Assembly: GCA_017481825.1 (NCBI GenBank)
Contig: JAFUOR010000095.1
Coordinates: 1-49,100, forward strand
DNA from: Clostridia bacterium
Lineage (GTDB): Bacteria; Bacillota; Clostridia; Christensenellales; Aristaeellaceae
Length of the DNA stretch: 49,100 nucleotides
Reading direction: 5' to 3'
The notes under the pieces were generated by a model, which was not told where the DNA came from, made no database searches, and saw only the letters and a list, made by a program, of their open reading frames with translations. A program made the position numbers and the translations under genes. Positions 1 through 49,100 of the stretch are shown here, in pieces; the first letter of the stretch is position 1; the number at the start of each line of letters is the position of its first letter.

Positions 1-351
1 GAGGATGTGACCATCCGTGCAGACCGGGAGCTGTTGAGCCTTGTGTGGAACAATCTGCTGTCCAACGCCTTCAAATTCACTCCCTCCGGAGGCACGGTCA
101 GTCTCTCTCTGACGGCCACGGAGCGCCATGCCATCGTGCAGGTGCGGGATACAGGCTGCGGCATGTCGGCGGAGACTGGCGCGCACATCTTCGAGAAGTT
201 CTATCAGGGCGATACATCCCACGCCACACGAGGCAACGGCCTCGGCCTTGCGCTGGTGAAGCGGGTGGTGGATATCGTTCATGGAGAGATCAGCGTGGAG
301 AGCGAGCTGGGCAAGGGCACGACCTTCACGGTGAAGATCAGGAGAGCATAA
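1..351 (+). CDS. Sensor histidine kinase, C-terminal part (5' end outside window)
   Basis: The frame is open from the first base, so this is the end of a longer gene. The visible 116 residues are a complete HATPase_c ATP-binding domain: N box NNLLSNAFKFTP, G1 box DTGCGM, F box FEKFYQGD and G2 box GNGLGLALVKR. By family it autophosphorylates a histidine in the missing upstream part and passes the phosphate to a response regulator, presumably encoded further upstream. The stop codon overlaps the start of the next gene (TAATG), so the two are translationally coupled. Its place in front of a membrane protein and two ABC-2 transporters resembles bacitracin or lantibiotic sensing modules; that role is inferred. 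Confidence 0.93.
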   Translation, partial: EDVTIRADRELLSLVWNNLLSNAFKFTPSGGTVSLSLTATERHAIVQVRDTGCGMSAETGAHIFEKFYQGDTSHATRGNGLGLALVKRVVDIVHGEISVESELGKGTTFTVKIRRA

Positions 352-1229
352 TGGACTGGAAGGAAATTGGGAAAAGGATGCTTTTCCCCCATCCCGCGCT
401 TCTCATCCTGCTGAGCGTGGTTGCCATCGTGCTGCTGGCGTACAGCTTCGTTGCTCTGGATGAGGCCGATCCCCTCAGCATTGTGACATATGTGCTGTCC
501 TTTTACACTTTGGTGCTGGTGTGCCTGCGCATACCGGATATCATCCGCTGGGTTCAGCGCTTCCGGCAGGAAAACCGGTACTATCTGCTGTATAAGAACG
601 ATGTGCAGCTGCGCATCAACATTTCCCTGTACGGCTCCTTTGGCTTCAATGCGGTGTATGCGGTATTCCAGCTTTGCCTGGGGCTGTGGCACCGCTCGGC
701 GTGGTTCTATGCCATGGCGGGCTACTACCTGCTGCTGGCGTTGATGCGGCTGACGCTGGTGCGCCACACCCGTCAGCACACCCCCGGTGAGAATACCATC
801 ATCGAATGGCGCAAGTACCGCTTCTGCGGCATACTGCTGCTGGTGATGAACCTCGCCCTGGCAGTCTTTACGCTGTACTTCGTCTTCCGCATCCGCACCT
901 TCCTGCACCACGAGATCACCACCATTGCCATGGCAGCCTACACCTTTACCGCGCTGACGCTGGCGATCATCAACGCTGTCCGGTACAAAAAGTACGGCAG
1001 CCCGGCCTATTCCGCAGCGAAGGCCATCTCGCTGGTGTCCGCCACGGTCTCCATGCTGACGCTGGAGAACGCCATGCTGACCGCCTTTGGGCAGGAGAGC
1101 AGCGAAATGTTCCGTCAAATCATTCTGGGCGCAAGCGGCATTGTGGTTATTCTCGTCGTGCAGGGCATTGCGCTGCATATGATCGTCAATGCCTGCAAAA
1201 AGCTGAAGGTTAACAAATCTCAAACATAA
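351..1229 (+). CDS. Polytopic membrane protein, unknown function
   Basis: This 292-residue protein starts at the ATG that overlaps the kinase stop codon. A longer upstream frame exists but would run inside the kinase gene. I see seven or eight hydrophobic segments spread over the whole length, with an Arg-rich cytoplasmic stretch after the second. I recognise no catalytic motif and no family. Coupling to the histidine kinase suggests it works with the sensor, for example as a partner in signal perception, or is itself part of envelope-stress defence. That role is inferred from context only. Downstream, about 70 bases separate it from the next gene. Confidence 0.8.
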   Translation: MDWKEIGKRMLFPHPALLILLSVVAIVLLAYSFVALDEADPLSIVTYVLSFYTLVLVCLRIPDIIRWVQRFRQENRYYLLYKNDVQLRINISLYGSFGFNAVYAVFQLCLGLWHRSAWFYAMAGYYLLLALMRLTLVRHTRQHTPGENTIIEWRKYRFCGILLLVMNLALAVFTLYFVFRIRTFLHHEITTIAMAAYTFTALTLAIINAVRYKKYGSPAYSAAKAISLVSATVSMLTLENAMLTAFGQESSEMFRQIILGASGIVVILVVQGIALHMIVNACKKLKVNKSQT

Positions 1230-1298
1230 TTCAAGCAATTTACTAAAGGGCGCGTGGTAGGATACCTGCGCAACATGATAAAAAAGAGGTTATGAGCG

Positions 1299-1676
1299 AT
1301 GGAAAACAATCAGAACAAGACCTTCCAGTACACCTATTCCGCCAAGGAGCAGGCGAAGATCAAGGAGATCCGCAGCAAGTATATCCCCAAGGAAGAAAAC
1401 AAGATGGAGCAGCTCCAGCGGCTGGACGCCTCCGTGACGCAGAAGGCCACCATGTACTCCCTTGTGGTGGGCATCATCGGTGCGCTGATTCTGGGCATCG
1501 GCATGTGCTGCTGCATGGTCTGGGGCGGCATGTGGTTTGTGCCGGGTATCGTGATCGGCCTGATCGGCATGGTGGTGGTCGGCGTTGCGTATCCGCTGTA
1601 CAACCGTGTGCTGAAGAAGGAGCGCGAGCGCATCGCGCCGGAGGTTCTGCGGCTGACGGATGAGCTGATGAAGTGA
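1299..1676 (+). CDS. Small membrane protein with two transmembrane segments
   Basis: This 125-residue protein has a charged N-terminal half (about residues 1-48, Lys/Glu-rich and probably helical), then two adjacent hydrophobic helices (about 50-75 and 78-100) and a charged C-terminal tail. The pattern suggests an inner-membrane protein with both ends in the cytoplasm. The start is an ATG about 13 bases after an AAAAAAGAGG stretch, which I take as the ribosome binding site. A hairpin terminator follows. I do not recognise the family. It lies in the kinase and ABC transporter cluster and may belong to the same response. Confidence 0.75.
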   Translation: MENNQNKTFQYTYSAKEQAKIKEIRSKYIPKEENKMEQLQRLDASVTQKATMYSLVVGIIGALILGIGMCCCMVWGGMWFVPGIVIGLIGMVVVGVAYPLYNRVLKKERERIAPEVLRLTDELMK

Positions 1677-1707
1677 GGGCACAAGTCCCCCTAAAAAAAG
1701 TAACAGG

Positions 1708-1747
1708 AAGCACCTGTACCGGCTATCTGCTGGCACGGGTGCTTTTT
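1708..1747 (+). terminator. Rho-independent terminator
   Basis: Left arm AAGCACC (1708-1714) pairs with GGTGCTT (1738-1744), and the transcript runs into five T (1743-1747). It ends the unit carrying the 125-residue membrane protein. Confidence 0.75.
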
Positions 1748-1875
1748 GCAAACATTCTGCCAACAAAAAGAATATATTTCCTCAAAACAATTCAAACCTC
1801 GTGCAAACACCTTTCCTGTATGCTTGATCTGTCAGCCGATGCCTGACAGTACCATAAAGAAGGGAGGCACGAAGG

Positions 1876-1962
1876 ATGAATACTACCACCATTGCCATGG
1901 TCGCTGTGGTCGCTGTTGTGGTTGTGATCGCCGGTGTGGTCATCGCCAAGAAGCGCAAGTAA
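1876..1962 (+). CDS. 28-residue single-span membrane microprotein
   Basis: This very short gene reads MNTTTIAMVAVVAVVVVI followed by a further short hydrophobic run and the tail AKKRK. It has a ribosome binding site (AGGGAGG, 1861-1867) with 8-base spacing and its own terminator right behind it. The protein is one transmembrane helix made almost only of Val/Ala/Ile, with a basic cytoplasmic end, so topology is N-out by the positive-inside rule. It sits between the 125-residue membrane protein and the first ABC transporter. A role as a small partner or regulator of the kinase or transporter is possible but unproven. It is bounded by terminators on both sides, which argues that it is a separate transcript. 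Confidence 0.62.
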   Translation: MNTTTIAMVAVVAVVVVIAGVVIAKKRK

Positions 1963-1977
1963 TCCTGCATATCGGCC

Positions 1978-2009
1978 GCGCCGCTGTCACAAGCAGCCGG
2001 CGCTTTTTT
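1978..2009 (+). terminator. Rho-independent terminator after the microprotein gene
   Basis: GCGCCGCTG (1978-1986) pairs with CAGCCGGCGC (1994-2003), leaving one bulged base. Six T follow (2004-2009). Confidence 0.78.
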
Positions 2010-2115
2010 GATGTGCATGGAGCGGATGATTAACATTTCACAAACATTTCCGAATCAATTTGCAAACCGCGATGCTTTACAATGCCCAAGGAATAATGCG
2101 CAAAGGAGACCTCTT

Positions 2116-3018
2116 ATGAATGCGATTGAGATCAGAAACCTGTCCAAGAGCTTTCGCGGCATGTACGCCGTTGACCATCTGAACATGACCGTTCCCGTGG
2201 GTGCGATCTATGGCTTTATCGGCGAGAACGGCTCCGGCAAATCCACCACGGAGAAGCTGATCTGCGGTCATCTGGTGCCGGATGGCGGCGATATCCACCT
2301 GTTTGGCCGGGACTATACCGATCCCGGCGTGCGTGTTCGGGTAGGTGCGCTGATCGAGAACGCAGGCTGCTTCCCCGGCTCCAGCGTGTATCAGAACCTG
2401 AAAATGCAGGCCATCAACCTGAATCTGCAAAACCCGGACGAGGAAATCCAGCGGGTGCTGAAGATCGTGCGCATGGAGGACAACGCCAATATTAAGTTCA
2501 AGTCCTGCAGCCTCGGCATGAAGCAGCGCATCGGTATTGCCATGGCCCTGCTGGGCGACCCGGCGCTGCTGATCCTCGACGAGCCCATCAACGGCCTGGA
2601 CACCGACGGCATGCGCATCATGCGGGAAATCCTTGTGGACATTACGCAAAATTACGGCTGTACGGTGCTGATTTCCTCCCACCTGCTGGGTGAGCTGGAG
2701 AAGATCGCTACCCACTACGGTATTATCCGTCAGGGTCGGATGATCATGGAGCTTTCTGCGGCGGAGCTGGAGGGCCGTGCCCGCACCTTCGTGTCGCTTA
2801 AAACGAAGGACATGGCAGCCGCGAAGGCTGTGCTGAAGGCGAAGTTCGGCAGCGTCCGCGAGGAGGGCGAAACCTTGCGCGTGTACGACGTGGAGGAAGC
2901 TGAAACCATCGTGGAACACCTGCTGCAAAATGGGCATGCCGTCAGCGAAATCAAAAAGAACCGCATCGGTCTGGAAGAGTACTACATCGAGCTGATGAGC
3001 CGAAAGGAGGATGCCTGA
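2116..3018 (+). CDS. ABC transporter ATP-binding protein (BcrA-like)
   Basis: This 300-residue ATPase drives the permease encoded directly downstream. Visible motifs are Walker A GENGSGKST, the signature SLGMKQR in place of the usual LSGGQ (typical of bacitracin and lantibiotic-immunity ABC ATPases), Walker B LLILDEPINGLD and the H-loop ISSHLL. An accessory domain of about 80 residues follows the ATPase core. The chosen start (MNAIEIRNLSKSF) has AAAGGAG about nine bases upstream, and the second ATPase in this cluster aligns from the same residue. It probably exports or clears a membrane-active compound, or moves it to a resistance partner; the substrate is unknown. Confidence 0.93.
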   Translation: MNAIEIRNLSKSFRGMYAVDHLNMTVPVGAIYGFIGENGSGKSTTEKLICGHLVPDGGDIHLFGRDYTDPGVRVRVGALIENAGCFPGSSVYQNLKMQAINLNLQNPDEEIQRVLKIVRMEDNANIKFKSCSLGMKQRIGIAMALLGDPALLILDEPINGLDTDGMRIMREILVDITQNYGCTVLISSHLLGELEKIATHYGIIRQGRMIMELSAAELEGRARTFVSLKTKDMAAAKAVLKAKFGSVREEGETLRVYDVEEAETIVEHLLQNGHAVSEIKKNRIGLEEYYIELMSRKEDA

Positions 3019-3019
3019 T

Positions 3020-3847
3020 ATGACTCGCCAACTGAAATTTGAGTCTCCGAGCTTCACCCAGCGGCTGAAGGGCATGCTGGGCGTAGACTTCTACCGCCTG
3101 TTCCATACGCCCATGTACTACATTTTCCTTGCCATTGCCGCCATCATCCCCGCGATGATCCTGGGCACCATGGGCATGGAAAACCCGCAAACCGGCGTGG
3201 CTGCTGCGCCCCTGTACACCAACGTGTGGCACATCATCGCCGCACAGAAGCCCCTCTATGTTGTCTCTGACATCGCCGAGTACGCCAACATGAACATGGC
3301 CTTCATCTTCGGCGGCATCATGGTGTCCATCTTCATCGGCCACGACTACAAGAGCGGCTACGTCAAGCAGCTGTTCACCACCCACGCCAAGAAGATCGAC
3401 TATATGCTGTCCAAGACGCTGGCATGCGCCTTCGCCATGGCCTGCATGTGCATCACCTACCTGATCGGCGCGGTGGCTGCCGGTTTGCTGACGGGCATTT
3501 CCTTTGAGGTGAACTTCGGCTCCCTGCTGTGCGCGCTGTTGGGCAAGATCATCATGAGCCTTGGCTGGGCAAGCCTGTACACCTTCCTGAACATCATCTT
3601 CCGCAAGTATTTCGGCATTTCTATTGCCTCGTCGTTCTTCTTCGGCACGGGCATCCTGATCATCGGCGCGGCGGCGATCCTGGGCAACAGCTCTGTGCTG
3701 AACATCTTCCTGTACGGCTCCTCCGTGTATGCCTGCCTGACCAGCAGTCTGCTGACTGTCGTGGTGTGCGCCGTGGTGTCTGTGGCATGGACGGTGGTCT
3801 ACACGCTGGCGGGCACGCTCATCCTCAGCAAGAGCGACGTTTATTAA
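3020..3847 (+). CDS. ABC-2 type transporter permease
   Basis: This 275-residue membrane protein begins one base after the upstream ATPase stop. An earlier in-frame ATG at 3011 directly abuts the AAAGGAGG site and is too close, so 3020 with nine-base spacing is preferred. It has about six hydrophobic segments, a long extracytoplasmic loop after the first (roughly residues 45-90), and the DYKSGYVKQLF cytoplasmic motif common in BcrB/ABC-2 permeases. It is the membrane half of the transporter formed with the preceding ATPase. It is homologous in layout to the second permease at 4759. Confidence 0.88.
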   Translation: MTRQLKFESPSFTQRLKGMLGVDFYRLFHTPMYYIFLAIAAIIPAMILGTMGMENPQTGVAAAPLYTNVWHIIAAQKPLYVVSDIAEYANMNMAFIFGGIMVSIFIGHDYKSGYVKQLFTTHAKKIDYMLSKTLACAFAMACMCITYLIGAVAAGLLTGISFEVNFGSLLCALLGKIIMSLGWASLYTFLNIIFRKYFGISIASSFFFGTGILIIGAAAILGNSSVLNIFLYGSSVYACLTSSLLTVVVCAVVSVAWTVVYTLAGTLILSKSDVY

Positions 3848-3860
3848 GGAGGCGGCGGAC

Positions 3861-4772
3861 ATGAATGCAATCGAAATTCGCGGGCTGACGAAGAACTTCG
3901 GCCCCAAGCAGGCGCTTTGCGGTTTGGACATGACCGTCCCCATGGGCGCGATCTACGGCTTCATCGGCGAGAACGGTAGCGGCAAGTCCACCACGGAGAA
4001 GATCATCTGCGGACTGCTCCACGCCACGGGCGGCAGTGTCAAGCTGTTCGGCAAGGAACACACCGACGCGGATATCCGCGCCAGGATCGGCGTGCTGATC
4101 GAGGCCCCCGGCTGCTACCCCAACTACACCGTGTGGAACAACATGAAGCTCCACGCCGCCAACCTCGGCCTCAAGAATGCCGATCAGGAGATCGTCAGGA
4201 CCCTGAAGCTGGTACGCATGGAGGGCGCGGCGAACAACAAGTACAAGAACTGCTCCCTGGGCATGAAGCAGCGCGTGGGTATCGCTATGGCGCTGCTGGG
4301 CCATCCGACGCTGCTGGTGCTGGATGAACCCATCAACGGCCTTGATGCGGACGGCATGCGCATCATGCGCGAGGTTCTCACCGACATCACCCGCTCTGGC
4401 GAGTGTACGGTGGTCATTTCCTCCCATGTGCTGGGCGAGCTGGAGAAGATCGCCACCCACTACGGTATTGTGCGAGGCGGCAAGATGATCCGGGAGATGA
4501 CCGCCGCCGAGCTGGACGCAGACTGCCGCACCTACGTTGCCCTGCGCACAAAGGAGACCTCCCGTGCCAAGGCGCTGCTCAGCTGCAAGTACAGCCGCGT
4601 GGAGGAAGCCGACGAGGTCCTCCGTGTGTACGACGCCGCCTCGCCCGAGGAGATCGTGACCTACCTGTATGCAAACGGCATCCTTGTCAGCGAAATCTCG
4701 ACGGACAAGATTGGCCTGGAGGAATACTACATCGACCTGATGAAGGAGGGGACATCACATGGCGCAGTTTGA
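3861..4772 (+). CDS. ABC transporter ATP-binding protein, second copy
   Basis: This 303-residue paralogue of the ATPase at 2116 is near identical in layout: Walker A GENGSGKST, signature SLGMKQR, Walker B LLVLDEPINGLD and the same accessory C-terminal domain ending in an IGLEEYYIDLM stretch. The ribosome binding site AAGGAGG lies at 3846-3852. It overlaps the next permease gene by 14 bases, so translation is coupled. The doubled ATPase-permease unit looks like a local tandem duplication that later diverged. The two pairs may form two transporters, or one hetero-oligomeric transporter of the LanFEG/BceAB kind; sequence alone does not decide. Confidence 0.93.
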   Translation: MNAIEIRGLTKNFGPKQALCGLDMTVPMGAIYGFIGENGSGKSTTEKIICGLLHATGGSVKLFGKEHTDADIRARIGVLIEAPGCYPNYTVWNNMKLHAANLGLKNADQEIVRTLKLVRMEGAANNKYKNCSLGMKQRVGIAMALLGHPTLLVLDEPINGLDADGMRIMREVLTDITRSGECTVVISSHVLGELEKIATHYGIVRGGKMIREMTAAELDADCRTYVALRTKETSRAKALLSCKYSRVEEADEVLRVYDAASPEEIVTYLYANGILVSEISTDKIGLEEYYIDLMKEGTSHGAV

Positions 4773-5574
4773 AAAGAGAAGCTTCAGTAAGAAGCTGATG
4801 ACCATGCTGCAAGTGGACTTCCGCCGGATGTTCACCATGCCGCTGATCTACATCATGGTGGGCGCGTGTCTGGTGATGCCCATTCTGATCCTGGTGATGA
4901 CCACCATGATGGACGGCTCTATCACCGTCAACCCGCAGACCGGCGTGGAGACCGTTATCGAAGGCTTTGACAACACATGGCAGATTATCGGCACCGTCAG
5001 CGGTACATCGGCCAGCGCAGACGCTACAGCCATGGGCATGAGCATGACTGCCATGTGCAACATCAACCTGCTGTACTTCTTCATTGCTGTGCTGGTATGT
5101 CTGTTTGTGGCTGACGATTTCCGTTCTGGTTATGCGAAGAACCTGTTCACCGTCCGGGCGAAAAAGGCGGACTATATCATCTCCAAGACGCTGGTCTGCG
5201 CTGTCGGCGGCGGGCTGATGATCCTCGCCTTCTTCGTTGGCTCCTTGCTGGGCGGCGCGATTGCCGGTCTGCCCTTTGAGATGGTCGGTTTTGACGCGGG
5301 CAATCTTGTGATGTGCGTGCTGTCCAAGGTGCTGATTGTTGCGGTATTCGTGCCGGTGTACCTGCTGTGGAGCGTCATTGCCAAGCAGAAGGTGTGGCTG
5401 TCGCTGGTGGGCTCCCTGTGCATGAGCATGCTGTTCTTCATGATGATCCCCATGCTCACGCCGCTGAACGCCACGCTGGTAAATGTGATCGGCTGTCTGC
5501 TGGGCGGCGTGCTGTTCAGCGTGGGGCTGGGCGCTGTCAGCGGCCGTGTGCTGGCGGGACGCGACCTGCTGTAA
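4759..5574 (+). CDS. ABC-2 type transporter permease, second copy
   Basis: This 271-residue protein has about six transmembrane segments. The AAGGAGGGG site at 4742-4750 sits inside the upstream ATPase gene and sets the ATG at 4759. Like the first permease it has an FRRMFTMPLIY entry into helix 1, a large outer loop and a DDFRSGYAKNLF motif. It pairs with the ATPase at 3861. It is the last gene of the cluster, and a strong hairpin follows. Confidence 0.88.
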   Translation: MAQFEKRSFSKKLMTMLQVDFRRMFTMPLIYIMVGACLVMPILILVMTTMMDGSITVNPQTGVETVIEGFDNTWQIIGTVSGTSASADATAMGMSMTAMCNINLLYFFIAVLVCLFVADDFRSGYAKNLFTVRAKKADYIISKTLVCAVGGGLMILAFFVGSLLGGAIAGLPFEMVGFDAGNLVMCVLSKVLIVAVFVPVYLLWSVIAKQKVWLSLVGSLCMSMLFFMMIPMLTPLNATLVNVIGCLLGGVLFSVGLGAVSGRVLAGRDLL

Positions 5575-5583
5575 GGGATATTG

Positions 5584-5615
5584 AAGGAGCTGCTTCATCA
5601 AGGAGGCAGCTCCTT
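5584..5615 (+). terminator. Hairpin terminator after the ABC cluster
   Basis: AAGGAGCTGC (5584-5593) and GCAGCTCCTT (5606-5615) form a perfect 10-bp stem. The downstream T-tract is weak (TGGTGTTTTCC), so termination may be incomplete. Confidence 0.68.
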
Positions 5616-5649
5616 TGGTGTTTTCCTGATGTTTTTTTCCGGTAATTCC

Positions 5650-5695
5650 TTGACAAATGACAAAAACGGGCGTACTCTTAGTTAGAATAAACTAA
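5650..5695 (+). promoter_or_regulatory. Promoter with overlapping inverted-repeat operator
   Basis: A consensus -35 TTGACA (5650-5655) is followed at 17 bases by a poor -10, TACTCT (5673-5678). Immediately downstream lies TTAGTT-AGAATA-AACTAA (5678-5695), a 6-6-6 inverted repeat covering the likely transcription start. A protein bound there would repress. The sequence is reminiscent of TTAG/CTAA-type operators of DtxR-like metal regulators, but that assignment is a guess. Confidence 0.6.
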
Positions 5696-5713
5696 CTGCG
5701 GAGGTGCGTCGAG

Positions 5714-6208
5714 ATGAACTGGTTCCGCGTTCTGCTGGACGGCGTGATGGTCAGCGCCGTGTTCAATCTTGGGGTAGGGCTGTGCATGCTGATTCGCCCT
5801 GCCGCCTTTACGGATATGTACCCCCGGGACATCCAGCGCATCGCGCCGAAGATGACCAAAGCCGACCGACGCTTTGAAGCGACGATGCTGCTGATCCTCT
5901 ATCCCGTGCTGATCGCATGGATGGTGCTCAGCGCGCAGGAAGCAGGCATTGAGGGCTTCTGGCCGCTGTTCTGGACAACGTACGTACAGATGATGCTCGT
6001 CAATCTGGGCGATTTCTTTGGGCTGGACTGGTATTTCCGGGAGAAGATGGGCCACCGTCTGGAACTGCCCGGCACGGAGGGAAACGAACTGTACAGCCGC
6101 CGCCATTGGATGCGGAAGCTGGCCATCCCGGAGCATTGGGTGATGTGGCCGTTGCTGGTGTGCCCGCTGGTGAGCCTGCTGTGCGCATGGCTGGGCGGAC
6201 TGTTTTGA
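5714..6208 (+). CDS. Membrane protein with four transmembrane segments
   Basis: This 164-residue protein has four hydrophobic helices (about residues 7-28, 54-72, 80-102 and 140-163), and a charged loop before the last helix. The start follows GGAGG (5699-5703). I recognise no family or catalytic motif. It forms a two-gene unit with the alpha/beta hydrolase 15 bases downstream and is controlled by the operator-bearing promoter in front. Confidence 0.78.
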   Translation: MNWFRVLLDGVMVSAVFNLGVGLCMLIRPAAFTDMYPRDIQRIAPKMTKADRRFEATMLLILYPVLIAWMVLSAQEAGIEGFWPLFWTTYVQMMLVNLGDFFGLDWYFREKMGHRLELPGTEGNELYSRRHWMRKLAIPEHWVMWPLLVCPLVSLLCAWLGGLF

Positions 6209-6223
6209 GGAGGAAATGCGGAT

Positions 6224-7024
6224 ATGAAATTCTACGAATCCGGCCAATGGGAAGCGCCGGTGTTGCTGCTCCTGCCCGGCACCTGCTGCCATTGGAAGAA
6301 GAACTTCGGGCATGTGCTGCCCCTGCTGAACGAGCAGTTCCATGTGGTCTGCGTCTCCTACGACGGCTTTGATGAAAAGGAGGAAAGCCTCTTTACCACC
6401 GTCACGGCGCAGGTGGAGAAGATTGAGCAGTTTGTCAGCTGCAATTTCGGCGGGCATATCGACGCCGCCTATGGATGCTCGCTGGGCGGTTCGCTGGTTG
6501 GCATGCTGGTGGAGCGGCAAAACATCCACATCGGCCATGCTGTCCTCGGCAGCAGCGATCTGGATCAGGAGGACGGCCTGTCCGCGCGCCTCAAGGCCTG
6601 GCTCATCGGCTGGGTGCTTCATGGCGTGATGCAAAAGGGCAGGCTTCCCGGCTGGATGCGCAAGCGTCTGGACGCAAAGCCCACAGAGCAGAAGGCCTAC
6701 ATGGAAAAGATGCTGGCCATGATGGGACTTGCGGATCGCTCCATGACCTTTGTGAAGCAGCGGAGCATCCGCAGTCAGTTCTATTCCGATCTGGTCACGC
6801 CCCTGGGGGACGCCATATGTGTGAAGGACACCACGGTGCATTGCTTTTATGCCAGAAAAATGGGAGACATGTATCTGCAACGCTACAAGCAGCACTTCGC
6901 CAGCCCGGATATTGTGACCCATGACCTGCTGCACGAGGAGCTGCTGTTGTGTCAGCCGGAGAAATGGGTTCAGGAGGTGTGCCGGTGCTGCATACCGTCG
7001 AGGGCTTCTGCAAAGCCACGGTAA
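6224..7024 (+). CDS. Alpha/beta-hydrolase fold protein
   Basis: The 266-residue protein has no signal peptide and should be cytoplasmic. An oxyanion-type LLPGTCCHW segment lies at about residues 16-24 and a nucleophile elbow GCSLGGS around Ser86, both characteristic of alpha/beta hydrolases. A cap-like helical region follows (about 110-170). A possible catalytic His lies near the C-terminal end (VTHDLLHEELL) but the triad cannot be fixed by eye. The ribosome binding site is GAGGAGG (6207-6213). It is co-transcribed with the four-span membrane protein. The substrate is unknown; an esterase or peptidase is possible. Confidence 0.75.
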   Translation: MKFYESGQWEAPVLLLLPGTCCHWKKNFGHVLPLLNEQFHVVCVSYDGFDEKEESLFTTVTAQVEKIEQFVSCNFGGHIDAAYGCSLGGSLVGMLVERQNIHIGHAVLGSSDLDQEDGLSARLKAWLIGWVLHGVMQKGRLPGWMRKRLDAKPTEQKAYMEKMLAMMGLADRSMTFVKQRSIRSQFYSDLVTPLGDAICVKDTTVHCFYARKMGDMYLQRYKQHFASPDIVTHDLLHEELLLCQPEKWVQEVCRCCIPSRASAKPR

Positions 7025-7048
7025 GCTTCATGAAAAATGCAATAAAGA

Positions 7049-7078
7049 GGCGCGGCTTCCCAGCAGGGAAGCCGCGCC
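7049..7078. terminator. Bidirectional hairpin between convergent genes
   Basis: GGCGCGGCTTCCC (7049-7061) and GGGAAGCCGCGCC (7066-7078) form a perfect 13-bp stem with the four-base loop AGCA. It lies between the convergent hydrolase and fhs genes. The minus-strand side continues into CTCTTTATT, so it mainly serves fhs. Confidence 0.8.
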
Positions 7079-7088
7079 TAAAAATTGA

Positions 7089-8756
7089 TCAGAACAGTCC
7101 GGTGATCACGCCGTCTGCGGTCACGTCGATGCCCTCTGCCGCCGGAACCTTGGGCAGGCCGGGCATGGCGATGATATCGCCCGCGAAGGCCACGATGAAG
7201 CCTGCGCCGGCATTCAGGCGCACCTGACGGATGTGCAGCGTGTGTCCCTGCGGCGCGCCCAGCGCCTTGGGATCATCGGAGAAGGAATACTGGGTCTTGG
7301 CGATGCAGACGGGTGCGTTGCCCCAGCCCTCTGCTTCGAAATTAGCCAGCTGCTTGAGCACGCTGCCGCCAAAGGCCACATCGCTCGCGCCATAGATTCT
7401 GGTGGCGATGGCCCTGATCTTCTCCTTCAGGGGGAGGTCGCTCTCATAGGTGTAGGAGGGCTCGGCCTGGGGCTGGCTGTCCACAGTATCGCACACGAGC
7501 TTTGCAAGCTCCTTCACGCCTTCGCCGCCCCTGGCCCAGCCGTCGCACATTTCAACGGGCGCACCGGCAGCCTCACAGGCCTGGCGCAGCGCAGCCATTT
7601 CGGCCTCGGTGTCGGTGATAAAGCGGTTCATCGCCACGATGACCGGACGCTTCCACACGTTGCGCACGTGGTCGATGTGGGCCAGCAGGTTGCTCATGCC
7701 AGCCTTGAGGGCCTCGACGTTCTCCTTGCCCAGATCGGCCTTGGCAACGCCGCCGTGGGATTTCAGGGCGCGCACCGTGGCCACAATGACCACCGCATCC
7801 GGCCACAGACCGCTCATGCGGCACTTGATATCCAGGAACTTTTCTGCGCCCAGATCAGCACCAAAGCCTGCCTCGGTCACCACGTAGTCCGCCAGCTTCA
7901 TGGCAGTAGTGGTGGCGATTACGGAGTTGCAGCCGTGGGCGATGTTGGCAAAGGGGCCGCCATGCATGAGGGCGGGCGTGCCGTCGATGGTCTGGACGAG
8001 GTTGGGCTGGATGGCGTCACGCAGCAGGGCCGCCATCGCGCCCTCGGCCTTCAGGTCGCCAGCGGTCACCGGCGTACCGGCGTAGGTACGGGCCACCTGC
8101 AGACGGGCCAGACGGGCCTTGAGGTCATTGAAATCCTTCGCCAGGCAGAAGACCGCCATCACCTCGCTGGCGGCGGTGATATCAAAGCCATCCTCGCGGG
8201 GCGTGCCATTGGGCTTGCCGCCGATGCCGCTGACGATGGAGCGCAGCTGACGGTCATTCACATCCAGACAGCGGCGCCAGGAGACCTGACGGGGATCAAT
8301 GCCCAGCCTGTTGCCCTGCTGGATGTGGTTATCCACCATGGCAGCCAGCAGATTGTTTGCAGCGGTGATGGCGTGCAGATCGCCGGTGAAGTGCAGATTG
8401 ATCTGTTCCATGGGCAGCACCTGCGCATGGCCGCCGCCGGTCGCGCCGCCCTTCATGCCGAAGACGGGCCCCAGGGAGGGTTCGCGCAGGGCCAGCATGG
8501 CCTTCTTGCCGAGTTTGGTCATGCCGTCAGCCAGGCCGACGGACACAGTGGTCTTGCCCTCGCCCGCGGGGGTGGGGTTGATGGCGGTGACCAGAATCAG
8601 CCTGGCCTTCTTCTCGTCCCTGATTTGCAGGGGATCCACCTTGGCCACATAGCGGCCATAGGGAAAGAGCGCCTCTTCCGGGATTCCGGCGGCGCGGGCA
8701 ATATTAGCAATCAGCTGCGGCTTGGCAGCCTGGGCAATCTCAATATCAGTCGGCAT
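7089..8756 (-). CDS. fhs: Formate-tetrahydrofolate ligase
   Basis: The 555-residue length is normal for the family. The enzyme uses ATP to join formate and tetrahydrofolate into 10-formyl-THF, feeding purine synthesis and one-carbon flow. The ATP-binding motif [10 protein letters not shown] is at residues 61-70, followed by the conserved [20 protein letters not shown] region and the FTGDLHAI motif near residue 128. It is monocistronic with its own promoter upstream and a hairpin downstream. An acetogenic role is possible but not shown here, since no other Wood-Ljungdahl gene is in the window. Confidence 0.98.
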
Positions 8757-8803
8757 AGCGATGCTCCTTTATCATGTGTTGGGGAGGGGACACATACGTC
8801 CCT

Positions 8804-8832
8804 ATTATAATGGATGGCTGATGGAATTGCAA
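8804..8832 (-). promoter_or_regulatory. Sigma-A type promoter of fhs
   Basis: On the minus strand -35 TTGCAA (8832-8827) and -10 TATAAT (8809-8804) are 17 bases apart. The leader of about 40 bases contains a small GGGAC/GTCCC hairpin but nothing like a folate riboswitch. Confidence 0.78.
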
Positions 8833-8959
8833 GGAGAAATGTCGCATGCAGGGTAAGTGATTGCCTGACTTTCCGCCGTGCAGGCTCTTTCATTTGCGGA
8901 TATTGGCGAGATTCAATTCCTTTGCTGCCTTAAAAGCACAGCGTCTCCCTTCGATGCGC

Positions 8960-10900
8960 TCAGTCCATCACAACGTTCATTTCAAAAGGGGCAAGGGTGA
9001 TGGGCTGTCCGTCCAGCATGAAGGACTTCGGCTGATCGTCATTGTTGAAGATAAACCGGGCAGTGACGCCCTTGGCGGTGCGGGTCACCAGCTCCACGCG
9101 CGGGGGCAGGTCGGGGATGCAGGAGAGTTCGGCTTCCTTCACTGCCATGCGGGTGATGTGATCGTAGAGGGGCTGTGTACCCACCGTGCCAATGTAGTAC
9201 ACCCTGCCGCTGCCGTAAAGGTTGCGGGTGATGGCGGGCGCGCCGCGGAAGTAGTCTCCGTTGTAGCGGGCCAGCACTTCTGCCGTGTCGGTTTCGAGAA
9301 TGTCACACCACTGCTTGGCATGGACCTCCGTGCCGTCATCGAATGCGACGGGCACCTGCTCCCAGCCGATGGGCGCGTACTCCACCGCATGAACGCCCGC
9401 CATATCCCGATACGTGCCGGGGAGCTGTGCCATGAGGGCGTTGTTGTGCTCGTCTTTCACGCCGCTGCGGGTGGTCAGAATGACCGTTCCTCCCTGCGCT
9501 GCAAAATCATGCAGCCGCTGTGCCACGCCTGCGTCCGTCACATACATCTCCGGCGAGCACACGATACGGAAGCCGTCCAGCTTTTCGTGCTGGCCGATGA
9601 TATCCACATTCAGGCCCAGCCCGGCGAATGCCCGGTGAAGGCGCTGCAACTGCTCCAGATAGTAGTAGCCATCGGTCTGGGGCTGAATTTTGAAGGCATA
9701 TTCGTTGTCGAAGGAGAAGAGAATCGCTACATCCGCCTTGATCTCCGCGCCTTGCAGCTTTTCCAGCTCAGCGGCGGTTTTGCACATATCGGCAAACTCG
9801 TCGAAGCGCCGTCCCGGTACATTGGAGTGGTCGATCAGCCCGTGCCAGTGCATCTCCGCGCCGATGTTCGCTGTGCGCCAGCGGAAGTGCACCACCGTGT
9901 CTGCGCCATGGGCAAAGGCCTGCAGGGCGTATCCCTTGATCATGCCGGGCAGGGGAGGCTTCTCCATGGGAGCCCAGCAGCCCTTGCCGCCGCTGAGCTG
10001 CTCCATGATCCAGAAGGGCTGACGCTTCACGCCCCGCATCATGTCCAGATGGAAAGCGTGGGAATAGCAGCTCTCCGGATCACCCGGCAGACGGGTGGCA
10101 GGATAATTGTCATAGGATATGAAGTCGAGACCGGCAAACTGATTGTAGAAATCCGGCATGTGCTCACAGAACCACACATTGGTGGTCACAGGCCTGCCGG
10201 GGCAATGCGTACGGAGCTGCGCTGCCTGCCGGTTGCTGAAATCGATGACGTTTTCCGAGCAGAAGCGGTAGAAATCCAGCATGTACGCCGGGTTCTGCCA
10301 CGCGTGAGGCAGGGAGCCATAGGGCGGCCTGATCTGCGTCCAGGAGGAGTATTCGCCGCTCCAGACCACATTGCCCCAGGCACGGTTGAGGTTTTCGACC
10401 GTGCCGTATTTCTTTTGCAGCCATGCGCGGTATTTGCCGATGCAGTGCTCGCAGTAGCAGAAGTACGCCTCCAACTCATTGTCGATCTGCCAGCCGACAA
10501 CGGCAGGATTATCCGCATAATGCTTCGCCATTTCGATGGTGATGCGGTCAGCATAATGCAGGAAGGTCGGGTTTGTCACGCATCGATGGCTGCGGATGCC
10601 AAGGTTGGTGGGTGTGCCGTCCTTCTCCACATGCACGATGTCCGGGTGCTTTTCGTAGAGCCACATGGGCGGGCAGCTGGTGGGCGTGCACAGTACCACA
10701 TCGATACCCCGCGCGGCAAAGAGCGCAACAGCCTCGTCCAACCAGGCAAAGTCGAACGCGCCGTCCCGGGGCTCCAGACGGCACCAGGCGAACTCTGCCA
10801 GCCGCACCAGCTTCACGCCGGTTTCACGCATCAGGTCTGCATCCGCCGTCCAGAGCGTTCTGTCCCAGTGCTCGGGGTAGTAATCTACGCCGATTCGCAT
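8960..10900 (-). CDS. GH42 family beta-galactosidase
   Basis: This 646-residue protein has no signal peptide and should act in the cytoplasm on galactosides or short oligosaccharides. The TIM-barrel domain shows the acid/base Glu142 in WQIDNE and the nucleophile Glu300 in FWIMEQLSG. Cys107, Cys148, Cys150 and Cys153 match the zinc cluster of GH42 enzymes. A trimerisation domain (about 380-580) and a small C-terminal beta domain follow. It is the last gene of the AraC-led minus-strand operon, 22 bases behind an oxidoreductase. With GH26 neighbours it could remove galactose from galactomannan fragments, though GH42 enzymes vary in substrate. Confidence 0.93.
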   Translation of the reverse strand: MRIGVDYYPEHWDRTLWTADADLMRETGVKLVRLAEFAWCRLEPRDGAFDFAWLDEAVALFAARGIDVVLCTPTSCPPMWLYEKHPDIVHVEKDGTPTNLGIRSHRCVTNPTFLHYADRITIEMAKHYADNPAVVGWQIDNELEAYFCYCEHCIGKYRAWLQKKYGTVENLNRAWGNVVWSGEYSSWTQIRPPYGSLPHAWQNPAYMLDFYRFCSENVIDFSNRQAAQLRTHCPGRPVTTNVWFCEHMPDFYNQFAGLDFISYDNYPATRLPGDPESCYSHAFHLDMMRGVKRQPFWIMEQLSGGKGCWAPMEKPPLPGMIKGYALQAFAHGADTVVHFRWRTANIGAEMHWHGLIDHSNVPGRRFDEFADMCKTAAELEKLQGAEIKADVAILFSFDNEYAFKIQPQTDGYYYLEQLQRLHRAFAGLGLNVDIIGQHEKLDGFRIVCSPEMYVTDAGVAQRLHDFAAQGGTVILTTRSGVKDEHNNALMAQLPGTYRDMAGVHAVEYAPIGWEQVPVAFDDGTEVHAKQWCDILETDTAEVLARYNGDYFRGAPAITRNLYGSGRVYYIGTVGTQPLYDHITRMAVKEAELSCIPDLPPRVELVTRTAKGVTARFIFNNDDQPKSFMLDGQPITLAPFEMNVVMD

Positions 10901-10922
10901 GGCTTCTTCCTCCTGTCCGTGT

Positions 10923-12002
10923 TTATCGGATCACAACCGCCTTCTCCTGGGCCTGCAGGCAGAGCTCCGCCGCCTTGAAGGCATGGTGCTGGGTCATGGC
11001 GTTTTCTGTGCGGTTCAGCGAGTCGAGGATCAGTTGGCCAAAGAAGGGGCAGCCTGCACCGTCAGCGTTGAAGTAGCGTTCAGACTGGCCGTTGACGAGG
11101 AAAACATGGTCGCCGCCCTCCATGGAGGTACCGACGTTGATGTACTTGCGCAGCTCGATGTAGCCCTTCGTGCCGATGATGAGCGTGCGGCCATCGCCCC
11201 AGGTGCGCAGACCATCGGGCGTGAACCAGTCCACGCGGAAGTAGTTGGTTGTGCCCTTCGCCCCCACGATATTGCAGTCGCCGAAGTCGTCCAGTTCGGG
11301 ATACTGCGGATTGGCGTAGTTGCCGATGCGGCTGTAGGTGACCCGGGCCTCCTCTTCGCCTGCGAAGTACAGGTACTGCTCAATCTGATGGCTGCCGATG
11401 TCGCAGAGGATACCGCCGTACTTCTCCTTTTCAAAGAACCACGCCGGGCGGCTCGGTGCATTCAGCCGGTGCGGGCCGAAGCCCTCCACATGGATGACCT
11501 CGCCGATTTCGCCCGCTGCGATCATCTGGCCTGCCAGCGTTGCCGCCTGGCAGTGGATGCGCTCGCCGTAGTAGACCATGTACTTGCGCCCTGTTGCCGC
11601 TGCTTTTTTCTTTGCGGCATTCAGCTGCGCCATGGTGGTGAAGGGTGCTTTGTCGGTGAAGTAATCCTTGCCTGCGTCCATCACGCGAAGGCCCAGAGGG
11701 CCGCGCTCGCTGGTGATGTGCGCGCCGCAGATCATGTGGGTATCCTTGTCGGCGAGGGCCTCCTCCTCGCTGCGGGCGGCGAGGGCCTGCGGATAGGTCT
11801 TGATGAAGCGCGCCACCTTCTCCGGATCGGGGTCGTAGACGTACTTCAGCGTGCCGCCTGCCTCCAGCAGCGCGTTGGTCATGCCGTAGATGTGACCGTG
11901 ATCAAGGTGCGTGGCAGAAAAGACGAACTCGCCCGGCTTGACCACCGGCTGGGGCTTGCCCACGGGCGCGTAGTTCATACCGTCGGATGCGTTGACTTTC
12001 AT
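10923..12002 (-). CDS. Gfo/Idh/MocA-like oxidoreductase with atypical nucleotide motif
   Basis: This 359-residue protein has the two-domain layout of the family. The Rossmann part gives FVFSATHLDHGHIYGM instead of the normal GxGxxG glycine loop, and TDKAPF replaces the EKP motif. An N-terminal extension of about 25 residues precedes the first strand. The C-terminal domain carries GGILCDIGSHQIEQ, matching the usual GG...H..D/E active-site region. Such enzymes use NAD(P) to oxidise or reduce sugar hydroxyls. It starts 13 bases after the preceding oxidoreductase stop codon, so the two may act together. Substrate and cofactor are unknown; the altered motif leaves dehydrogenase activity uncertain. 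Confidence 0.82.
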   Translation of the reverse strand: MKVNASDGMNYAPVGKPQPVVKPGEFVFSATHLDHGHIYGMTNALLEAGGTLKYVYDPDPEKVARFIKTYPQALAARSEEEALADKDTHMICGAHITSERGPLGLRVMDAGKDYFTDKAPFTTMAQLNAAKKKAAATGRKYMVYYGERIHCQAATLAGQMIAAGEIGEVIHVEGFGPHRLNAPSRPAWFFEKEKYGGILCDIGSHQIEQYLYFAGEEEARVTYSRIGNYANPQYPELDDFGDCNIVGAKGTTNYFRVDWFTPDGLRTWGDGRTLIIGTKGYIELRKYINVGTSMEGGDHVFLVNGQSERYFNADGAGCPFFGQLILDSLNRTENAMTQHHAFKAAELCLQAQEKAVVIR

Positions 12003-12015
12003 CTGTTTCTCCTCC

Positions 12016-13167
12016 TCACTTCTGGTAGCTGCTGCCCAGCGTGATGGCGCCGGACAGTTCAGCCGCAGACACGGTTTTCTCGTAGAAATGCGGCACGCTC
12101 TTCATGATGCCCTCAACGGTATAGAAGGGATCGTCCTTTTGCAGCGGCAGCGTGACGGTCTGGCCGATCGTTCCGGCCTTGTAGATGGCGGTGATCAGCT
12201 CGATCGTGCGGCGGCCGTCCTCGCCGGCGATGGCGACGGGCGCATCTGTCTCAATGGCGGTCAGCACGTTTTCGATCTGCCCGTCGTGTCCATGCCACTT
12301 CATGCGGGGCAGCGCGGCGGCATAGTCAGCAATCTCTTTCTCCAGCGTCTCGTTGCGCGTGGGGAAGCCGTTGCCCATGGAGGATGATGCGTACACTGCA
12401 AAGGGTGCGGCAATCTTCGCCTTCTCGCACTGGAAAACCAGCTGCTGCTCCTCGCCGTGGTGCACCACCGAGGCAGTCAGCTGCGCCAGTGCGCCGGGGT
12501 ACTGCAGGATGGACGCAGAGAGATCCTCCACCTCCGCATTGTCATGGGCGACGTTCGCCAGGATGCTCGTCACCTTTTCGGGCAGACCCATCATCCAGCA
12601 AAGCATGTCGATGTGGTGGACGGCATGGTTCAGCGTGCAGCCGCCGCCCTCCTTTTCCCACGTGCCGCGCCACCACAGGTCATAGTAGCAGTGGCCGCGC
12701 CACCAGAAGGAATCCACCTGCGCCGAGCGCACCGGGCCTGCAAGGCCGGAATCCAGCACCGCTTTCAGATCGGCAATGGGCTGGCGGAAACGGTTCTGCG
12801 CGATGATGGAGAGCTTCCTGCCGCTCTCGTCCCGGGCGCGCAGCATCGCGTCGCACTCCTCAAGGGATGCGGCCATGGGCTTTTCGCACACGACGTTCTT
12901 GTCCGCGCGCAGGCTGTTGATGCTGATGGACGCATGCACATAGGGCGGCGTGCACACATCGACCAGGTCGATATCCGTGCGGTCAAGGATCTTCAAGTGG
13001 TCGTCATACACATCAGCGTTCAGGCCGTACTTTTCCTTCATGCGCTGTGCCTTTTCCGGCACGATGTCCACCAGCGCGACAATCTCGCACCGCTCCGGAA
13101 AGTTCAGGTAGGCCTGCACATGGGCATGGGCAATGCTGCCCGTGCCGACGATGGCAACTCGGATCAT
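12016..13167 (-). CDS. Gfo/Idh/MocA family oxidoreductase
   Basis: The 383-residue start is at MIRVAIVGTGSIAHAHV, where GAGGAGGAAAAC lies just upstream; a longer frame would run into the previous gene. The N-terminal Rossmann domain has GTGSIA and the cofactor-side EKP motif (CEKPMAAS). The C-terminal domain holds EGGGCTLNHAVHHIDM, the likely active-site His/Asp region. It is probably an NAD(P)-dependent sugar dehydrogenase. It lies between the cytosolic GH26 gene (16 bases upstream) and the atypical oxidoreductase (13 bases downstream), so the three are surely one transcript. Substrate not determinable. Confidence 0.93.
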   Translation of the reverse strand: MIRVAIVGTGSIAHAHVQAYLNFPERCEIVALVDIVPEKAQRMKEKYGLNADVYDDHLKILDRTDIDLVDVCTPPYVHASISINSLRADKNVVCEKPMAASLEECDAMLRARDESGRKLSIIAQNRFRQPIADLKAVLDSGLAGPVRSAQVDSFWWRGHCYYDLWWRGTWEKEGGGCTLNHAVHHIDMLCWMMGLPEKVTSILANVAHDNAEVEDLSASILQYPGALAQLTASVVHHGEEQQLVFQCEKAKIAAPFAVYASSSMGNGFPTRNETLEKEIADYAAALPRMKWHGHDGQIENVLTAIETDAPVAIAGEDGRRTIELITAIYKAGTIGQTVTLPLQKDDPFYTVEGIMKSVPHFYEKTVSAAELSGAITLGSSYQK

Positions 13168-13183
13168 GTCGTTTTCCTCCTCA

Positions 13184-14152
13184 TCAGCGGTCAATGGGCC
13201 GCGCGGGCAGCTTGTCCAGCGTGATCGCATAAGCATGGTGATACAGATTGCGCAGCGCTTCAAAGCTGTTATGCTGCTCGGTCAGGGTGAAGTCGCCGCT
13301 CCATGTCATGTACCACAGCCACGGCGCGTGCTCATGCTGGAGCGCGTCGCCATCGGGGATGATGCCCGTTTCTGCGATGGCAGCGCCCTTGTCAGCGGAT
13401 GTGATGTTCCGCAGCTCATCATATCTGTCCCGGAATGCGCCGTGGGCATGGGCTGGCGGATACTGATCGCGGGAGATGATATCGCAGTAGTCATCGCCCA
13501 CATAGCCCTCAGGCCGGGGATTGTTCCACACCCAGATCAGGTTGTCCAGATGATGGTGCTGCGTATAGCGGCGGAACATCAGCCGGTACAGCTCGCGTGC
13601 GGCTTCCATGCCCTTGGCGCCCCACCAGAACCACTTACCCTCCGCCTCATGGAAGGGCCGCCACAGGATGGGAATATGCGCGTCGCAGAAGGGCTCCAAA
13701 AGCGCCGCCATGTGGTCAAGGTCGTGAAGGAGGGCCGTATGCTCCGGTGTTCCTTCCACAAGGGCTGCTTCTGCGTCGAAGTCCGTATTTTCGGTGAAGA
13801 AGGCCTTGTCGCGTCCGCCCAGGGGCGAGAACCAGTGCCAGGTGAAGGTCAGCAGGCCGCCGCGCTGCGCCCAGGACATGGCCAGGTCAAGGGTGCCGCG
13901 GTTATTGAGCACCTCGGTCACGCAGGGCTCGCTTGCATCCTCCAGATGGATGTTGGGCGAATACGCCAGCAGCTCAAAGCCGCAGAGGGCGGGCAGCTTG
14001 CCAGTTTCCCGCAGGATCAGCGCCAGCTCCTCCTGCGCTCTGGTCAGGGTGTGCTGGCCCGTCAGGATACCCTTGCCCTCGATGCTGGCAAGGTATTCCA
14101 GCAGGGCACGGGCCTCCTGCTGGGCATTGGGATTGCATGGGGTGACGATCAT
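13184..14152 (-). CDS. GH26 family glycoside hydrolase, cytosolic (mannanase-like)
   Basis: This is a compact 322-residue GH26 catalytic domain without a signal peptide. The acid/base Glu169 is in WRPFHEAEG and the nucleophile Glu261 in AAIAETGIIPD, each preceded by the usual strands. It also carries FTWHWFSP and WVWNNPRPE, shared with the secreted GH26 at 19901. GH26 members cut beta-1,4-mannan, mixed beta-glucan or beta-1,3-xylan. As a cytosolic protein it most likely degrades imported manno-oligosaccharides, perhaps as an exo-acting or mannobiose-releasing enzyme. It lies between two oxidoreductase genes in the AraC-led operon. Confidence 0.92.
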   Translation of the reverse strand: MIVTPCNPNAQQEARALLEYLASIEGKGILTGQHTLTRAQEELALILRETGKLPALCGFELLAYSPNIHLEDASEPCVTEVLNNRGTLDLAMSWAQRGGLLTFTWHWFSPLGGRDKAFFTENTDFDAEAALVEGTPEHTALLHDLDHMAALLEPFCDAHIPILWRPFHEAEGKWFWWGAKGMEAARELYRLMFRRYTQHHHLDNLIWVWNNPRPEGYVGDDYCDIISRDQYPPAHAHGAFRDRYDELRNITSADKGAAIAETGIIPDGDALQHEHAPWLWYMTWSGDFTLTEQHNSFEALRNLYHHAYAITLDKLPARPIDR

Positions 14153-14178
14153 ATGTGCCTCCTGTTGATATCAGCGCT

Positions 14179-15354
14179 TCACCAGTTGACCTGCCAGCGC
14201 TGGCTGTAGCTGTCCGAGCCGCCTGTTCGCTCCTGTGCTGCCTTGAGGGCGGATGCCTTTGCGTGCTCTTCCAGCAGCCGGTCAAATGCAGCGGTATCCA
14301 TCGGCAGCGAGACGGGGGCATTGCCCGTCCACTGGGAGAGGTACGCAGCGTTGGACAGCGCCAGCTCGTTCAGCGCGTCACGCCCGGGAGAGAGCAGCGG
14401 TTCGCCATGGAGGATGCTGTTGGCCCAATTTTGAAGGATGCCTGCATGGGCCGTTTCCGGTTCGGTGGGACGGTATTCCTCATAATCAAAGGGAATCCTG
14501 GCGAAGTTCTCCTTCGACTGGAAGCAGAATTCCCGCTCCGGCTCCTTCAGCCGCCACCATTTGAGCACGCCGCCTTCCAGCACCAGCTTGCCCCGGTCGC
14601 CCGAGATTTCCAGCCGGTTCGTACCGGGGGATTCGCCGGTGGAGGTGATGAACACGCCCGTTGCGCCGTTGGCGTAGCGGGTGAAGATGGTCGCGTCGTC
14701 CTCCACCTCAATGCGGTGATAACGGGCAATGTCGCAATAGGCGCTGACGCTTTGGGGCATGCCGCAGATCCACTGCCACAAATCAAGGTTGTGCGGCGCC
14801 TGATTGAGCAGCACGCCGCCGCCTTCGCCTGCCCATGTGGCGCGCCATGCGCCGGAATCGTAATAGTGCTGCGTGCGGTACCAGTTCGTAATGATCCACA
14901 CCGTCCGCTTGAGTTCCCCCAGGTCACCGCCCTGCACGATTTCCCGCGCCCTTCGGAACAGCGGGTTCGTGCGCTGGTTGAGCATGACGGCGAAGGTGCG
15001 TCCGCTCCGGTCAGCGGCGTCGCACAGCGCCTGCGCCCTGGACAGCGCCACGTCGATGGGTTTTTCCACCAGGACATGCAAACCGGCCTGCAGCGCTTCC
15101 ATCGCCACATCGCTGTGTGCGGGATGCGGTACGGCGACGATCACCGCGTCTGCAGCGGCAGCGGCGATCAGCTCCTGTACGGAGGCATAGCAGGGCACAT
15201 CAGGAAAGTGCTCGCGGCAAAAGGTCTGCCGGGTGGGCGAAAGGTCACACAGCACACTGAGCGTCAGGCCGTCGATGCGGCCCTGCGCGATGCAGCTGGC
15301 ATGGGCAGAACCCATATTGCCCACGCCGATCACGGCTGTACGGATCGGTTTCAT
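14179..15354 (-). CDS. Gfo/Idh/MocA family oxidoreductase (first gene after araC-type regulator)
   Basis: This 391-residue protein starts MKPIRTAVIGVGNMGSAH, with the glycine loop at residues 10-15 and EKPIDVA as the EKP motif. The catalytic domain contains SGAWRATWAGEGGG followed by a NQAPHNLD site, a set it shares almost word for word with the oxidoreductase at 21409, so the two are close paralogues on opposite flanks of the locus. It is probably an NAD(P)-dependent dehydrogenase acting on a sugar or glycoside. GGAGG lies about six bases before the ATG. It follows the regulator gene by 43 bases and precedes the GH26 gene by 26. Confidence 0.93.
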   Translation of the reverse strand: MKPIRTAVIGVGNMGSAHASCIAQGRIDGLTLSVLCDLSPTRQTFCREHFPDVPCYASVQELIAAAAADAVIVAVPHPAHSDVAMEALQAGLHVLVEKPIDVALSRAQALCDAADRSGRTFAVMLNQRTNPLFRRAREIVQGGDLGELKRTVWIITNWYRTQHYYDSGAWRATWAGEGGGVLLNQAPHNLDLWQWICGMPQSVSAYCDIARYHRIEVEDDATIFTRYANGATGVFITSTGESPGTNRLEISGDRGKLVLEGGVLKWWRLKEPEREFCFQSKENFARIPFDYEEYRPTEPETAHAGILQNWANSILHGEPLLSPGRDALNELALSNAAYLSQWTGNAPVSLPMDTAAFDRLLEEHAKASALKAAQERTGGSDSYSQRWQVNW

Positions 15355-15397
15355 GATTCAACCTCCTGCACGGCATGCCCATCACGAAACTGTGCGC

Positions 15398-16267
15398 TCA
15401 CTCCTGCTGCGACTTGCTGTACTGATTCGGCGACTTTCCTGTGCGAGCCTTGAAGGCGCGGTAGAAACTCGTATAATCCGTAAAGCCGCTCTGCTCGCAG
15501 GCCTGATTGGGCTTTGCTCCCTGCTCAATCAGCTGCTGAGCCAGAATGATACGTCTGGTCAGGATGTACTGATAGATGGACATGCCGGTGTAATCCTTGA
15601 ATTCGTGCAGCAGTACGTACTTGCTGATGCCAAACACCTCCGCCAGATGATCCAGCGAAAGCGGCTGCGCGGCATTCTGGTTGATGTAGCGGATCAGGTC
15701 GTTCATCCGGGAGGATGCACTGTCTGCTTCCGGGGTGATGCTCTCCTCCAGCAGCTTGAGTAGTCTGATGAGATACATGGTCATCCGGCAGCGGTTGGCA
15801 AGGACGCCAGCAGGAGAGGTGTCCATCGCCGCCTCAATGATTTCATCGGCCATGGGAACAAGGTCAAGCACTGCCTGCTGGCCCGGGCGGAAGCAGTACC
15901 GTCCGCCCGCCGTCAGATTGTCCAGCTTCTCAATGAAATTGTAGTCCTCCGTGCTGACTGCGCTCAGATATTCCCTGGACAAATAAATATAGAACCGCTC
16001 ATAAGGCTGGGAGGGATCGGTGTGGGTAACACGGTGCATGCACTGGGGCGGATAGATCAGCGCTTCGCCAAGCACGGGATTCAGATCCAGCTCCTCCACA
16101 ATGACCTTCAAAGAGCCGCGCAGAAGAAAATAGATTTCATAGTGACCATGTCCATGATAAATGGACGGCTGGGGATTCGTGTTGGTGGAATGGTAGATCT
16201 CAAATTCACGCCCCTCGGGCATCTGATTTTCAAACCGCCAAACCGGGTGATTGATCATCTGAATCAT
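15398..16267 (-). CDS. AraC family transcriptional regulator
   Basis: The 289-residue protein has an N-terminal cupin-type sensing domain (HGHGHYEIYFLLRG, about residues 38-51) and a C-terminal double helix-turn-helix (about 190-285) with the family's end motif YTSFYRAFKARTGKSP. It should bind a sugar and activate the glycan genes on both sides of it. It is the first gene of the minus-strand operon. GAGGAG lies seven bases before the ATG at 16267, and a second ATG nine bases in is a weaker alternative. Confidence 0.95.
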   Translation of the reverse strand: MIQMINHPVWRFENQMPEGREFEIYHSTNTNPQPSIYHGHGHYEIYFLLRGSLKVIVEELDLNPVLGEALIYPPQCMHRVTHTDPSQPYERFYIYLSREYLSAVSTEDYNFIEKLDNLTAGGRYCFRPGQQAVLDLVPMADEIIEAAMDTSPAGVLANRCRMTMYLIRLLKLLEESITPEADSASSRMNDLIRYINQNAAQPLSLDHLAEVFGISKYVLLHEFKDYTGMSIYQYILTRRIILAQQLIEQGAKPNQACEQSGFTDYTSFYRAFKARTGKSPNQYSKSQQE

Positions 16268-16288
16268 GTCGGACTCCTCTGTATTTAT

Positions 16289-16317
16289 ATTTTACAGCAA
16301 TTTTTGCAAAAAATCAA
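16289..16317 (-). promoter_or_regulatory. Promoter of the AraC-led operon
   Basis: Minus-strand -35 TTGATT (16317-16312) and -10 TAAAAT (16294-16289) are 17 bases apart, just upstream of the regulator gene. The same TTGATT -35 with 17-base spacing occurs at the other minus-strand glycan promoter (23528-23500). Confidence 0.72.
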
Positions 16318-16341
16318 GATTTTTAAGAAGGATTTTGCAAA
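16302..16341. promoter_or_regulatory. Two TTTTGCAAA boxes in the divergent control region
   Basis: TTTTGCAAA occurs at 16302-16310 and again at 16333-16341, 31 bases apart, about three helical turns. They lie between the divergent regulator operon and the secreted-protein operon. The first box falls between -10 and -35 of the minus-strand promoter and the second upstream of it. Use as AraC-type regulator sites is inferred. Confidence 0.45.
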
Positions 16342-16410
16342 TGTTGATAGAATATCTATGACAACAAACGTTACATCTTCCCGCACATTGTGGCAGAAGG
16401 GAGGTTAATT

Positions 16411-16596
16411 CGGGACTTACAGCAGCAGGCTTTGGACGGCGGCTGCTGCAAGTCCCGGCCATCAGGAAGATCGTGAACGGAGCATTGCAAATCTTGCCTG
16501 ACGCTGTATTCTACCATAATCCCGTCAGGTAATTCAAGTCCCTGCGAAAGATCCGATGTCCCATTGAATCCCGGCAGGGCTGCGGCATTTGCCGCA
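16411..16596 (+). promoter_or_regulatory. Structured 5' leader of the secreted-protein operon
   Basis: The roughly 370 bases between the regulator start and the TTG start at 16639 hold no gene. The second half is a row of hairpins. CGGGACTT/AAGTCCCG (16411-16418 with 16450-16457) encloses GCAGCAG/CTGCTGC (16422-16428 with 16443-16449). TCAGGAAGAT (16462-16471) pairs with ATCTTGCCTGA (16491-16501) with one bulge. CCCTGC/GCAGGG spans 16540-16579. TGCGGCA/TGCCGCA (16581-16587 with 16590-16596) forms a tight stem. None carries a T-tract, so these are not simple terminators. I recognise no known riboswitch. Confidence 0.45.
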
Positions 16597-16638
16597 CCGA
16601 CCATCCCGGAGAGGGATAACCTGAGGAGGTTGCAAAAA

Positions 16639-18375
16639 TTGAAGAAGCTGCTTTCCTGTCTGCTGCTGATCGCCATGGTCATGAGCTGTGTGACCGCGAT
16701 GGCTGAATCAGCTCCTGCAACGATCATTGACTTTGTCGATGGCAATTACGCCTTTCTCGGCGTGGATACCACGGCTGGCAACGCAGACGCATGCGAGCTG
16801 TCCGTTGTGGACTACAACGGCGGCAAGGCGCTGCATGTGGATGTGAAGGCCAAGGTGCCCTACATCGCGCTGAACATCGAGGGGCTGCTGGGCGAGAACT
16901 ACGTAAAGCTTGCCTCCATGACCTTCGACGTGGGCGTGGAGCTGGGCAGCGACGGCAAGTTCTACTCCCAGTCCGGCAAGGTGTACACCGTGACCGGCGA
17001 GGATCTGGTCAAGACCGGCTACGACTGGTCCGTGTACATGAAGAACAAGAACCCCAAGACTGCCAAGGTCACCTTTGGCAGCACCTTGACCGCTGGCATC
17101 GGCGAGTACCTGCTCATCACCAAGGAAACGGACACCTTCGTCGATTCCGGCCGTTTCCCAGGTGAGGAACCCCGCGATATCTACCTGTCCAACCTGCAGT
17201 TCTTTGATGCTCAGGGCAATGCGCTGCCGCTGGATCTGTCTGCCGTGTGGAGCTCTCCTGTGACCGAGGCTGACCTGTCCAACCTGTCCGTGCTGACGAA
17301 CGTGGTGGAATTCCCCGGCTTCACCTGCGAGGCTGGCGGCTGGAGCCAGAACGGCTTTGACATTCCCGAGGAAGTCCGTGCGGCGTTGGTGCCCGGCTCC
17401 GTGGTCGAAATCTCCTTTGAGTCCGCCAACGGTACCATGTGGCTCGTGTTCCCCGATTCCGCTGCCGGCTGGAAGCGCATCGGCAACAACAATCAGGCCT
17501 CCATCAACAACTCCCAGACCACCGCGCAGATCACCTACGAGCAGATCGCCGCTGTGCTGGGCGAAGACACCTCCACCTGGGGCGGCCGCCTGCAGTGCGA
17601 GGCTGGCGATACCTGGAAGGTCTACTCCGTGAAGGTCGGTCAGGCTGCGCCCCGTCTGGCCTTGAGCAACCCGGTGGAATTCGCTGGCTTCACCTGCTCT
17701 GCTGGCGGCTGGAGCCAGAGCGGCTTCGACTTTACCCAGGAGGTGCTCGACGCCCTGCAGCCTGGCACGGCCATCGAAATCGACTTTGAATCTGAGGACG
17801 GCAGCATGTGGATCGTTCTGCCTGATTCCGCCGCTGGCTGGAAGCGCATCGGCAACAACGGCCAGGCGACCATCATCGGCAGCAAGGCTTATATCACCTA
17901 TGAGCAGATCGTTGCCGCTGTCGGCGAGGACAAGGCTGGCTGGGGCGCCCGCCTGCAGTGCGAGGCTGGCTCCGAGTGGAAGGTCTATGCGGTGAACGTG
18001 GGCAAGGTCAACCAGCTGACCGGCGTGTCCGGCGCGGTTGATTTTGCGGGCTTCACCTGTTCTGCTGGCGGATGGAGCCAGAGCGGCTTTGAAATGACCG
18101 AGGAGATCAAGACTGCGCTGGTACCCGGCTCCGTGGTCACCATCAGCTACGAATCCAAGGCGAACAACATCTGGCTGGTCTTCCCGGATTCTGACGCTGG
18201 CTGGAAGCGCATCCAGTCCCAGACCGCCGATACCGACGGCAGGACCGCGCAGATCACCTTTGAGGAGATCGCCGAGGTGCTGGGCGAGGATGTTTCTACC
18301 TGGGGCGCACGCATGCAGTGTGAATCCTCCGGCGCGTGGAACGTGTACAGCGTCACCGTCGGCCAGGCGCACTAA
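16639..18375 (+). CDS. Secreted protein with three tandem carbohydrate-binding-like repeats
   Basis: The 578-residue protein uses a TTG start nine bases after GAGGAGG; the first residues KKLLSCLLLIAMVMSCVTAMAES form a signal peptide cut after an Ala-x-Ala site. A beta-rich domain of about 190 residues (roughly 25-215) follows, then three similar repeats of about 112 residues at 223-335, 346-456 and 467-578. Each repeat has GFTC-AGGWSQ-GF, a W-LVFPDS core with a UGWKRI-like stretch, an AQITYEQIA helix and a W-RLQCE end. No catalytic residues, LPXTG or SLH anchor are visible. The fold is probably a beta-sandwich carbohydrate-binding module, by analogy with clostridial modules that share the GGW-Q pattern. 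It heads the secreted operon with the binding protein and GH26. Confidence 0.85.
   Translation: MKKLLSCLLLIAMVMSCVTAMAESAPATIIDFVDGNYAFLGVDTTAGNADACELSVVDYNGGKALHVDVKAKVPYIALNIEGLLGENYVKLASMTFDVGVELGSDGKFYSQSGKVYTVTGEDLVKTGYDWSVYMKNKNPKTAKVTFGSTLTAGIGEYLLITKETDTFVDSGRFPGEEPRDIYLSNLQFFDAQGNALPLDLSAVWSSPVTEADLSNLSVLTNVVEFPGFTCEAGGWSQNGFDIPEEVRAALVPGSVVEISFESANGTMWLVFPDSAAGWKRIGNNNQASINNSQTTAQITYEQIAAVLGEDTSTWGGRLQCEAGDTWKVYSVKVGQAAPRLALSNPVEFAGFTCSAGGWSQSGFDFTQEVLDALQPGTAIEIDFESEDGSMWIVLPDSAAGWKRIGNNGQATIIGSKAYITYEQIVAAVGEDKAGWGARLQCEAGSEWKVYAVNVGKVNQLTGVSGAVDFAGFTCSAGGWSQSGFEMTEEIKTALVPGSVVTISYESKANNIWLVFPDSDAGWKRIQSQTADTDGRTAQITFEEIAEVLGEDVSTWGARMQCESSGAWNVYSVTVGQAH
17305..18372 (+). repeat. 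Three tandem 111-113 residue coding repeats
   Basis: Repeat units lie at 17305-17643, 17674-18006 and 18037-18372, separated by about ten codons each. They share GFTC, AGGWSQ, GWKRI and LQCE-type landmarks, with the aromatic and cysteine positions conserved in all three. Confidence 0.9.
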
Positions 18376-18405
18376 TCCGGTACAGAATATACAGGAGGTA
18401 AGACA

Positions 18406-19803
18406 ATGAAGAAGTTGACTGCTCTGGCTCTGGCGCTTATGATGCTGCTCTCCATGGCTGGTATCGCCACCGCCGAGGCCCCCCGCCACATCGTGATCGG
18501 CACCACTTGGGATATTTTCTACGATTCCACCCATTTAAGCGTTGAGGACAACCCCGGCTATTCCGGCGATATCTCTCAGGACATGATGTTCGCCAAGGTT
18601 AAGGAAGTTGAGGAAGAGTGGAACGTCACCTTTGAGTTCATGAACATGACCTATTCCGGCTCCAAGGAGTCCATCAACACCTCCATTCTGGCCGGCACGC
18701 CTGACGCAGATGTGTATATGGTCGGCATGGCCGTGGCAGCCCCTGCCATAGCCAACGGTCTGGCCGTGGATCTTAAGGACGTGCTGCCTGCGGATCATCC
18801 CGTGATCACCGGTACGGATGAAGTCCTGTCCTATGTGGATGTGGGCAATGGCGGCGTTTCTCTGTTGATTGCCAACAAGAAGGAAAACATGGTTGCCGAT
18901 ACCAACCCGCTGGGTTTCAACCTGCAGATGATCGAGGACGCGAATCTGGAAGATCCGCGTGATCTGGTGGAGCGCGGCGAGTGGACCTGGGATAAGTTCA
19001 TCGAGTACTGTCAGGTGCTGACCAAGGATAAGGACGGCGATGGCATCATCGATGTTTACGGCTTCGGCGGCTGGCCGGAGGATTATCTGAACGAGCTGCT
19101 CATGTCCAACGGAACCTACATCGCTGCGAACACGACCGAGAACCTGACCTCTCCCGAGGTTGGCGAGGTGCTGCAGTTCATGCAGGATATGAATGTCACC
19201 TACGGCATCATGCATCCGATTCCCGAGGTCAACGGTTGGGACGTGTGCCGCTTCCTGTACCGCGAGCAGAAGGTTGCCTTCTCTCCTCTGGCTGCGTGGA
19301 TCATGGACAGCAACAGCGACTATGCCTATAAGCATCCGGAGCTTACTCCTCTGGAGTTCGATATGGTATTCGTTCCGTGGCCTGTTGGTCCCAGCGGCAA
19401 TGCGGAAACCAATGCCGGTAAGGCCATCGGCTCTACGGGGTATATGATTCCTGTGGGTGTGGAGGACCCCGAATTCGTCTTCAACGTGCTCTATGACATT
19501 CTGAATTGGTACAACTATGATCCCAACAACCCCCAGTCCGATGACGAGGCACTGGATATCCGCGACAACGAGGAAGCGCTGGGCTGGTGGTACGGCGTGG
19601 TTGCAAAGGATGTTGATCTGCAGGACTACAACTTCAACGTCATGTACGAAATGGGCCTGAAGACACAGTTCGACATGATCAACAACCTGGGCGTGAGCCT
19701 GGAGATCACCGCGCTGGTCAATGGCGATTACACAGTTGCCCAGTATCAGGAAATGTTCAAGCAGCCGATTCAGGATGCTATCACCGCCATCATGGGTGAG
19801 TAA
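18406..19803 (+). CDS. Extracellular solute-binding-like protein without lipobox
   Basis: This 465-residue protein has an N-terminal signal peptide (MKKLTALALALMMLL) with an Ala-x-Ala cleavage site near ATAEAP and no lipobox cysteine. It then shows the layout of family 1 sugar-binding ABC proteins: two alpha/beta lobes, a VYMVGMAVAAPAIANG segment near residue 105, WTWDKFIEYCQVLT around residue 193 and a KDGDGIIDVYGFGGW loop. Such proteins normally hand sugars to two permeases, but no permease or ATPase gene is next to it. It lies 30 bases after the repeat protein, within one transcript. Without a lipid anchor it would be released or held by a partner. Confidence 0.87.
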   Translation: MKKLTALALALMMLLSMAGIATAEAPRHIVIGTTWDIFYDSTHLSVEDNPGYSGDISQDMMFAKVKEVEEEWNVTFEFMNMTYSGSKESINTSILAGTPDADVYMVGMAVAAPAIANGLAVDLKDVLPADHPVITGTDEVLSYVDVGNGGVSLLIANKKENMVADTNPLGFNLQMIEDANLEDPRDLVERGEWTWDKFIEYCQVLTKDKDGDGIIDVYGFGGWPEDYLNELLMSNGTYIAANTTENLTSPEVGEVLQFMQDMNVTYGIMHPIPEVNGWDVCRFLYREQKVAFSPLAAWIMDSNSDYAYKHPELTPLEFDMVFVPWPVGPSGNAETNAGKAIGSTGYMIPVGVEDPEFVFNVLYDILNWYNYDPNNPQSDDEALDIRDNEEALGWWYGVVAKDVDLQDYNFNVMYEMGLKTQFDMINNLGVSLEITALVNGDYTVAQYQEMFKQPIQDAITAIMGE

Positions 19804-19835
19804 ACCTGCATACTGACAGGCACCGAACATACCCA

Positions 19836-19880
19836 GCCCCCGGAGCGTGAGCATTCCTGCGGCGCCCGGGGGCGTTTCTT
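19836..19880 (+). terminator. Possible intra-operon terminator
   Basis: GCCCCCGG (19836-19843) pairs with CCGGGGGC (19866-19873), followed by GTTTCTTTT. It stands between the binding protein and GH26 genes and could lower GH26 expression. The 22-base loop makes it a moderate terminator. Confidence 0.55.
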
Positions 19881-19900
19881 TTCAAGGAGGTTCTATCAGG

Positions 19901-21346
19901 ATGAAGAAGCTTGCATGGCTGTTGGCAGCAGCGCTGATGATGACGCTCTCCAGCGCAGCGCTGGCAGAAGAGACCCTCTACGAGGCAGAGAATGCCGTGC
20001 TGCACGGCAAGAGCACCGTGGCAACGGACGCCGCTGCCTCCGGCGGCAAGGCTGTCGGACGATTTGAAGGCAGTGAGGACACGGTGAATTTCATCATCAG
20101 CGTTCCGGCTGACAGCACGTATGACCTGACCTTTGTATGCAGGGGCATCGGCGGAGGCAAGACAAACAAGGTGTCCGTGGACGGTAAGCCGCAGGGCGAA
20201 TTCTCCTGCTCCGGCGAGGCATATGAGGCGGATACCCTGCGCGGCGTATGGCTGACGGCTGGCGAACATACCGTCACTGTGAACAAGTCATGGGGCTGGA
20301 TATGGCTGGACAGCCTGACCGTAACTCCGGCAGAGAAAATCCCGGACAGCGTGTACGATGTGGAGCCTGTCCTCACCAATCCCAACGCCAACGAGGATGC
20401 ACAGCAGCTCTTCACCTATCTGTGCGAGTGCTATGGCAAGGTCACGCTGGCCGGTCAGCACTGCGAGTACGGCACCATCGGCTCCGAATGCTATACGATC
20501 TATCAGGTTACGGGCAAGTACCCGGCTGTCCTCGGGCTTGACATGATGAGCTACAGCCCTGCCCGCCGGGAGCATGGCAGCAGCGGCGGCAGCTCCGTCG
20601 AGCAGGCGGTCAAGTTCCACGACCAGGGCGGCATCGTAACCTTCTGCTGGCACTGGAACGCCCCCAATGAGTACCTCAAGGACGGCACTGACAACGGCAA
20701 TCCCCGCTGGTGGGGCGGCTTCTACACCCGCAACACGGACTTTGACATTGAGGCCGTCATGAATGGCAGCGATCCCAGGGGCAAGGAATACCTCGACCGG
20801 GACATCAAAGCCATCGCCGAGCAGCTCCTGCGGCTGCAGGAGCAGGGCATCCCTGTCTTGTGGCGGCCCCTGCACGAGGCCTCCGGCGGCTGGTTCTGGT
20901 GGGGTGCGAAGGGCGCCGAGCCCTTCAAGCAGCTGTGGGTCTACCTCTATAACGAGCTGACCTGCACCTACGGCTGCAACAACCTCATTTGGATCTGGAA
21001 CGCCAGCACGGCTGAATGGTATCCCGGAGATGCATATGTCGATATCATCGGTGAGGATATTTATGCAGACAAGCACGATTACAGCGCTCAGAACTCGAAG
21101 TTTTCCAAGCTCCTGGACGTGCCGGGAGAAAACAAGCTCATCGCGCTGACGGAATGCGGCGTTGTGCCGGATATTGATCAGCTCATCCAGACCAATGCCC
21201 GCTGGCTCTGGTTCAACACATGGGGCGGCGACTTCGTGTACAAGAAGCTGAAGTACTCTGACGAATACACCGAAGCAGCGCTGCTCAAGAAAGTCTATGA
21301 CAGCGAGTACGTGATCACGCTGGACGAGCTGCCGGATTTTGATTAA
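19901..21346 (+). CDS. Secreted CBM35-like/GH26 glycoside hydrolase (mannanase-like)
   Basis: This 481-residue protein starts at an ATG ten bases after AAGGAGG. A signal peptide (MKKLAWLLAAALMMTLSSAALAEE) precedes a jelly-roll module (about residues 25-145) with the opening LYEAENAVLHG typical of CBM6/CBM35 domains. The GH26 catalytic domain (about 155-481) has acid/base Glu326 in WRPLHEASGGWFWWGAKG and nucleophile Glu418 in IALTECGVVPD. GH26 enzymes usually cleave beta-1,4-mannans. No cell-wall anchor is visible, so it is probably free outside the cell. It is related to the cytosolic GH26 at 13184, giving one inner and one outer copy. Confidence 0.94.
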   Translation: MKKLAWLLAAALMMTLSSAALAEETLYEAENAVLHGKSTVATDAAASGGKAVGRFEGSEDTVNFIISVPADSTYDLTFVCRGIGGGKTNKVSVDGKPQGEFSCSGEAYEADTLRGVWLTAGEHTVTVNKSWGWIWLDSLTVTPAEKIPDSVYDVEPVLTNPNANEDAQQLFTYLCECYGKVTLAGQHCEYGTIGSECYTIYQVTGKYPAVLGLDMMSYSPARREHGSSGGSSVEQAVKFHDQGGIVTFCWHWNAPNEYLKDGTDNGNPRWWGGFYTRNTDFDIEAVMNGSDPRGKEYLDRDIKAIAEQLLRLQEQGIPVLWRPLHEASGGWFWWGAKGAEPFKQLWVYLYNELTCTYGCNNLIWIWNASTAEWYPGDAYVDIIGEDIYADKHDYSAQNSKFSKLLDVPGENKLIALTECGVVPDIDQLIQTNARWLWFNTWGGDFVYKKLKYSDEYTEAALLKKVYDSEYVITLDELPDFD

Positions 21347-21355
21347 CGGACACAT

Positions 21356-21395
21356 AAGATGCCTCCCCGCACCGCTGTGGCTGGGGAGGCATCTT
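21356..21395. terminator. Bidirectional hairpin between convergent glycan genes
   Basis: AAGATGCCTCCCC (21356-21368) and GGGGAGGCATCTT (21383-21395) form a perfect 13-bp stem between the GH26 gene and the minus-strand oxidoreductase. T-runs are short on both sides. Confidence 0.72.
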
Positions 21396-21408
21396 GCGTT
21401 TGTGCCGC

Positions 21409-22593
21409 TTATTTCGTTCCGTTGAAGGTGTTGCTCAGATCAGCGACGACCGCCTGCGCGGCAGATGCTTTCTTGTGCCGGGAGGTGGCGATGCGTTTGG
21501 ACAGCTCCTCATAGAACAGATTCTCGTCGATGGGCAGCTCCACCTCCTTACCCAGGAAGGCGGACAGGTGCATGGCGTTGGACAGCATGAGGCCATGAAT
21601 GCCCTCGCGGCCATCGGCGATCATCTTTTCACCCCGCAGGATCGCACCGCCCCAGGCATTCACCACGCCCGTGTGCTGCTCGTTCAGCCCGTCAGTCTCC
21701 ACAACGCAGTCCACCGTCGGCATGCTGGCGAAGGGCTTCTTGTTGGCGGCGCTCCATTCCGGCTCGGAGACGCTGAATTCCTTCAGGTGCAACTGATTAT
21801 GCTCCACCACCAGCCTGGCCCTGTCCATCTGGATTTCGAAGCGGTTGGAGCCATGGGCGTCGCCGGTGGTGGTGACGAACACGCCCGTCGCACCATTTTC
21901 GTACTCCACATAGGTGGTCACATCGTCCTCCACCTCAATATCGTGCCACAGGCCGTATTTCAGGTGGGACTGTACCTTCACCGGCATGCCGCAGATCCAC
22001 TGCCACAGATCAAGCTGATGGGGACACTGGTTCAGCAGCACGCCGCCGCCCTCGCCCGCCCAGGTTGCGCGCCATGCGCCGGAATCATAATACACCTGCG
22101 GACGGTACCAGTCCGTGATGATCCAGTTGGTGCGGCGGATGCGTCCGTACTTGCCGGACTGCACCAGCTCGCGCATCTTGCGGTAGACGCAGTTGGTGCG
22201 CTGGTTGAACATCAGCCCGAACACCACCTCGGGATGCTGGTCTGCCATCTCATTCATTTCACGCACCTGCCGGGTATACACACCGGCGGGCTTTTCCACC
22301 ATGACATGAATGCTGCGCTTCATGCACTCAATGGCCAGGCGGGGGTGATCGTAATGGGGCGTGGCAATGATGCATGCGTCGATCAGATCACTGTCCAGCA
22401 TGGCGGCAGCGTCGTGGAAGAATGCAACGTCCTCTCCCAGACGCGTCTTTGCCCATGCTTCGCGGGCAGGGTTGATATCTGCCACCGCCGTCAGCACAAA
22501 ATCAGGGCATTCACCGTCCACCACGCGGCAGGCATGACCGCTGCCCATGTTGCCGATACCGATTACACCCAGACGAATCTTCTTCTCCATCAT
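21409..22593 (-). CDS. Gfo/Idh/MocA family oxidoreductase (paralogue of the one at 14179)
   Basis: This 394-residue protein has glycine loop GIGNMGSGH, the EKPAGV motif, and a catalytic domain with SGAWRATWAGEGGG and NQCPHQLD. These segments almost match the oxidoreductase at 14179, so the two likely act on related substrates. Two neighbouring ATG codons (22593 and 22590) are possible starts; the AAAGGAGG site suits the first. It follows the TIM-barrel gene by 11 bases, with its binding site overlapping that stop codon, so the pair is co-expressed. The dehydrogenase function is a family assignment; the sugar is unknown. Confidence 0.93.
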   Translation of the reverse strand: MMEKKIRLGVIGIGNMGSGHACRVVDGECPDFVLTAVADINPAREAWAKTRLGEDVAFFHDAAAMLDSDLIDACIIATPHYDHPRLAIECMKRSIHVMVEKPAGVYTRQVREMNEMADQHPEVVFGLMFNQRTNCVYRKMRELVQSGKYGRIRRTNWIITDWYRPQVYYDSGAWRATWAGEGGGVLLNQCPHQLDLWQWICGMPVKVQSHLKYGLWHDIEVEDDVTTYVEYENGATGVFVTTTGDAHGSNRFEIQMDRARLVVEHNQLHLKEFSVSEPEWSAANKKPFASMPTVDCVVETDGLNEQHTGVVNAWGGAILRGEKMIADGREGIHGLMLSNAMHLSAFLGKEVELPIDENLFYEELSKRIATSRHKKASAAQAVVADLSNTFNGTK

Positions 22594-22604
22594 CCTGTCC
22601 TCCT

Positions 22605-23444
22605 TTACAGCAGCTCTTTGAGCGCGCTGCAGGCCGCGTCAAAGGCTGCGTCGCTGCTCTCGTAGCAGTAGGCGTCCACCTGCGTCCTGTTTCCGGCCTG
22701 CTCCAGATCCTTCAGGCCATCAAACACGCTCAGGTGCGGCTCGACGGTCACATCACAGCCGCCGCGGCTGCGGAAATCATCCAGAATGGCGCGCACATAG
22801 CCAGTGCCCTTGCCGGCGGGAACAACTTTGCCATCCGGCAGAGCATCCTTGATGTGCAGGTACTTGATCCGGCTGCGCAACAGCTTCCAGGCTTCTACCG
22901 TATCCTGTCCGCACTGAATGAAATTCGCCGGATCAAACACGCCCTCAAGCTCGGGGAAGGTGTTCAGCAGCTCCCAGCAGCGATCGGCCATGTCGCCGTA
23001 GATGCCCTTTTCATTTTCATGACACAGGCTCACGCCGCTGCCCTTTGCCACGCGTACCATCTGGCCAACCCGGTCAATGACCTGATGGCGGTACATATCC
23101 GCCTGCCCCTCCGGAACGAAAAAGGAAAACATGCGCAGGTTCTTCGCACCCAGGATGTCCGATAGCGTCAGCACGTGGCGCAGCTTGTCCAGATGCGCGG
23201 CGAAGCCATCCGATGCGATGCCAATCTTGCCGATGGGCGATCCTATGGACCAGACGCAAAGCCCGGCATCGTCCAGCTTGCGGCGCACCTCGCGGGCCTT
23301 TTCCAGCGTGATGTCAGCAATGTTCTGACCATCTACTCCACGGATTTCCAGGCCCTTCAATCCATTGCGGCGCATTGCAGCAATCTGGCCATCCAGCTTT
23401 CCAGAGGCCTCGTCGGCAAAGGCATAGATGTTCAATGTATTCAT
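22605..23444 (-). CDS. Sugar phosphate isomerase/epimerase-like TIM-barrel protein
   Basis: This 279-residue protein belongs to the AP-endonuclease-2/xylose-isomerase-like superfamily. Four candidate metal ligands are visible at the expected strand ends: Glu143 (CHENEKG), Asp171 (FDPANF), His197 (YLHIKDA) and Glu235 (TVEPHLS). An intact metal site argues for isomerase, epimerase, dehydratase or lyase chemistry on a sugar or keto-glycoside. The start at 23444 is set by a GGAGGG box; a frame reaching further upstream is not needed. It is the first gene of a pair with the oxidoreductase at 21409. Such isomerase-like/Gfo-Idh pairs are known in keto-sugar routes, e.g. C-glycoside cleavage, so the link is plausible but inferred. 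Confidence 0.9.
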   Translation of the reverse strand: MNTLNIYAFADEASGKLDGQIAAMRRNGLKGLEIRGVDGQNIADITLEKAREVRRKLDDAGLCVWSIGSPIGKIGIASDGFAAHLDKLRHVLTLSDILGAKNLRMFSFFVPEGQADMYRHQVIDRVGQMVRVAKGSGVSLCHENEKGIYGDMADRCWELLNTFPELEGVFDPANFIQCGQDTVEAWKLLRSRIKYLHIKDALPDGKVVPAGKGTGYVRAILDDFRSRGGCDVTVEPHLSVFDGLKDLEQAGNRTQVDAYCYESSDAAFDAACSALKELL

Positions 23445-23499
23445 TCGATTCCCTCCATATACCAGGTGTGCAGCAGCAAACATGGCTTGATATAGACAT

Positions 23500-23528
23500 A
23501 TTATATAGCAACATTTACAATAAATCAA
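23500..23528 (-). promoter_or_regulatory. Promoter of the TIM-barrel/oxidoreductase pair
   Basis: Minus-strand -35 TTGATT (23528-23523) and -10 TATAAT (23505-23500) are 17 bases apart. Confidence 0.78.
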
Positions 23529-23538
23529 TAGCAATGGC

Positions 23539-23565
23539 TTGTGAATTGCAAATATTGTGAATTGC
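23539..23565. repeat. Two direct 11-bp repeats TTGTGAATTGC
   Basis: TTGTGAATTGC occurs at 23539-23549 and 23555-23565, a 16-base period. They lie just upstream of the minus-strand promoter -35, the normal place for a class I activator such as an AraC protein. Confidence 0.75.
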
Positions 23566-23734
23566 GGTTATCTGAGTGACATTCCTCCATCTGCTGATGG
23601 AAAAACGTGTCCCGCAGCGCCGGGATGGCAACGTATAAGAACGCCCCAAACATCCGCCTTATGCCATGCGCCCAGTGAAGCTGTCCTGATCTCTTTCGTC
23701 AACCGCTGCTCAACCCCGCTCCCGCAATCCGTTA

Positions 23735-23763
23735 TTGCGAACTCCATGCTGCTGTGTTACGAT
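23735..23763 (+). promoter_or_regulatory. Promoter of the XRE-methyltransferase gene
   Basis: -35 TTGCGA (23735-23740) and -10 TACGAT (23758-23763) are 17 bases apart, 23 bases before the ATG. The rest of the interval 23445-23786 holds the divergent promoter and direct repeats and no gene. Confidence 0.62.
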
Positions 23764-23786
23764 GGTTGTACAAGGAGGGAATACAC

Positions 23787-25046
23787 ATGGATCTGACGAT
23801 GATCGGCAGCTATATCGCCCTGCTGCGGCGGGAAAGGGGCCTTTCCCAACGGGAGCTGGCCGGAAGGCTTGGCGTGAGCTGTCAGGCAGTTTCAAAATGG
23901 GAAAATGGCGAAAATTTGCCGGACGCGTCCATTCTGCTGCCCCTGTCCGAGGTGCTGCACACCACGGCGGATGCGCTGCTGAGCGCAGGGTCGATCCGCC
24001 TGCGCCGTCCCCTTGATGTGGCAAGGCTGATGGAAGGCGTGGCAGCGCTGCATACCGTACGCGATACCTTCGGGGAAGCATCGCTCTTGTGGCAGGGCAT
24101 GGCAGAGGGTGTTCTCCGTATGACGGGACAGACGGCTGAAATGTGTCTGCGGGATGGCGAGGGCCGCGAGCGCCTGCTGGCGGAGGCCGTTGTCTACCAT
24201 TTGCAGCATGGCGGCACGCTGGATGAACGCGCCATTGACGCAGCCTTTCATGATGAGGCGCTGCGGGCGCGCATCCGCAAGTGCAGGCATGACTGTGCCC
24301 TGTTTGTGGACAAGCAGAATCACTACGATGATTACCGGCCCAGCTATCCGGCGCAGGCGATTGAGATGATCCGCCAAAGGGCGGGGGAGTGCGCGGCCTA
24401 TGCCGATATGGGCAGCGGTACGGGCAAGCTGGCGGTTCTCTTAGCGCCGGGAGCGTCGCAGCTGTATGCGGTGGAGCCGAGCGAATCCATGCGGCGCGTG
24501 CTGGAGCAGCGGACACAGCCGATGGCGAATGTCACCGTGGTGGCCGCCAGTGCGGAGCATACCCATCTGCCTGATCACTGTGTGGACGTGATTACGGTGG
24601 GCGAGGCATACCACTGGTTCGACAATGTGCAGACCCGCGCGGAATTCCGCCGCATCCTCAAGCCGGGTGGATGGGTGTTTCTCCTGTGGAACCACTTTGA
24701 GCACAATGATTATGACGAGGCTATGCAGAGCGTCCAGCAGCAGTACCGCACCTACCCGCGGCCCCGGCAGCGCACCAGGAACGAGCGTGCCGATGACCTG
24801 TACGGCAAGGGCCGCTGGCAGCGCTTTGCCTTTGACAATACGATGCATCAGCCCTTTGAGCGCTTCTACGGCGGCATGACCTCGGCCTCCTACGCGCCGG
24901 AACCGGGGACAGTGGCGGGCGAGCACTTCCGCCGGGAGGTGCAGCGCATCTTTGACCAGCATGCGGTGAACGGCCAGCTCACCACCCACGTGACCACCGT
25001 GTGCTATGCCGGGCAGCTTGCGGATGGTGCGCCGGATGTGATATGA
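23787..25046 (+). CDS. XRE-type DNA-binding domain fused to a SAM-dependent methyltransferase
   Basis: This 419-residue protein starts at an ATG eight bases after AAGGAGG. The N-terminal helix-turn-helix (about residues 1-60) has the XRE recognition pattern LAGRLGVSCQAVSKWENG. A helical linker domain of about 110 residues follows. The rest (about 180-419) is a class I methyltransferase with motif I ADMGSGTGKLAVLL, then VEPSESM, ASAEHTHLP and RRILKPGGWVFLLW. The catalytic part resembles UbiE/Coq5-type methyltransferases. Fusion to an operator-binding domain suggests the enzyme is self-regulated or controls a target gene, but its substrate is unknown. The linker resembles the C-terminal region of the XRE protein at 42078. 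Confidence 0.9.
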   Translation: MDLTMIGSYIALLRRERGLSQRELAGRLGVSCQAVSKWENGENLPDASILLPLSEVLHTTADALLSAGSIRLRRPLDVARLMEGVAALHTVRDTFGEASLLWQGMAEGVLRMTGQTAEMCLRDGEGRERLLAEAVVYHLQHGGTLDERAIDAAFHDEALRARIRKCRHDCALFVDKQNHYDDYRPSYPAQAIEMIRQRAGECAAYADMGSGTGKLAVLLAPGASQLYAVEPSESMRRVLEQRTQPMANVTVVAASAEHTHLPDHCVDVITVGEAYHWFDNVQTRAEFRRILKPGGWVFLLWNHFEHNDYDEAMQSVQQQYRTYPRPRQRTRNERADDLYGKGRWQRFAFDNTMHQPFERFYGGMTSASYAPEPGTVAGEHFRREVQRIFDQHAVNGQLTTHVTTVCYAGQLADGAPDVI

Positions 25047-25073
25047 TGGAGAAAATATGCTGTGGAGGTACTC

Positions 25074-25973
25074 ATGCTTTTCGATACGCTGCTTGAGCGG
25101 TGGTGCGCACTTGCGGACGGGGCGCGCATCGTGCTGGTTACGGATGATGGGCAGCATGACATCGCCTGCCGCGTGGCCAGGCAGACGGAGCATCCCTGTA
25201 CCGTCTGCCTTTACGATGCATCCGACGCCCTGCGGTCTGCCCTGATGGCGCTCAAACCCTGCGATCTGGTGCTTGTGCTGCAAGGTTTTGACAGCTATCT
25301 GTCGATGCCGCGCTGGTTTTCCGCGATGGGAAAGCCTGCGTGGCTGGCGGCGAAGTGCGCCTTCATCCGCCTGGGCATCCGCCATGATTCGCTGGTGGAG
25401 GGGCTCGCCACGCCCAAGGAAGCCGTGTATGCCAAAATCTCTGAGCGTGGCGCGCTTCCCCCGGAGAAGCTCCTGCGCATCACCAATGCCGCCGGAACGG
25501 AGCTGACGCTGCGCACGGGGCCCTTTGCCACCTGCGCCCATGAGATCACCGCGGACGGCGGCTTCTGCTTTCTGCCGCCGTCAGAAACATCAAGCGAGGT
25601 CATCCCTGGCAGCGCCAACGGACGCATCGTTGTGGATGTGACGGTGGGGCAGCTCCGCGTCTTTGCGCAGGAGCTGGCCTATTTCGGCCTCGTGCCGTCT
25701 CCAGTGACGGTGGAGGTGCGAAACGGTGTGCTCGCTGACGTCTACGGCAATGCCATGGCGGATGAATTCAAGGCGCGCATCTTCGCTTTGCCAGAGGATG
25801 CCCGCACCCTTGTGGAGCTGGGACAGGGTCTGTCTGCCATGCAGCCAACAGGCCTCATCGGTGTAGATGAGAGCATTATCGACACCTGCCACTTCGGCTT
25901 TGGCCATCACGAAAACGGCACGCACACCGATCTTGTCATCCGTTGCCCCACAATTCAGGTTGCAGAAGATTGA
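25074..25973 (+). CDS. M29 aminopeptidase-like metalloprotein
   Basis: This 299-residue protein starts at the ATG five bases after GGAGG; a GTG 12 bases earlier is less likely. The N-terminal half is a Rossmann-like domain. The C-terminal half resembles the M29/NicX fold: FLPPSETSSEV in the place of the NxPxGE loop, then ELGQGLSAMQPTG, DESIIDTCHFGFGHH and the terminal THTD. Glu, His and Asp in those motifs are the usual metal ligands. M29 members are aminopeptidases, while the related NicX oxidises dihydroxypyridine; I cannot choose between them. It follows the methyltransferase gene by 27 bases and may share its transcript. Confidence 0.62.
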   Translation: MLFDTLLERWCALADGARIVLVTDDGQHDIACRVARQTEHPCTVCLYDASDALRSALMALKPCDLVLVLQGFDSYLSMPRWFSAMGKPAWLAAKCAFIRLGIRHDSLVEGLATPKEAVYAKISERGALPPEKLLRITNAAGTELTLRTGPFATCAHEITADGGFCFLPPSETSSEVIPGSANGRIVVDVTVGQLRVFAQELAYFGLVPSPVTVEVRNGVLADVYGNAMADEFKARIFALPEDARTLVELGQGLSAMQPTGLIGVDESIIDTCHFGFGHHENGTHTDLVIRCPTIQVAED

Positions 25974-26121
25974 ACCAGCCTGTACATTGGCATTCCGTCA
26001 GCCCTGGAGAAGGGCCGCATCTGCGGACGCGCAGAGCCCCTCGCAGGCGTCACGCGGCGACAGATATCTCGCTGCAATCATGGATTGCTCCCTGCGCTTT
26101 GGCTAAAAACATGCCGCTGGC

Positions 26122-26146
26122 AAACATGCCACTGGCATGTTTTCTT
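26122..26146 (+). terminator. Rho-independent terminator
   Basis: AAACATGCC (26122-26130), loop ACT, GGCATGTTT (26134-26142), then TCTT. It ends the upstream unit. The interval 25974-26511 holds no gene: this terminator, two further palindromes and one promoter account for it. Confidence 0.72.
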
Positions 26147-26394
26147 AACGTGTTGCGGCTCAGGGGGGAGCCTTTTAGTCCCCACATACTCCCGTACCTC
26201 TCCGCAGGAGGGGGGCCGCCTCTTGCTGCCGCAAAGGCAGGTGCGAGCTGCGGGCGACGCGAGGACTCCGTGAACTTGTTCACTGATCCGAGCCAAAGCA
26301 TGATCAACAAAGCATTACAAGATTACGTTCCTCCAACAACCACGCGGGCACAACTTCAACCGAAGGAATACAAGAAAGATCGCGAAAAGGGGTT

Positions 26395-26442
26395 CTTAGG
26401 GGCGAAGTGCCCCTAAGCGGAGTCCAGAGGCAGAGCCTCTGG
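26395..26442. repeat. Two adjacent palindromes in the intergenic region
   Basis: CTTAGGGG (26395-26402) pairs with CCCCTAAG (26410-26417), and CCAGAGGC (26424-26431) with GCCTCTGG (26435-26442). They are perfect stems with seven- and three-base loops and no T-tract. They could be a dispersed REP-like element or part of an RNA. Confidence 0.6.
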
Positions 26443-26450
26443 TGTTCCCC

Positions 26451-26479
26451 TTGCCAAAAGAACAGAACAGTGTTATGAT
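26451..26479 (+). promoter_or_regulatory. Promoter of the M28 peptidase unit
   Basis: -35 TTGCCA (26451-26456) and -10 TATGAT (26474-26479) are 17 bases apart, ahead of the ribosome binding site ACAGGAGG and the ATG at 26512. Confidence 0.65.
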
Positions 26480-26511
26480 GGCAAAAAAGCACACAGGAGG
26501 TACGTTGTGTT

Positions 26512-27783
26512 ATGAAGGTGTCTGCACATCGCGCGTTTGCGCTGTTGAAGGAGCTGGCATATGAGCGTGTCAGCTGTTCCGAGGCAGAGAAGAAGGCGGC
26601 TCAGAGGCTGCTGGAGGTTGCTCAGTCCACCGGGTGTGAGGCGCATATTGAGGAGTTTTCCGTCAAGTGCGGACGTGTGCATCAGGCCAAGCTGGTGGTG
26701 ACGGCTCCTTATCGGAAGGAATATGAGTGCACGGGCTATGAGCGTGCGCTGTCCACCCCTGAGGGCGGTTTGGATGCGGAGTTCTATTATGCTGAGAATG
26801 TTCTGCCGGCCCATCTGACCAACGTCAAGGGCAAGATCGTGATGGTCAATGGCCGCCTTGGCCGCAAGGTGTATGAGAAGCTGCAAAAGGCCGGTGTGGC
26901 GGCGATCCTGACCTTCGACGGCACGACCCTTGACCGCCGCGGCGAAACCGACTGCGACATCCGCAAGCTCCGCGAGACGCTGACGGATGATTTCGGCCAG
27001 GCGGTGGCGCTCCACCTGCGCACGGCCGACGCTGCGGAGATCGTCCGCCGCGGCGCGACGCAGATGCATATCGAGCTGTCCGCCGAGGACTACGAGGGCG
27101 TCAGCCAGAATGTCTGTGCGGTGATTGAGGGCAGCGAAAAGCCAGAGGAGATCATTTCCTTTGGCGCGCATTATGACAGCGTGTACTTCTCCACCGGCGT
27201 GTATGACAACATGTCCGGCAGTGTGATCCTGATGGAGCTGCTGCGCTACTTTGCCGAGCACAAGCCTGCCCGCACGCTCAAATTCAACTGGTACGGCAGC
27301 GAGGAGCAGGGGCTCCTGGGCTCCAAGGCTTGGGTGAAGGCCCATGAGGATGAGCTGGAAAAGCATGTCCTGATGATCAACGTTGACGTGGCGGCGCCCA
27401 TCCTCGGCCAGAACGCCGCGCCCGTGCTGGCGACTGATAAGGTTGTGGGCTATGTGGATGCGATGATGCGCGAGGCGGGCATTCCCTGCGACGTGCGGCT
27501 GGATATCTACTCCAGCGACTGCATTCCCTTTGCGGACAAGGGAGTCCCGGCGATCAACCTGTGCCGTTTCGGCGCAGGCGGTGCGAATTACATCCACGAC
27601 CGCCGCGATAACCTGAAGAGCAACTACATCGACGCCAAAGCGCTGGACATCACCCTCCAACAGGCGCTGCTGCTGAGCCAGCGCGTCGCCAATGCCGCCG
27701 TGTTCCCGGTGGAAAAGACCATCTCTGATGAGATCAGGAAGAAGGTCGACGAGTACCTCTTCAAGCAGAAGGATAAGAAATGA
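26512..27783 (+). CDS. M28 family metallopeptidase (aminopeptidase type)
   Basis: The 423-residue protein has no signal peptide and should be cytoplasmic. The two-zinc site of M28 peptidases is visible: His220 (GAHYDS), Asp232 (YDNMSG), Glu264/Glu265 (GSEEQGLLGS), Asp292 (INVDV) and His362 (YIHDRRDN). A protease-associated (PA)-like insert lies at about residues 95-190. It should release N-terminal amino acids from peptides. A four-base ATGA overlap joins it to the next gene. Confidence 0.92.
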   Translation: MKVSAHRAFALLKELAYERVSCSEAEKKAAQRLLEVAQSTGCEAHIEEFSVKCGRVHQAKLVVTAPYRKEYECTGYERALSTPEGGLDAEFYYAENVLPAHLTNVKGKIVMVNGRLGRKVYEKLQKAGVAAILTFDGTTLDRRGETDCDIRKLRETLTDDFGQAVALHLRTADAAEIVRRGATQMHIELSAEDYEGVSQNVCAVIEGSEKPEEIISFGAHYDSVYFSTGVYDNMSGSVILMELLRYFAEHKPARTLKFNWYGSEEQGLLGSKAWVKAHEDELEKHVLMINVDVAAPILGQNAAPVLATDKVVGYVDAMMREAGIPCDVRLDIYSSDCIPFADKGVPAINLCRFGAGGANYIHDRRDNLKSNYIDAKALDITLQQALLLSQRVANAAVFPVEKTISDEIRKKVDEYLFKQKDKK

Positions 27784-28268
27784 GGCAGGAAGACAGGGCT
27801 TTGCTCAATGGCCTCTACGCGCCTCTTGAGCAGCGCAGGAGGGAGATTCAGTCCGTGCTGGCAGGCTTGTTTCCTGTCAGCACAGGCTGGTTCAACGGGC
27901 ATTACAGGCGCGACGAGCACGGCGAATATGCCATGGACAGCTTTCCGATCCCGGAGATCAGCGTCACGGGCGTGTGCGATGTGGAGCTGCATTTTGACAT
28001 GACCGCCGTGACTGCGAAGCTGTCGCGTGACAAGGCGCTGCGGTGCACCTTCGAGCATTGGACAGGCACGTCCTTTGAGGCCTATGGCGTGGAGGACTAT
28101 CTGCTGGACTTTTATAAGGACGGCATGTCTGTGGAGGAGATGCGCGAGAATATCCGGAAAAGCGGGGAGGAGGAGGTATTCTTCACCTTCAGCTTTGATG
28201 TGGCGGTAGAAGCGGGGAGCATTGCTGCGTTTGTGCAGCAGCTGATTGACAACGGCTTTTACGATTGA
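27780..28268 (+). CDS. Hypothetical protein, 162 residues
   Basis: The gene overlaps the peptidase stop by four bases, so it is translationally coupled. The protein is soluble and mixed alpha/beta, with a WFNGHYRRDEHGEY stretch near residue 38 and an acidic C-terminal half. I do not recognise a family or catalytic site. Its coupling suggests a role with the M28 peptidase, or merely shared expression. Confidence 0.75.
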   Translation: MRQEDRALLNGLYAPLEQRRREIQSVLAGLFPVSTGWFNGHYRRDEHGEYAMDSFPIPEISVTGVCDVELHFDMTAVTAKLSRDKALRCTFEHWTGTSFEAYGVEDYLLDFYKDGMSVEEMRENIRKSGEEEVFFTFSFDVAVEAGSIAAFVQQLIDNGFYD

Positions 28269-28277
28269 GGTAAGCGA

Positions 28278-28778
28278 ATGACGCAGCATTACATTGAAGA
28301 CGATGCCATCGCCCTGATCCCTTACACCGAGGAGGATGCATCTGATTTTTGTGCCTGCTGGCAGGATGATGCGACCCAGCGCGGCTACAACTTCATCCTG
28401 CCGGAAAACGGGCAAGTGGACATTTTCGGTGAAATTTCAGCCTTTCCATTTTGGGCGGTTGCCGTTGACAAATGCACGGGCAACAGGCTCGGCGTTCTGC
28501 GCCTGAGCCCGGACGAGGAGCATCCAGACCTTGCGATTTGGATGTATCCTGCCCATCGGGGCAAGGGATGGGGCGGACGGGCGTATCGTCTGGCGCTTCG
28601 ATATCTGTTTGCACATGGATATGATGCGATCTACGCCGGGTGCTTCCCACACAATACCCCTAGCCTTCGCATCCTGAAGAAGAGCGGGTTCATCCGCTGG
28701 CCGGAGGGGGATGTGAAGGAAACAAGTGTCTTTGACGGCAGTGAGATCATCATGCTGGGGTTCCAATGTCAAAGGTAA
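28278..28778 (+). CDS. GNAT family N-acetyltransferase
   Basis: The 166-residue protein has the acetyl-CoA loop RGKGWGG in the segment AIWMYPAHRGKGWGGRAY, followed by the AYRLALRYLFAHGYDAI helix-strand, then LRILKKSGF in the B motif. It resembles RimJ/RimL-type acetyltransferases, which modify amino groups of proteins or small molecules; the substrate is unknown. It is third in the peptidase unit, nine bases behind its neighbour, and a terminator follows. Confidence 0.88.
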   Translation: MTQHYIEDDAIALIPYTEEDASDFCACWQDDATQRGYNFILPENGQVDIFGEISAFPFWAVAVDKCTGNRLGVLRLSPDEEHPDLAIWMYPAHRGKGWGGRAYRLALRYLFAHGYDAIYAGCFPHNTPSLRILKKSGFIRWPEGDVKETSVFDGSEIIMLGFQCQR

Positions 28779-28783
28779 ATAAG

Positions 28784-28813
28784 AAATCGGAGGGTGTGTG
28801 CCCTCCGATTTTT
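28784..28813 (+). terminator. Rho-independent terminator
   Basis: AAATCGGAGGG (28784-28794) and CCCTCCGATTT (28801-28811) form an 11-bp stem with T through 28813. It closes the peptidase-GNAT unit. Confidence 0.88.
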
Positions 28814-28822
28814 GCAGCGTAC

Positions 28823-28854
28823 AAAAAAAGAGGACGCCCTTACGAGCATCCCCT
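28823..28854 (-). terminator. Terminator of the rplJ-rplL operon
   Basis: On the minus strand AGGGGATGC (28854-28846) pairs with GCGTCCTCT (28837-28829) including two wobble pairs, followed by seven T (28829-28823). rplL ends just upstream. Confidence 0.82.
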
Positions 28855-28881
28855 TTGAAATCGTCCTGGAGACGTACGAGA

Positions 28882-29265
28882 TTACTTGATCTCGACTTCG
28901 CCGCCAACTTCCTTCAGCTGGGCAGCCAGCTTGTCGGCATCTTCCTTGGACAGAGCTTCCTTGACGGTCTTGGGGCCAGCAGCCACAGCCTCAACGAAGT
29001 CCTTAGCTTCCTTCAGGCCCAGGCCGCACACTTCGCGCACAACCTTCAGAACCTTCAGCTTGGCAGCGGCGTCGAAGCCCTTCAGCACGACGTCGAACTC
29101 AGTCTTCTCCTCAGCAGCGGGGGCAGCAGCACCAGCGGCGGGGCCAGCAACAACAGCAGTGGCAGCGGCGGAAACGCCGAACTTCTCTTCCATGGCCTTG
29201 ACCAGATCGGCCAGCTCCAGCACCGTCATAGACTCGACGGCGGCAATGATCTCAGCATGAGTCAT
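28882..29265 (-). CDS. rplL: 50S ribosomal protein L7/L12
   Basis: This 127-residue protein has the normal L7/L12 order: an N-terminal dimerisation helix region ([15 protein letters not shown]), an Ala/Gly-rich hinge ([12 protein letters not shown]) and a C-terminal domain with [15 protein letters not shown] and [12 protein letters not shown]. It forms the stalk that recruits translation factors, with L10 as its anchor. The start has GGAGG about nine bases upstream. The interval 29266-29456 to rplJ has several small hairpins but no gene. Confidence 0.97.
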
Positions 29266-29456
29266 TTTGATGTTCCTCCTATTTTCATGGGGTCTTTGAC
29301 CCTTTAAGTAAATGTTGTGGTTGGGCAGGGGAGTGATCCCCTTATGCTGCCATCAGGCAGCGCGTGTCCGAGGGATGAACGTTGTCTTTCGACCAACGAT
29401 GGGTGCGGGAGTCAACAAGAGACTCAAACCAAGGTTGGCGGAAAAACGTGCCGAAT

Positions 29457-29969
29457 TCACTCCTCGCCGGCCAGCTTCTTGCGGTACGCATCGATGACGC
29501 GGACAAAGCTTGCAACGGTGTTGGACATGCAGCCAAGCAGCTTGGCCAGCAGCACTTCGCGGCTGGGCAGATTCGCCAGCGCCTTGACGGTGGCCACGTC
29601 GATGGCCTTGCCTTCCAGGATACCGCCGGTGATCTTGAGGGCCTGCAGCTTGTTCTTCTCGATGTAGTCGTTGATGACCTTGGGGCCGGACACGGCGTCC
29701 TTCATGGAGAACACGAAGGCGTTGGGGCCGTTCAGCAGATCATCCAGACCGGTGATGTTCAGCTCGTTCAGCGCGCGCAGAACCAGACGGTTCTTCAGCA
29801 CGACGTACGCAACCTCCTGCTCACGGCACTGCTTACGCAGCTCAGTCACCTGCTCAACGGTCAGACCGGAGTAGGAGCAGATGGTCACGGACTGCGCATT
29901 CTTCAGCTTCTCGACGATATCAGCAACAACTGCTACCTTCTCGGGCTTGATCTCATGCACCTTGCTCAT
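29457..29969 (-). CDS. rplJ: 50S ribosomal protein L10
   Basis: The 170-residue protein anchors the L7/L12 stalk on the large ribosomal subunit. Recognisable parts are the KPEKVAVVADIVEKLKN start, the YSGLTVEQVTELRKQCRE helix and the LNGPNAFVFS strand, with an acidic-basic C-terminal tail. Its ribosome binding site is AAGGAGGTG, and the promoter and L10 leader lie directly upstream. rplK, rplA and rpoB are not beside it, unlike the classical order rplKAJL-rpoBC. Confidence 0.97.
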   Translation of the reverse strand: MSKVHEIKPEKVAVVADIVEKLKNAQSVTICSYSGLTVEQVTELRKQCREQEVAYVVLKNRLVLRALNELNITGLDDLLNGPNAFVFSMKDAVSGPKVINDYIEKNKLQALKITGGILEGKAIDVATVKALANLPSREVLLAKLLGCMSNTVASFVRVIDAYRKKLAGEE

Positions 29970-30000
29970 TTTTCTTGCACCTCCTTAACGGTTTGGGAGT

Positions 30001-30030
30001 AAAAGAAAACCCTTGCAACAGGTGCAAGGG
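30001..30030 (-). terminator. Attenuator hairpin of the L10 leader
   Basis: CCCTTGCA (30030-30023) and TGCAAGGG (30017-30010) pair on the minus strand, followed by TTTTCTTTT (30009-30001), about 30 bases before the rplJ start. It acts as the conditional terminator of the leader. Confidence 0.82.
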
Positions 30031-30221
30031 ATGAGCAAAGCAATGCTATATCCATTACACCTCGGCAGGCAGGACAAAGTCCCTTTACATCCTTACGGAT
30101 ACCGGCTGTCTACGGCGTCGACCGCTCCCGGAGCAAGCTCCGCGCGCGGCTTCGCTATGCGATTTTGTCAATCGCTGTCGCTTGTCGGGCAGAACCCGAC
30201 CTCATGGGCTTCTTCGAAACC
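30001..30221 (-). promoter_or_regulatory. L10 leader (autoregulatory RNA upstream of rplJ)
   Basis: The minus-strand transcript between promoter and rplJ carries the landmarks of the ribosomal protein L10 leader: CCGTAGACAGCCGG, then CCTGCCTGCCGAGGTGTAAT, and a terminator-like hairpin at its 3' end. In Firmicutes, L10(L12)4 binds such leaders and shuts off rplJL when in excess. The assignment is by eye from the conserved words, not a covariance model. Confidence 0.88.
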
Positions 30222-30227
30222 TCAAAT

Positions 30228-30256
30228 ATATTAGCACAACTCCAGGGCCTTGTCAA
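30228..30256 (-). promoter_or_regulatory. Promoter of the rplJ-rplL operon
   Basis: Perfect -35 TTGACA (30256-30251) and -10 TAATAT (30233-30228), 17-base spacing, directly upstream of the L10 leader. Confidence 0.9.
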
Positions 30257-30389
30257 GCATTTCTTGTGTTATTTTTCGGTTTTTTGCTTTACTTTCCGCT
30301 TTCCTTATTATATAATATAGATGCGTGTATGCGATATGCTGTGTACAGATGCAAATATGACAAAATTGTAAAACAAACCAAAATAGTTA

Positions 30390-30418
30390 TTGACAATGAA
30401 ACACGAATGTAATATATT
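30390..30418 (+). promoter_or_regulatory. Promoter of the peptidoglycan-binding protein gene
   Basis: -35 TTGACA (30390-30395) and -10 TATATT (30413-30418), 17-base spacing, 24 bases before the ATG. The AT-rich stretch 30257-30389 separates it from the divergent rplJ promoter. Confidence 0.88.
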
Positions 30419-30442
30419 TGATTTGCGAAAGGAGTTGTTCTC

Positions 30443-32968
30443 ATGAACCGCATCGGCAAACGCAGCCTGGTCACGCTGTTTCTGACGGTGATCATGCTGC
30501 TGTTCACCACCACTGCGCTGGCGGCGTCGGGTACGGTGAAGGTTGACAGCCTTGTGCTGCGTGAAGAAAAGTCCACCAAGAGTGATGCGCTCCAGACCCT
30601 GAGCAAGGGCGAGGAAGTGACCATCATTCATCAGGATGGCAGCTGGTACAAGGTCAAATATGGCCGCTATACCGGCTATGTGATGACCCGCTACATCAAG
30701 ACCTCCGATACGATCCCGGATGTGGATGACGAGACCATCAAATCCGGTGATCGCGGCGAGGCGGTGAAGGAAGTGCAGGAGCGCCTGCAGGAGCAGGGGT
30801 ATTACGACGGCAAGATTGACGGCGTGTTCGGCTCTGGCATGCTCAAGGCGGTCAAGGCCTTCCAGGAGCGCAACGGATTGACGGCGGACGGCGTTATCGG
30901 TGAGACGACGCTGAAAAAGCTGAATTCCTCCTCTGCCAAAAAGGCAGCGACCTCCAGCAGCTCGTCCAGCTCCTCTGCCGACAAGGCGGATGAGGATGAC
31001 GGCACCCTGCGCGAGGGCGCCAGGGGCCAGGCTGTCAAGGACGTGCAGCAGCGGCTAAAGGAGCTGGGCTATTACAGTAAGTCTATCGACGGCGTGTATG
31101 GCTCCGGCACGATCAAGGCAGTCAAGGCCTTCCAGGAGCGCAATGGCCTGACGGTTGACGGCGTGGTGGGCGAGACGACGCTGAAAAAGCTGAACTCATC
31201 CTCCGCCAAGAAGGCCGCCGATGACGATGATGAGGACGACAAGACTGCATCCTCCGATGATGATGGCGCGCTGCGCGAGGGCGCCAGGGGCCAGGCCGTC
31301 AAGGACGTGCAGCAGCGGTTGAAGGAGCTGGGCTACTACAACAAATCCATCGACGGCGTGTATGGCTCCGGCACCATCGCGGCGGTCAAGGCCTTCCAGG
31401 AGCGCAACAGGCTGACTGTGGACGGCGTGGTGGGCGAGACTACCCTGAAGATCCTGAATTCCTCCTCTGCCAAGAAGGCCGCCGATGATGCGAAGGAAGA
31501 GGACAGCTCTTCTTCCTCCGACGACAGCGTGCTGCGTCCCGGCGCCAAGAGCGAGGCGGTGCGCACCCTGCAGGCCAAGCTGCGCGAGCTGGGCTACTAC
31601 ACCGGCTCCCGTGACGGCGTCTATGGCGACAGCACCACCGCTGCCGTGAAGGCCTTCCAGAAGAAGCATGGCCTGTATGCTGACGGCATCGCGGGCGAGG
31701 CGACCCTCAAGAAGCTCTATTCCTCCTCCGCCCTCAAGGCTGACGAGGAAGACGTCAATGACGATGAGGTAGAACAGCTGAAGGCCGGCGATTACGGCGC
31801 GGCAGTCAAGAAGCTGCAGAATCGCCTGAAGGAGCTGGGCTATTACAAGACCACCGTGGACGGCAGCTACGGCAGCCTGACCAAGAAGGCAGTGAAGGCC
31901 TTCCAGAGCCGCAACGGTCTGACGGCGGACGGCGTGGCAGGCAAGGCTACGCTGAACAAGATCTATTCCAGCTCTGCCAAGGCCGCTGCAGACGCGGATG
32001 ACGACGAGGACTCTTCCTCTGGTTCTTCCAGCTCCTCCGGCTCCACCGATGGCACCCTGCGCCCCGGCGATACGGGCGATGAGGTCAAGGAGATGCAGTA
32101 TCGCCTGCGTGAACTGGGCTACTACTCCGGCTCCCGCGATGGCGTGTATGGCTCCGGTACCCGCAAGGCGGTGCTGGCCTTCCAGGCCAACAATGGCCTG
32201 ACGCAGGACAGCATTGCCGGTTCCAAGACCCTCAAATTGCTGTATTCCTCCGATGCGAAGAAGGCGGGTTCGTCCTCTTCCTCCGGCAGCTCTTCCGGTT
32301 CCTCCAGCAGCGGTGATACCTCGACCACCCTCAAGCCCGGAGACAGCGGCGCGGCGGTCAGGAAGATGCAGGAACGCCTGAAGGAGTTGGGTTACTACTC
32401 CAACACCATTGACGGCGAATTCGGCTACGGCACCCGCCAGGCGCTGATCTCCTTCCAGAAGCTCAACGGCCTGACGCAGGATGGCATCGCCGGTGAGGAT
32501 ACCCTCAAAAAGCTCTATTCCTCCTCTGCAAAGAAGTACACCGCAGCCTCCAGCGGCACCTACGTTACCGAGCGCCTCGACTGGTTCAACGGCGGTGCAT
32601 CCCGCATTCCGCGCGGCGCGATCTTCCAGGTCAAGGATGTGAAGACCGGTCTGGTCTTTACGGCCAAGCGTCAGGCCGGCGCAAGCCATCTGGACGCCGA
32701 GCCGCTCACTGCGGCGGATACGGCCATCCTCAAGAAGATCAACGGCGGTTCCTTCTCCTGGCGCCGTCGTCCGATGCTGGTGCTCTACAATGGCCGCGTG
32801 TATGCGTGCTCCATTTATTCCGAGCCCCATGGCGACGATACCATTGCGGATAACAATTTCGACGGTCAGTTCTGCCTGCATTTCTACGGCAGCATGACCC
32901 ACGGCACCGATCGCGTGGATGAAGACCATCAGGCCTGTGAGGCCGAGGCCCTCAAGGCGACCTGGTAA
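30443..32968 (+). CDS. Secreted protein: SH3 domain, seven peptidoglycan-binding repeats, novel C-terminal domain
   Basis: The 841-residue protein starts at an ATG eight bases after AAAGGAG. A signal peptide (about residues 1-28) precedes a bacterial SH3 domain (about 29-86). Then come seven PG_binding_1 repeats (99-698) joined by Ser-rich, Asp/Glu-rich linkers; each has AVK-VQ-RLKELGYY, DGVYGSGT and a GLT-DG-GE-TLK end. The final domain (about 699-841) has conserved-looking GGSFSWRRRP, EPHGDD, FCLHFYGS and THGTDRV motifs and two Cys, and may be catalytic. No anchor signal is seen; the repeats can attach it to the cell wall. It has a strong, near-consensus promoter. It may modify or remodel peptidoglycan, or be a spore or cell-surface protein. 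Confidence 0.92.
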   Translation: MNRIGKRSLVTLFLTVIMLLFTTTALAASGTVKVDSLVLREEKSTKSDALQTLSKGEEVTIIHQDGSWYKVKYGRYTGYVMTRYIKTSDTIPDVDDETIKSGDRGEAVKEVQERLQEQGYYDGKIDGVFGSGMLKAVKAFQERNGLTADGVIGETTLKKLNSSSAKKAATSSSSSSSSADKADEDDGTLREGARGQAVKDVQQRLKELGYYSKSIDGVYGSGTIKAVKAFQERNGLTVDGVVGETTLKKLNSSSAKKAADDDDEDDKTASSDDDGALREGARGQAVKDVQQRLKELGYYNKSIDGVYGSGTIAAVKAFQERNRLTVDGVVGETTLKILNSSSAKKAADDAKEEDSSSSSDDSVLRPGAKSEAVRTLQAKLRELGYYTGSRDGVYGDSTTAAVKAFQKKHGLYADGIAGEATLKKLYSSSALKADEEDVNDDEVEQLKAGDYGAAVKKLQNRLKELGYYKTTVDGSYGSLTKKAVKAFQSRNGLTADGVAGKATLNKIYSSSAKAAADADDDEDSSSGSSSSSGSTDGTLRPGDTGDEVKEMQYRLRELGYYSGSRDGVYGSGTRKAVLAFQANNGLTQDSIAGSKTLKLLYSSDAKKAGSSSSSGSSSGSSSSGDTSTTLKPGDSGAAVRKMQERLKELGYYSNTIDGEFGYGTRQALISFQKLNGLTQDGIAGEDTLKKLYSSSAKKYTAASSGTYVTERLDWFNGGASRIPRGAIFQVKDVKTGLVFTAKRQAGASHLDAEPLTAADTAILKKINGGSFSWRRRPMLVLYNGRVYACSIYSEPHGDDTIADNNFDGQFCLHFYGSMTHGTDRVDEDHQACEAEALKATW
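30737..32536 (+). repeat. Seven tandem peptidoglycan-binding-domain repeats
   Basis: Seven units of about 70 codons, each starting near a LRxG or LKxG motif and ending SSSAKK. Repeats 2 and 3 are nearly identical over their core. The linkers are rich in Ser, Asp and Glu codons and vary in length. Confidence 0.93.
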
Positions 32969-32981
32969 CGGCATACGCACT

Positions 32982-33015
32982 GCGCTCTCTCCATTGTTTG
33001 GGGAGAGCGCTTTTT
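32982..33015 (+). terminator. Rho-independent terminator
   Basis: GCGCTCTCTCC (32982-32992) pairs with GGGGAGAGCGC (33000-33010) including a wobble pair, followed by five T (33011-33015). Confidence 0.88.
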
Positions 33016-33020
33016 GTCTC

Positions 33021-33071
33021 TTGACATATACCCCGGCAGGGTATATAATCAAAAATACCCCCAAGGGGTAT
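33021..33071 (+). promoter_or_regulatory. csoR-copA promoter with two CsoR-type operators
   Basis: -35 TTGACA (33021-33026) and -10 TATAAT (33044-33049) are 17 bases apart. One operator, TATACCCC-GGCA-GGGTATA (33027-33045), occupies the spacer; the second, ATACCCC-CAA-GGGGTAT (33055-33071), overlaps the transcription start. Two ACCCC/GGGGT palindromes are typical of copper-sensing CsoR repressors. Confidence 0.9.
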
Positions 33072-33094
33072 AACAGCCGTGGCAGGAGGGGATC

Positions 33095-33391
33095 ATGATG
33101 TCCTGTGAGCTTTGCCGTACCAAACCCCGGTCAGATGGGGAGAAAACCGCCCTCATTCACCGCCTGAACCGCATTGAGGGCCAGATTCGCGGCCTTCGTG
33201 GCATGGTGGAGAAGGACGCCTATTGTCCTGATATTCTGACCCAGGTATCTGCCGCCAATGCGGCGCTCAACGCCTTTACCCGCGTGCTGCTCTCAGAGCA
33301 CATTCGCACCTGCGTGGCGGAGGATGTCCGCGCTGGCAACGATGCGGTGATTGACGAGCTTCTTGTGACATTGCAGAAGCTCATGAAATAA
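33095..33391 (+). CDS. csoR: CsoR family copper-sensing repressor
   Basis: This 98-residue protein is all-helical, as in the DUF156/CsoR family. The Cu(I) ligands are visible as a Cys in YCPDI, and His and Cys in HIRTC (the C-H-C triad). Without copper it binds the operators in the promoter ahead; copper binding frees the DNA and turns on copA. Two neighbouring ATGs (33095 and 33098) follow GGAGGGG; the first is taken. Confidence 0.94.
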   Translation: MMSCELCRTKPRSDGEKTALIHRLNRIEGQIRGLRGMVEKDAYCPDILTQVSAANAALNAFTRVLLSEHIRTCVAEDVRAGNDAVIDELLVTLQKLMK

Positions 33392-33403
33392 GAGGTGATA
33401 TCC

Positions 33404-35896
33404 ATGAAGCAGTATCATGTGACCGGCATGACCTGCGCGGCCTGCGCTGCCCGGGTGGAAAAGGCGGTCTGCAAGGTGCCGGGGGTGACGGCGGTTTCCG
33501 TGTCGCTGCTGACCAATGCCATGGGCGTGGAGGGCGCTGCGTCCGAGGAAGCGGTCATCCGTGCGGTGACGGAGGCAGGCTACGGTGCATCGGAGCAGGG
33601 CAAGGCCGCCGCAGCCCCGGCGGATGACGCATTGGCGGATCACGAAACACCGCGGTTGAAGCAGCGGCTGATCTGGTCCCTTGGCTTTCTGATGGTGCTG
33701 ATGTATGTATCAATGGGGCATGTTATGTGGGGCTGGCCGCTGTTTGCGCCCCTGGCAGGCAATGCGCTGGCAATCGGCGTTCTGGAGCTGGTACTCACCG
33801 GGGCTGTGATGGTTATCAACCAGAAGTTCTTTATCAGCGGCTTCAAGGCCCTGTGGAACCGTTCGCCCAACATGGATACGCTGGTGGCGCTGGGATCAGC
33901 AGCCTCCTTTGGTTACAGCCTGTGCATGCTCTTTGCCATGACCTTCCGGGTGGAGCACGCGGGCCACTATCTCCATGAGTTCTACTTTGAATCTGCGGCG
34001 ATGATCCTCACGCTGATCACCGTGGGCAAGATGCTCGAGGCCCGCAGCAAGGGCAAAACTACCGACGCCCTGCGTTCCCTGATGAACCTTGCGCCCCAGA
34101 CGGCGACCATCCTCGTTGATGGCGCGGAGAAGGTCGTTCCCATCACCCAGGTAAAGACGGGCGATATCTTCGTGGTGCGTCCGGGCGAGAGCATCCCGGT
34201 GGATGGCAAGGTCATCGATGGCGTATCGGCGGTCAACGAATCCGCCCTGACTGGCGAGAGCATCCCGGTGGACAAAGCGCCCGGCGACGCCGTCTCTGCC
34301 GCGACGGTCAATACCTCCGGCTTCCTGCGCTGCGAGGCGACCCGTGTGGGAGAGGATACAACCCTGTCGCAGATCATCAAAATGGTCTCCGATGCGGCGG
34401 CGACCAAAGCGCCCATCGCCAAGGTGGCGGACAGGGTGTCCGGCGTGTTTGTGCCGGTGGTGATGGCTCTTGCTGCGCTCACGCTGATCGTCTGGCTGCT
34501 GCTGGGCGAAACGGTGGGCAACAGCCTTGCCAGAGCTATCTCCGTCCTGGTGATCAGCTGCCCGTGTGCGCTGGGCCTGGCAACGCCCGTGGCCATCATG
34601 GTGGGTAATGGTCTGGGCGCGAAGAACGGCATCCTCTTCAAAACTGCCGCGTCGCTGGAGCATGCAGGCCGCGTGCAGATCGTGGCCCTTGACAAGACTG
34701 GTACCATTACCACCGGCGAGCCCCGCGTAACCGATATCCTGCCCAGCAGCGGATTGTCGACAGAAGAGCTGCTTGCCCATGCTGCTGCGCTGGAGGCCAA
34801 ATCGGAGCATCCCCTTGCCAGGGCCATCATGGCAGCTTTCAAGGGTGATATCGCCGAAGTGACGGATTTCCGCGCCCTGCCCGGCAATGGCCTGACCGCC
34901 ACCCTGAAGGGCGAATCGCTCTGCGGCGGCAATCTGGCCTTCATCGACCAGAGGGCGGAGGTGGATGACGCAGTCCGCCAGCAGGCAGAGGCGCTTGCGG
35001 TACAGGGGAAAACGCCCCTGTTCTTTGCCAGGGGGCGCACGCTGCTGGGCGTCATCGCCGTGGCGGATGCCATCAAGGAGGAAAGCCCGCGTGCGGTGAA
35101 GGAGCTGCAAGGCATGGGCCTGCGCGTGGTGATGCTCACCGGCGATAACCAGCGCACGGCTGAGGCCATCGGCAGGGAAGCCGGGGTTGACAGCGTGATT
35201 GCCGGCGTGCTTCCTGATGGGAAGGAGGCTGTGATCCAGCAGCTGAGCAGTGCAGGCCGGGTTGCCATGGTGGGCGACGGCATCAACGACGCGCCTGCCC
35301 TGACCCGCGCGGACGTGGGCATCGCCATTGGCGCGGGTACGGACGTGGCCATCGATGCGGCAGACGTGGTGCTCATGAACAGCAGGCTGACCGATGTGTC
35401 GGCGGCGATCCGCCTTGGTCGCGCCACGCTGCGCAACATCCACCAGAACCTTTTCTGGGCCTTCTGCTACAACGTGCTGGGGATTCCGCTGGCGGCAGGT
35501 GTGTTCATCGCGCTGCTGGGCTGGCGGCTGAATCCCATGTTCGGTGCGGCGGCGATGTCACTTTCAAGCGTCTGTGTGGTATCCAATGCGCTGCGGCTGA
35601 ACCTCTTTCGCGTTCATGATGCAGGGCGTGACTGGGCCATCAAGCCGGTGACGCTGCCGCAGATCAGGATGGAAAAGCGCGAGGGGATCGCGCGTACCAT
35701 GCACATCAGCGGAATGATGTGCGGCCACTGCGAGAAGATGGTGAAGCAGGCGCTGGAAGCCCTGGACGGCGTGGAAGTGGCGGAGGTCAGCCATCAGGCA
35801 GGCACCGCCATCGTCCACATGCGTACGCCTGTGGATGAAGCCCTCCTGCGCAAGGCCGTGGAGGACGAGGATTACACCGTGCTCTCCATTGAATGA
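33404..35896 (+). CDS. copA: Copper-exporting P1B-type ATPase with a second metal-binding domain at the C-terminus
   Basis: This 830-residue pump expels Cu(I) at the expense of ATP. The N-terminal metal-binding domain has GMTCAAC (Cys11, Cys14). The core follows with eight membrane segments, TGES, the CPC motif (386-388) in [18 protein letters not shown] (Asp430), HP in SEHPLARA, and [10 protein letters not shown]. After the last helix comes another heavy-metal domain with GMMCGHC (Cys773, Cys776); this is an unusual position, where a separate CopZ chaperone would often be used. The chosen ATG at 33404 has AGAGGTG six bases upstream. It is expressed with csoR, 12 bases apart. Confidence 0.97.
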
Positions 35897-35902
35897 ATTC
35901 CC

Positions 35903-35940
35903 CCCCGGAGGACGTGCTGTTCTCCGGGGTTTCGCTGTTT
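35903..35940 (+). terminator. Rho-independent terminator after copA
   Basis: CCCCGGAG (35903-35910) and CTCCGGGG (35922-35929) form an eight-pair stem, followed by TTTCGCTGTTTT. Confidence 0.7.
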
Positions 35941-36012
35941 TCTGCGCCGCCAATCGACGCGGCGGCTCTCCCGCATGCCGTATCCTTATCACCCAGACGA
36001 GGAGGCGAAGAC

Positions 36013-38304
36013 ATGGCGGAGATGGTAGTGCGGCAGCGCAAGCGCCGACAGGACAGATGGATGCATGCACCACGAAGGACGCTCACACCGGCACAGGTGA
36101 AGGCCATCGCAGGCTTCGCGGCGGAGGCAGCGCCGGGCTTTCTGCTTTCCTTTGCGGATGTGCTGTCCATCCCATCCGGCCTCTATGCGGCTTATATAGC
36201 GGCCCTGGCGGCGCACGATGCGCGCACCAGGCCGCCCCTTGCCGGCTGCATAGCGGCGCTGCTGATGCGGCTGATGTGGGGGCTTCCCCCGCGGTGGGAG
36301 ATGCTCATCACCCTGGGCGTGCTCATCTTTGCGCCGATGGTGGTCTATGGGCGGCAGACGGCGGTGCTCATGGGCTTCACTGCCCTGGCCGCATTACCAA
36401 CAGCCATCGTGTATTGCCTGCAGAATACTGCAGCGGAGCTGATGCTCGGCGTAGCGTCGGTTGCCCTGGCAGCCCTGGCGGCGCCGGTGATGTATCGCGC
36501 GGTGAAGGCAGTCACCGGAACGCGGGCTATCGACAGCATGGAGGAGCGTGTGTCTGTCGGCTTCCTGGCGGCGATGCTGCTGTGCGGCGGCGCGCGCATG
36601 CTGCTGCTGGTGAATGTGGGCGTTACGCTCTCTGCGCTGGGCGTGCTGCTGATGACCATGTTCCTGTCCATGGGCGCGGGCTGCGTGGCGGGGATGCTGG
36701 CGGGCGTGGTGCTGGCGATGCAGGGGCTGCCGCTTTCGCTGGCGGTGGCGCTGCCCATGGGCGGTTTCCTGGCGGGCGTTTCACAGGTGCTGGGAAAGCG
36801 CTGGGTGACATGCGCCTTCTTTGGCGTGGGCAGCCTGATGGCGCTGATCCTCTCGAGGGCCTCCGGGATGGGCTGTGCGCTGTCCGTTGTGGCAGCAGCT
36901 GCGGCGGTCGCCGTGACGCCGCGCCGCACGCTGGAGCGCGCGCAGATCTTTCTCCGGCGCTTCCTGACCAGCCAGGCTGCTGCCGGGGACGCCTACGCCG
37001 CCCACGCGCTGGGGGCATGGGAGAAGACCGTTGCCGCCATGGCCCGGGCGGTGCCATCCCCCGTGGAGGCAGAGGAAGATCGCACGCCCGCCTGGTGGGA
37101 AGCCCGTCTGTGCGACGGCTGCCCCGATCTGGAGCGCTGCGGCTGCATGCAAAGCGAGCTGGCGGTCAAAAAGGCGGAGGCCGTCTGGGCTGCCCGGGAT
37201 GCAGGCGATGCCCAGTGGCAGGACGCTTTGGAGGAGCTGCGCGGGCTGGGGTGCGACAGGCTGTATCACCTGAGGGCATCGATGGATATCCTGCGGGAGG
37301 AGGCTCGCCAGCAGCAGCGCATTATTCGCCGCGGTCTTGACCAGCGGGATATGCTGGTGACGCATCTCACGGCCATGTCCGGCGCTGCCCGGCGCTTTGC
37401 CATGCTCTCCTCCGGGGAATCCTGGTGGGATGACATGAGTGCCCGGCGCATCCGCAAGGTGTTGTCGGAATTGGCGCTGCCGGTGCATCTGTCCTATGTA
37501 CGGCGGCTGCAGGGGCATATTCAGGCAGCCTTTGAGCTGGAGTACATCACCGGCGCGCGCAGGCAGGCTGAGGAGCTTGCTGGTTTGATGGAGAAGGTGC
37601 TGGATGCGCCGCTGATGGTCAAAACCGTGGATGAAGATCGCATCCTTCTGTGCGAGCGTCCGCTGATGCAGCTTGAGGCTGCGATGGCGGCAGAGGGTAT
37701 CACCGGCAGCAATGTGTGCGGCGATACGGCGCATCTGGGCACCTTGCAGGATGGACGCTATCTGGCAGCGCTCTCTGACGGCATGGGCCACGGGGACAAG
37801 GCTGCTTTTGAATCCCGGCAGACGGTCGAGCTGCTGCGATTGTGCCTGGAGGCGGGCTACACCCGGGCGCAAACGCTCACCGCCGTGAACGGCATGATGC
37901 TCCTGGCAGGCAGGGGCGAGCGCTTCTCCACCGTGGATATGGTGACCATTGACCTGTGGAGCGGGCAGGCAGCGCTGGACAAGATGGGCGCGGCGGGCTC
38001 GTGGCTGCTCCAGCAGGGGAAGCTGACGCATCTCACCGGCGATGCGCTGCCCATCGGCATCCTTGAGCACGCGGAAAGCCGGGAGAACCTTGTGCGGCTA
38101 AGCAGCGGGGATGTGCTCATCCTCCTGACGGACGGTGTAGAGGACGCCTTCCGCAGCAAAGCGGCGCTGGAGGAAGCAATCCGCGCCGCCCTGCAGGAGG
38201 AGACCGCCGCTGACTGCGCCTCGGCGATCCTGCAATCGGCCCTGGCGGCGGATCGCCATCAGCGCCGGGATGATCAGACGGCGGTGGTGCTCCGCGTCGT
38301 GTAG
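36013..38304 (+). CDS. spoIIE: Stage II sporulation protein E (SpoIIE phosphatase)
   Basis: This 763-residue protein has about ten transmembrane helices in its N-terminal 300 residues, a central helical region with a Cys-rich CDGCPDLERCGCM stretch, and a C-terminal PP2C-type phosphatase. The phosphatase metal aspartates are in ALSDGMGHG, ILLTDGVED and RRDDQTAVV. In sporulating Firmicutes it dephosphorylates SpoIIAA to activate sigma-F in the forespore. The chosen ATG at 36013 follows AGGAGG; an upstream in-frame start overlapping copA has no proper binding site. It is the best evidence here for a spore-forming host. Confidence 0.94.
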   Translation: MAEMVVRQRKRRQDRWMHAPRRTLTPAQVKAIAGFAAEAAPGFLLSFADVLSIPSGLYAAYIAALAAHDARTRPPLAGCIAALLMRLMWGLPPRWEMLITLGVLIFAPMVVYGRQTAVLMGFTALAALPTAIVYCLQNTAAELMLGVASVALAALAAPVMYRAVKAVTGTRAIDSMEERVSVGFLAAMLLCGGARMLLLVNVGVTLSALGVLLMTMFLSMGAGCVAGMLAGVVLAMQGLPLSLAVALPMGGFLAGVSQVLGKRWVTCAFFGVGSLMALILSRASGMGCALSVVAAAAAVAVTPRRTLERAQIFLRRFLTSQAAAGDAYAAHALGAWEKTVAAMARAVPSPVEAEEDRTPAWWEARLCDGCPDLERCGCMQSELAVKKAEAVWAARDAGDAQWQDALEELRGLGCDRLYHLRASMDILREEARQQQRIIRRGLDQRDMLVTHLTAMSGAARRFAMLSSGESWWDDMSARRIRKVLSELALPVHLSYVRRLQGHIQAAFELEYITGARRQAEELAGLMEKVLDAPLMVKTVDEDRILLCERPLMQLEAAMAAEGITGSNVCGDTAHLGTLQDGRYLAALSDGMGHGDKAAFESRQTVELLRLCLEAGYTRAQTLTAVNGMMLLAGRGERFSTVDMVTIDLWSGQAALDKMGAAGSWLLQQGKLTHLTGDALPIGILEHAESRENLVRLSSGDVLILLTDGVEDAFRSKAALEEAIRAALQEETAADCASAILQSALAADRHQRRDDQTAVVLRVV

Positions 38305-38365
38305 ACAATCGCGCCGGTGCGGTGTATAATGGAGCGGAAGCTTGTTAAAAAGGAGCGTGTACACC

Positions 38366-39745
38366 ATGTTCCAACGACGGCATGCGGAGGGGGCGGCGCT
38401 GATGCAGCGCACCATCCGCCCGGAGCGCGTGATGGCGCTCGGATTTCTGATCATGATCCTCACCGGCGCGCTGCTGTTGACGCTCCCGGCTGCCACTGCC
38501 GCGGGAGAGAGCATCGGCTTTGGCAATGCGCTGTTTACGGCCACCAGCGCCGTGTGCGTGACAGGTCTGGTAGTGGTGGATACAGGCACGACCTTCTCTC
38601 TTTTTGGGCAGATCGTGCTGATTGCCCTGATTCAGATGGGCGGGCTGGGCTTCATGGTCTTTGCAACGCTGGTGATGGTGGCCCTGGGGAGGCGGATTAC
38701 CCTGCGCAGCCGCATGCTCATGCGGGAGTCCATGAACACCACCACGCTTTCCGGCCTGGTGCGTCTTACGGGCTGGTATGGCTTGCTCGTGGCGCTCATC
38801 GAGTTGGGGGGCGCGGCCATCCTTGCGGTGCGCTTTGTGCCGCTCCTGGGCTGGGGCAGAGGGATCTATTTCAGCATCTGGCATGCCATCAGCGCCTTTT
38901 GCAACGCAGGCTTTGACCTCTTTGGGAATTTCACCAGCCTGACCTCCTTTGCCGGGGATCCTCTGGTGCTGCTGACGGTTGCTCTGCTGATCATCCTTGG
39001 CGGCATTGGCTTTGCGGTGATTAGCGAGGTGAGCGAGCAGCGTTTCCGCTGGAGGCCGCTGTCCCTCCACGCCCGCGTCACGCTGCTGATGACCTGCGTG
39101 CTGCTGGTGATGGGCACTGCCTTCATCGCCCTTGCAGAATGGGGCAATCCCGCCACCCTGGGGCTGGTGGAGGGGGCAGGGAACAAGGTAGCCAATGCCT
39201 TTTTCCAGGCTGCGACCATGCGCACGGCGGGGTTCAATTCAATCAATCTGACTGCCATGACGGATGCGTCGAAGTTCATGTCCGTGCTGCTGATGTTTGT
39301 GGGCGCCTCCAGCGCCTCCACGGGCGGCGGCGTCAAGACCACCACGGTGGCGGTGCTGCTGCTGTGCGTGTGGTCAGTTGTGCGGGGGGATGAGGATATT
39401 GCCGTGATGGGCAAGCGTCTGTCGCCTGCGCTGGTACGCCGGGCGCTGGCGATTGTGATGGTGGCGCTGCTCATCCTGATTACCGGCACGATGCTCCTGA
39501 CCCTCGCGGAGGAAGGCCGGTACCCTTTCATCGATGTGCTGTTTGAAACGACCTCCGCCATGGCTACCGTCGGCGTGACCAGCATCGGCACGCCAGCCCT
39601 GACATCTGTCAGCAAGGCTGTGCTGATACCGATGATGTATTTCGGCCGTGTCGGCCCGCTGACCATGGCGCTGGCCATGGCCCAGAAGCAGGGCGCAGGC
39701 AAGGCGAGGATACGATATCCGGAGGAGAACATCACCATTGGGTAA
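38366..39745 (+). CDS. ktrB: KtrB/TrkH-type potassium transporter membrane subunit
   Basis: This 459-residue protein shows the four-pore-loop layout of the SKT superfamily. The selectivity-filter glycines lie in SAVCVTGL, CNAGFD, RTAGFN and TVGVTS. It forms the K+ (with Na+) channel-like pore and is gated by the KtrA subunit encoded downstream. The ATG at 38366 lies ten bases after AAAAAGGAG. ktrA follows by 12 bases, its ribosome binding site overlapping the ktrB stop. Confidence 0.95.
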   Translation: MFQRRHAEGAALMQRTIRPERVMALGFLIMILTGALLLTLPAATAAGESIGFGNALFTATSAVCVTGLVVVDTGTTFSLFGQIVLIALIQMGGLGFMVFATLVMVALGRRITLRSRMLMRESMNTTTLSGLVRLTGWYGLLVALIELGGAAILAVRFVPLLGWGRGIYFSIWHAISAFCNAGFDLFGNFTSLTSFAGDPLVLLTVALLIILGGIGFAVISEVSEQRFRWRPLSLHARVTLLMTCVLLVMGTAFIALAEWGNPATLGLVEGAGNKVANAFFQAATMRTAGFNSINLTAMTDASKFMSVLLMFVGASSASTGGGVKTTTVAVLLLCVWSVVRGDEDIAVMGKRLSPALVRRALAIVMVALLILITGTMLLTLAEEGRYPFIDVLFETTSAMATVGVTSIGTPALTSVSKAVLIPMMYFGRVGPLTMALAMAQKQGAGKARIRYPEENITIG

Positions 39746-39757
39746 GGAGTGTGTGCA

Positions 39758-40405
39758 ATGAAGGGCAGGAAGCAGTTTCTGGTGTTGGGCCTGGGCCGGT
39801 TCGGCGCGAGCGTGGCACGGCACCTGTGCCAGATGGGGCATGAGGTGCTGGCGGTGGACAGCGATGAAAAGCTGGTGGACGCCATTGCTCCCTTCGTCAC
39901 CCAGGCCGTGCAGGCCAATGCCACGGATGAGGATGCTCTGGTGCAGCTGGGCATCCGCGATTTTGACGCAGCCATCGTTGCCATTGGCTCCAACACCCGT
40001 GACAGCATCCTTGTGACCGTCCTTTGCAAGGAGGCCGGCGTGCCGCTGGTCATCGCCAAAGCGGTGGATGACCTGCACGCCAAGGTGCTGAGGAAGGTTG
40101 GCGCAGATCGCGTGGTATTCCCCGAGCGGGATATGGGCCAGCGCGTTGCAAGGACGCTGGATACGCCAAACATCATCGAGCTGATTGAGCTTTCGGGCGA
40201 TTACCAAATCGCCGAACTCTTCGCCCCCGACGCCTGGTGCGGCAAGACCCTGGTGGAGGTCAACGTCCGGCGCAATTACGGGTTGTCGATTGTGGGCATC
40301 CGCCGGGGGAAGGATTTCCTGGCGTCGCCCGGCGCGGATATGACGCTGCATGAGGGCGATATTCTGGTTGTCCTTGGCAAGCAGCGGGACATTGACAGCA
40401 TCTGA
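39758..40405 (+). CDS. ktrA: KtrA/TrkA-type regulatory subunit of potassium uptake
   Basis: This 215-residue cytoplasmic protein has an RCK_N Rossmann domain (LVLGLGRFGASVARHL; about residues 1-130) and a C-terminal RCK_C domain (about 135-215). It forms a ring on KtrB and opens the pore on binding ATP or c-di-AMP. TAAGGAG (39743-39749) precedes the ATG at 39758 by eight bases. The next gene is closely spaced, which suggests an operon ktrB-ktrA-esterase. Confidence 0.94.
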   Translation: MKGRKQFLVLGLGRFGASVARHLCQMGHEVLAVDSDEKLVDAIAPFVTQAVQANATDEDALVQLGIRDFDAAIVAIGSNTRDSILVTVLCKEAGVPLVIAKAVDDLHAKVLRKVGADRVVFPERDMGQRVARTLDTPNIIELIELSGDYQIAELFAPDAWCGKTLVEVNVRRNYGLSIVGIRRGKDFLASPGADMTLHEGDILVVLGKQRDIDSI

Positions 40406-40422
40406 TGAAAGGGGAGGATACC

Positions 40423-41190
40423 ATGCGCCCGATGCGTGATTTTACGGATGCCATCTGCCAGCCGTTCCACCTTGACGGGGGAGAGCACGGCGTGCTGCTG
40501 ATTCATGGCTTCACAGGCTCGGCGGCCCACATGCGCCTTCTGGGCGAGGGCCTCCATGCGCGCGGCTTCACGGTGGAGGGTATCAACCTTCCCGGCCATG
40601 CTACATCCATGGAGGCCATGGGCCAAACCGGCTGGGAGGACTGGCTGAACGCGGCCAAGGAGGCCTTTTTGCGCCTGAAGGAACGCTGCACCCATGTCAG
40701 TGTCGCCGGGCTTAGCATGGGCGGCTGCCTGGCGCTTATTCTGGCCGAGCAGATGCAGCCTGCCGCCGTCGCGCCGATCTCTGCGCCTATGGCGACGCGG
40801 AACAGGATGCTGCCCCTGGCGAAGTACGCCGCGCCCTTCATGCCGACCATCTGGTGGCGCAGCCGCGAGGGCTCGCCCTATACCGTGGATGACCGCTATG
40901 ATTACGGCTATCCCGGCTTTCCCACCAAATGCGGCGGCGACCTGTATCATCTGATCCGGATGGCACGGCAGGATCTCCATGCGGTGCATTGCCCCATCGT
41001 CGCCGTGCAGAGCCGCCACGATGAAACCATCTCCGGGGACAGCGCCGATGTGATCATGGCCGGCGTCAGCAGCGAAGTGAAGGGCATCCTGTGGCTGGAG
41101 GAGGTGCCCCACGTGTGCACCATCTCCAGGGAGGCGGAGAATATCACAGAGGCGCTGGCGGAGCTGTTCCGCCGGGCCGAGCAGGCATGA
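40423..41190 (+). CDS. Alpha/beta-hydrolase, carboxylesterase or monoacylglycerol-lipase type
   Basis: This 255-residue cytoplasmic protein has the HGFTG oxyanion motif (residues 29-33), nucleophile elbow GLSMGG (Ser98), an acidic residue in SRHDETI, and a His in VPHVCTI. The layout matches the Est30-like carboxylesterases of Firmicutes. The start at 40423 follows AAGGGGAGG by six bases; an ATG overlapping the ktrA stop is too close to it. It may be co-transcribed with ktrBA but no functional link is known. Confidence 0.88.
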   Translation: MRPMRDFTDAICQPFHLDGGEHGVLLIHGFTGSAAHMRLLGEGLHARGFTVEGINLPGHATSMEAMGQTGWEDWLNAAKEAFLRLKERCTHVSVAGLSMGGCLALILAEQMQPAAVAPISAPMATRNRMLPLAKYAAPFMPTIWWRSREGSPYTVDDRYDYGYPGFPTKCGGDLYHLIRMARQDLHAVHCPIVAVQSRHDETISGDSADVIMAGVSSEVKGILWLEEVPHVCTISREAENITEALAELFRRAEQA

Positions 41191-41191
41191 G

Positions 41192-41225
41192 AAAGGCCGC
41201 ATCCATGACGGATGCGGCCTTTTTT
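41192..41225. terminator. Bidirectional terminator
   Basis: AAAGGCCGCATCC (41192-41204) and GGATGCGGCCTTT (41210-41222) form a perfect stem with T to 41225. It lies between the convergent esterase and DUF6062-like genes. Confidence 0.9.
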
Positions 41226-41231
41226 GTGCAA

Positions 41232-42011
41232 TTACTCCTTTGGATTCGGCTCCGTGCCTACACACCAGCCGCGCAGCTTGTTTACCGAGCGCTCCACAGC
41301 GTCGCGGCTGTTCTTCCACGGCTCGTCGTAGTAGCGGTAGTCAAACTTGCGGCAGAACCAGGAGATATCCTCCTGCATGCGGTCGAAGGCTTCTTCCTCC
41401 AGCTTGCAAATGGTATCGGCGAAGGCTGGCAGATCACGGCTGCTCAGCTCCTGCGGGGCCAGCTTGAGGAGCTTCGAGGCGTGGCACAGGCACAGGCCCT
41501 TGCAGCCCTCGAACTTTTTGCGGAACTCCGTATCATTCTGGTACAGGTGGAAGAAGGTGTGCAGGTAGCGGTTCATGTTATCCTCGATGGAATCGCAGAC
41601 GATGCACGTGTCGGTCAGCTTGTCCAACTCGGCAGCGGCGTTTTCCATCACCTTGGCAGGGGAGGGAGCCTTGCCGGTCAGCTTGTCCTTGAGGGACGCG
41701 GCGTTTGCCCCCTTGGCCGCGTGGCGGATGCTCTTGCAGGCCTTGTGGAGGCGTTCGCGGGTTTCGGCAATGTGGCTTTCCAGCATCAGCGCATGGCCGA
41801 GCCGATTGTCCATGCCATAGAGCATCCGCTGATGATTGCAGCAAAAGCCCTTTTTGTTGACCTGAATGCGTGTATCCGGCTCCATCACCGATGCGCCCAG
41901 ATAGTGCTCCACCTCGCCCAGCTCCGTGCGGCGCTGCAGGGCGCAGAGCAGGCACTCACCGTCAATCTTCATGGCATCCCATACGGGGATGGTATCGATA
42001 TGGTATTTCAT
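41232..42011 (-). CDS. DUF6062-like cysteine-rich protein
   Basis: This 259-residue soluble protein has Cys pairs in CLLC (near residue 20), CC, CIVC and CLC, spread through helical segments, and suggests metal binding. It fits the DUF6062 family of clostridial proteins as I recall it; function unknown. Its promoter carries a near-perfect 7-4-7 inverted repeat, so it is likely under a repressor. The divergent or neighbouring XRE gene at 42078 runs in the same direction, ending just upstream of this promoter. Confidence 0.72.
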   Translation of the reverse strand: MKYHIDTIPVWDAMKIDGECLLCALQRRTELGEVEHYLGASVMEPDTRIQVNKKGFCCNHQRMLYGMDNRLGHALMLESHIAETRERLHKACKSIRHAAKGANAASLKDKLTGKAPSPAKVMENAAAELDKLTDTCIVCDSIEDNMNRYLHTFFHLYQNDTEFRKKFEGCKGLCLCHASKLLKLAPQELSSRDLPAFADTICKLEEEAFDRMQEDISWFCRKFDYRYYDEPWKNSRDAVERSVNKLRGWCVGTEPNPKE

Positions 42012-42023
42012 GCGCAGCCTCCG

Positions 42024-42070
42024 ATCGAATCATATAGGAATATGGTAGCATATTCGATCAGAATTGGCAA
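42024..42070 (-). promoter_or_regulatory. Promoter with overlapping palindromic operator
   Basis: Minus-strand -35 TTGCCA (42070-42065) and -10 TACCAT (42047-42042) are 17 bases apart. The -10 is embedded in GAATATG-GTAG-CATATTC (42038-42055), an inverted repeat, which is itself inside a wider ATCGAAT/ATTCGAT repeat (42024-42030 and 42052-42058). This is a strong candidate for a repressor site; the binding protein is unknown, the XRE protein encoded next to it is one candidate. Confidence 0.62.
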
Positions 42071-42077
42071 GAGGAAA

Positions 42078-42611
42078 TCACACCAGCCCCTGCTGATCCA
42101 TCATGTGCAAGGTGTATTCGCGCGGTCCGGCGGTGCTGATGTGGCGCTGCACATCGTCCCGGTCAACATAGTCCCCCAGGCGGAGGCATTCCAGCAGCGC
42201 CTCGCAGGTGTAGGCGTCGAAGGCTGCCTCGTCTGAGAAGGCGGCCTCAATGCTGCTGTTCATGCGGCTGTCGAGGGCCTCTACTATCGTGCGGTACATG
42301 AAATGCCTGCTGCCCAGCAGCTCCCGCATGCGCCGAATGCAGCCAATGGCCTCCTGCATGGAGGTGACAGTCAGCCGCCGCCCAGTACGCCAGGCGGTGC
42401 TGCCCCCACCCAAGATTTCATCGACCGATGTGTTCAGGATCATCGCCAGATCCGGAAGCGTTGCGGTGTCGGGCAAAAGCGCGCCCCGCTCCCAGTTGCT
42501 CACGGACTGGGCGGTGATATGCAGCCGTTCGCTGAGCTGCTGCTGCGTCAGTCCGGCGGCCCTGCGCCGGGTTTGGATGTACTGGCCAATCTGCTTCTGA
42601 TTCAGTTCCAT
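42078..42611 (-). CDS. XRE family transcriptional regulator with helical C-terminal domain
   Basis: This 177-residue protein has the helix-turn-helix near its N-terminus (about residues 8-62) with LSERLHITAQSVSNWERG. The following domain of about 105 residues resembles the linker of the XRE-methyltransferase at 23787 in size and in helices. The start at 42611 follows AAGGAGG; a longer frame upstream has no support. It is transcribed away from the GH2 gene, the 204 bases between holding only start-proximal sites; whether it regulates the GH2 gene or the DUF6062-like gene is unknown. Confidence 0.88.
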   Translation of the reverse strand: MELNQKQIGQYIQTRRRAAGLTQQQLSERLHITAQSVSNWERGALLPDTATLPDLAMILNTSVDEILGGGSTAWRTGRRLTVTSMQEAIGCIRRMRELLGSRHFMYRTIVEALDSRMNSSIEAAFSDEAAFDAYTCEALLECLRLGDYVDRDDVQRHISTAGPREYTLHMMDQQGLV

Positions 42612-42815
42612 GTGATTCAACCTCCTTGCCTGTATGATAGCACACCTGTGCCCTTTGCGGAAGGGAGCGCGGCTTATAGAAAAAGCATCGCGGCTCAAAC
42701 GGGACATCTATGCTGCCTGTGCAGGAGAACAGCGTCCTGATGACGAAACAGAACATAGGCTGCGGCAGCCCGATTTTCGCCGCGTACTGTGCATGAATAA
42801 GGAAGGAAATACGCA

Positions 42816-45359
42816 ATGAAGACGAAAACCATTCATCTGGACGGCCAGTGGCACATGTCCTGGTGTGACATTGGCGCAGGAGGGCCCCAGCAGGCCGGTG
42901 ACGTCCCCACGCTGCCCTATATGGTGCCGGGGGATGTGCACACGCCGCTGGTGGAGGCGGGGCTGATTCAGGAGCCGCTTTATGGCACGAACAGCCTTGA
43001 CTGCCGCTGGGTGGAGGAGAAAGAGTTCTGGTGCAGGCGCACCTTCGCGCTGGCGGAGAGCGACATTGCCCCTGCGATGCTCCTGACCTTCGAGGGCCTG
43101 GACTGCACGGCAGATGTGTACCTCAACGGGCAGCATGTCGGACGGCACAACAACGCCTTTGTGGAGATCACCTGGGACGTGGCAAAGCTGATTCATCCAG
43201 GCGAAAACACGCTGCTGGTGCGCATTGACCAGGGCCTGCGGGAGGCCCAGACCCACGACCTGGAGCAGATGGGCATCATGTGGAACAACGACCAGCCCTG
43301 GCGCTCCTGGATGCGCAAGCCGCAGTTTGTTTACGGCTGGGACTGGACGATCTGGCTGGCCTCCTGCGGCATCTGGCGGGATGTGACGCTCACCGCCGTC
43401 CATCATGCAGCCATTGAGGATGTATACGCCCGGCCTGCCACAGCGTCCCTATGCGAGGGCATGCCCTGCGAGGTCGTGGTGGACGTGACCATGCTGCTGC
43501 TGGATGAAGCGCAATCGGGCCCCCTGTCCTGCATCATCAGCGATCGGGAAGGCCGGAACGTTGCGGCGAATCATTGCCATGCGGAGGATGGAAGGCAGCG
43601 CTTCAGCATGACCATCCCGGAGGCACACCTCTGGTGGTGCAATGGTATGGGCGAGCCCTATCTGTACACGGTGACGGTCAGCGCGACAGATGCATCCGGC
43701 AAGGTGTTGGATACCTGCACGCAGCGCATGGGCCTGCGCACGATCCGGCTGACTGAGCCGGAACTGCCCAATGATGAAACCGGCTTCACCTTCGTTCTCA
43801 ACGGCGAGCCGGTATTCTGCAAGGGTGCGAATCATGTCCCCTGCGATTGTCTGCCGGGGCGCATCACGGCTGAGAAGGAGATTCAGCTGGTCACCCTTGC
43901 CCGGGATGAGCATATGAACATGCTGCGCGTTTGGGGCGGCGGTGTGTATTCTTCCGAGGCGATGATGAATGCCTGCGACGAGATGGGCATCATGGTCTGG
44001 CATGACTTCATGTATGCCTGCGGATATCACCCTGACCATGATCCCGGTTTTGTGAAGGATATCACCATTGAGGCCACCAAGGCGATCCGTCGTCTGCGCC
44101 GCCATGCCAGCCTGATCGGTTGGGCAGGCAACAATGAAATTCAGGAGATGTACCACTCCCAAAAGCAGTGGAAGCCCGATCTGCCCTGGTATGGCGGCAT
44201 GATCTACGAGAAGATTCTGCCCTTCCTGGTGCAGGAGATGTGTCCCACCCTGGTCTACCGGGAGAGCAGCCCCTTCGGCGGCGAACGTCAGGCGGATTGC
44301 CGTCATGGCGACCAGCACATCTGGCTGCTGACCCATGTGAATAGCCATCCGCACTATATGGATCTGTGGCGGTTCACTGAATTCCCGACCAAATTCCTCA
44401 GCGAATTCGGCCTGATGGGCGCGATGACCATGGAAACTGCCCAGAGCTGCATCCCGGCGGAGCACATGCGCCCGGATGATCCCGTGTGGCTGCATCACAC
44501 CAACTCCTGCCAGGATCATACGCTGCTGGCCCGCATGGAGCGGCAGTACTTCGGCGAGGAGGAGCTGTCCGCGCAGCAGTTTATTCTGCGCAGTCAGGCC
44601 ATTCAGGCGGAGATCACCCGCCACATCTACGAGGAATTCCGCCGACAGAAGTTCGTCTGCTCGGGCCTGCTGTTCTGGACGCTCAGCGACAGCTACGGCG
44701 TGCACAACTGGTCGCTGATTGACTACGCCCTGCGCCGCAAGCCCATCTACCATGCGCTCAAGCAGGCCATGGCCCCGCTGGCGCTGTGCGTTAAGGGCTG
44801 GGATGTGCAAAACGACGAGGGTCGCATCCATTGGCGGGAGCACTGGCAAAAGGCTCCCGGAACGCTGGAAATCTGGGGCATGAACGACACGCTCCGCCTG
44901 CAGCAGGGGCAGCTGGAATGGACGCTCATGACGCTGCAGGGCGCAGTGCTGCAGGAAGGGCGACAGAGCGTGCAGCTGCCGGAGAATCAGTCGGCGCTTC
45001 TGGCGGAGATATCCCTGACGCAAGTGCTGCTTGAACCGGAGAATACCATCCTCCGCGCCCGTTTGCTTGCGGATGGCCAGGTCGTGAATGAGACACGATA
45101 TTTCTTCGCGCCCTTTAAGGAAATGATCCCCCGTGACGCCGCGATTCAGTATCGTTGCCGTCCTCTGGCAGAGGGACAATATGAGGTGACGCTGACAGCA
45201 GACCGCTTTGTGTGGATGCTGCATCTGGCAGAGCCCGAGGGAACGGTCTGTTCCGACAATGATTTCGACCTGTGGCCAAACGAGCCCAAAACGGTGATCG
45301 TTACCACCGACCAGAAGAATTTCGCTCCCGTTCTTCGCTGGATGGGCCAAACAGAATAA
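42816..45359 (+). CDS. GH2 family beta-mannosidase
   Basis: This 847-residue cytosolic enzyme should release mannose from the non-reducing end of beta-mannosides. The order is the N-terminal jelly-roll (with VPGDVHTPLVEAGLIQEP, as in mannosidases), an immunoglobulin-like domain, then the TIM barrel (from about residue 320) with LRVWGGGVY, acid/base Glu441 in GNNE and nucleophile Glu530 in FLSEFG, and a C-terminal beta domain. It complements the GH26 enzymes. AAGGAAGG precedes the ATG. A GH2 beta-galactosidase or glucuronidase is much less likely given the VPG-VHT and SEFG context. Confidence 0.93.
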   Translation: MKTKTIHLDGQWHMSWCDIGAGGPQQAGDVPTLPYMVPGDVHTPLVEAGLIQEPLYGTNSLDCRWVEEKEFWCRRTFALAESDIAPAMLLTFEGLDCTADVYLNGQHVGRHNNAFVEITWDVAKLIHPGENTLLVRIDQGLREAQTHDLEQMGIMWNNDQPWRSWMRKPQFVYGWDWTIWLASCGIWRDVTLTAVHHAAIEDVYARPATASLCEGMPCEVVVDVTMLLLDEAQSGPLSCIISDREGRNVAANHCHAEDGRQRFSMTIPEAHLWWCNGMGEPYLYTVTVSATDASGKVLDTCTQRMGLRTIRLTEPELPNDETGFTFVLNGEPVFCKGANHVPCDCLPGRITAEKEIQLVTLARDEHMNMLRVWGGGVYSSEAMMNACDEMGIMVWHDFMYACGYHPDHDPGFVKDITIEATKAIRRLRRHASLIGWAGNNEIQEMYHSQKQWKPDLPWYGGMIYEKILPFLVQEMCPTLVYRESSPFGGERQADCRHGDQHIWLLTHVNSHPHYMDLWRFTEFPTKFLSEFGLMGAMTMETAQSCIPAEHMRPDDPVWLHHTNSCQDHTLLARMERQYFGEEELSAQQFILRSQAIQAEITRHIYEEFRRQKFVCSGLLFWTLSDSYGVHNWSLIDYALRRKPIYHALKQAMAPLALCVKGWDVQNDEGRIHWREHWQKAPGTLEIWGMNDTLRLQQGQLEWTLMTLQGAVLQEGRQSVQLPENQSALLAEISLTQVLLEPENTILRARLLADGQVVNETRYFFAPFKEMIPRDAAIQYRCRPLAEGQYEVTLTADRFVWMLHLAEPEGTVCSDNDFDLWPNEPKTVIVTTDQKNFAPVLRWMGQTE

Positions 45360-45446
45360 GTTCTCCACTGCGTCAATTCCCCTGTGCCGGACATATACAC
45401 CCTACCTCTGTGCATACACTCTAGCACAGCGAGAGGAGGATGCAGC

Positions 45447-46283
45447 ATGGGTCGGGTGGAACAGCGGATGTACAAGCGGCGGTTGAAGCGCAGGCGCGCG
45501 GGAAGGATGCTTCTGCTGCTGGCGCTGGTGATAGTGGGCGTCATCCTGTGGCTGCGCCGCGCGCCCGCGCCCATGAAGGCAGAGCTGGTCACCACGCCAT
45601 CTCCCACGCCGCTTTCTTCGACCTTCGATCAATCCGTGGAAAGCCGGGATGTCACCCTGGAGCAGCGGACGTGGTATGCCATCCAGACCGGCGTGTTTTC
45701 AACCCAGGAGGCTGCCCTTGAAAAGGCGGATGCCTATGCGGATCGCGGCGCGCCGGGCGTCGTGGTGCAGGATGGGGCAAAGTGGCGGGTGTTTATCGCC
45801 TGCTATGGGGATGAAGGCGACGCGGAGTCCGTCCGGACGCGGCTGGGCGAAAATCAGCGGGTGGAGACGTATCTGTACACCTGGAGCTGTCCGGAGCTGC
45901 GATTGCGCCTCACAGGCATGGCGGGGCAGCTTGACGTGGTGGAGGCAGGCCTGTCGTTGCTGATGCAGACTGCGGAGCAGCTGCGGGACGCCGCCATCCT
46001 CCTGGACGCCGGGGAGCTGACCGCCTCTGAGGCCGCAGGGCAGGTGGCGTCCATGGACGGCGCGGTAGCCCTTTGGGCAGATACGGCCCGGGAGCGCTTT
46101 GGCAGCAGCATTCCATCGATGGTGGGGCAGCTGCTGGCGCTGACGGAAAGCTGGACAGCTCGCTGTGAAGCCCTCGAAAAGGCCTCATCCTCCGCAACGG
46201 CACTGTCCGCAGAGCTGAAAGGGCAGGGGATGGCGATGTTTGATGATATGGTTCAGCTGCGCAGGAACCTTTCTGCGCAATAG
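45447..46283 (+). CDS. SPOR-domain membrane protein
   Basis: The 278-residue protein begins with a basic cytoplasmic stretch, has one transmembrane helix (about residues 19-36: MLLLLALVIVGVILWL) and then an extracytoplasmic part. A SPOR domain, which binds denuded septal peptidoglycan, spans about 70-140 (WYAIQTGVFST to VFIACYGD). The last 130 residues are helical and unassigned. The start at 45447 follows GAGAGGAGG. SPOR proteins act in division or sporulation; the latter fits this host. It follows the GH2 gene by 87 bases and may be separate. Confidence 0.85.
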   Translation: MGRVEQRMYKRRLKRRRAGRMLLLLALVIVGVILWLRRAPAPMKAELVTTPSPTPLSSTFDQSVESRDVTLEQRTWYAIQTGVFSTQEAALEKADAYADRGAPGVVVQDGAKWRVFIACYGDEGDAESVRTRLGENQRVETYLYTWSCPELRLRLTGMAGQLDVVEAGLSLLMQTAEQLRDAAILLDAGELTASEAAGQVASMDGAVALWADTARERFGSSIPSMVGQLLALTESWTARCEALEKASSSATALSAELKGQGMAMFDDMVQLRRNLSAQ

Positions 46284-46302
46284 CTGCATCCGGGCAATAA
46301 CA

Positions 46303-46341
46303 AAAAGAGCCATGATCCCGAAATGGAATCATGGCTCTTTT
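46303..46341. terminator. Bidirectional terminator
   Basis: AAAAGAGCCATGAT (46303-46316) and ATCATGGCTCTTTT (46328-46341) form a perfect stem between the convergent SPOR and fucI genes. Confidence 0.9.
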
Positions 46342-46346
46342 GATGC

Positions 46347-48119
46347 TTACAGCTTGCCGTAAAGCGGGCCGTAGTGCTTGCAGGCGGCGTAATCCGCAGC
46401 CTGGGTGTCCTGCGTGCCGAAGGCCGCCCAGGAATGGGGACGATACACCTTTTCGGCAGGCACGTTATGCATGGTAACGGGGATGCGCAGCATGGACGCC
46501 AGCGTGATCAGGTCCGCGCCAACGTGACCGTAGACCGTCACGCCATGGTTCGCGCCCCAGTTGGCCATGACAGAGTACACATCCGCAAATGCACCTTCGC
46601 CGGTGGTACGCGGTGCGAACCAGGTTGTGGGCCAGGTGGGATCGGTGCGCTTGTCAAGGGCGTCATGCACATCGTCCGGCATGGTAGCGGTGGTTCCCTC
46701 GGCGATCTGCATGCACAGCCCCACACCCTCGACGATGTTCAGGCGCAGCATGGTCACGGGCATTTCCGCCTGGGTCTTGAAGTGGCTGGAGAATCCACCG
46801 CCGCGGAAGTACTCGTAGTTCGCGCGGCACCAGTCCGTCGCGTCCAGACATGCCTTGATGTTCTCGTCCGTCATCTCCCAGAAGGGCTTCATCCTGCCCT
46901 CGGCAGCGCCGGTGCAGTCAAGGGCCGTCGCGCCGGAGTTGATCAGGTGGATGAAACCGTCCTTCGCGGCACCGTCAGGCTGCCAACCAGTAACGCGCTC
47001 CACAGCCTCGGGGCTCCAGTAGGTGCGCACGTCATGGAAGCAGGGCGAAGTGTTGGTTACCAGCGTGCCCAGCAGCATGGACAGGGCGTTGAGGGTATCG
47101 TTCTCGGTGGCGAAGGCGGTAGGCTGACGCGCGCCGTTCCAGTCGAAGGTGGAAGCCATGATGGCCTCGGTGAAGTCGCCGTTGGGCAGCCAGTCGGTCC
47201 ACTGGCGCTGTCCCTGGAAGCCGCCGACCACGGCGTTCTTGCCCAGCGCCTCCTCATGCCAGCCCAGTTCGTCCAGCTTGGGGTTGCCGAACATCAGGTC
47301 ACGCACGATGACGGAGAACTTCGCGATGAACTCCCAGTCCTTGTCGGGATGGACAACCTTGCTGCGCTGGATGATCTCCGGCAGATTCTTGCCGGCATTG
47401 ACGTCGAAGCCCTCCTTGCAGTTGGCCTTCATCCATGCAAGGGCCTTTTCGTATTCGGCCTTGTCATAGATTTCAAGGGTCATGCGGCGCAGCAGCTCCG
47501 TCATATCCACCCACTCGGCGCGCAGGCCGAAGTACTTCTGCATTACCTGCGTGTCGCAGAAGGCGCCCATGATACCCATCGACACGCCGCCGATGTTCAG
47601 GTAGGCCTTGTTCTTCATCCAGCCCACGGCGATCGCGCACTTGGCAAAGCGGATGATCTTCTCCGCCACGTCGGCGGGGACGGAACGGTCGCCCATGTCC
47701 TGCACGTCGCGGCCATAGATGGAGAAGGCGGGCAGACCCTTCTGGGCGTAGGCAGCCAGCACCGCCGCCAGATACACTGCGCCGGGACGCTCCGTGCCGT
47801 TGAAGCCCCAGACGGCCTTGATGGTGGTGGGGTTCATGTCGAAGGTTTCCATGCCGTAGCACCAGCAGGGAGTGACGGTCAGGGTCGCCACAACGTTCTG
47901 GGTGGAGAAGAATTCCTCACACTTGGCCGCCTCCGCGCCGCCGCCGATGGTGCAGGGGCTGATGACGACCTGCACGGGCGTGCCGTCAGGGTAGCGCAGG
48001 GTTTCCATGAGCGCTTTGGCAGCGTGGGCAAGACCCATCGTCTGCTCCTCAAGACCCTCGCGGATGCCGCCCCAGCGGCCGTCGATGGTGGGTCGGATAC
48101 CGATCTTGGGATAAAGCAT
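46347..48119 (-). CDS. fucI: L-fucose isomerase
   Basis: This 590-residue protein converts L-fucose to L-fuculose and is of normal length for FucI. Recognisable parts are the [15 protein letters not shown] start, [25 protein letters not shown] and [14 protein letters not shown], and the end motif [23 protein letters not shown] with the catalytic His. D-arabinose is also accepted by the family. It starts three bases after the aldolase stop codon. Confidence 0.96.
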
Positions 48120-48122
48120 GGT

Positions 48123-48812
48123 TCAGTCCTCCTTGCTGTATTTCTTATAACCCGGATGCTTGCCGGTAACGTGGTAATAGTTTTCTCTCAAATCGAGCAG
48201 CTTGTCGATCTGCGGACGCGGGATCTCCTGCGCACCGCCCAGCAGGTGCGCCGTCAGGCTGATCTTGGCGTACAATTCAAGGGTCTCCATGCGATAGTAG
48301 GCGGTGATCAGGTCGCAGCCCACCGTCAGTGCGCCGTGATTTTGAAGCAGCAGCACATCGTGCTCCTTGAGGTAGGGTGCGATGGCCTCCGGTACCTCGT
48401 AGGTGGAGGGTGTGCCGTAGGGTGTGACCGGGATGGAGCCGATCATGATGACCGTCTCGATCATGCTGTACTGGTCAAGCGGCTTGTTCGCCACCGCATA
48501 GCCCGTTGCAGTCGGCGGATGGGCGTGCACGACAGCACCCACATCCTCGCGCTCCTCATAGCAGCGCATGTGCATCTTCATTTCGCTGGAGGGCTTGTAA
48601 CCAGCGGGGCCCTCGACAACGTTCATGTCCCTGTCCACGCGGATGAGCTTGTCCGGGGTGATGAAGGATTTCGAGATGCCGCTGGGGGTGATCCACCAGG
48701 TGCCGTCGTCCATCTTGACGGACACATTGCCGTCATTGGCCGCGACCCAGCCCAGCTGCCACATCTTGTGGCATACGTCACAGATCTGTTCCTTGACCAT
48801 ATTCGTGTCCAT
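48123..48812 (-). CDS. fucA: Class II aldolase, L-fuculose-phosphate aldolase type
   Basis: This 229-residue protein cleaves L-fuculose-1-phosphate to dihydroxyacetone phosphate and L-lactaldehyde. The zinc ligands are seen as His in VVHAHPP and in QNHGAL, with the catalytic Glu in SSEMKMH. It is co-transcribed with fucI. Related aldolases act on rhamnulose or ribulose phosphates, so the sugar is assigned from the neighbour. The ribosome binding site is AGGGAGG. No fuculokinase is in the window. Confidence 0.9.
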   Translation of the reverse strand: MDTNMVKEQICDVCHKMWQLGWVAANDGNVSVKMDDGTWWITPSGISKSFITPDKLIRVDRDMNVVEGPAGYKPSSEMKMHMRCYEEREDVGAVVHAHPPTATGYAVANKPLDQYSMIETVIMIGSIPVTPYGTPSTYEVPEAIAPYLKEHDVLLLQNHGALTVGCDLITAYYRMETLELYAKISLTAHLLGGAQEIPRPQIDKLLDLRENYYHVTGKHPGYKKYSKED

Positions 48813-48902
48813 TGCGGTATCCTCCCTGCAGGCGGCGCTGGGGGATGAAAACCGGGTTGCAGCGCCGCATGTTCATCCTGTTTTGAAAGTGAATATACCA
48901 AT

Positions 48903-48931
48903 ACAATAGCATTTTTCCACGATGCTGTCAA
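48903..48931 (-). promoter_or_regulatory. Promoter of the fuc operon
   Basis: Minus-strand -35 TTGACA (48931-48926) and -10 TATTGT (48908-48903), spaced 17 bases, about 90 bases upstream of fucA. No operator is obvious. Confidence 0.78.
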
Positions 48932-49021
48932 TGCGCAAATCCGGGGTGAAGCTGCGCGTAATGTTCATTAGTCAATGATGTGAGACCAAGAAAAAGAACG
49001 AAAGAGCAAGGGGAAGGGAGG

Positions 49022-49066
49022 GCGAAGTGAAGGCGGGAGGGCGTAGCCCGAGCGGCTTCACTTCGC
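49022..49066. repeat. Long palindrome near the window end
   Basis: GCGAAGTGAAG (49022-49032) and CTTCACTTCGC (49056-49066) form a perfect 11-bp stem. The 23-base loop contains GGGC-GTA-GCCC. No gene runs through 48932-49100 that I can support. It could be a dispersed palindromic element or the start of an RNA. Confidence 0.6.
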
Positions 49067-49100
49067 GGCGGCGCCGAGGAGGCTGCGCATCTGGACAGGA

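Follow-up and report, generated by a model that had tools for sequence, protein, structure and literature searches.

A putative oxidative glucuronide-cleaving pathway set among mannanase and galactosidase genes in a Clostridia bacterium

Organization of the locus

The window, the whole stretch of DNA analyzed, comprises 49,100 nucleotides of contig JAFUOR010000095.1 from a member of the Aristaeellaceae, and the genes described here lie at positions 8960-23444. The minus-strand genes form two units. The first consists of TIM1 (22605-23444), a 279-aa TIM barrel of the AP_endonuc_2 family (Pfam E 6e-18) with an HENEK motif, and Gfo4 (21409-22593), which starts 11 bases after TIM1. The second contains an AraC-family regulator (15398-16267; Pfam HTH_18), Gfo1 (14179-15354), a GH26 enzyme (13184-14152; PF02156, E 4e-58), Gfo2 (12016 to about 13167, with the start codon at either 13167 or 13194), Gfo3 (10923-12002), and a probably cytosolic enzyme of the GH42 beta-galactosidase family (8960-10900; PF02449, E 2e-131). 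Between the units, a plus-strand cassette encodes a probably secreted protein with three CBM65 stretches (about 16618-18375, start placed by eye; PF18259) and an ABC sugar-binding protein (18406-19803; PF01547, E 6e-13); a CBM35-GH26 enzyme (about 19901-21346, start likewise placed by eye; PF02156, E 8e-72, and PF16990) is encoded on the same strand. The sequence-only reading had listed an AraC regulator, two GH26 enzymes, a GH42 enzyme, four Gfo/Idh/MocA proteins, and a TIM barrel, all of which were recovered by Pfam, and had left the three-CBM65 and sugar-binding proteins unmentioned. Its assignment of one GH26 to the exterior and one to the cytosol is probable, as judged by eye from a signal-peptide-like start in the plus-strand enzyme and none in the minus-strand enzyme.

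Intergenic gaps within both minus-strand units are 11-43 bases, which is typical for operons. AraC relatives with 72-77% identity were located downstream of TIM-Gfo4 in five loci on the neighborhood maps. Upstream of the two units, the best 20-base match was 16/20 (13-16 in shuffles) and the best 14-base match was 12 (10-12 in shuffles), with 12 plain letter shuffles per length as the control. A common AraC site for both units was therefore rejected, since the real matches fell within the shuffle range; this counts against the pathway proposed below. In a Pfam scan, nine PF01408 matches were found in the genome and four of them lie at 8960-23444; the chance of such clustering anywhere is ~1e-5 by a simple binomial for a stretch picked post hoc. 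Gfo3 barely exceeded the PF01408 cut-off (24.1 versus 24 bits).

Dehydrogenases and TIM-barrel proteins

Gfo4 and Gfo1 matched PDB 8TDI over nearly the whole chain, with identities of 45% (E 1.8e-103) and 42% (E 6e-92), respectively. The function of 8TDI was taken from its PDB molecule name, 'glucuronide-3-dehydrogenase'; the protein, P2B11, reportedly belongs to a pathway of broad specificity presented by Nasseri et al. in 2024. After removal of the Gfo3 group (33 of 125 rows), the remaining 92 rows were used to build a tree. Gfo1, in its own subclade, and Gfo4 fell into one supported clade (98/92) with 8TDI, one Niallia protein, and one Cetobacterium protein; Gfo2 and the remaining Gfo rows supplied to the tree fell outside this clade of 60 rows. 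Placement is unsure for long-branch rows, among them YcjQ, YcjS, and Cetobacterium GfoB. The sequence-only reading depended on the four oxidoreductases not all being of the inositol type, and this held: all Gfo proteins scored 41-109 bits with the inositol 2-dehydrogenase model TIGR04380 versus its curated cut-off of 355 bits, and that identity was rejected on this basis. With the models of BT_2158/BT_2159-type glycoside/disaccharide 3-dehydrogenases (NF058561 and NF058563; cut-offs 750 and 650 bits), Gfo1, Gfo2, and Gfo4 reached 21-43 bits, and Gfo3 gave no match. By sequence, Gfo1 and Gfo4 are related to a glycoside 3-dehydrogenase characterized by PDB name, and their position in the 8TDI clade makes C3-keto chemistry likely and inositol dehydrogenase activity unlikely. 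An identity of 42-45% is insufficient to fix their substrate, which weighs against a glucuronide assignment. The locus differs from P2B11 in having two paralogues, a partner (TIM1) without a close solved relative, and a substrate that is predicted.

Gfo2 and Gfo3 are a separate conserved pair, as Gfo2 adjoins Gfo3 in 20 of 28 Gfo3 loci, the 28 being drawn from 83 places beyond the window's own. In the alignment, Gfo3, an atypical member of the 2p2s (E 4e-102)/3u3x subfamily, lacks the canonical glycine-rich loop (GxGxxG) and retains the active-site Lys, Asp, and His. The best PDB matches of Gfo2 were distant (3q2i and DgpA, the latter with E 5e-27). Relatives of Gfo3 occur in 171 records, and the neighborhoods of four were examined. 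The Gfo match in Eubacterium eligens has a second Gfo alongside, with iolB about 10 kb off and an annotation without TIM1 or a uxaC/uxuA set.

TIM1 was modeled by AlphaFold with a pLDDT of 92. In an alignment of 27 sequences, H142, E143, N144, E145, H197, and E235 were invariant and D171 nearly so. Foldseek matches at a TM of about 0.7 included tagatose 3-epimerase, YcjR, and AtHYD; the likeness to AtHYD (8ro4, TM 0.69) is at the superfamily level only. No solved relative was found by sequence at E 1e-4, and four were found by profile, the best being Art22 (E 6e-12) and AsbF (E 5e-11). TIM1 as a YcjR orthologue was rejected because sequence similarity was lacking (E 9.5). TIM1 is probably a 3-keto-uronide hydratase or lyase.

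A second TIM barrel of the same genome, TIM2, carries H-x-H, sits on another contig, and matched PDB 8BVK by profile (E 8.6e-32). The H-x-H motif was present in all 12 TIM2 sequences checked. According to PMC10628242, 8BVK is AtOGE, which carries His132 and His134 and is dead as the H134A variant. No AtOGE-type His-x-His eliminase was found within the window, whose TIM barrel carries HENEK, and this counts against a glucuronide-cleaving pathway.

We compared the locus with known systems. The Agrobacterium operon GlycDH-AtOGE-AtHYD-reductase, as described in PMC10628242, cleaves keto-glycosides by oxidation, elimination, hydration, and reduction. Both systems combine, within an operon, oxidoreductases with two TIM barrels resembling sugar-phosphate isomerases; TIM2 resembles AtOGE by profile and H-x-H, and TIM1 resembles AtHYD by fold at the superfamily level only. 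The present system differs in its 8TDI-type dehydrogenases, glucuronate gene context, TIM2 outside the window, and added Gfo2-Gfo3 and glycosidases. The E. coli ycjM-W cluster likewise contains, as annotated, 3-dehydrogenases (YcjS, YcjQ) and a TIM barrel (YcjR) for 3-keto-glycosides together with ABC importer genes, and the TIM1 fold resembles that of YcjR; however, their sequences do not match, and the similarity of the Gfo proteins to YcjS is distant. With the puerarin C-glycoside operon DgpA/B/C, the likeness lies in Gfo2, which is distantly DgpA-like, whereas Gfo1 and Gfo4 are far nearer 8TDI. No DgpB-like family was found among the 40 window frames scanned.

Genomic context of the relatives

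Genes in neighboring loci were counted with a home-made codon-score caller trained partly on the window's genes and their matches, which replaced longest-ORF calling because shadow frames had misled the latter. Gfo genes were neighbors of TIM1 in Bacillota, Fusobacteriota, and Actinomycetota. In 32 of 45 testable loci, an 8TDI-type Gfo lies at most 2.5 kb downstream of TIM1 in the same orientation, and its absence within 6 kb in 11 of the 45 counts against a glucuronide-cleaving pathway.

Seven plasmid records were examined, six from the 22 with TIM1 plus Arthrobacter. In four, TIM, Gfo, and an AtOGE-family second TIM stood beside uxaC or uidA, and glucuronate genes (uidA, uxaC, uxuA, or mannitol/fructuronate dehydrogenase) lay near TIM1 in five. 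The order is TIM1-Gfo-Gfo-TIM2-MFS-uidA in Cetobacterium and TIM1-Gfo-Gfo-TIM2 with UxaC in Niallia and Subdoligranulum; Arthrobacter carries a fragmented TIM1 with TIM2, Gfo, UxaC, and mannitol/fructuronate dehydrogenase, and in Haladaptatus TIM1 lies near mannonate dehydratase. No mannan genes were recognized in these seven records. Within 8 kb of TIM1, UxuA and GH88/105 were each found in 3 of 48 loci (raw counts), and one additional locus (L069) has UxaC about 9 kb away. Contexts with UxuA, GH88, or GH2 account for just 8 of the 48 loci, and in one of them UxuA is a 91-aa terminal fragment; these counts cover families with a query sequence, so further uronate enzymes may be missed. UxaC and UxuA are both encoded in the present genome.

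No match to the uronate queries UxaC, UxuA, UxuB, GH2, and GH88 was found near TIM1 in 20 regions representing further families of the same phylum, of which four (L214, L215, L216, and L227) are short, at 3.4-8.2 kb. A Gfo was present in 14 of the 20 and was not of the 8TDI type in 10, so that TIM1 is not uronide-specific, which weighs against a glucuronide-cleaving pathway. Two loci (L212 and L213) have TIM1 and an 8TDI-type Gfo on one strand, yet no uronate match. TIM1-Gfo of Paenibacillus lies near an alpha-rhamnosidase with no recognized uronate gene, and the neighbors in Halomontanus are of rhamnose type.

The window contains GH26 enzymes and a binding protein, as a standard beta-mannan utilization locus does. 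GH130 phosphorylase and alpha-galactosidase are usual members of such loci, and neither family was found among the 40 window frames scanned. The sequence-only reading had proposed that part of the mannan breakdown may pass through keto-glycosides and had pointed to GH26-Gfo neighborhoods as a check. C3-keto chemistry is likely, but the link to mannan was not supported: GH26 lay within 8 kb of TIM1 in only 2 of 48 loci, as did GH42 (raw counts), and none of the 28 Gfo3 loci had a GH26 query match closer than 8 kb to Gfo3. None of the other loci examined shows the window's gene order, with a GH26 and a GH42 gene set amid those for Gfo proteins. In L164, which belongs to a different genus of this family, genes read by eye as encoding one binding protein and two permeases precede consecutive TIM1, Gfo4, Gfo1, and Gfo3 genes, and no glycosidase query match lies within 8 kb of Gfo3. 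The same gene set occurs in L072, but over two strands. These arrangements indicate that the TIM1-Gfo set can stand without these hydrolases, and TIM1-Gfo modules are mostly found without mannanases.

Proposed pathway and its meaning

We judge it somewhat probable that an oxidative glucuronide-cleaving pathway is set among the mannanase and galactosidase genes, joining mannan/galactan hydrolases to two conserved redox glycosidase sets. Gene content, relations, and linkage are observed; the substrate and all reaction steps are inferred. TIM1-Gfo4 with Gfo1 would most likely strip a glucuronosyl, or other uronosyl, residue off an imported oligosaccharide. Given the relation to 8TDI, Gfo4 or Gfo1 would oxidize C3 with NAD+. 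By analogy with the chemistry in PMC10628242, the acidified C2-H would then allow a metal-dependent TIM-barrel enzyme to eliminate the glycosidic bond, and a second one would add water onto the 3-keto-glycal. TIM2 is the likely eliminase; TIM1 more probably serves as the hydratase but may instead be another lyase. A Gfo protein may return 3-keto-uronate to glucuronate, which would enter the UxaC/UxuA route, and GH26 and GH42 would degrade the remaining chain by plain hydrolysis.

Two alternatives deserve weighing. That the Gfo and TIM proteins oxidize and cleave manno-oligosaccharides or galactosyl-mannobiose, in place of a beta-mannosidase or alpha-galactosidase, seems unlikely to us. This idea fits the lack of an alpha-galactosidase family among the 40 window frames scanned, the placement of GH26, GH42, and three Gfo genes on one strand with gaps of 13-26 bases, which makes co-transcription likely, and the presence beside TIM1-Gfo4-AraC of GH42 and GH26 in L035 and of GH26 in L037. 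It is countered by the rarity of GH26 near TIM1, by the lack of GH26 query matches near Gfo3 in the 28 loci, by a GH2 of the beta-mannosidase type in the window (42816-45359), and by the glucuronide dehydrogenase name of the nearest solved relative. Equally improbable, in our estimate, is a redox glycosidase system of broad specificity, in which 8TDI-type Gfo and TIM take many glycosides and the neighbors vary with the polysaccharide at hand. The TIM1 neighbors across loci, including GH10, GH26, GH42, GH88/105, GH2, and GH78 genes, favor it, and a broad-specificity pathway of this kind was reportedly presented by Nasseri et al. in Nature in 2024; however, four plasmid records from three phyla share a glucuronate context, and the 8TDI molecule name is specific. 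A chance neighborhood of unrelated free-sugar, polyol, or inositol dehydrogenases beside mannan genes is very improbable, because the PF01408 cluster, the gene pairs conserved across other genera and phyla, and the unmet inositol cut-offs oppose it, although the gene order is unique to this genome among loci examined and the plus-strand cassette separates the two units.

Cleavage of a glucuronide is our preferred reading, and the relatives suggest a glucuronic acid sugar, rather than mannan itself, as the target. More tentatively, and rather doubtfully, TIM1 (HENEK) may represent an undescribed class of 3-keto-uronide hydratase/lyase that, with 8TDI-type dehydrogenases, lets ruminant gut Clostridia free glucuronic acid from hemicelluloses or gums without a hydrolase, wired here into a mannan/galactan operon, with Gfo3, whose subfamily lacks the glycine-rich loop, acting as a partner in an unusual redox or non-redox role. 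No description of the TIM1/8TDI-type Gfo set was found in the literature searched, which covered subscription journals thinly.

Redox glycosidases have only recently joined the known means of glycan breakdown, and a search restricted to hydrolase families overlooks them. The locus defines a gene set that comprises TIM1, TIM2, an 8TDI-type Gfo, and a partner Gfo and is predicted to act on a glucuronide; this TIM1/TIM2/Gfo set occurs both in Clostridia of the gut and on plasmids from Fusobacteriota, Bacillota, and Actinomycetota. These results suggest that redox glycosidase sets get placed into classical polysaccharide loci, which, if true, would bear on the removal of hemicellulose side chains and on glucuronide turnover in the gut.

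Gene content and the four Gfo/Idh/MocA proteins

Pfam scans of 8960-23444 recovered the Gfo/Idh/MocA, GH26, GH42, AraC and TIM barrel proteins that the sequence-only reading had placed there. On the minus strand, 8960-16267 encodes GH42, Gfo3 (10923-12002), Gfo2 (12016-about 13167), GH26, Gfo1 (14179-15354) and AraC, and 21409-23444 encodes Gfo4 (21409-22593) and TIM1, an AP_endonuc_2 TIM barrel with a HENEK motif (22605-23444). Intergenic gaps inside these units are 11 to 43 bases. Between the units, plus-strand genes encode a three-CBM65 protein (16618-18375), in which Pfam found no catalytic domain, a sugar-binding protein and a CBM35-GH26 protein. A GH2 of beta-mannosidase type (42816-45359) lies ~21 kb from the closest GH26 gene, and 30443-32968 encodes an 841-aa protein with one SH3 domain and seven PG_binding_1 stretches. 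The genome assembly (3.16 Mb in 163 contigs; completeness 90.9%, contamination 5.4%) contains nine PF01408 matches, four of them inside the locus; by a simple binomial for a stretch picked post hoc, the chance probability of an equally tight cluster anywhere in the genome is ~1e-5. The G+C of the eleven locus genes ranged from 0.54 (AraC) and 0.55 (binding protein) up to 0.63, with 0.60 for the window, and did not clearly point to a chimeric contig.

Gfo4 (E 1.8e-103, 45% identity) and Gfo1 (E 6e-92, 42% identity) matched PDB 8TDI, deposited as 'P2B11 Glucuronide-3-dehydrogenase', far ahead of their next solved relatives (E 2e-37 and 1e-33, respectively). In a 92-protein Gfo tree from which the Gfo3 group was left out, both fell with 8TDI in one clade of 60 rows (support 98/92), Gfo4 in a TIM barrel-linked group and Gfo1 in a separate small group. 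Gfo2 fell outside this clade, and its closest solved relatives are distant. Gfo3 grouped with 2p2s and 3u3x, both deposited as putative oxidoreductases. In nine aligned Gfo3 sequences, from Clostridia to rhizobia, a conserved H-x-H replaces the glycine-rich nucleotide loop, and Lys118, Asp201 and His205, which we take to be the active-site residues of the Gfo family, are kept. Clustering with inositol dehydrogenases had been named as evidence against keto-glycoside chemistry; none of the four proteins reached the curated cut-off for that enzyme, which argues against this identity for Gfo1-Gfo4, and none reached those of the glycoside dehydrogenases BT_2158 and BT_2159. Given the relation to 8TDI, the proposal of keto-sugar chemistry is likely correct in its general type for two of these proteins, Gfo1 and Gfo4.

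TIM1 and its partners in other genomes

A sequence search revealed no close solved relative of TIM1; its profile matched Art22 (E 6e-12) and AsbF (E 5e-11), the latter listed as a probable 3-dehydroshikimate dehydratase. Among 27 aligned sequences, H142-E143-N144-E145, H197 and E235 were invariant and D171 nearly so, and E143, D171, H197 and E235 form a putative metal site. HENE was present in 25 of 26 TIM1 frames from other families and from plasmid records, the exception being an Arthrobacter fragment.

A genome scan yielded 48 TIM1 loci titled Clostridia or other Bacillota, many with names giving a ruminant or rabbit gut source. In 32 of the 45 loci with enough sequence, TIM1 was followed in the same orientation, at no more than 2.5 kb, by an 8TDI-type Gfo; in 11, no such Gfo lay within 6 kb. 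A second TIM barrel, TIM2, was near TIM1 in 12/48. The TIM2 profile matched 8tcs, 8tcd, 8bvk and 8tct (E 5e-32 to 3e-31). According to PMC10628242, 8BVK is AtOGE, an O-glycoside beta-eliminase with His132 and His134 whose H134A variant is dead; the H-x-H found in all 12 TIM2 examined (plasmid records and other families) parallels this pair. A single TIM2 match was found in the window genome, on contig C2. It adjoins, divergently, a second TIM1 near the contig end (L160:288-2050); where matched, the two TIM1 sequences share 51% identity. Contig C155 carries at its edge a Gfo with 58% identity to Gfo4, a possible partner of this second TIM1.

We also analyzed 20 TIM1 regions of the same phylum that belong to other families. 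A Gfo was near TIM1 in 14, of which 3 were clearly 8TDI type, one more weakly so, and 10 of another type. No uronate query matched near TIM1 in any of the 20, four of which are only 3.4-8.2 kb long; two regions (L212 and L213) carried an 8TDI-type Gfo, yet no such match. An alpha-rhamnosidase lies near TIM1-Gfo in a Paenibacillus record, and a Halomontanus record has rhamnose-type genes as neighbors of TIM1. These results count against a uronide substrate; they indicate that TIM1 pairs with Gfo enzymes in general and that specificity would rest on the 8TDI-type dehydrogenase. Seven genomes of one genus (L218-L221, L223, L225, L226) carry TIM1, an other-type Gfo and an H-x-H TIM2, followed in L218 by importer-like genes.

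Mannan or uronide as substrate

Mannan, originally proposed as the keto-pathway substrate, is weakly placed: within 8 kb of TIM1, GH26 and GH42 each occurred in 2/48 loci. GH10 occurred in 4/48, UxuA in 3/48 (including one 91-aa terminal fragment), GH88/105 in 3/48 and GH2 in 2/48; these counts are raw, without a background rate, and one member per family, GH42 excepted, was Pfam-checked. An AraC with 72-77% identity directly follows TIM1-Gfo4 in five near relatives, tying AraC to the keto module, and GH10 is near in three of them, so a xylanase can occupy the mannanase's place.

The plasmid records are more telling on this question than the neighbor counts and suggest a uronide. A Cetobacterium plasmid record reads AraC, TIM1, Gfo, Gfo, an isomerase-like gene matching TIM2, MFS and uidA, and Niallia and Subdoligranulum records carry TIM1, Gfo, Gfo, TIM2 and UxaC. 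TIM1 fragments accompany TIM2, Gfo, UxaC and a mannitol/fructuronate dehydrogenase in Arthrobacter, and mannonate dehydratase is near TIM1 in Haladaptatus. In Ketogulonicigenium, uxaC, mannitol dehydrogenase and uxuA are divergent from a Gfo-Gfo3 pair. The window genome encodes both UxaC and UxuA. Downstream of the putative glucuronide set of Niallia lie genes for a LarA-like protein and an SDR (L176:13286-15366).

The Gfo2-Gfo3 module and the proposed pathway

A match to Gfo3 with an E value of 1e-60 or below was present in 83 of the 200 family genomes; for the minus-strand, probably cytosolic GH26 the figure was 20, own genome counted. Of 28 fetched Gfo3 regions, 20 have Gfo2 next to Gfo3 in the same orientation, and 15 have an 8TDI-type Gfo within 8 kb. 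Putative permeases and a binding protein, read from the sequences, were often near Gfo3, and one locus (L164) combined putative importer genes, read likewise, with TIM1, Gfo4, Gfo1 and Gfo3. Gfo3 relatives adjoin another Gfo in two rhizobial records. GH26 and GH42 among Gfo genes, as in the window, were not seen in the other loci examined; in L154, GH26 adjoins GH42 with no Gfo genes nearby.

PMC10628242 describes C3 oxidation, elimination, hydration and reduction as the work of two oxidoreductases together with a pair of isomerase-like TIM barrels, and the Cetobacterium, Niallia and Subdoligranulum records carry exactly this complement in a row. By analogy, Gfo4 and Gfo1 would be the oxidizing and reducing dehydrogenases, TIM1 a hydratase or second lyase, and the TIM2 encoded elsewhere in the genome the eliminase, while GH26 and GH42 would act by plain hydrolysis. 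This kind of pathway is already known; no description of the present gene combination or of TIM1 was found in the literature searchable here. The target polysaccharide could be a gum or an acidic hemicellulose, either of which would suit this scheme.
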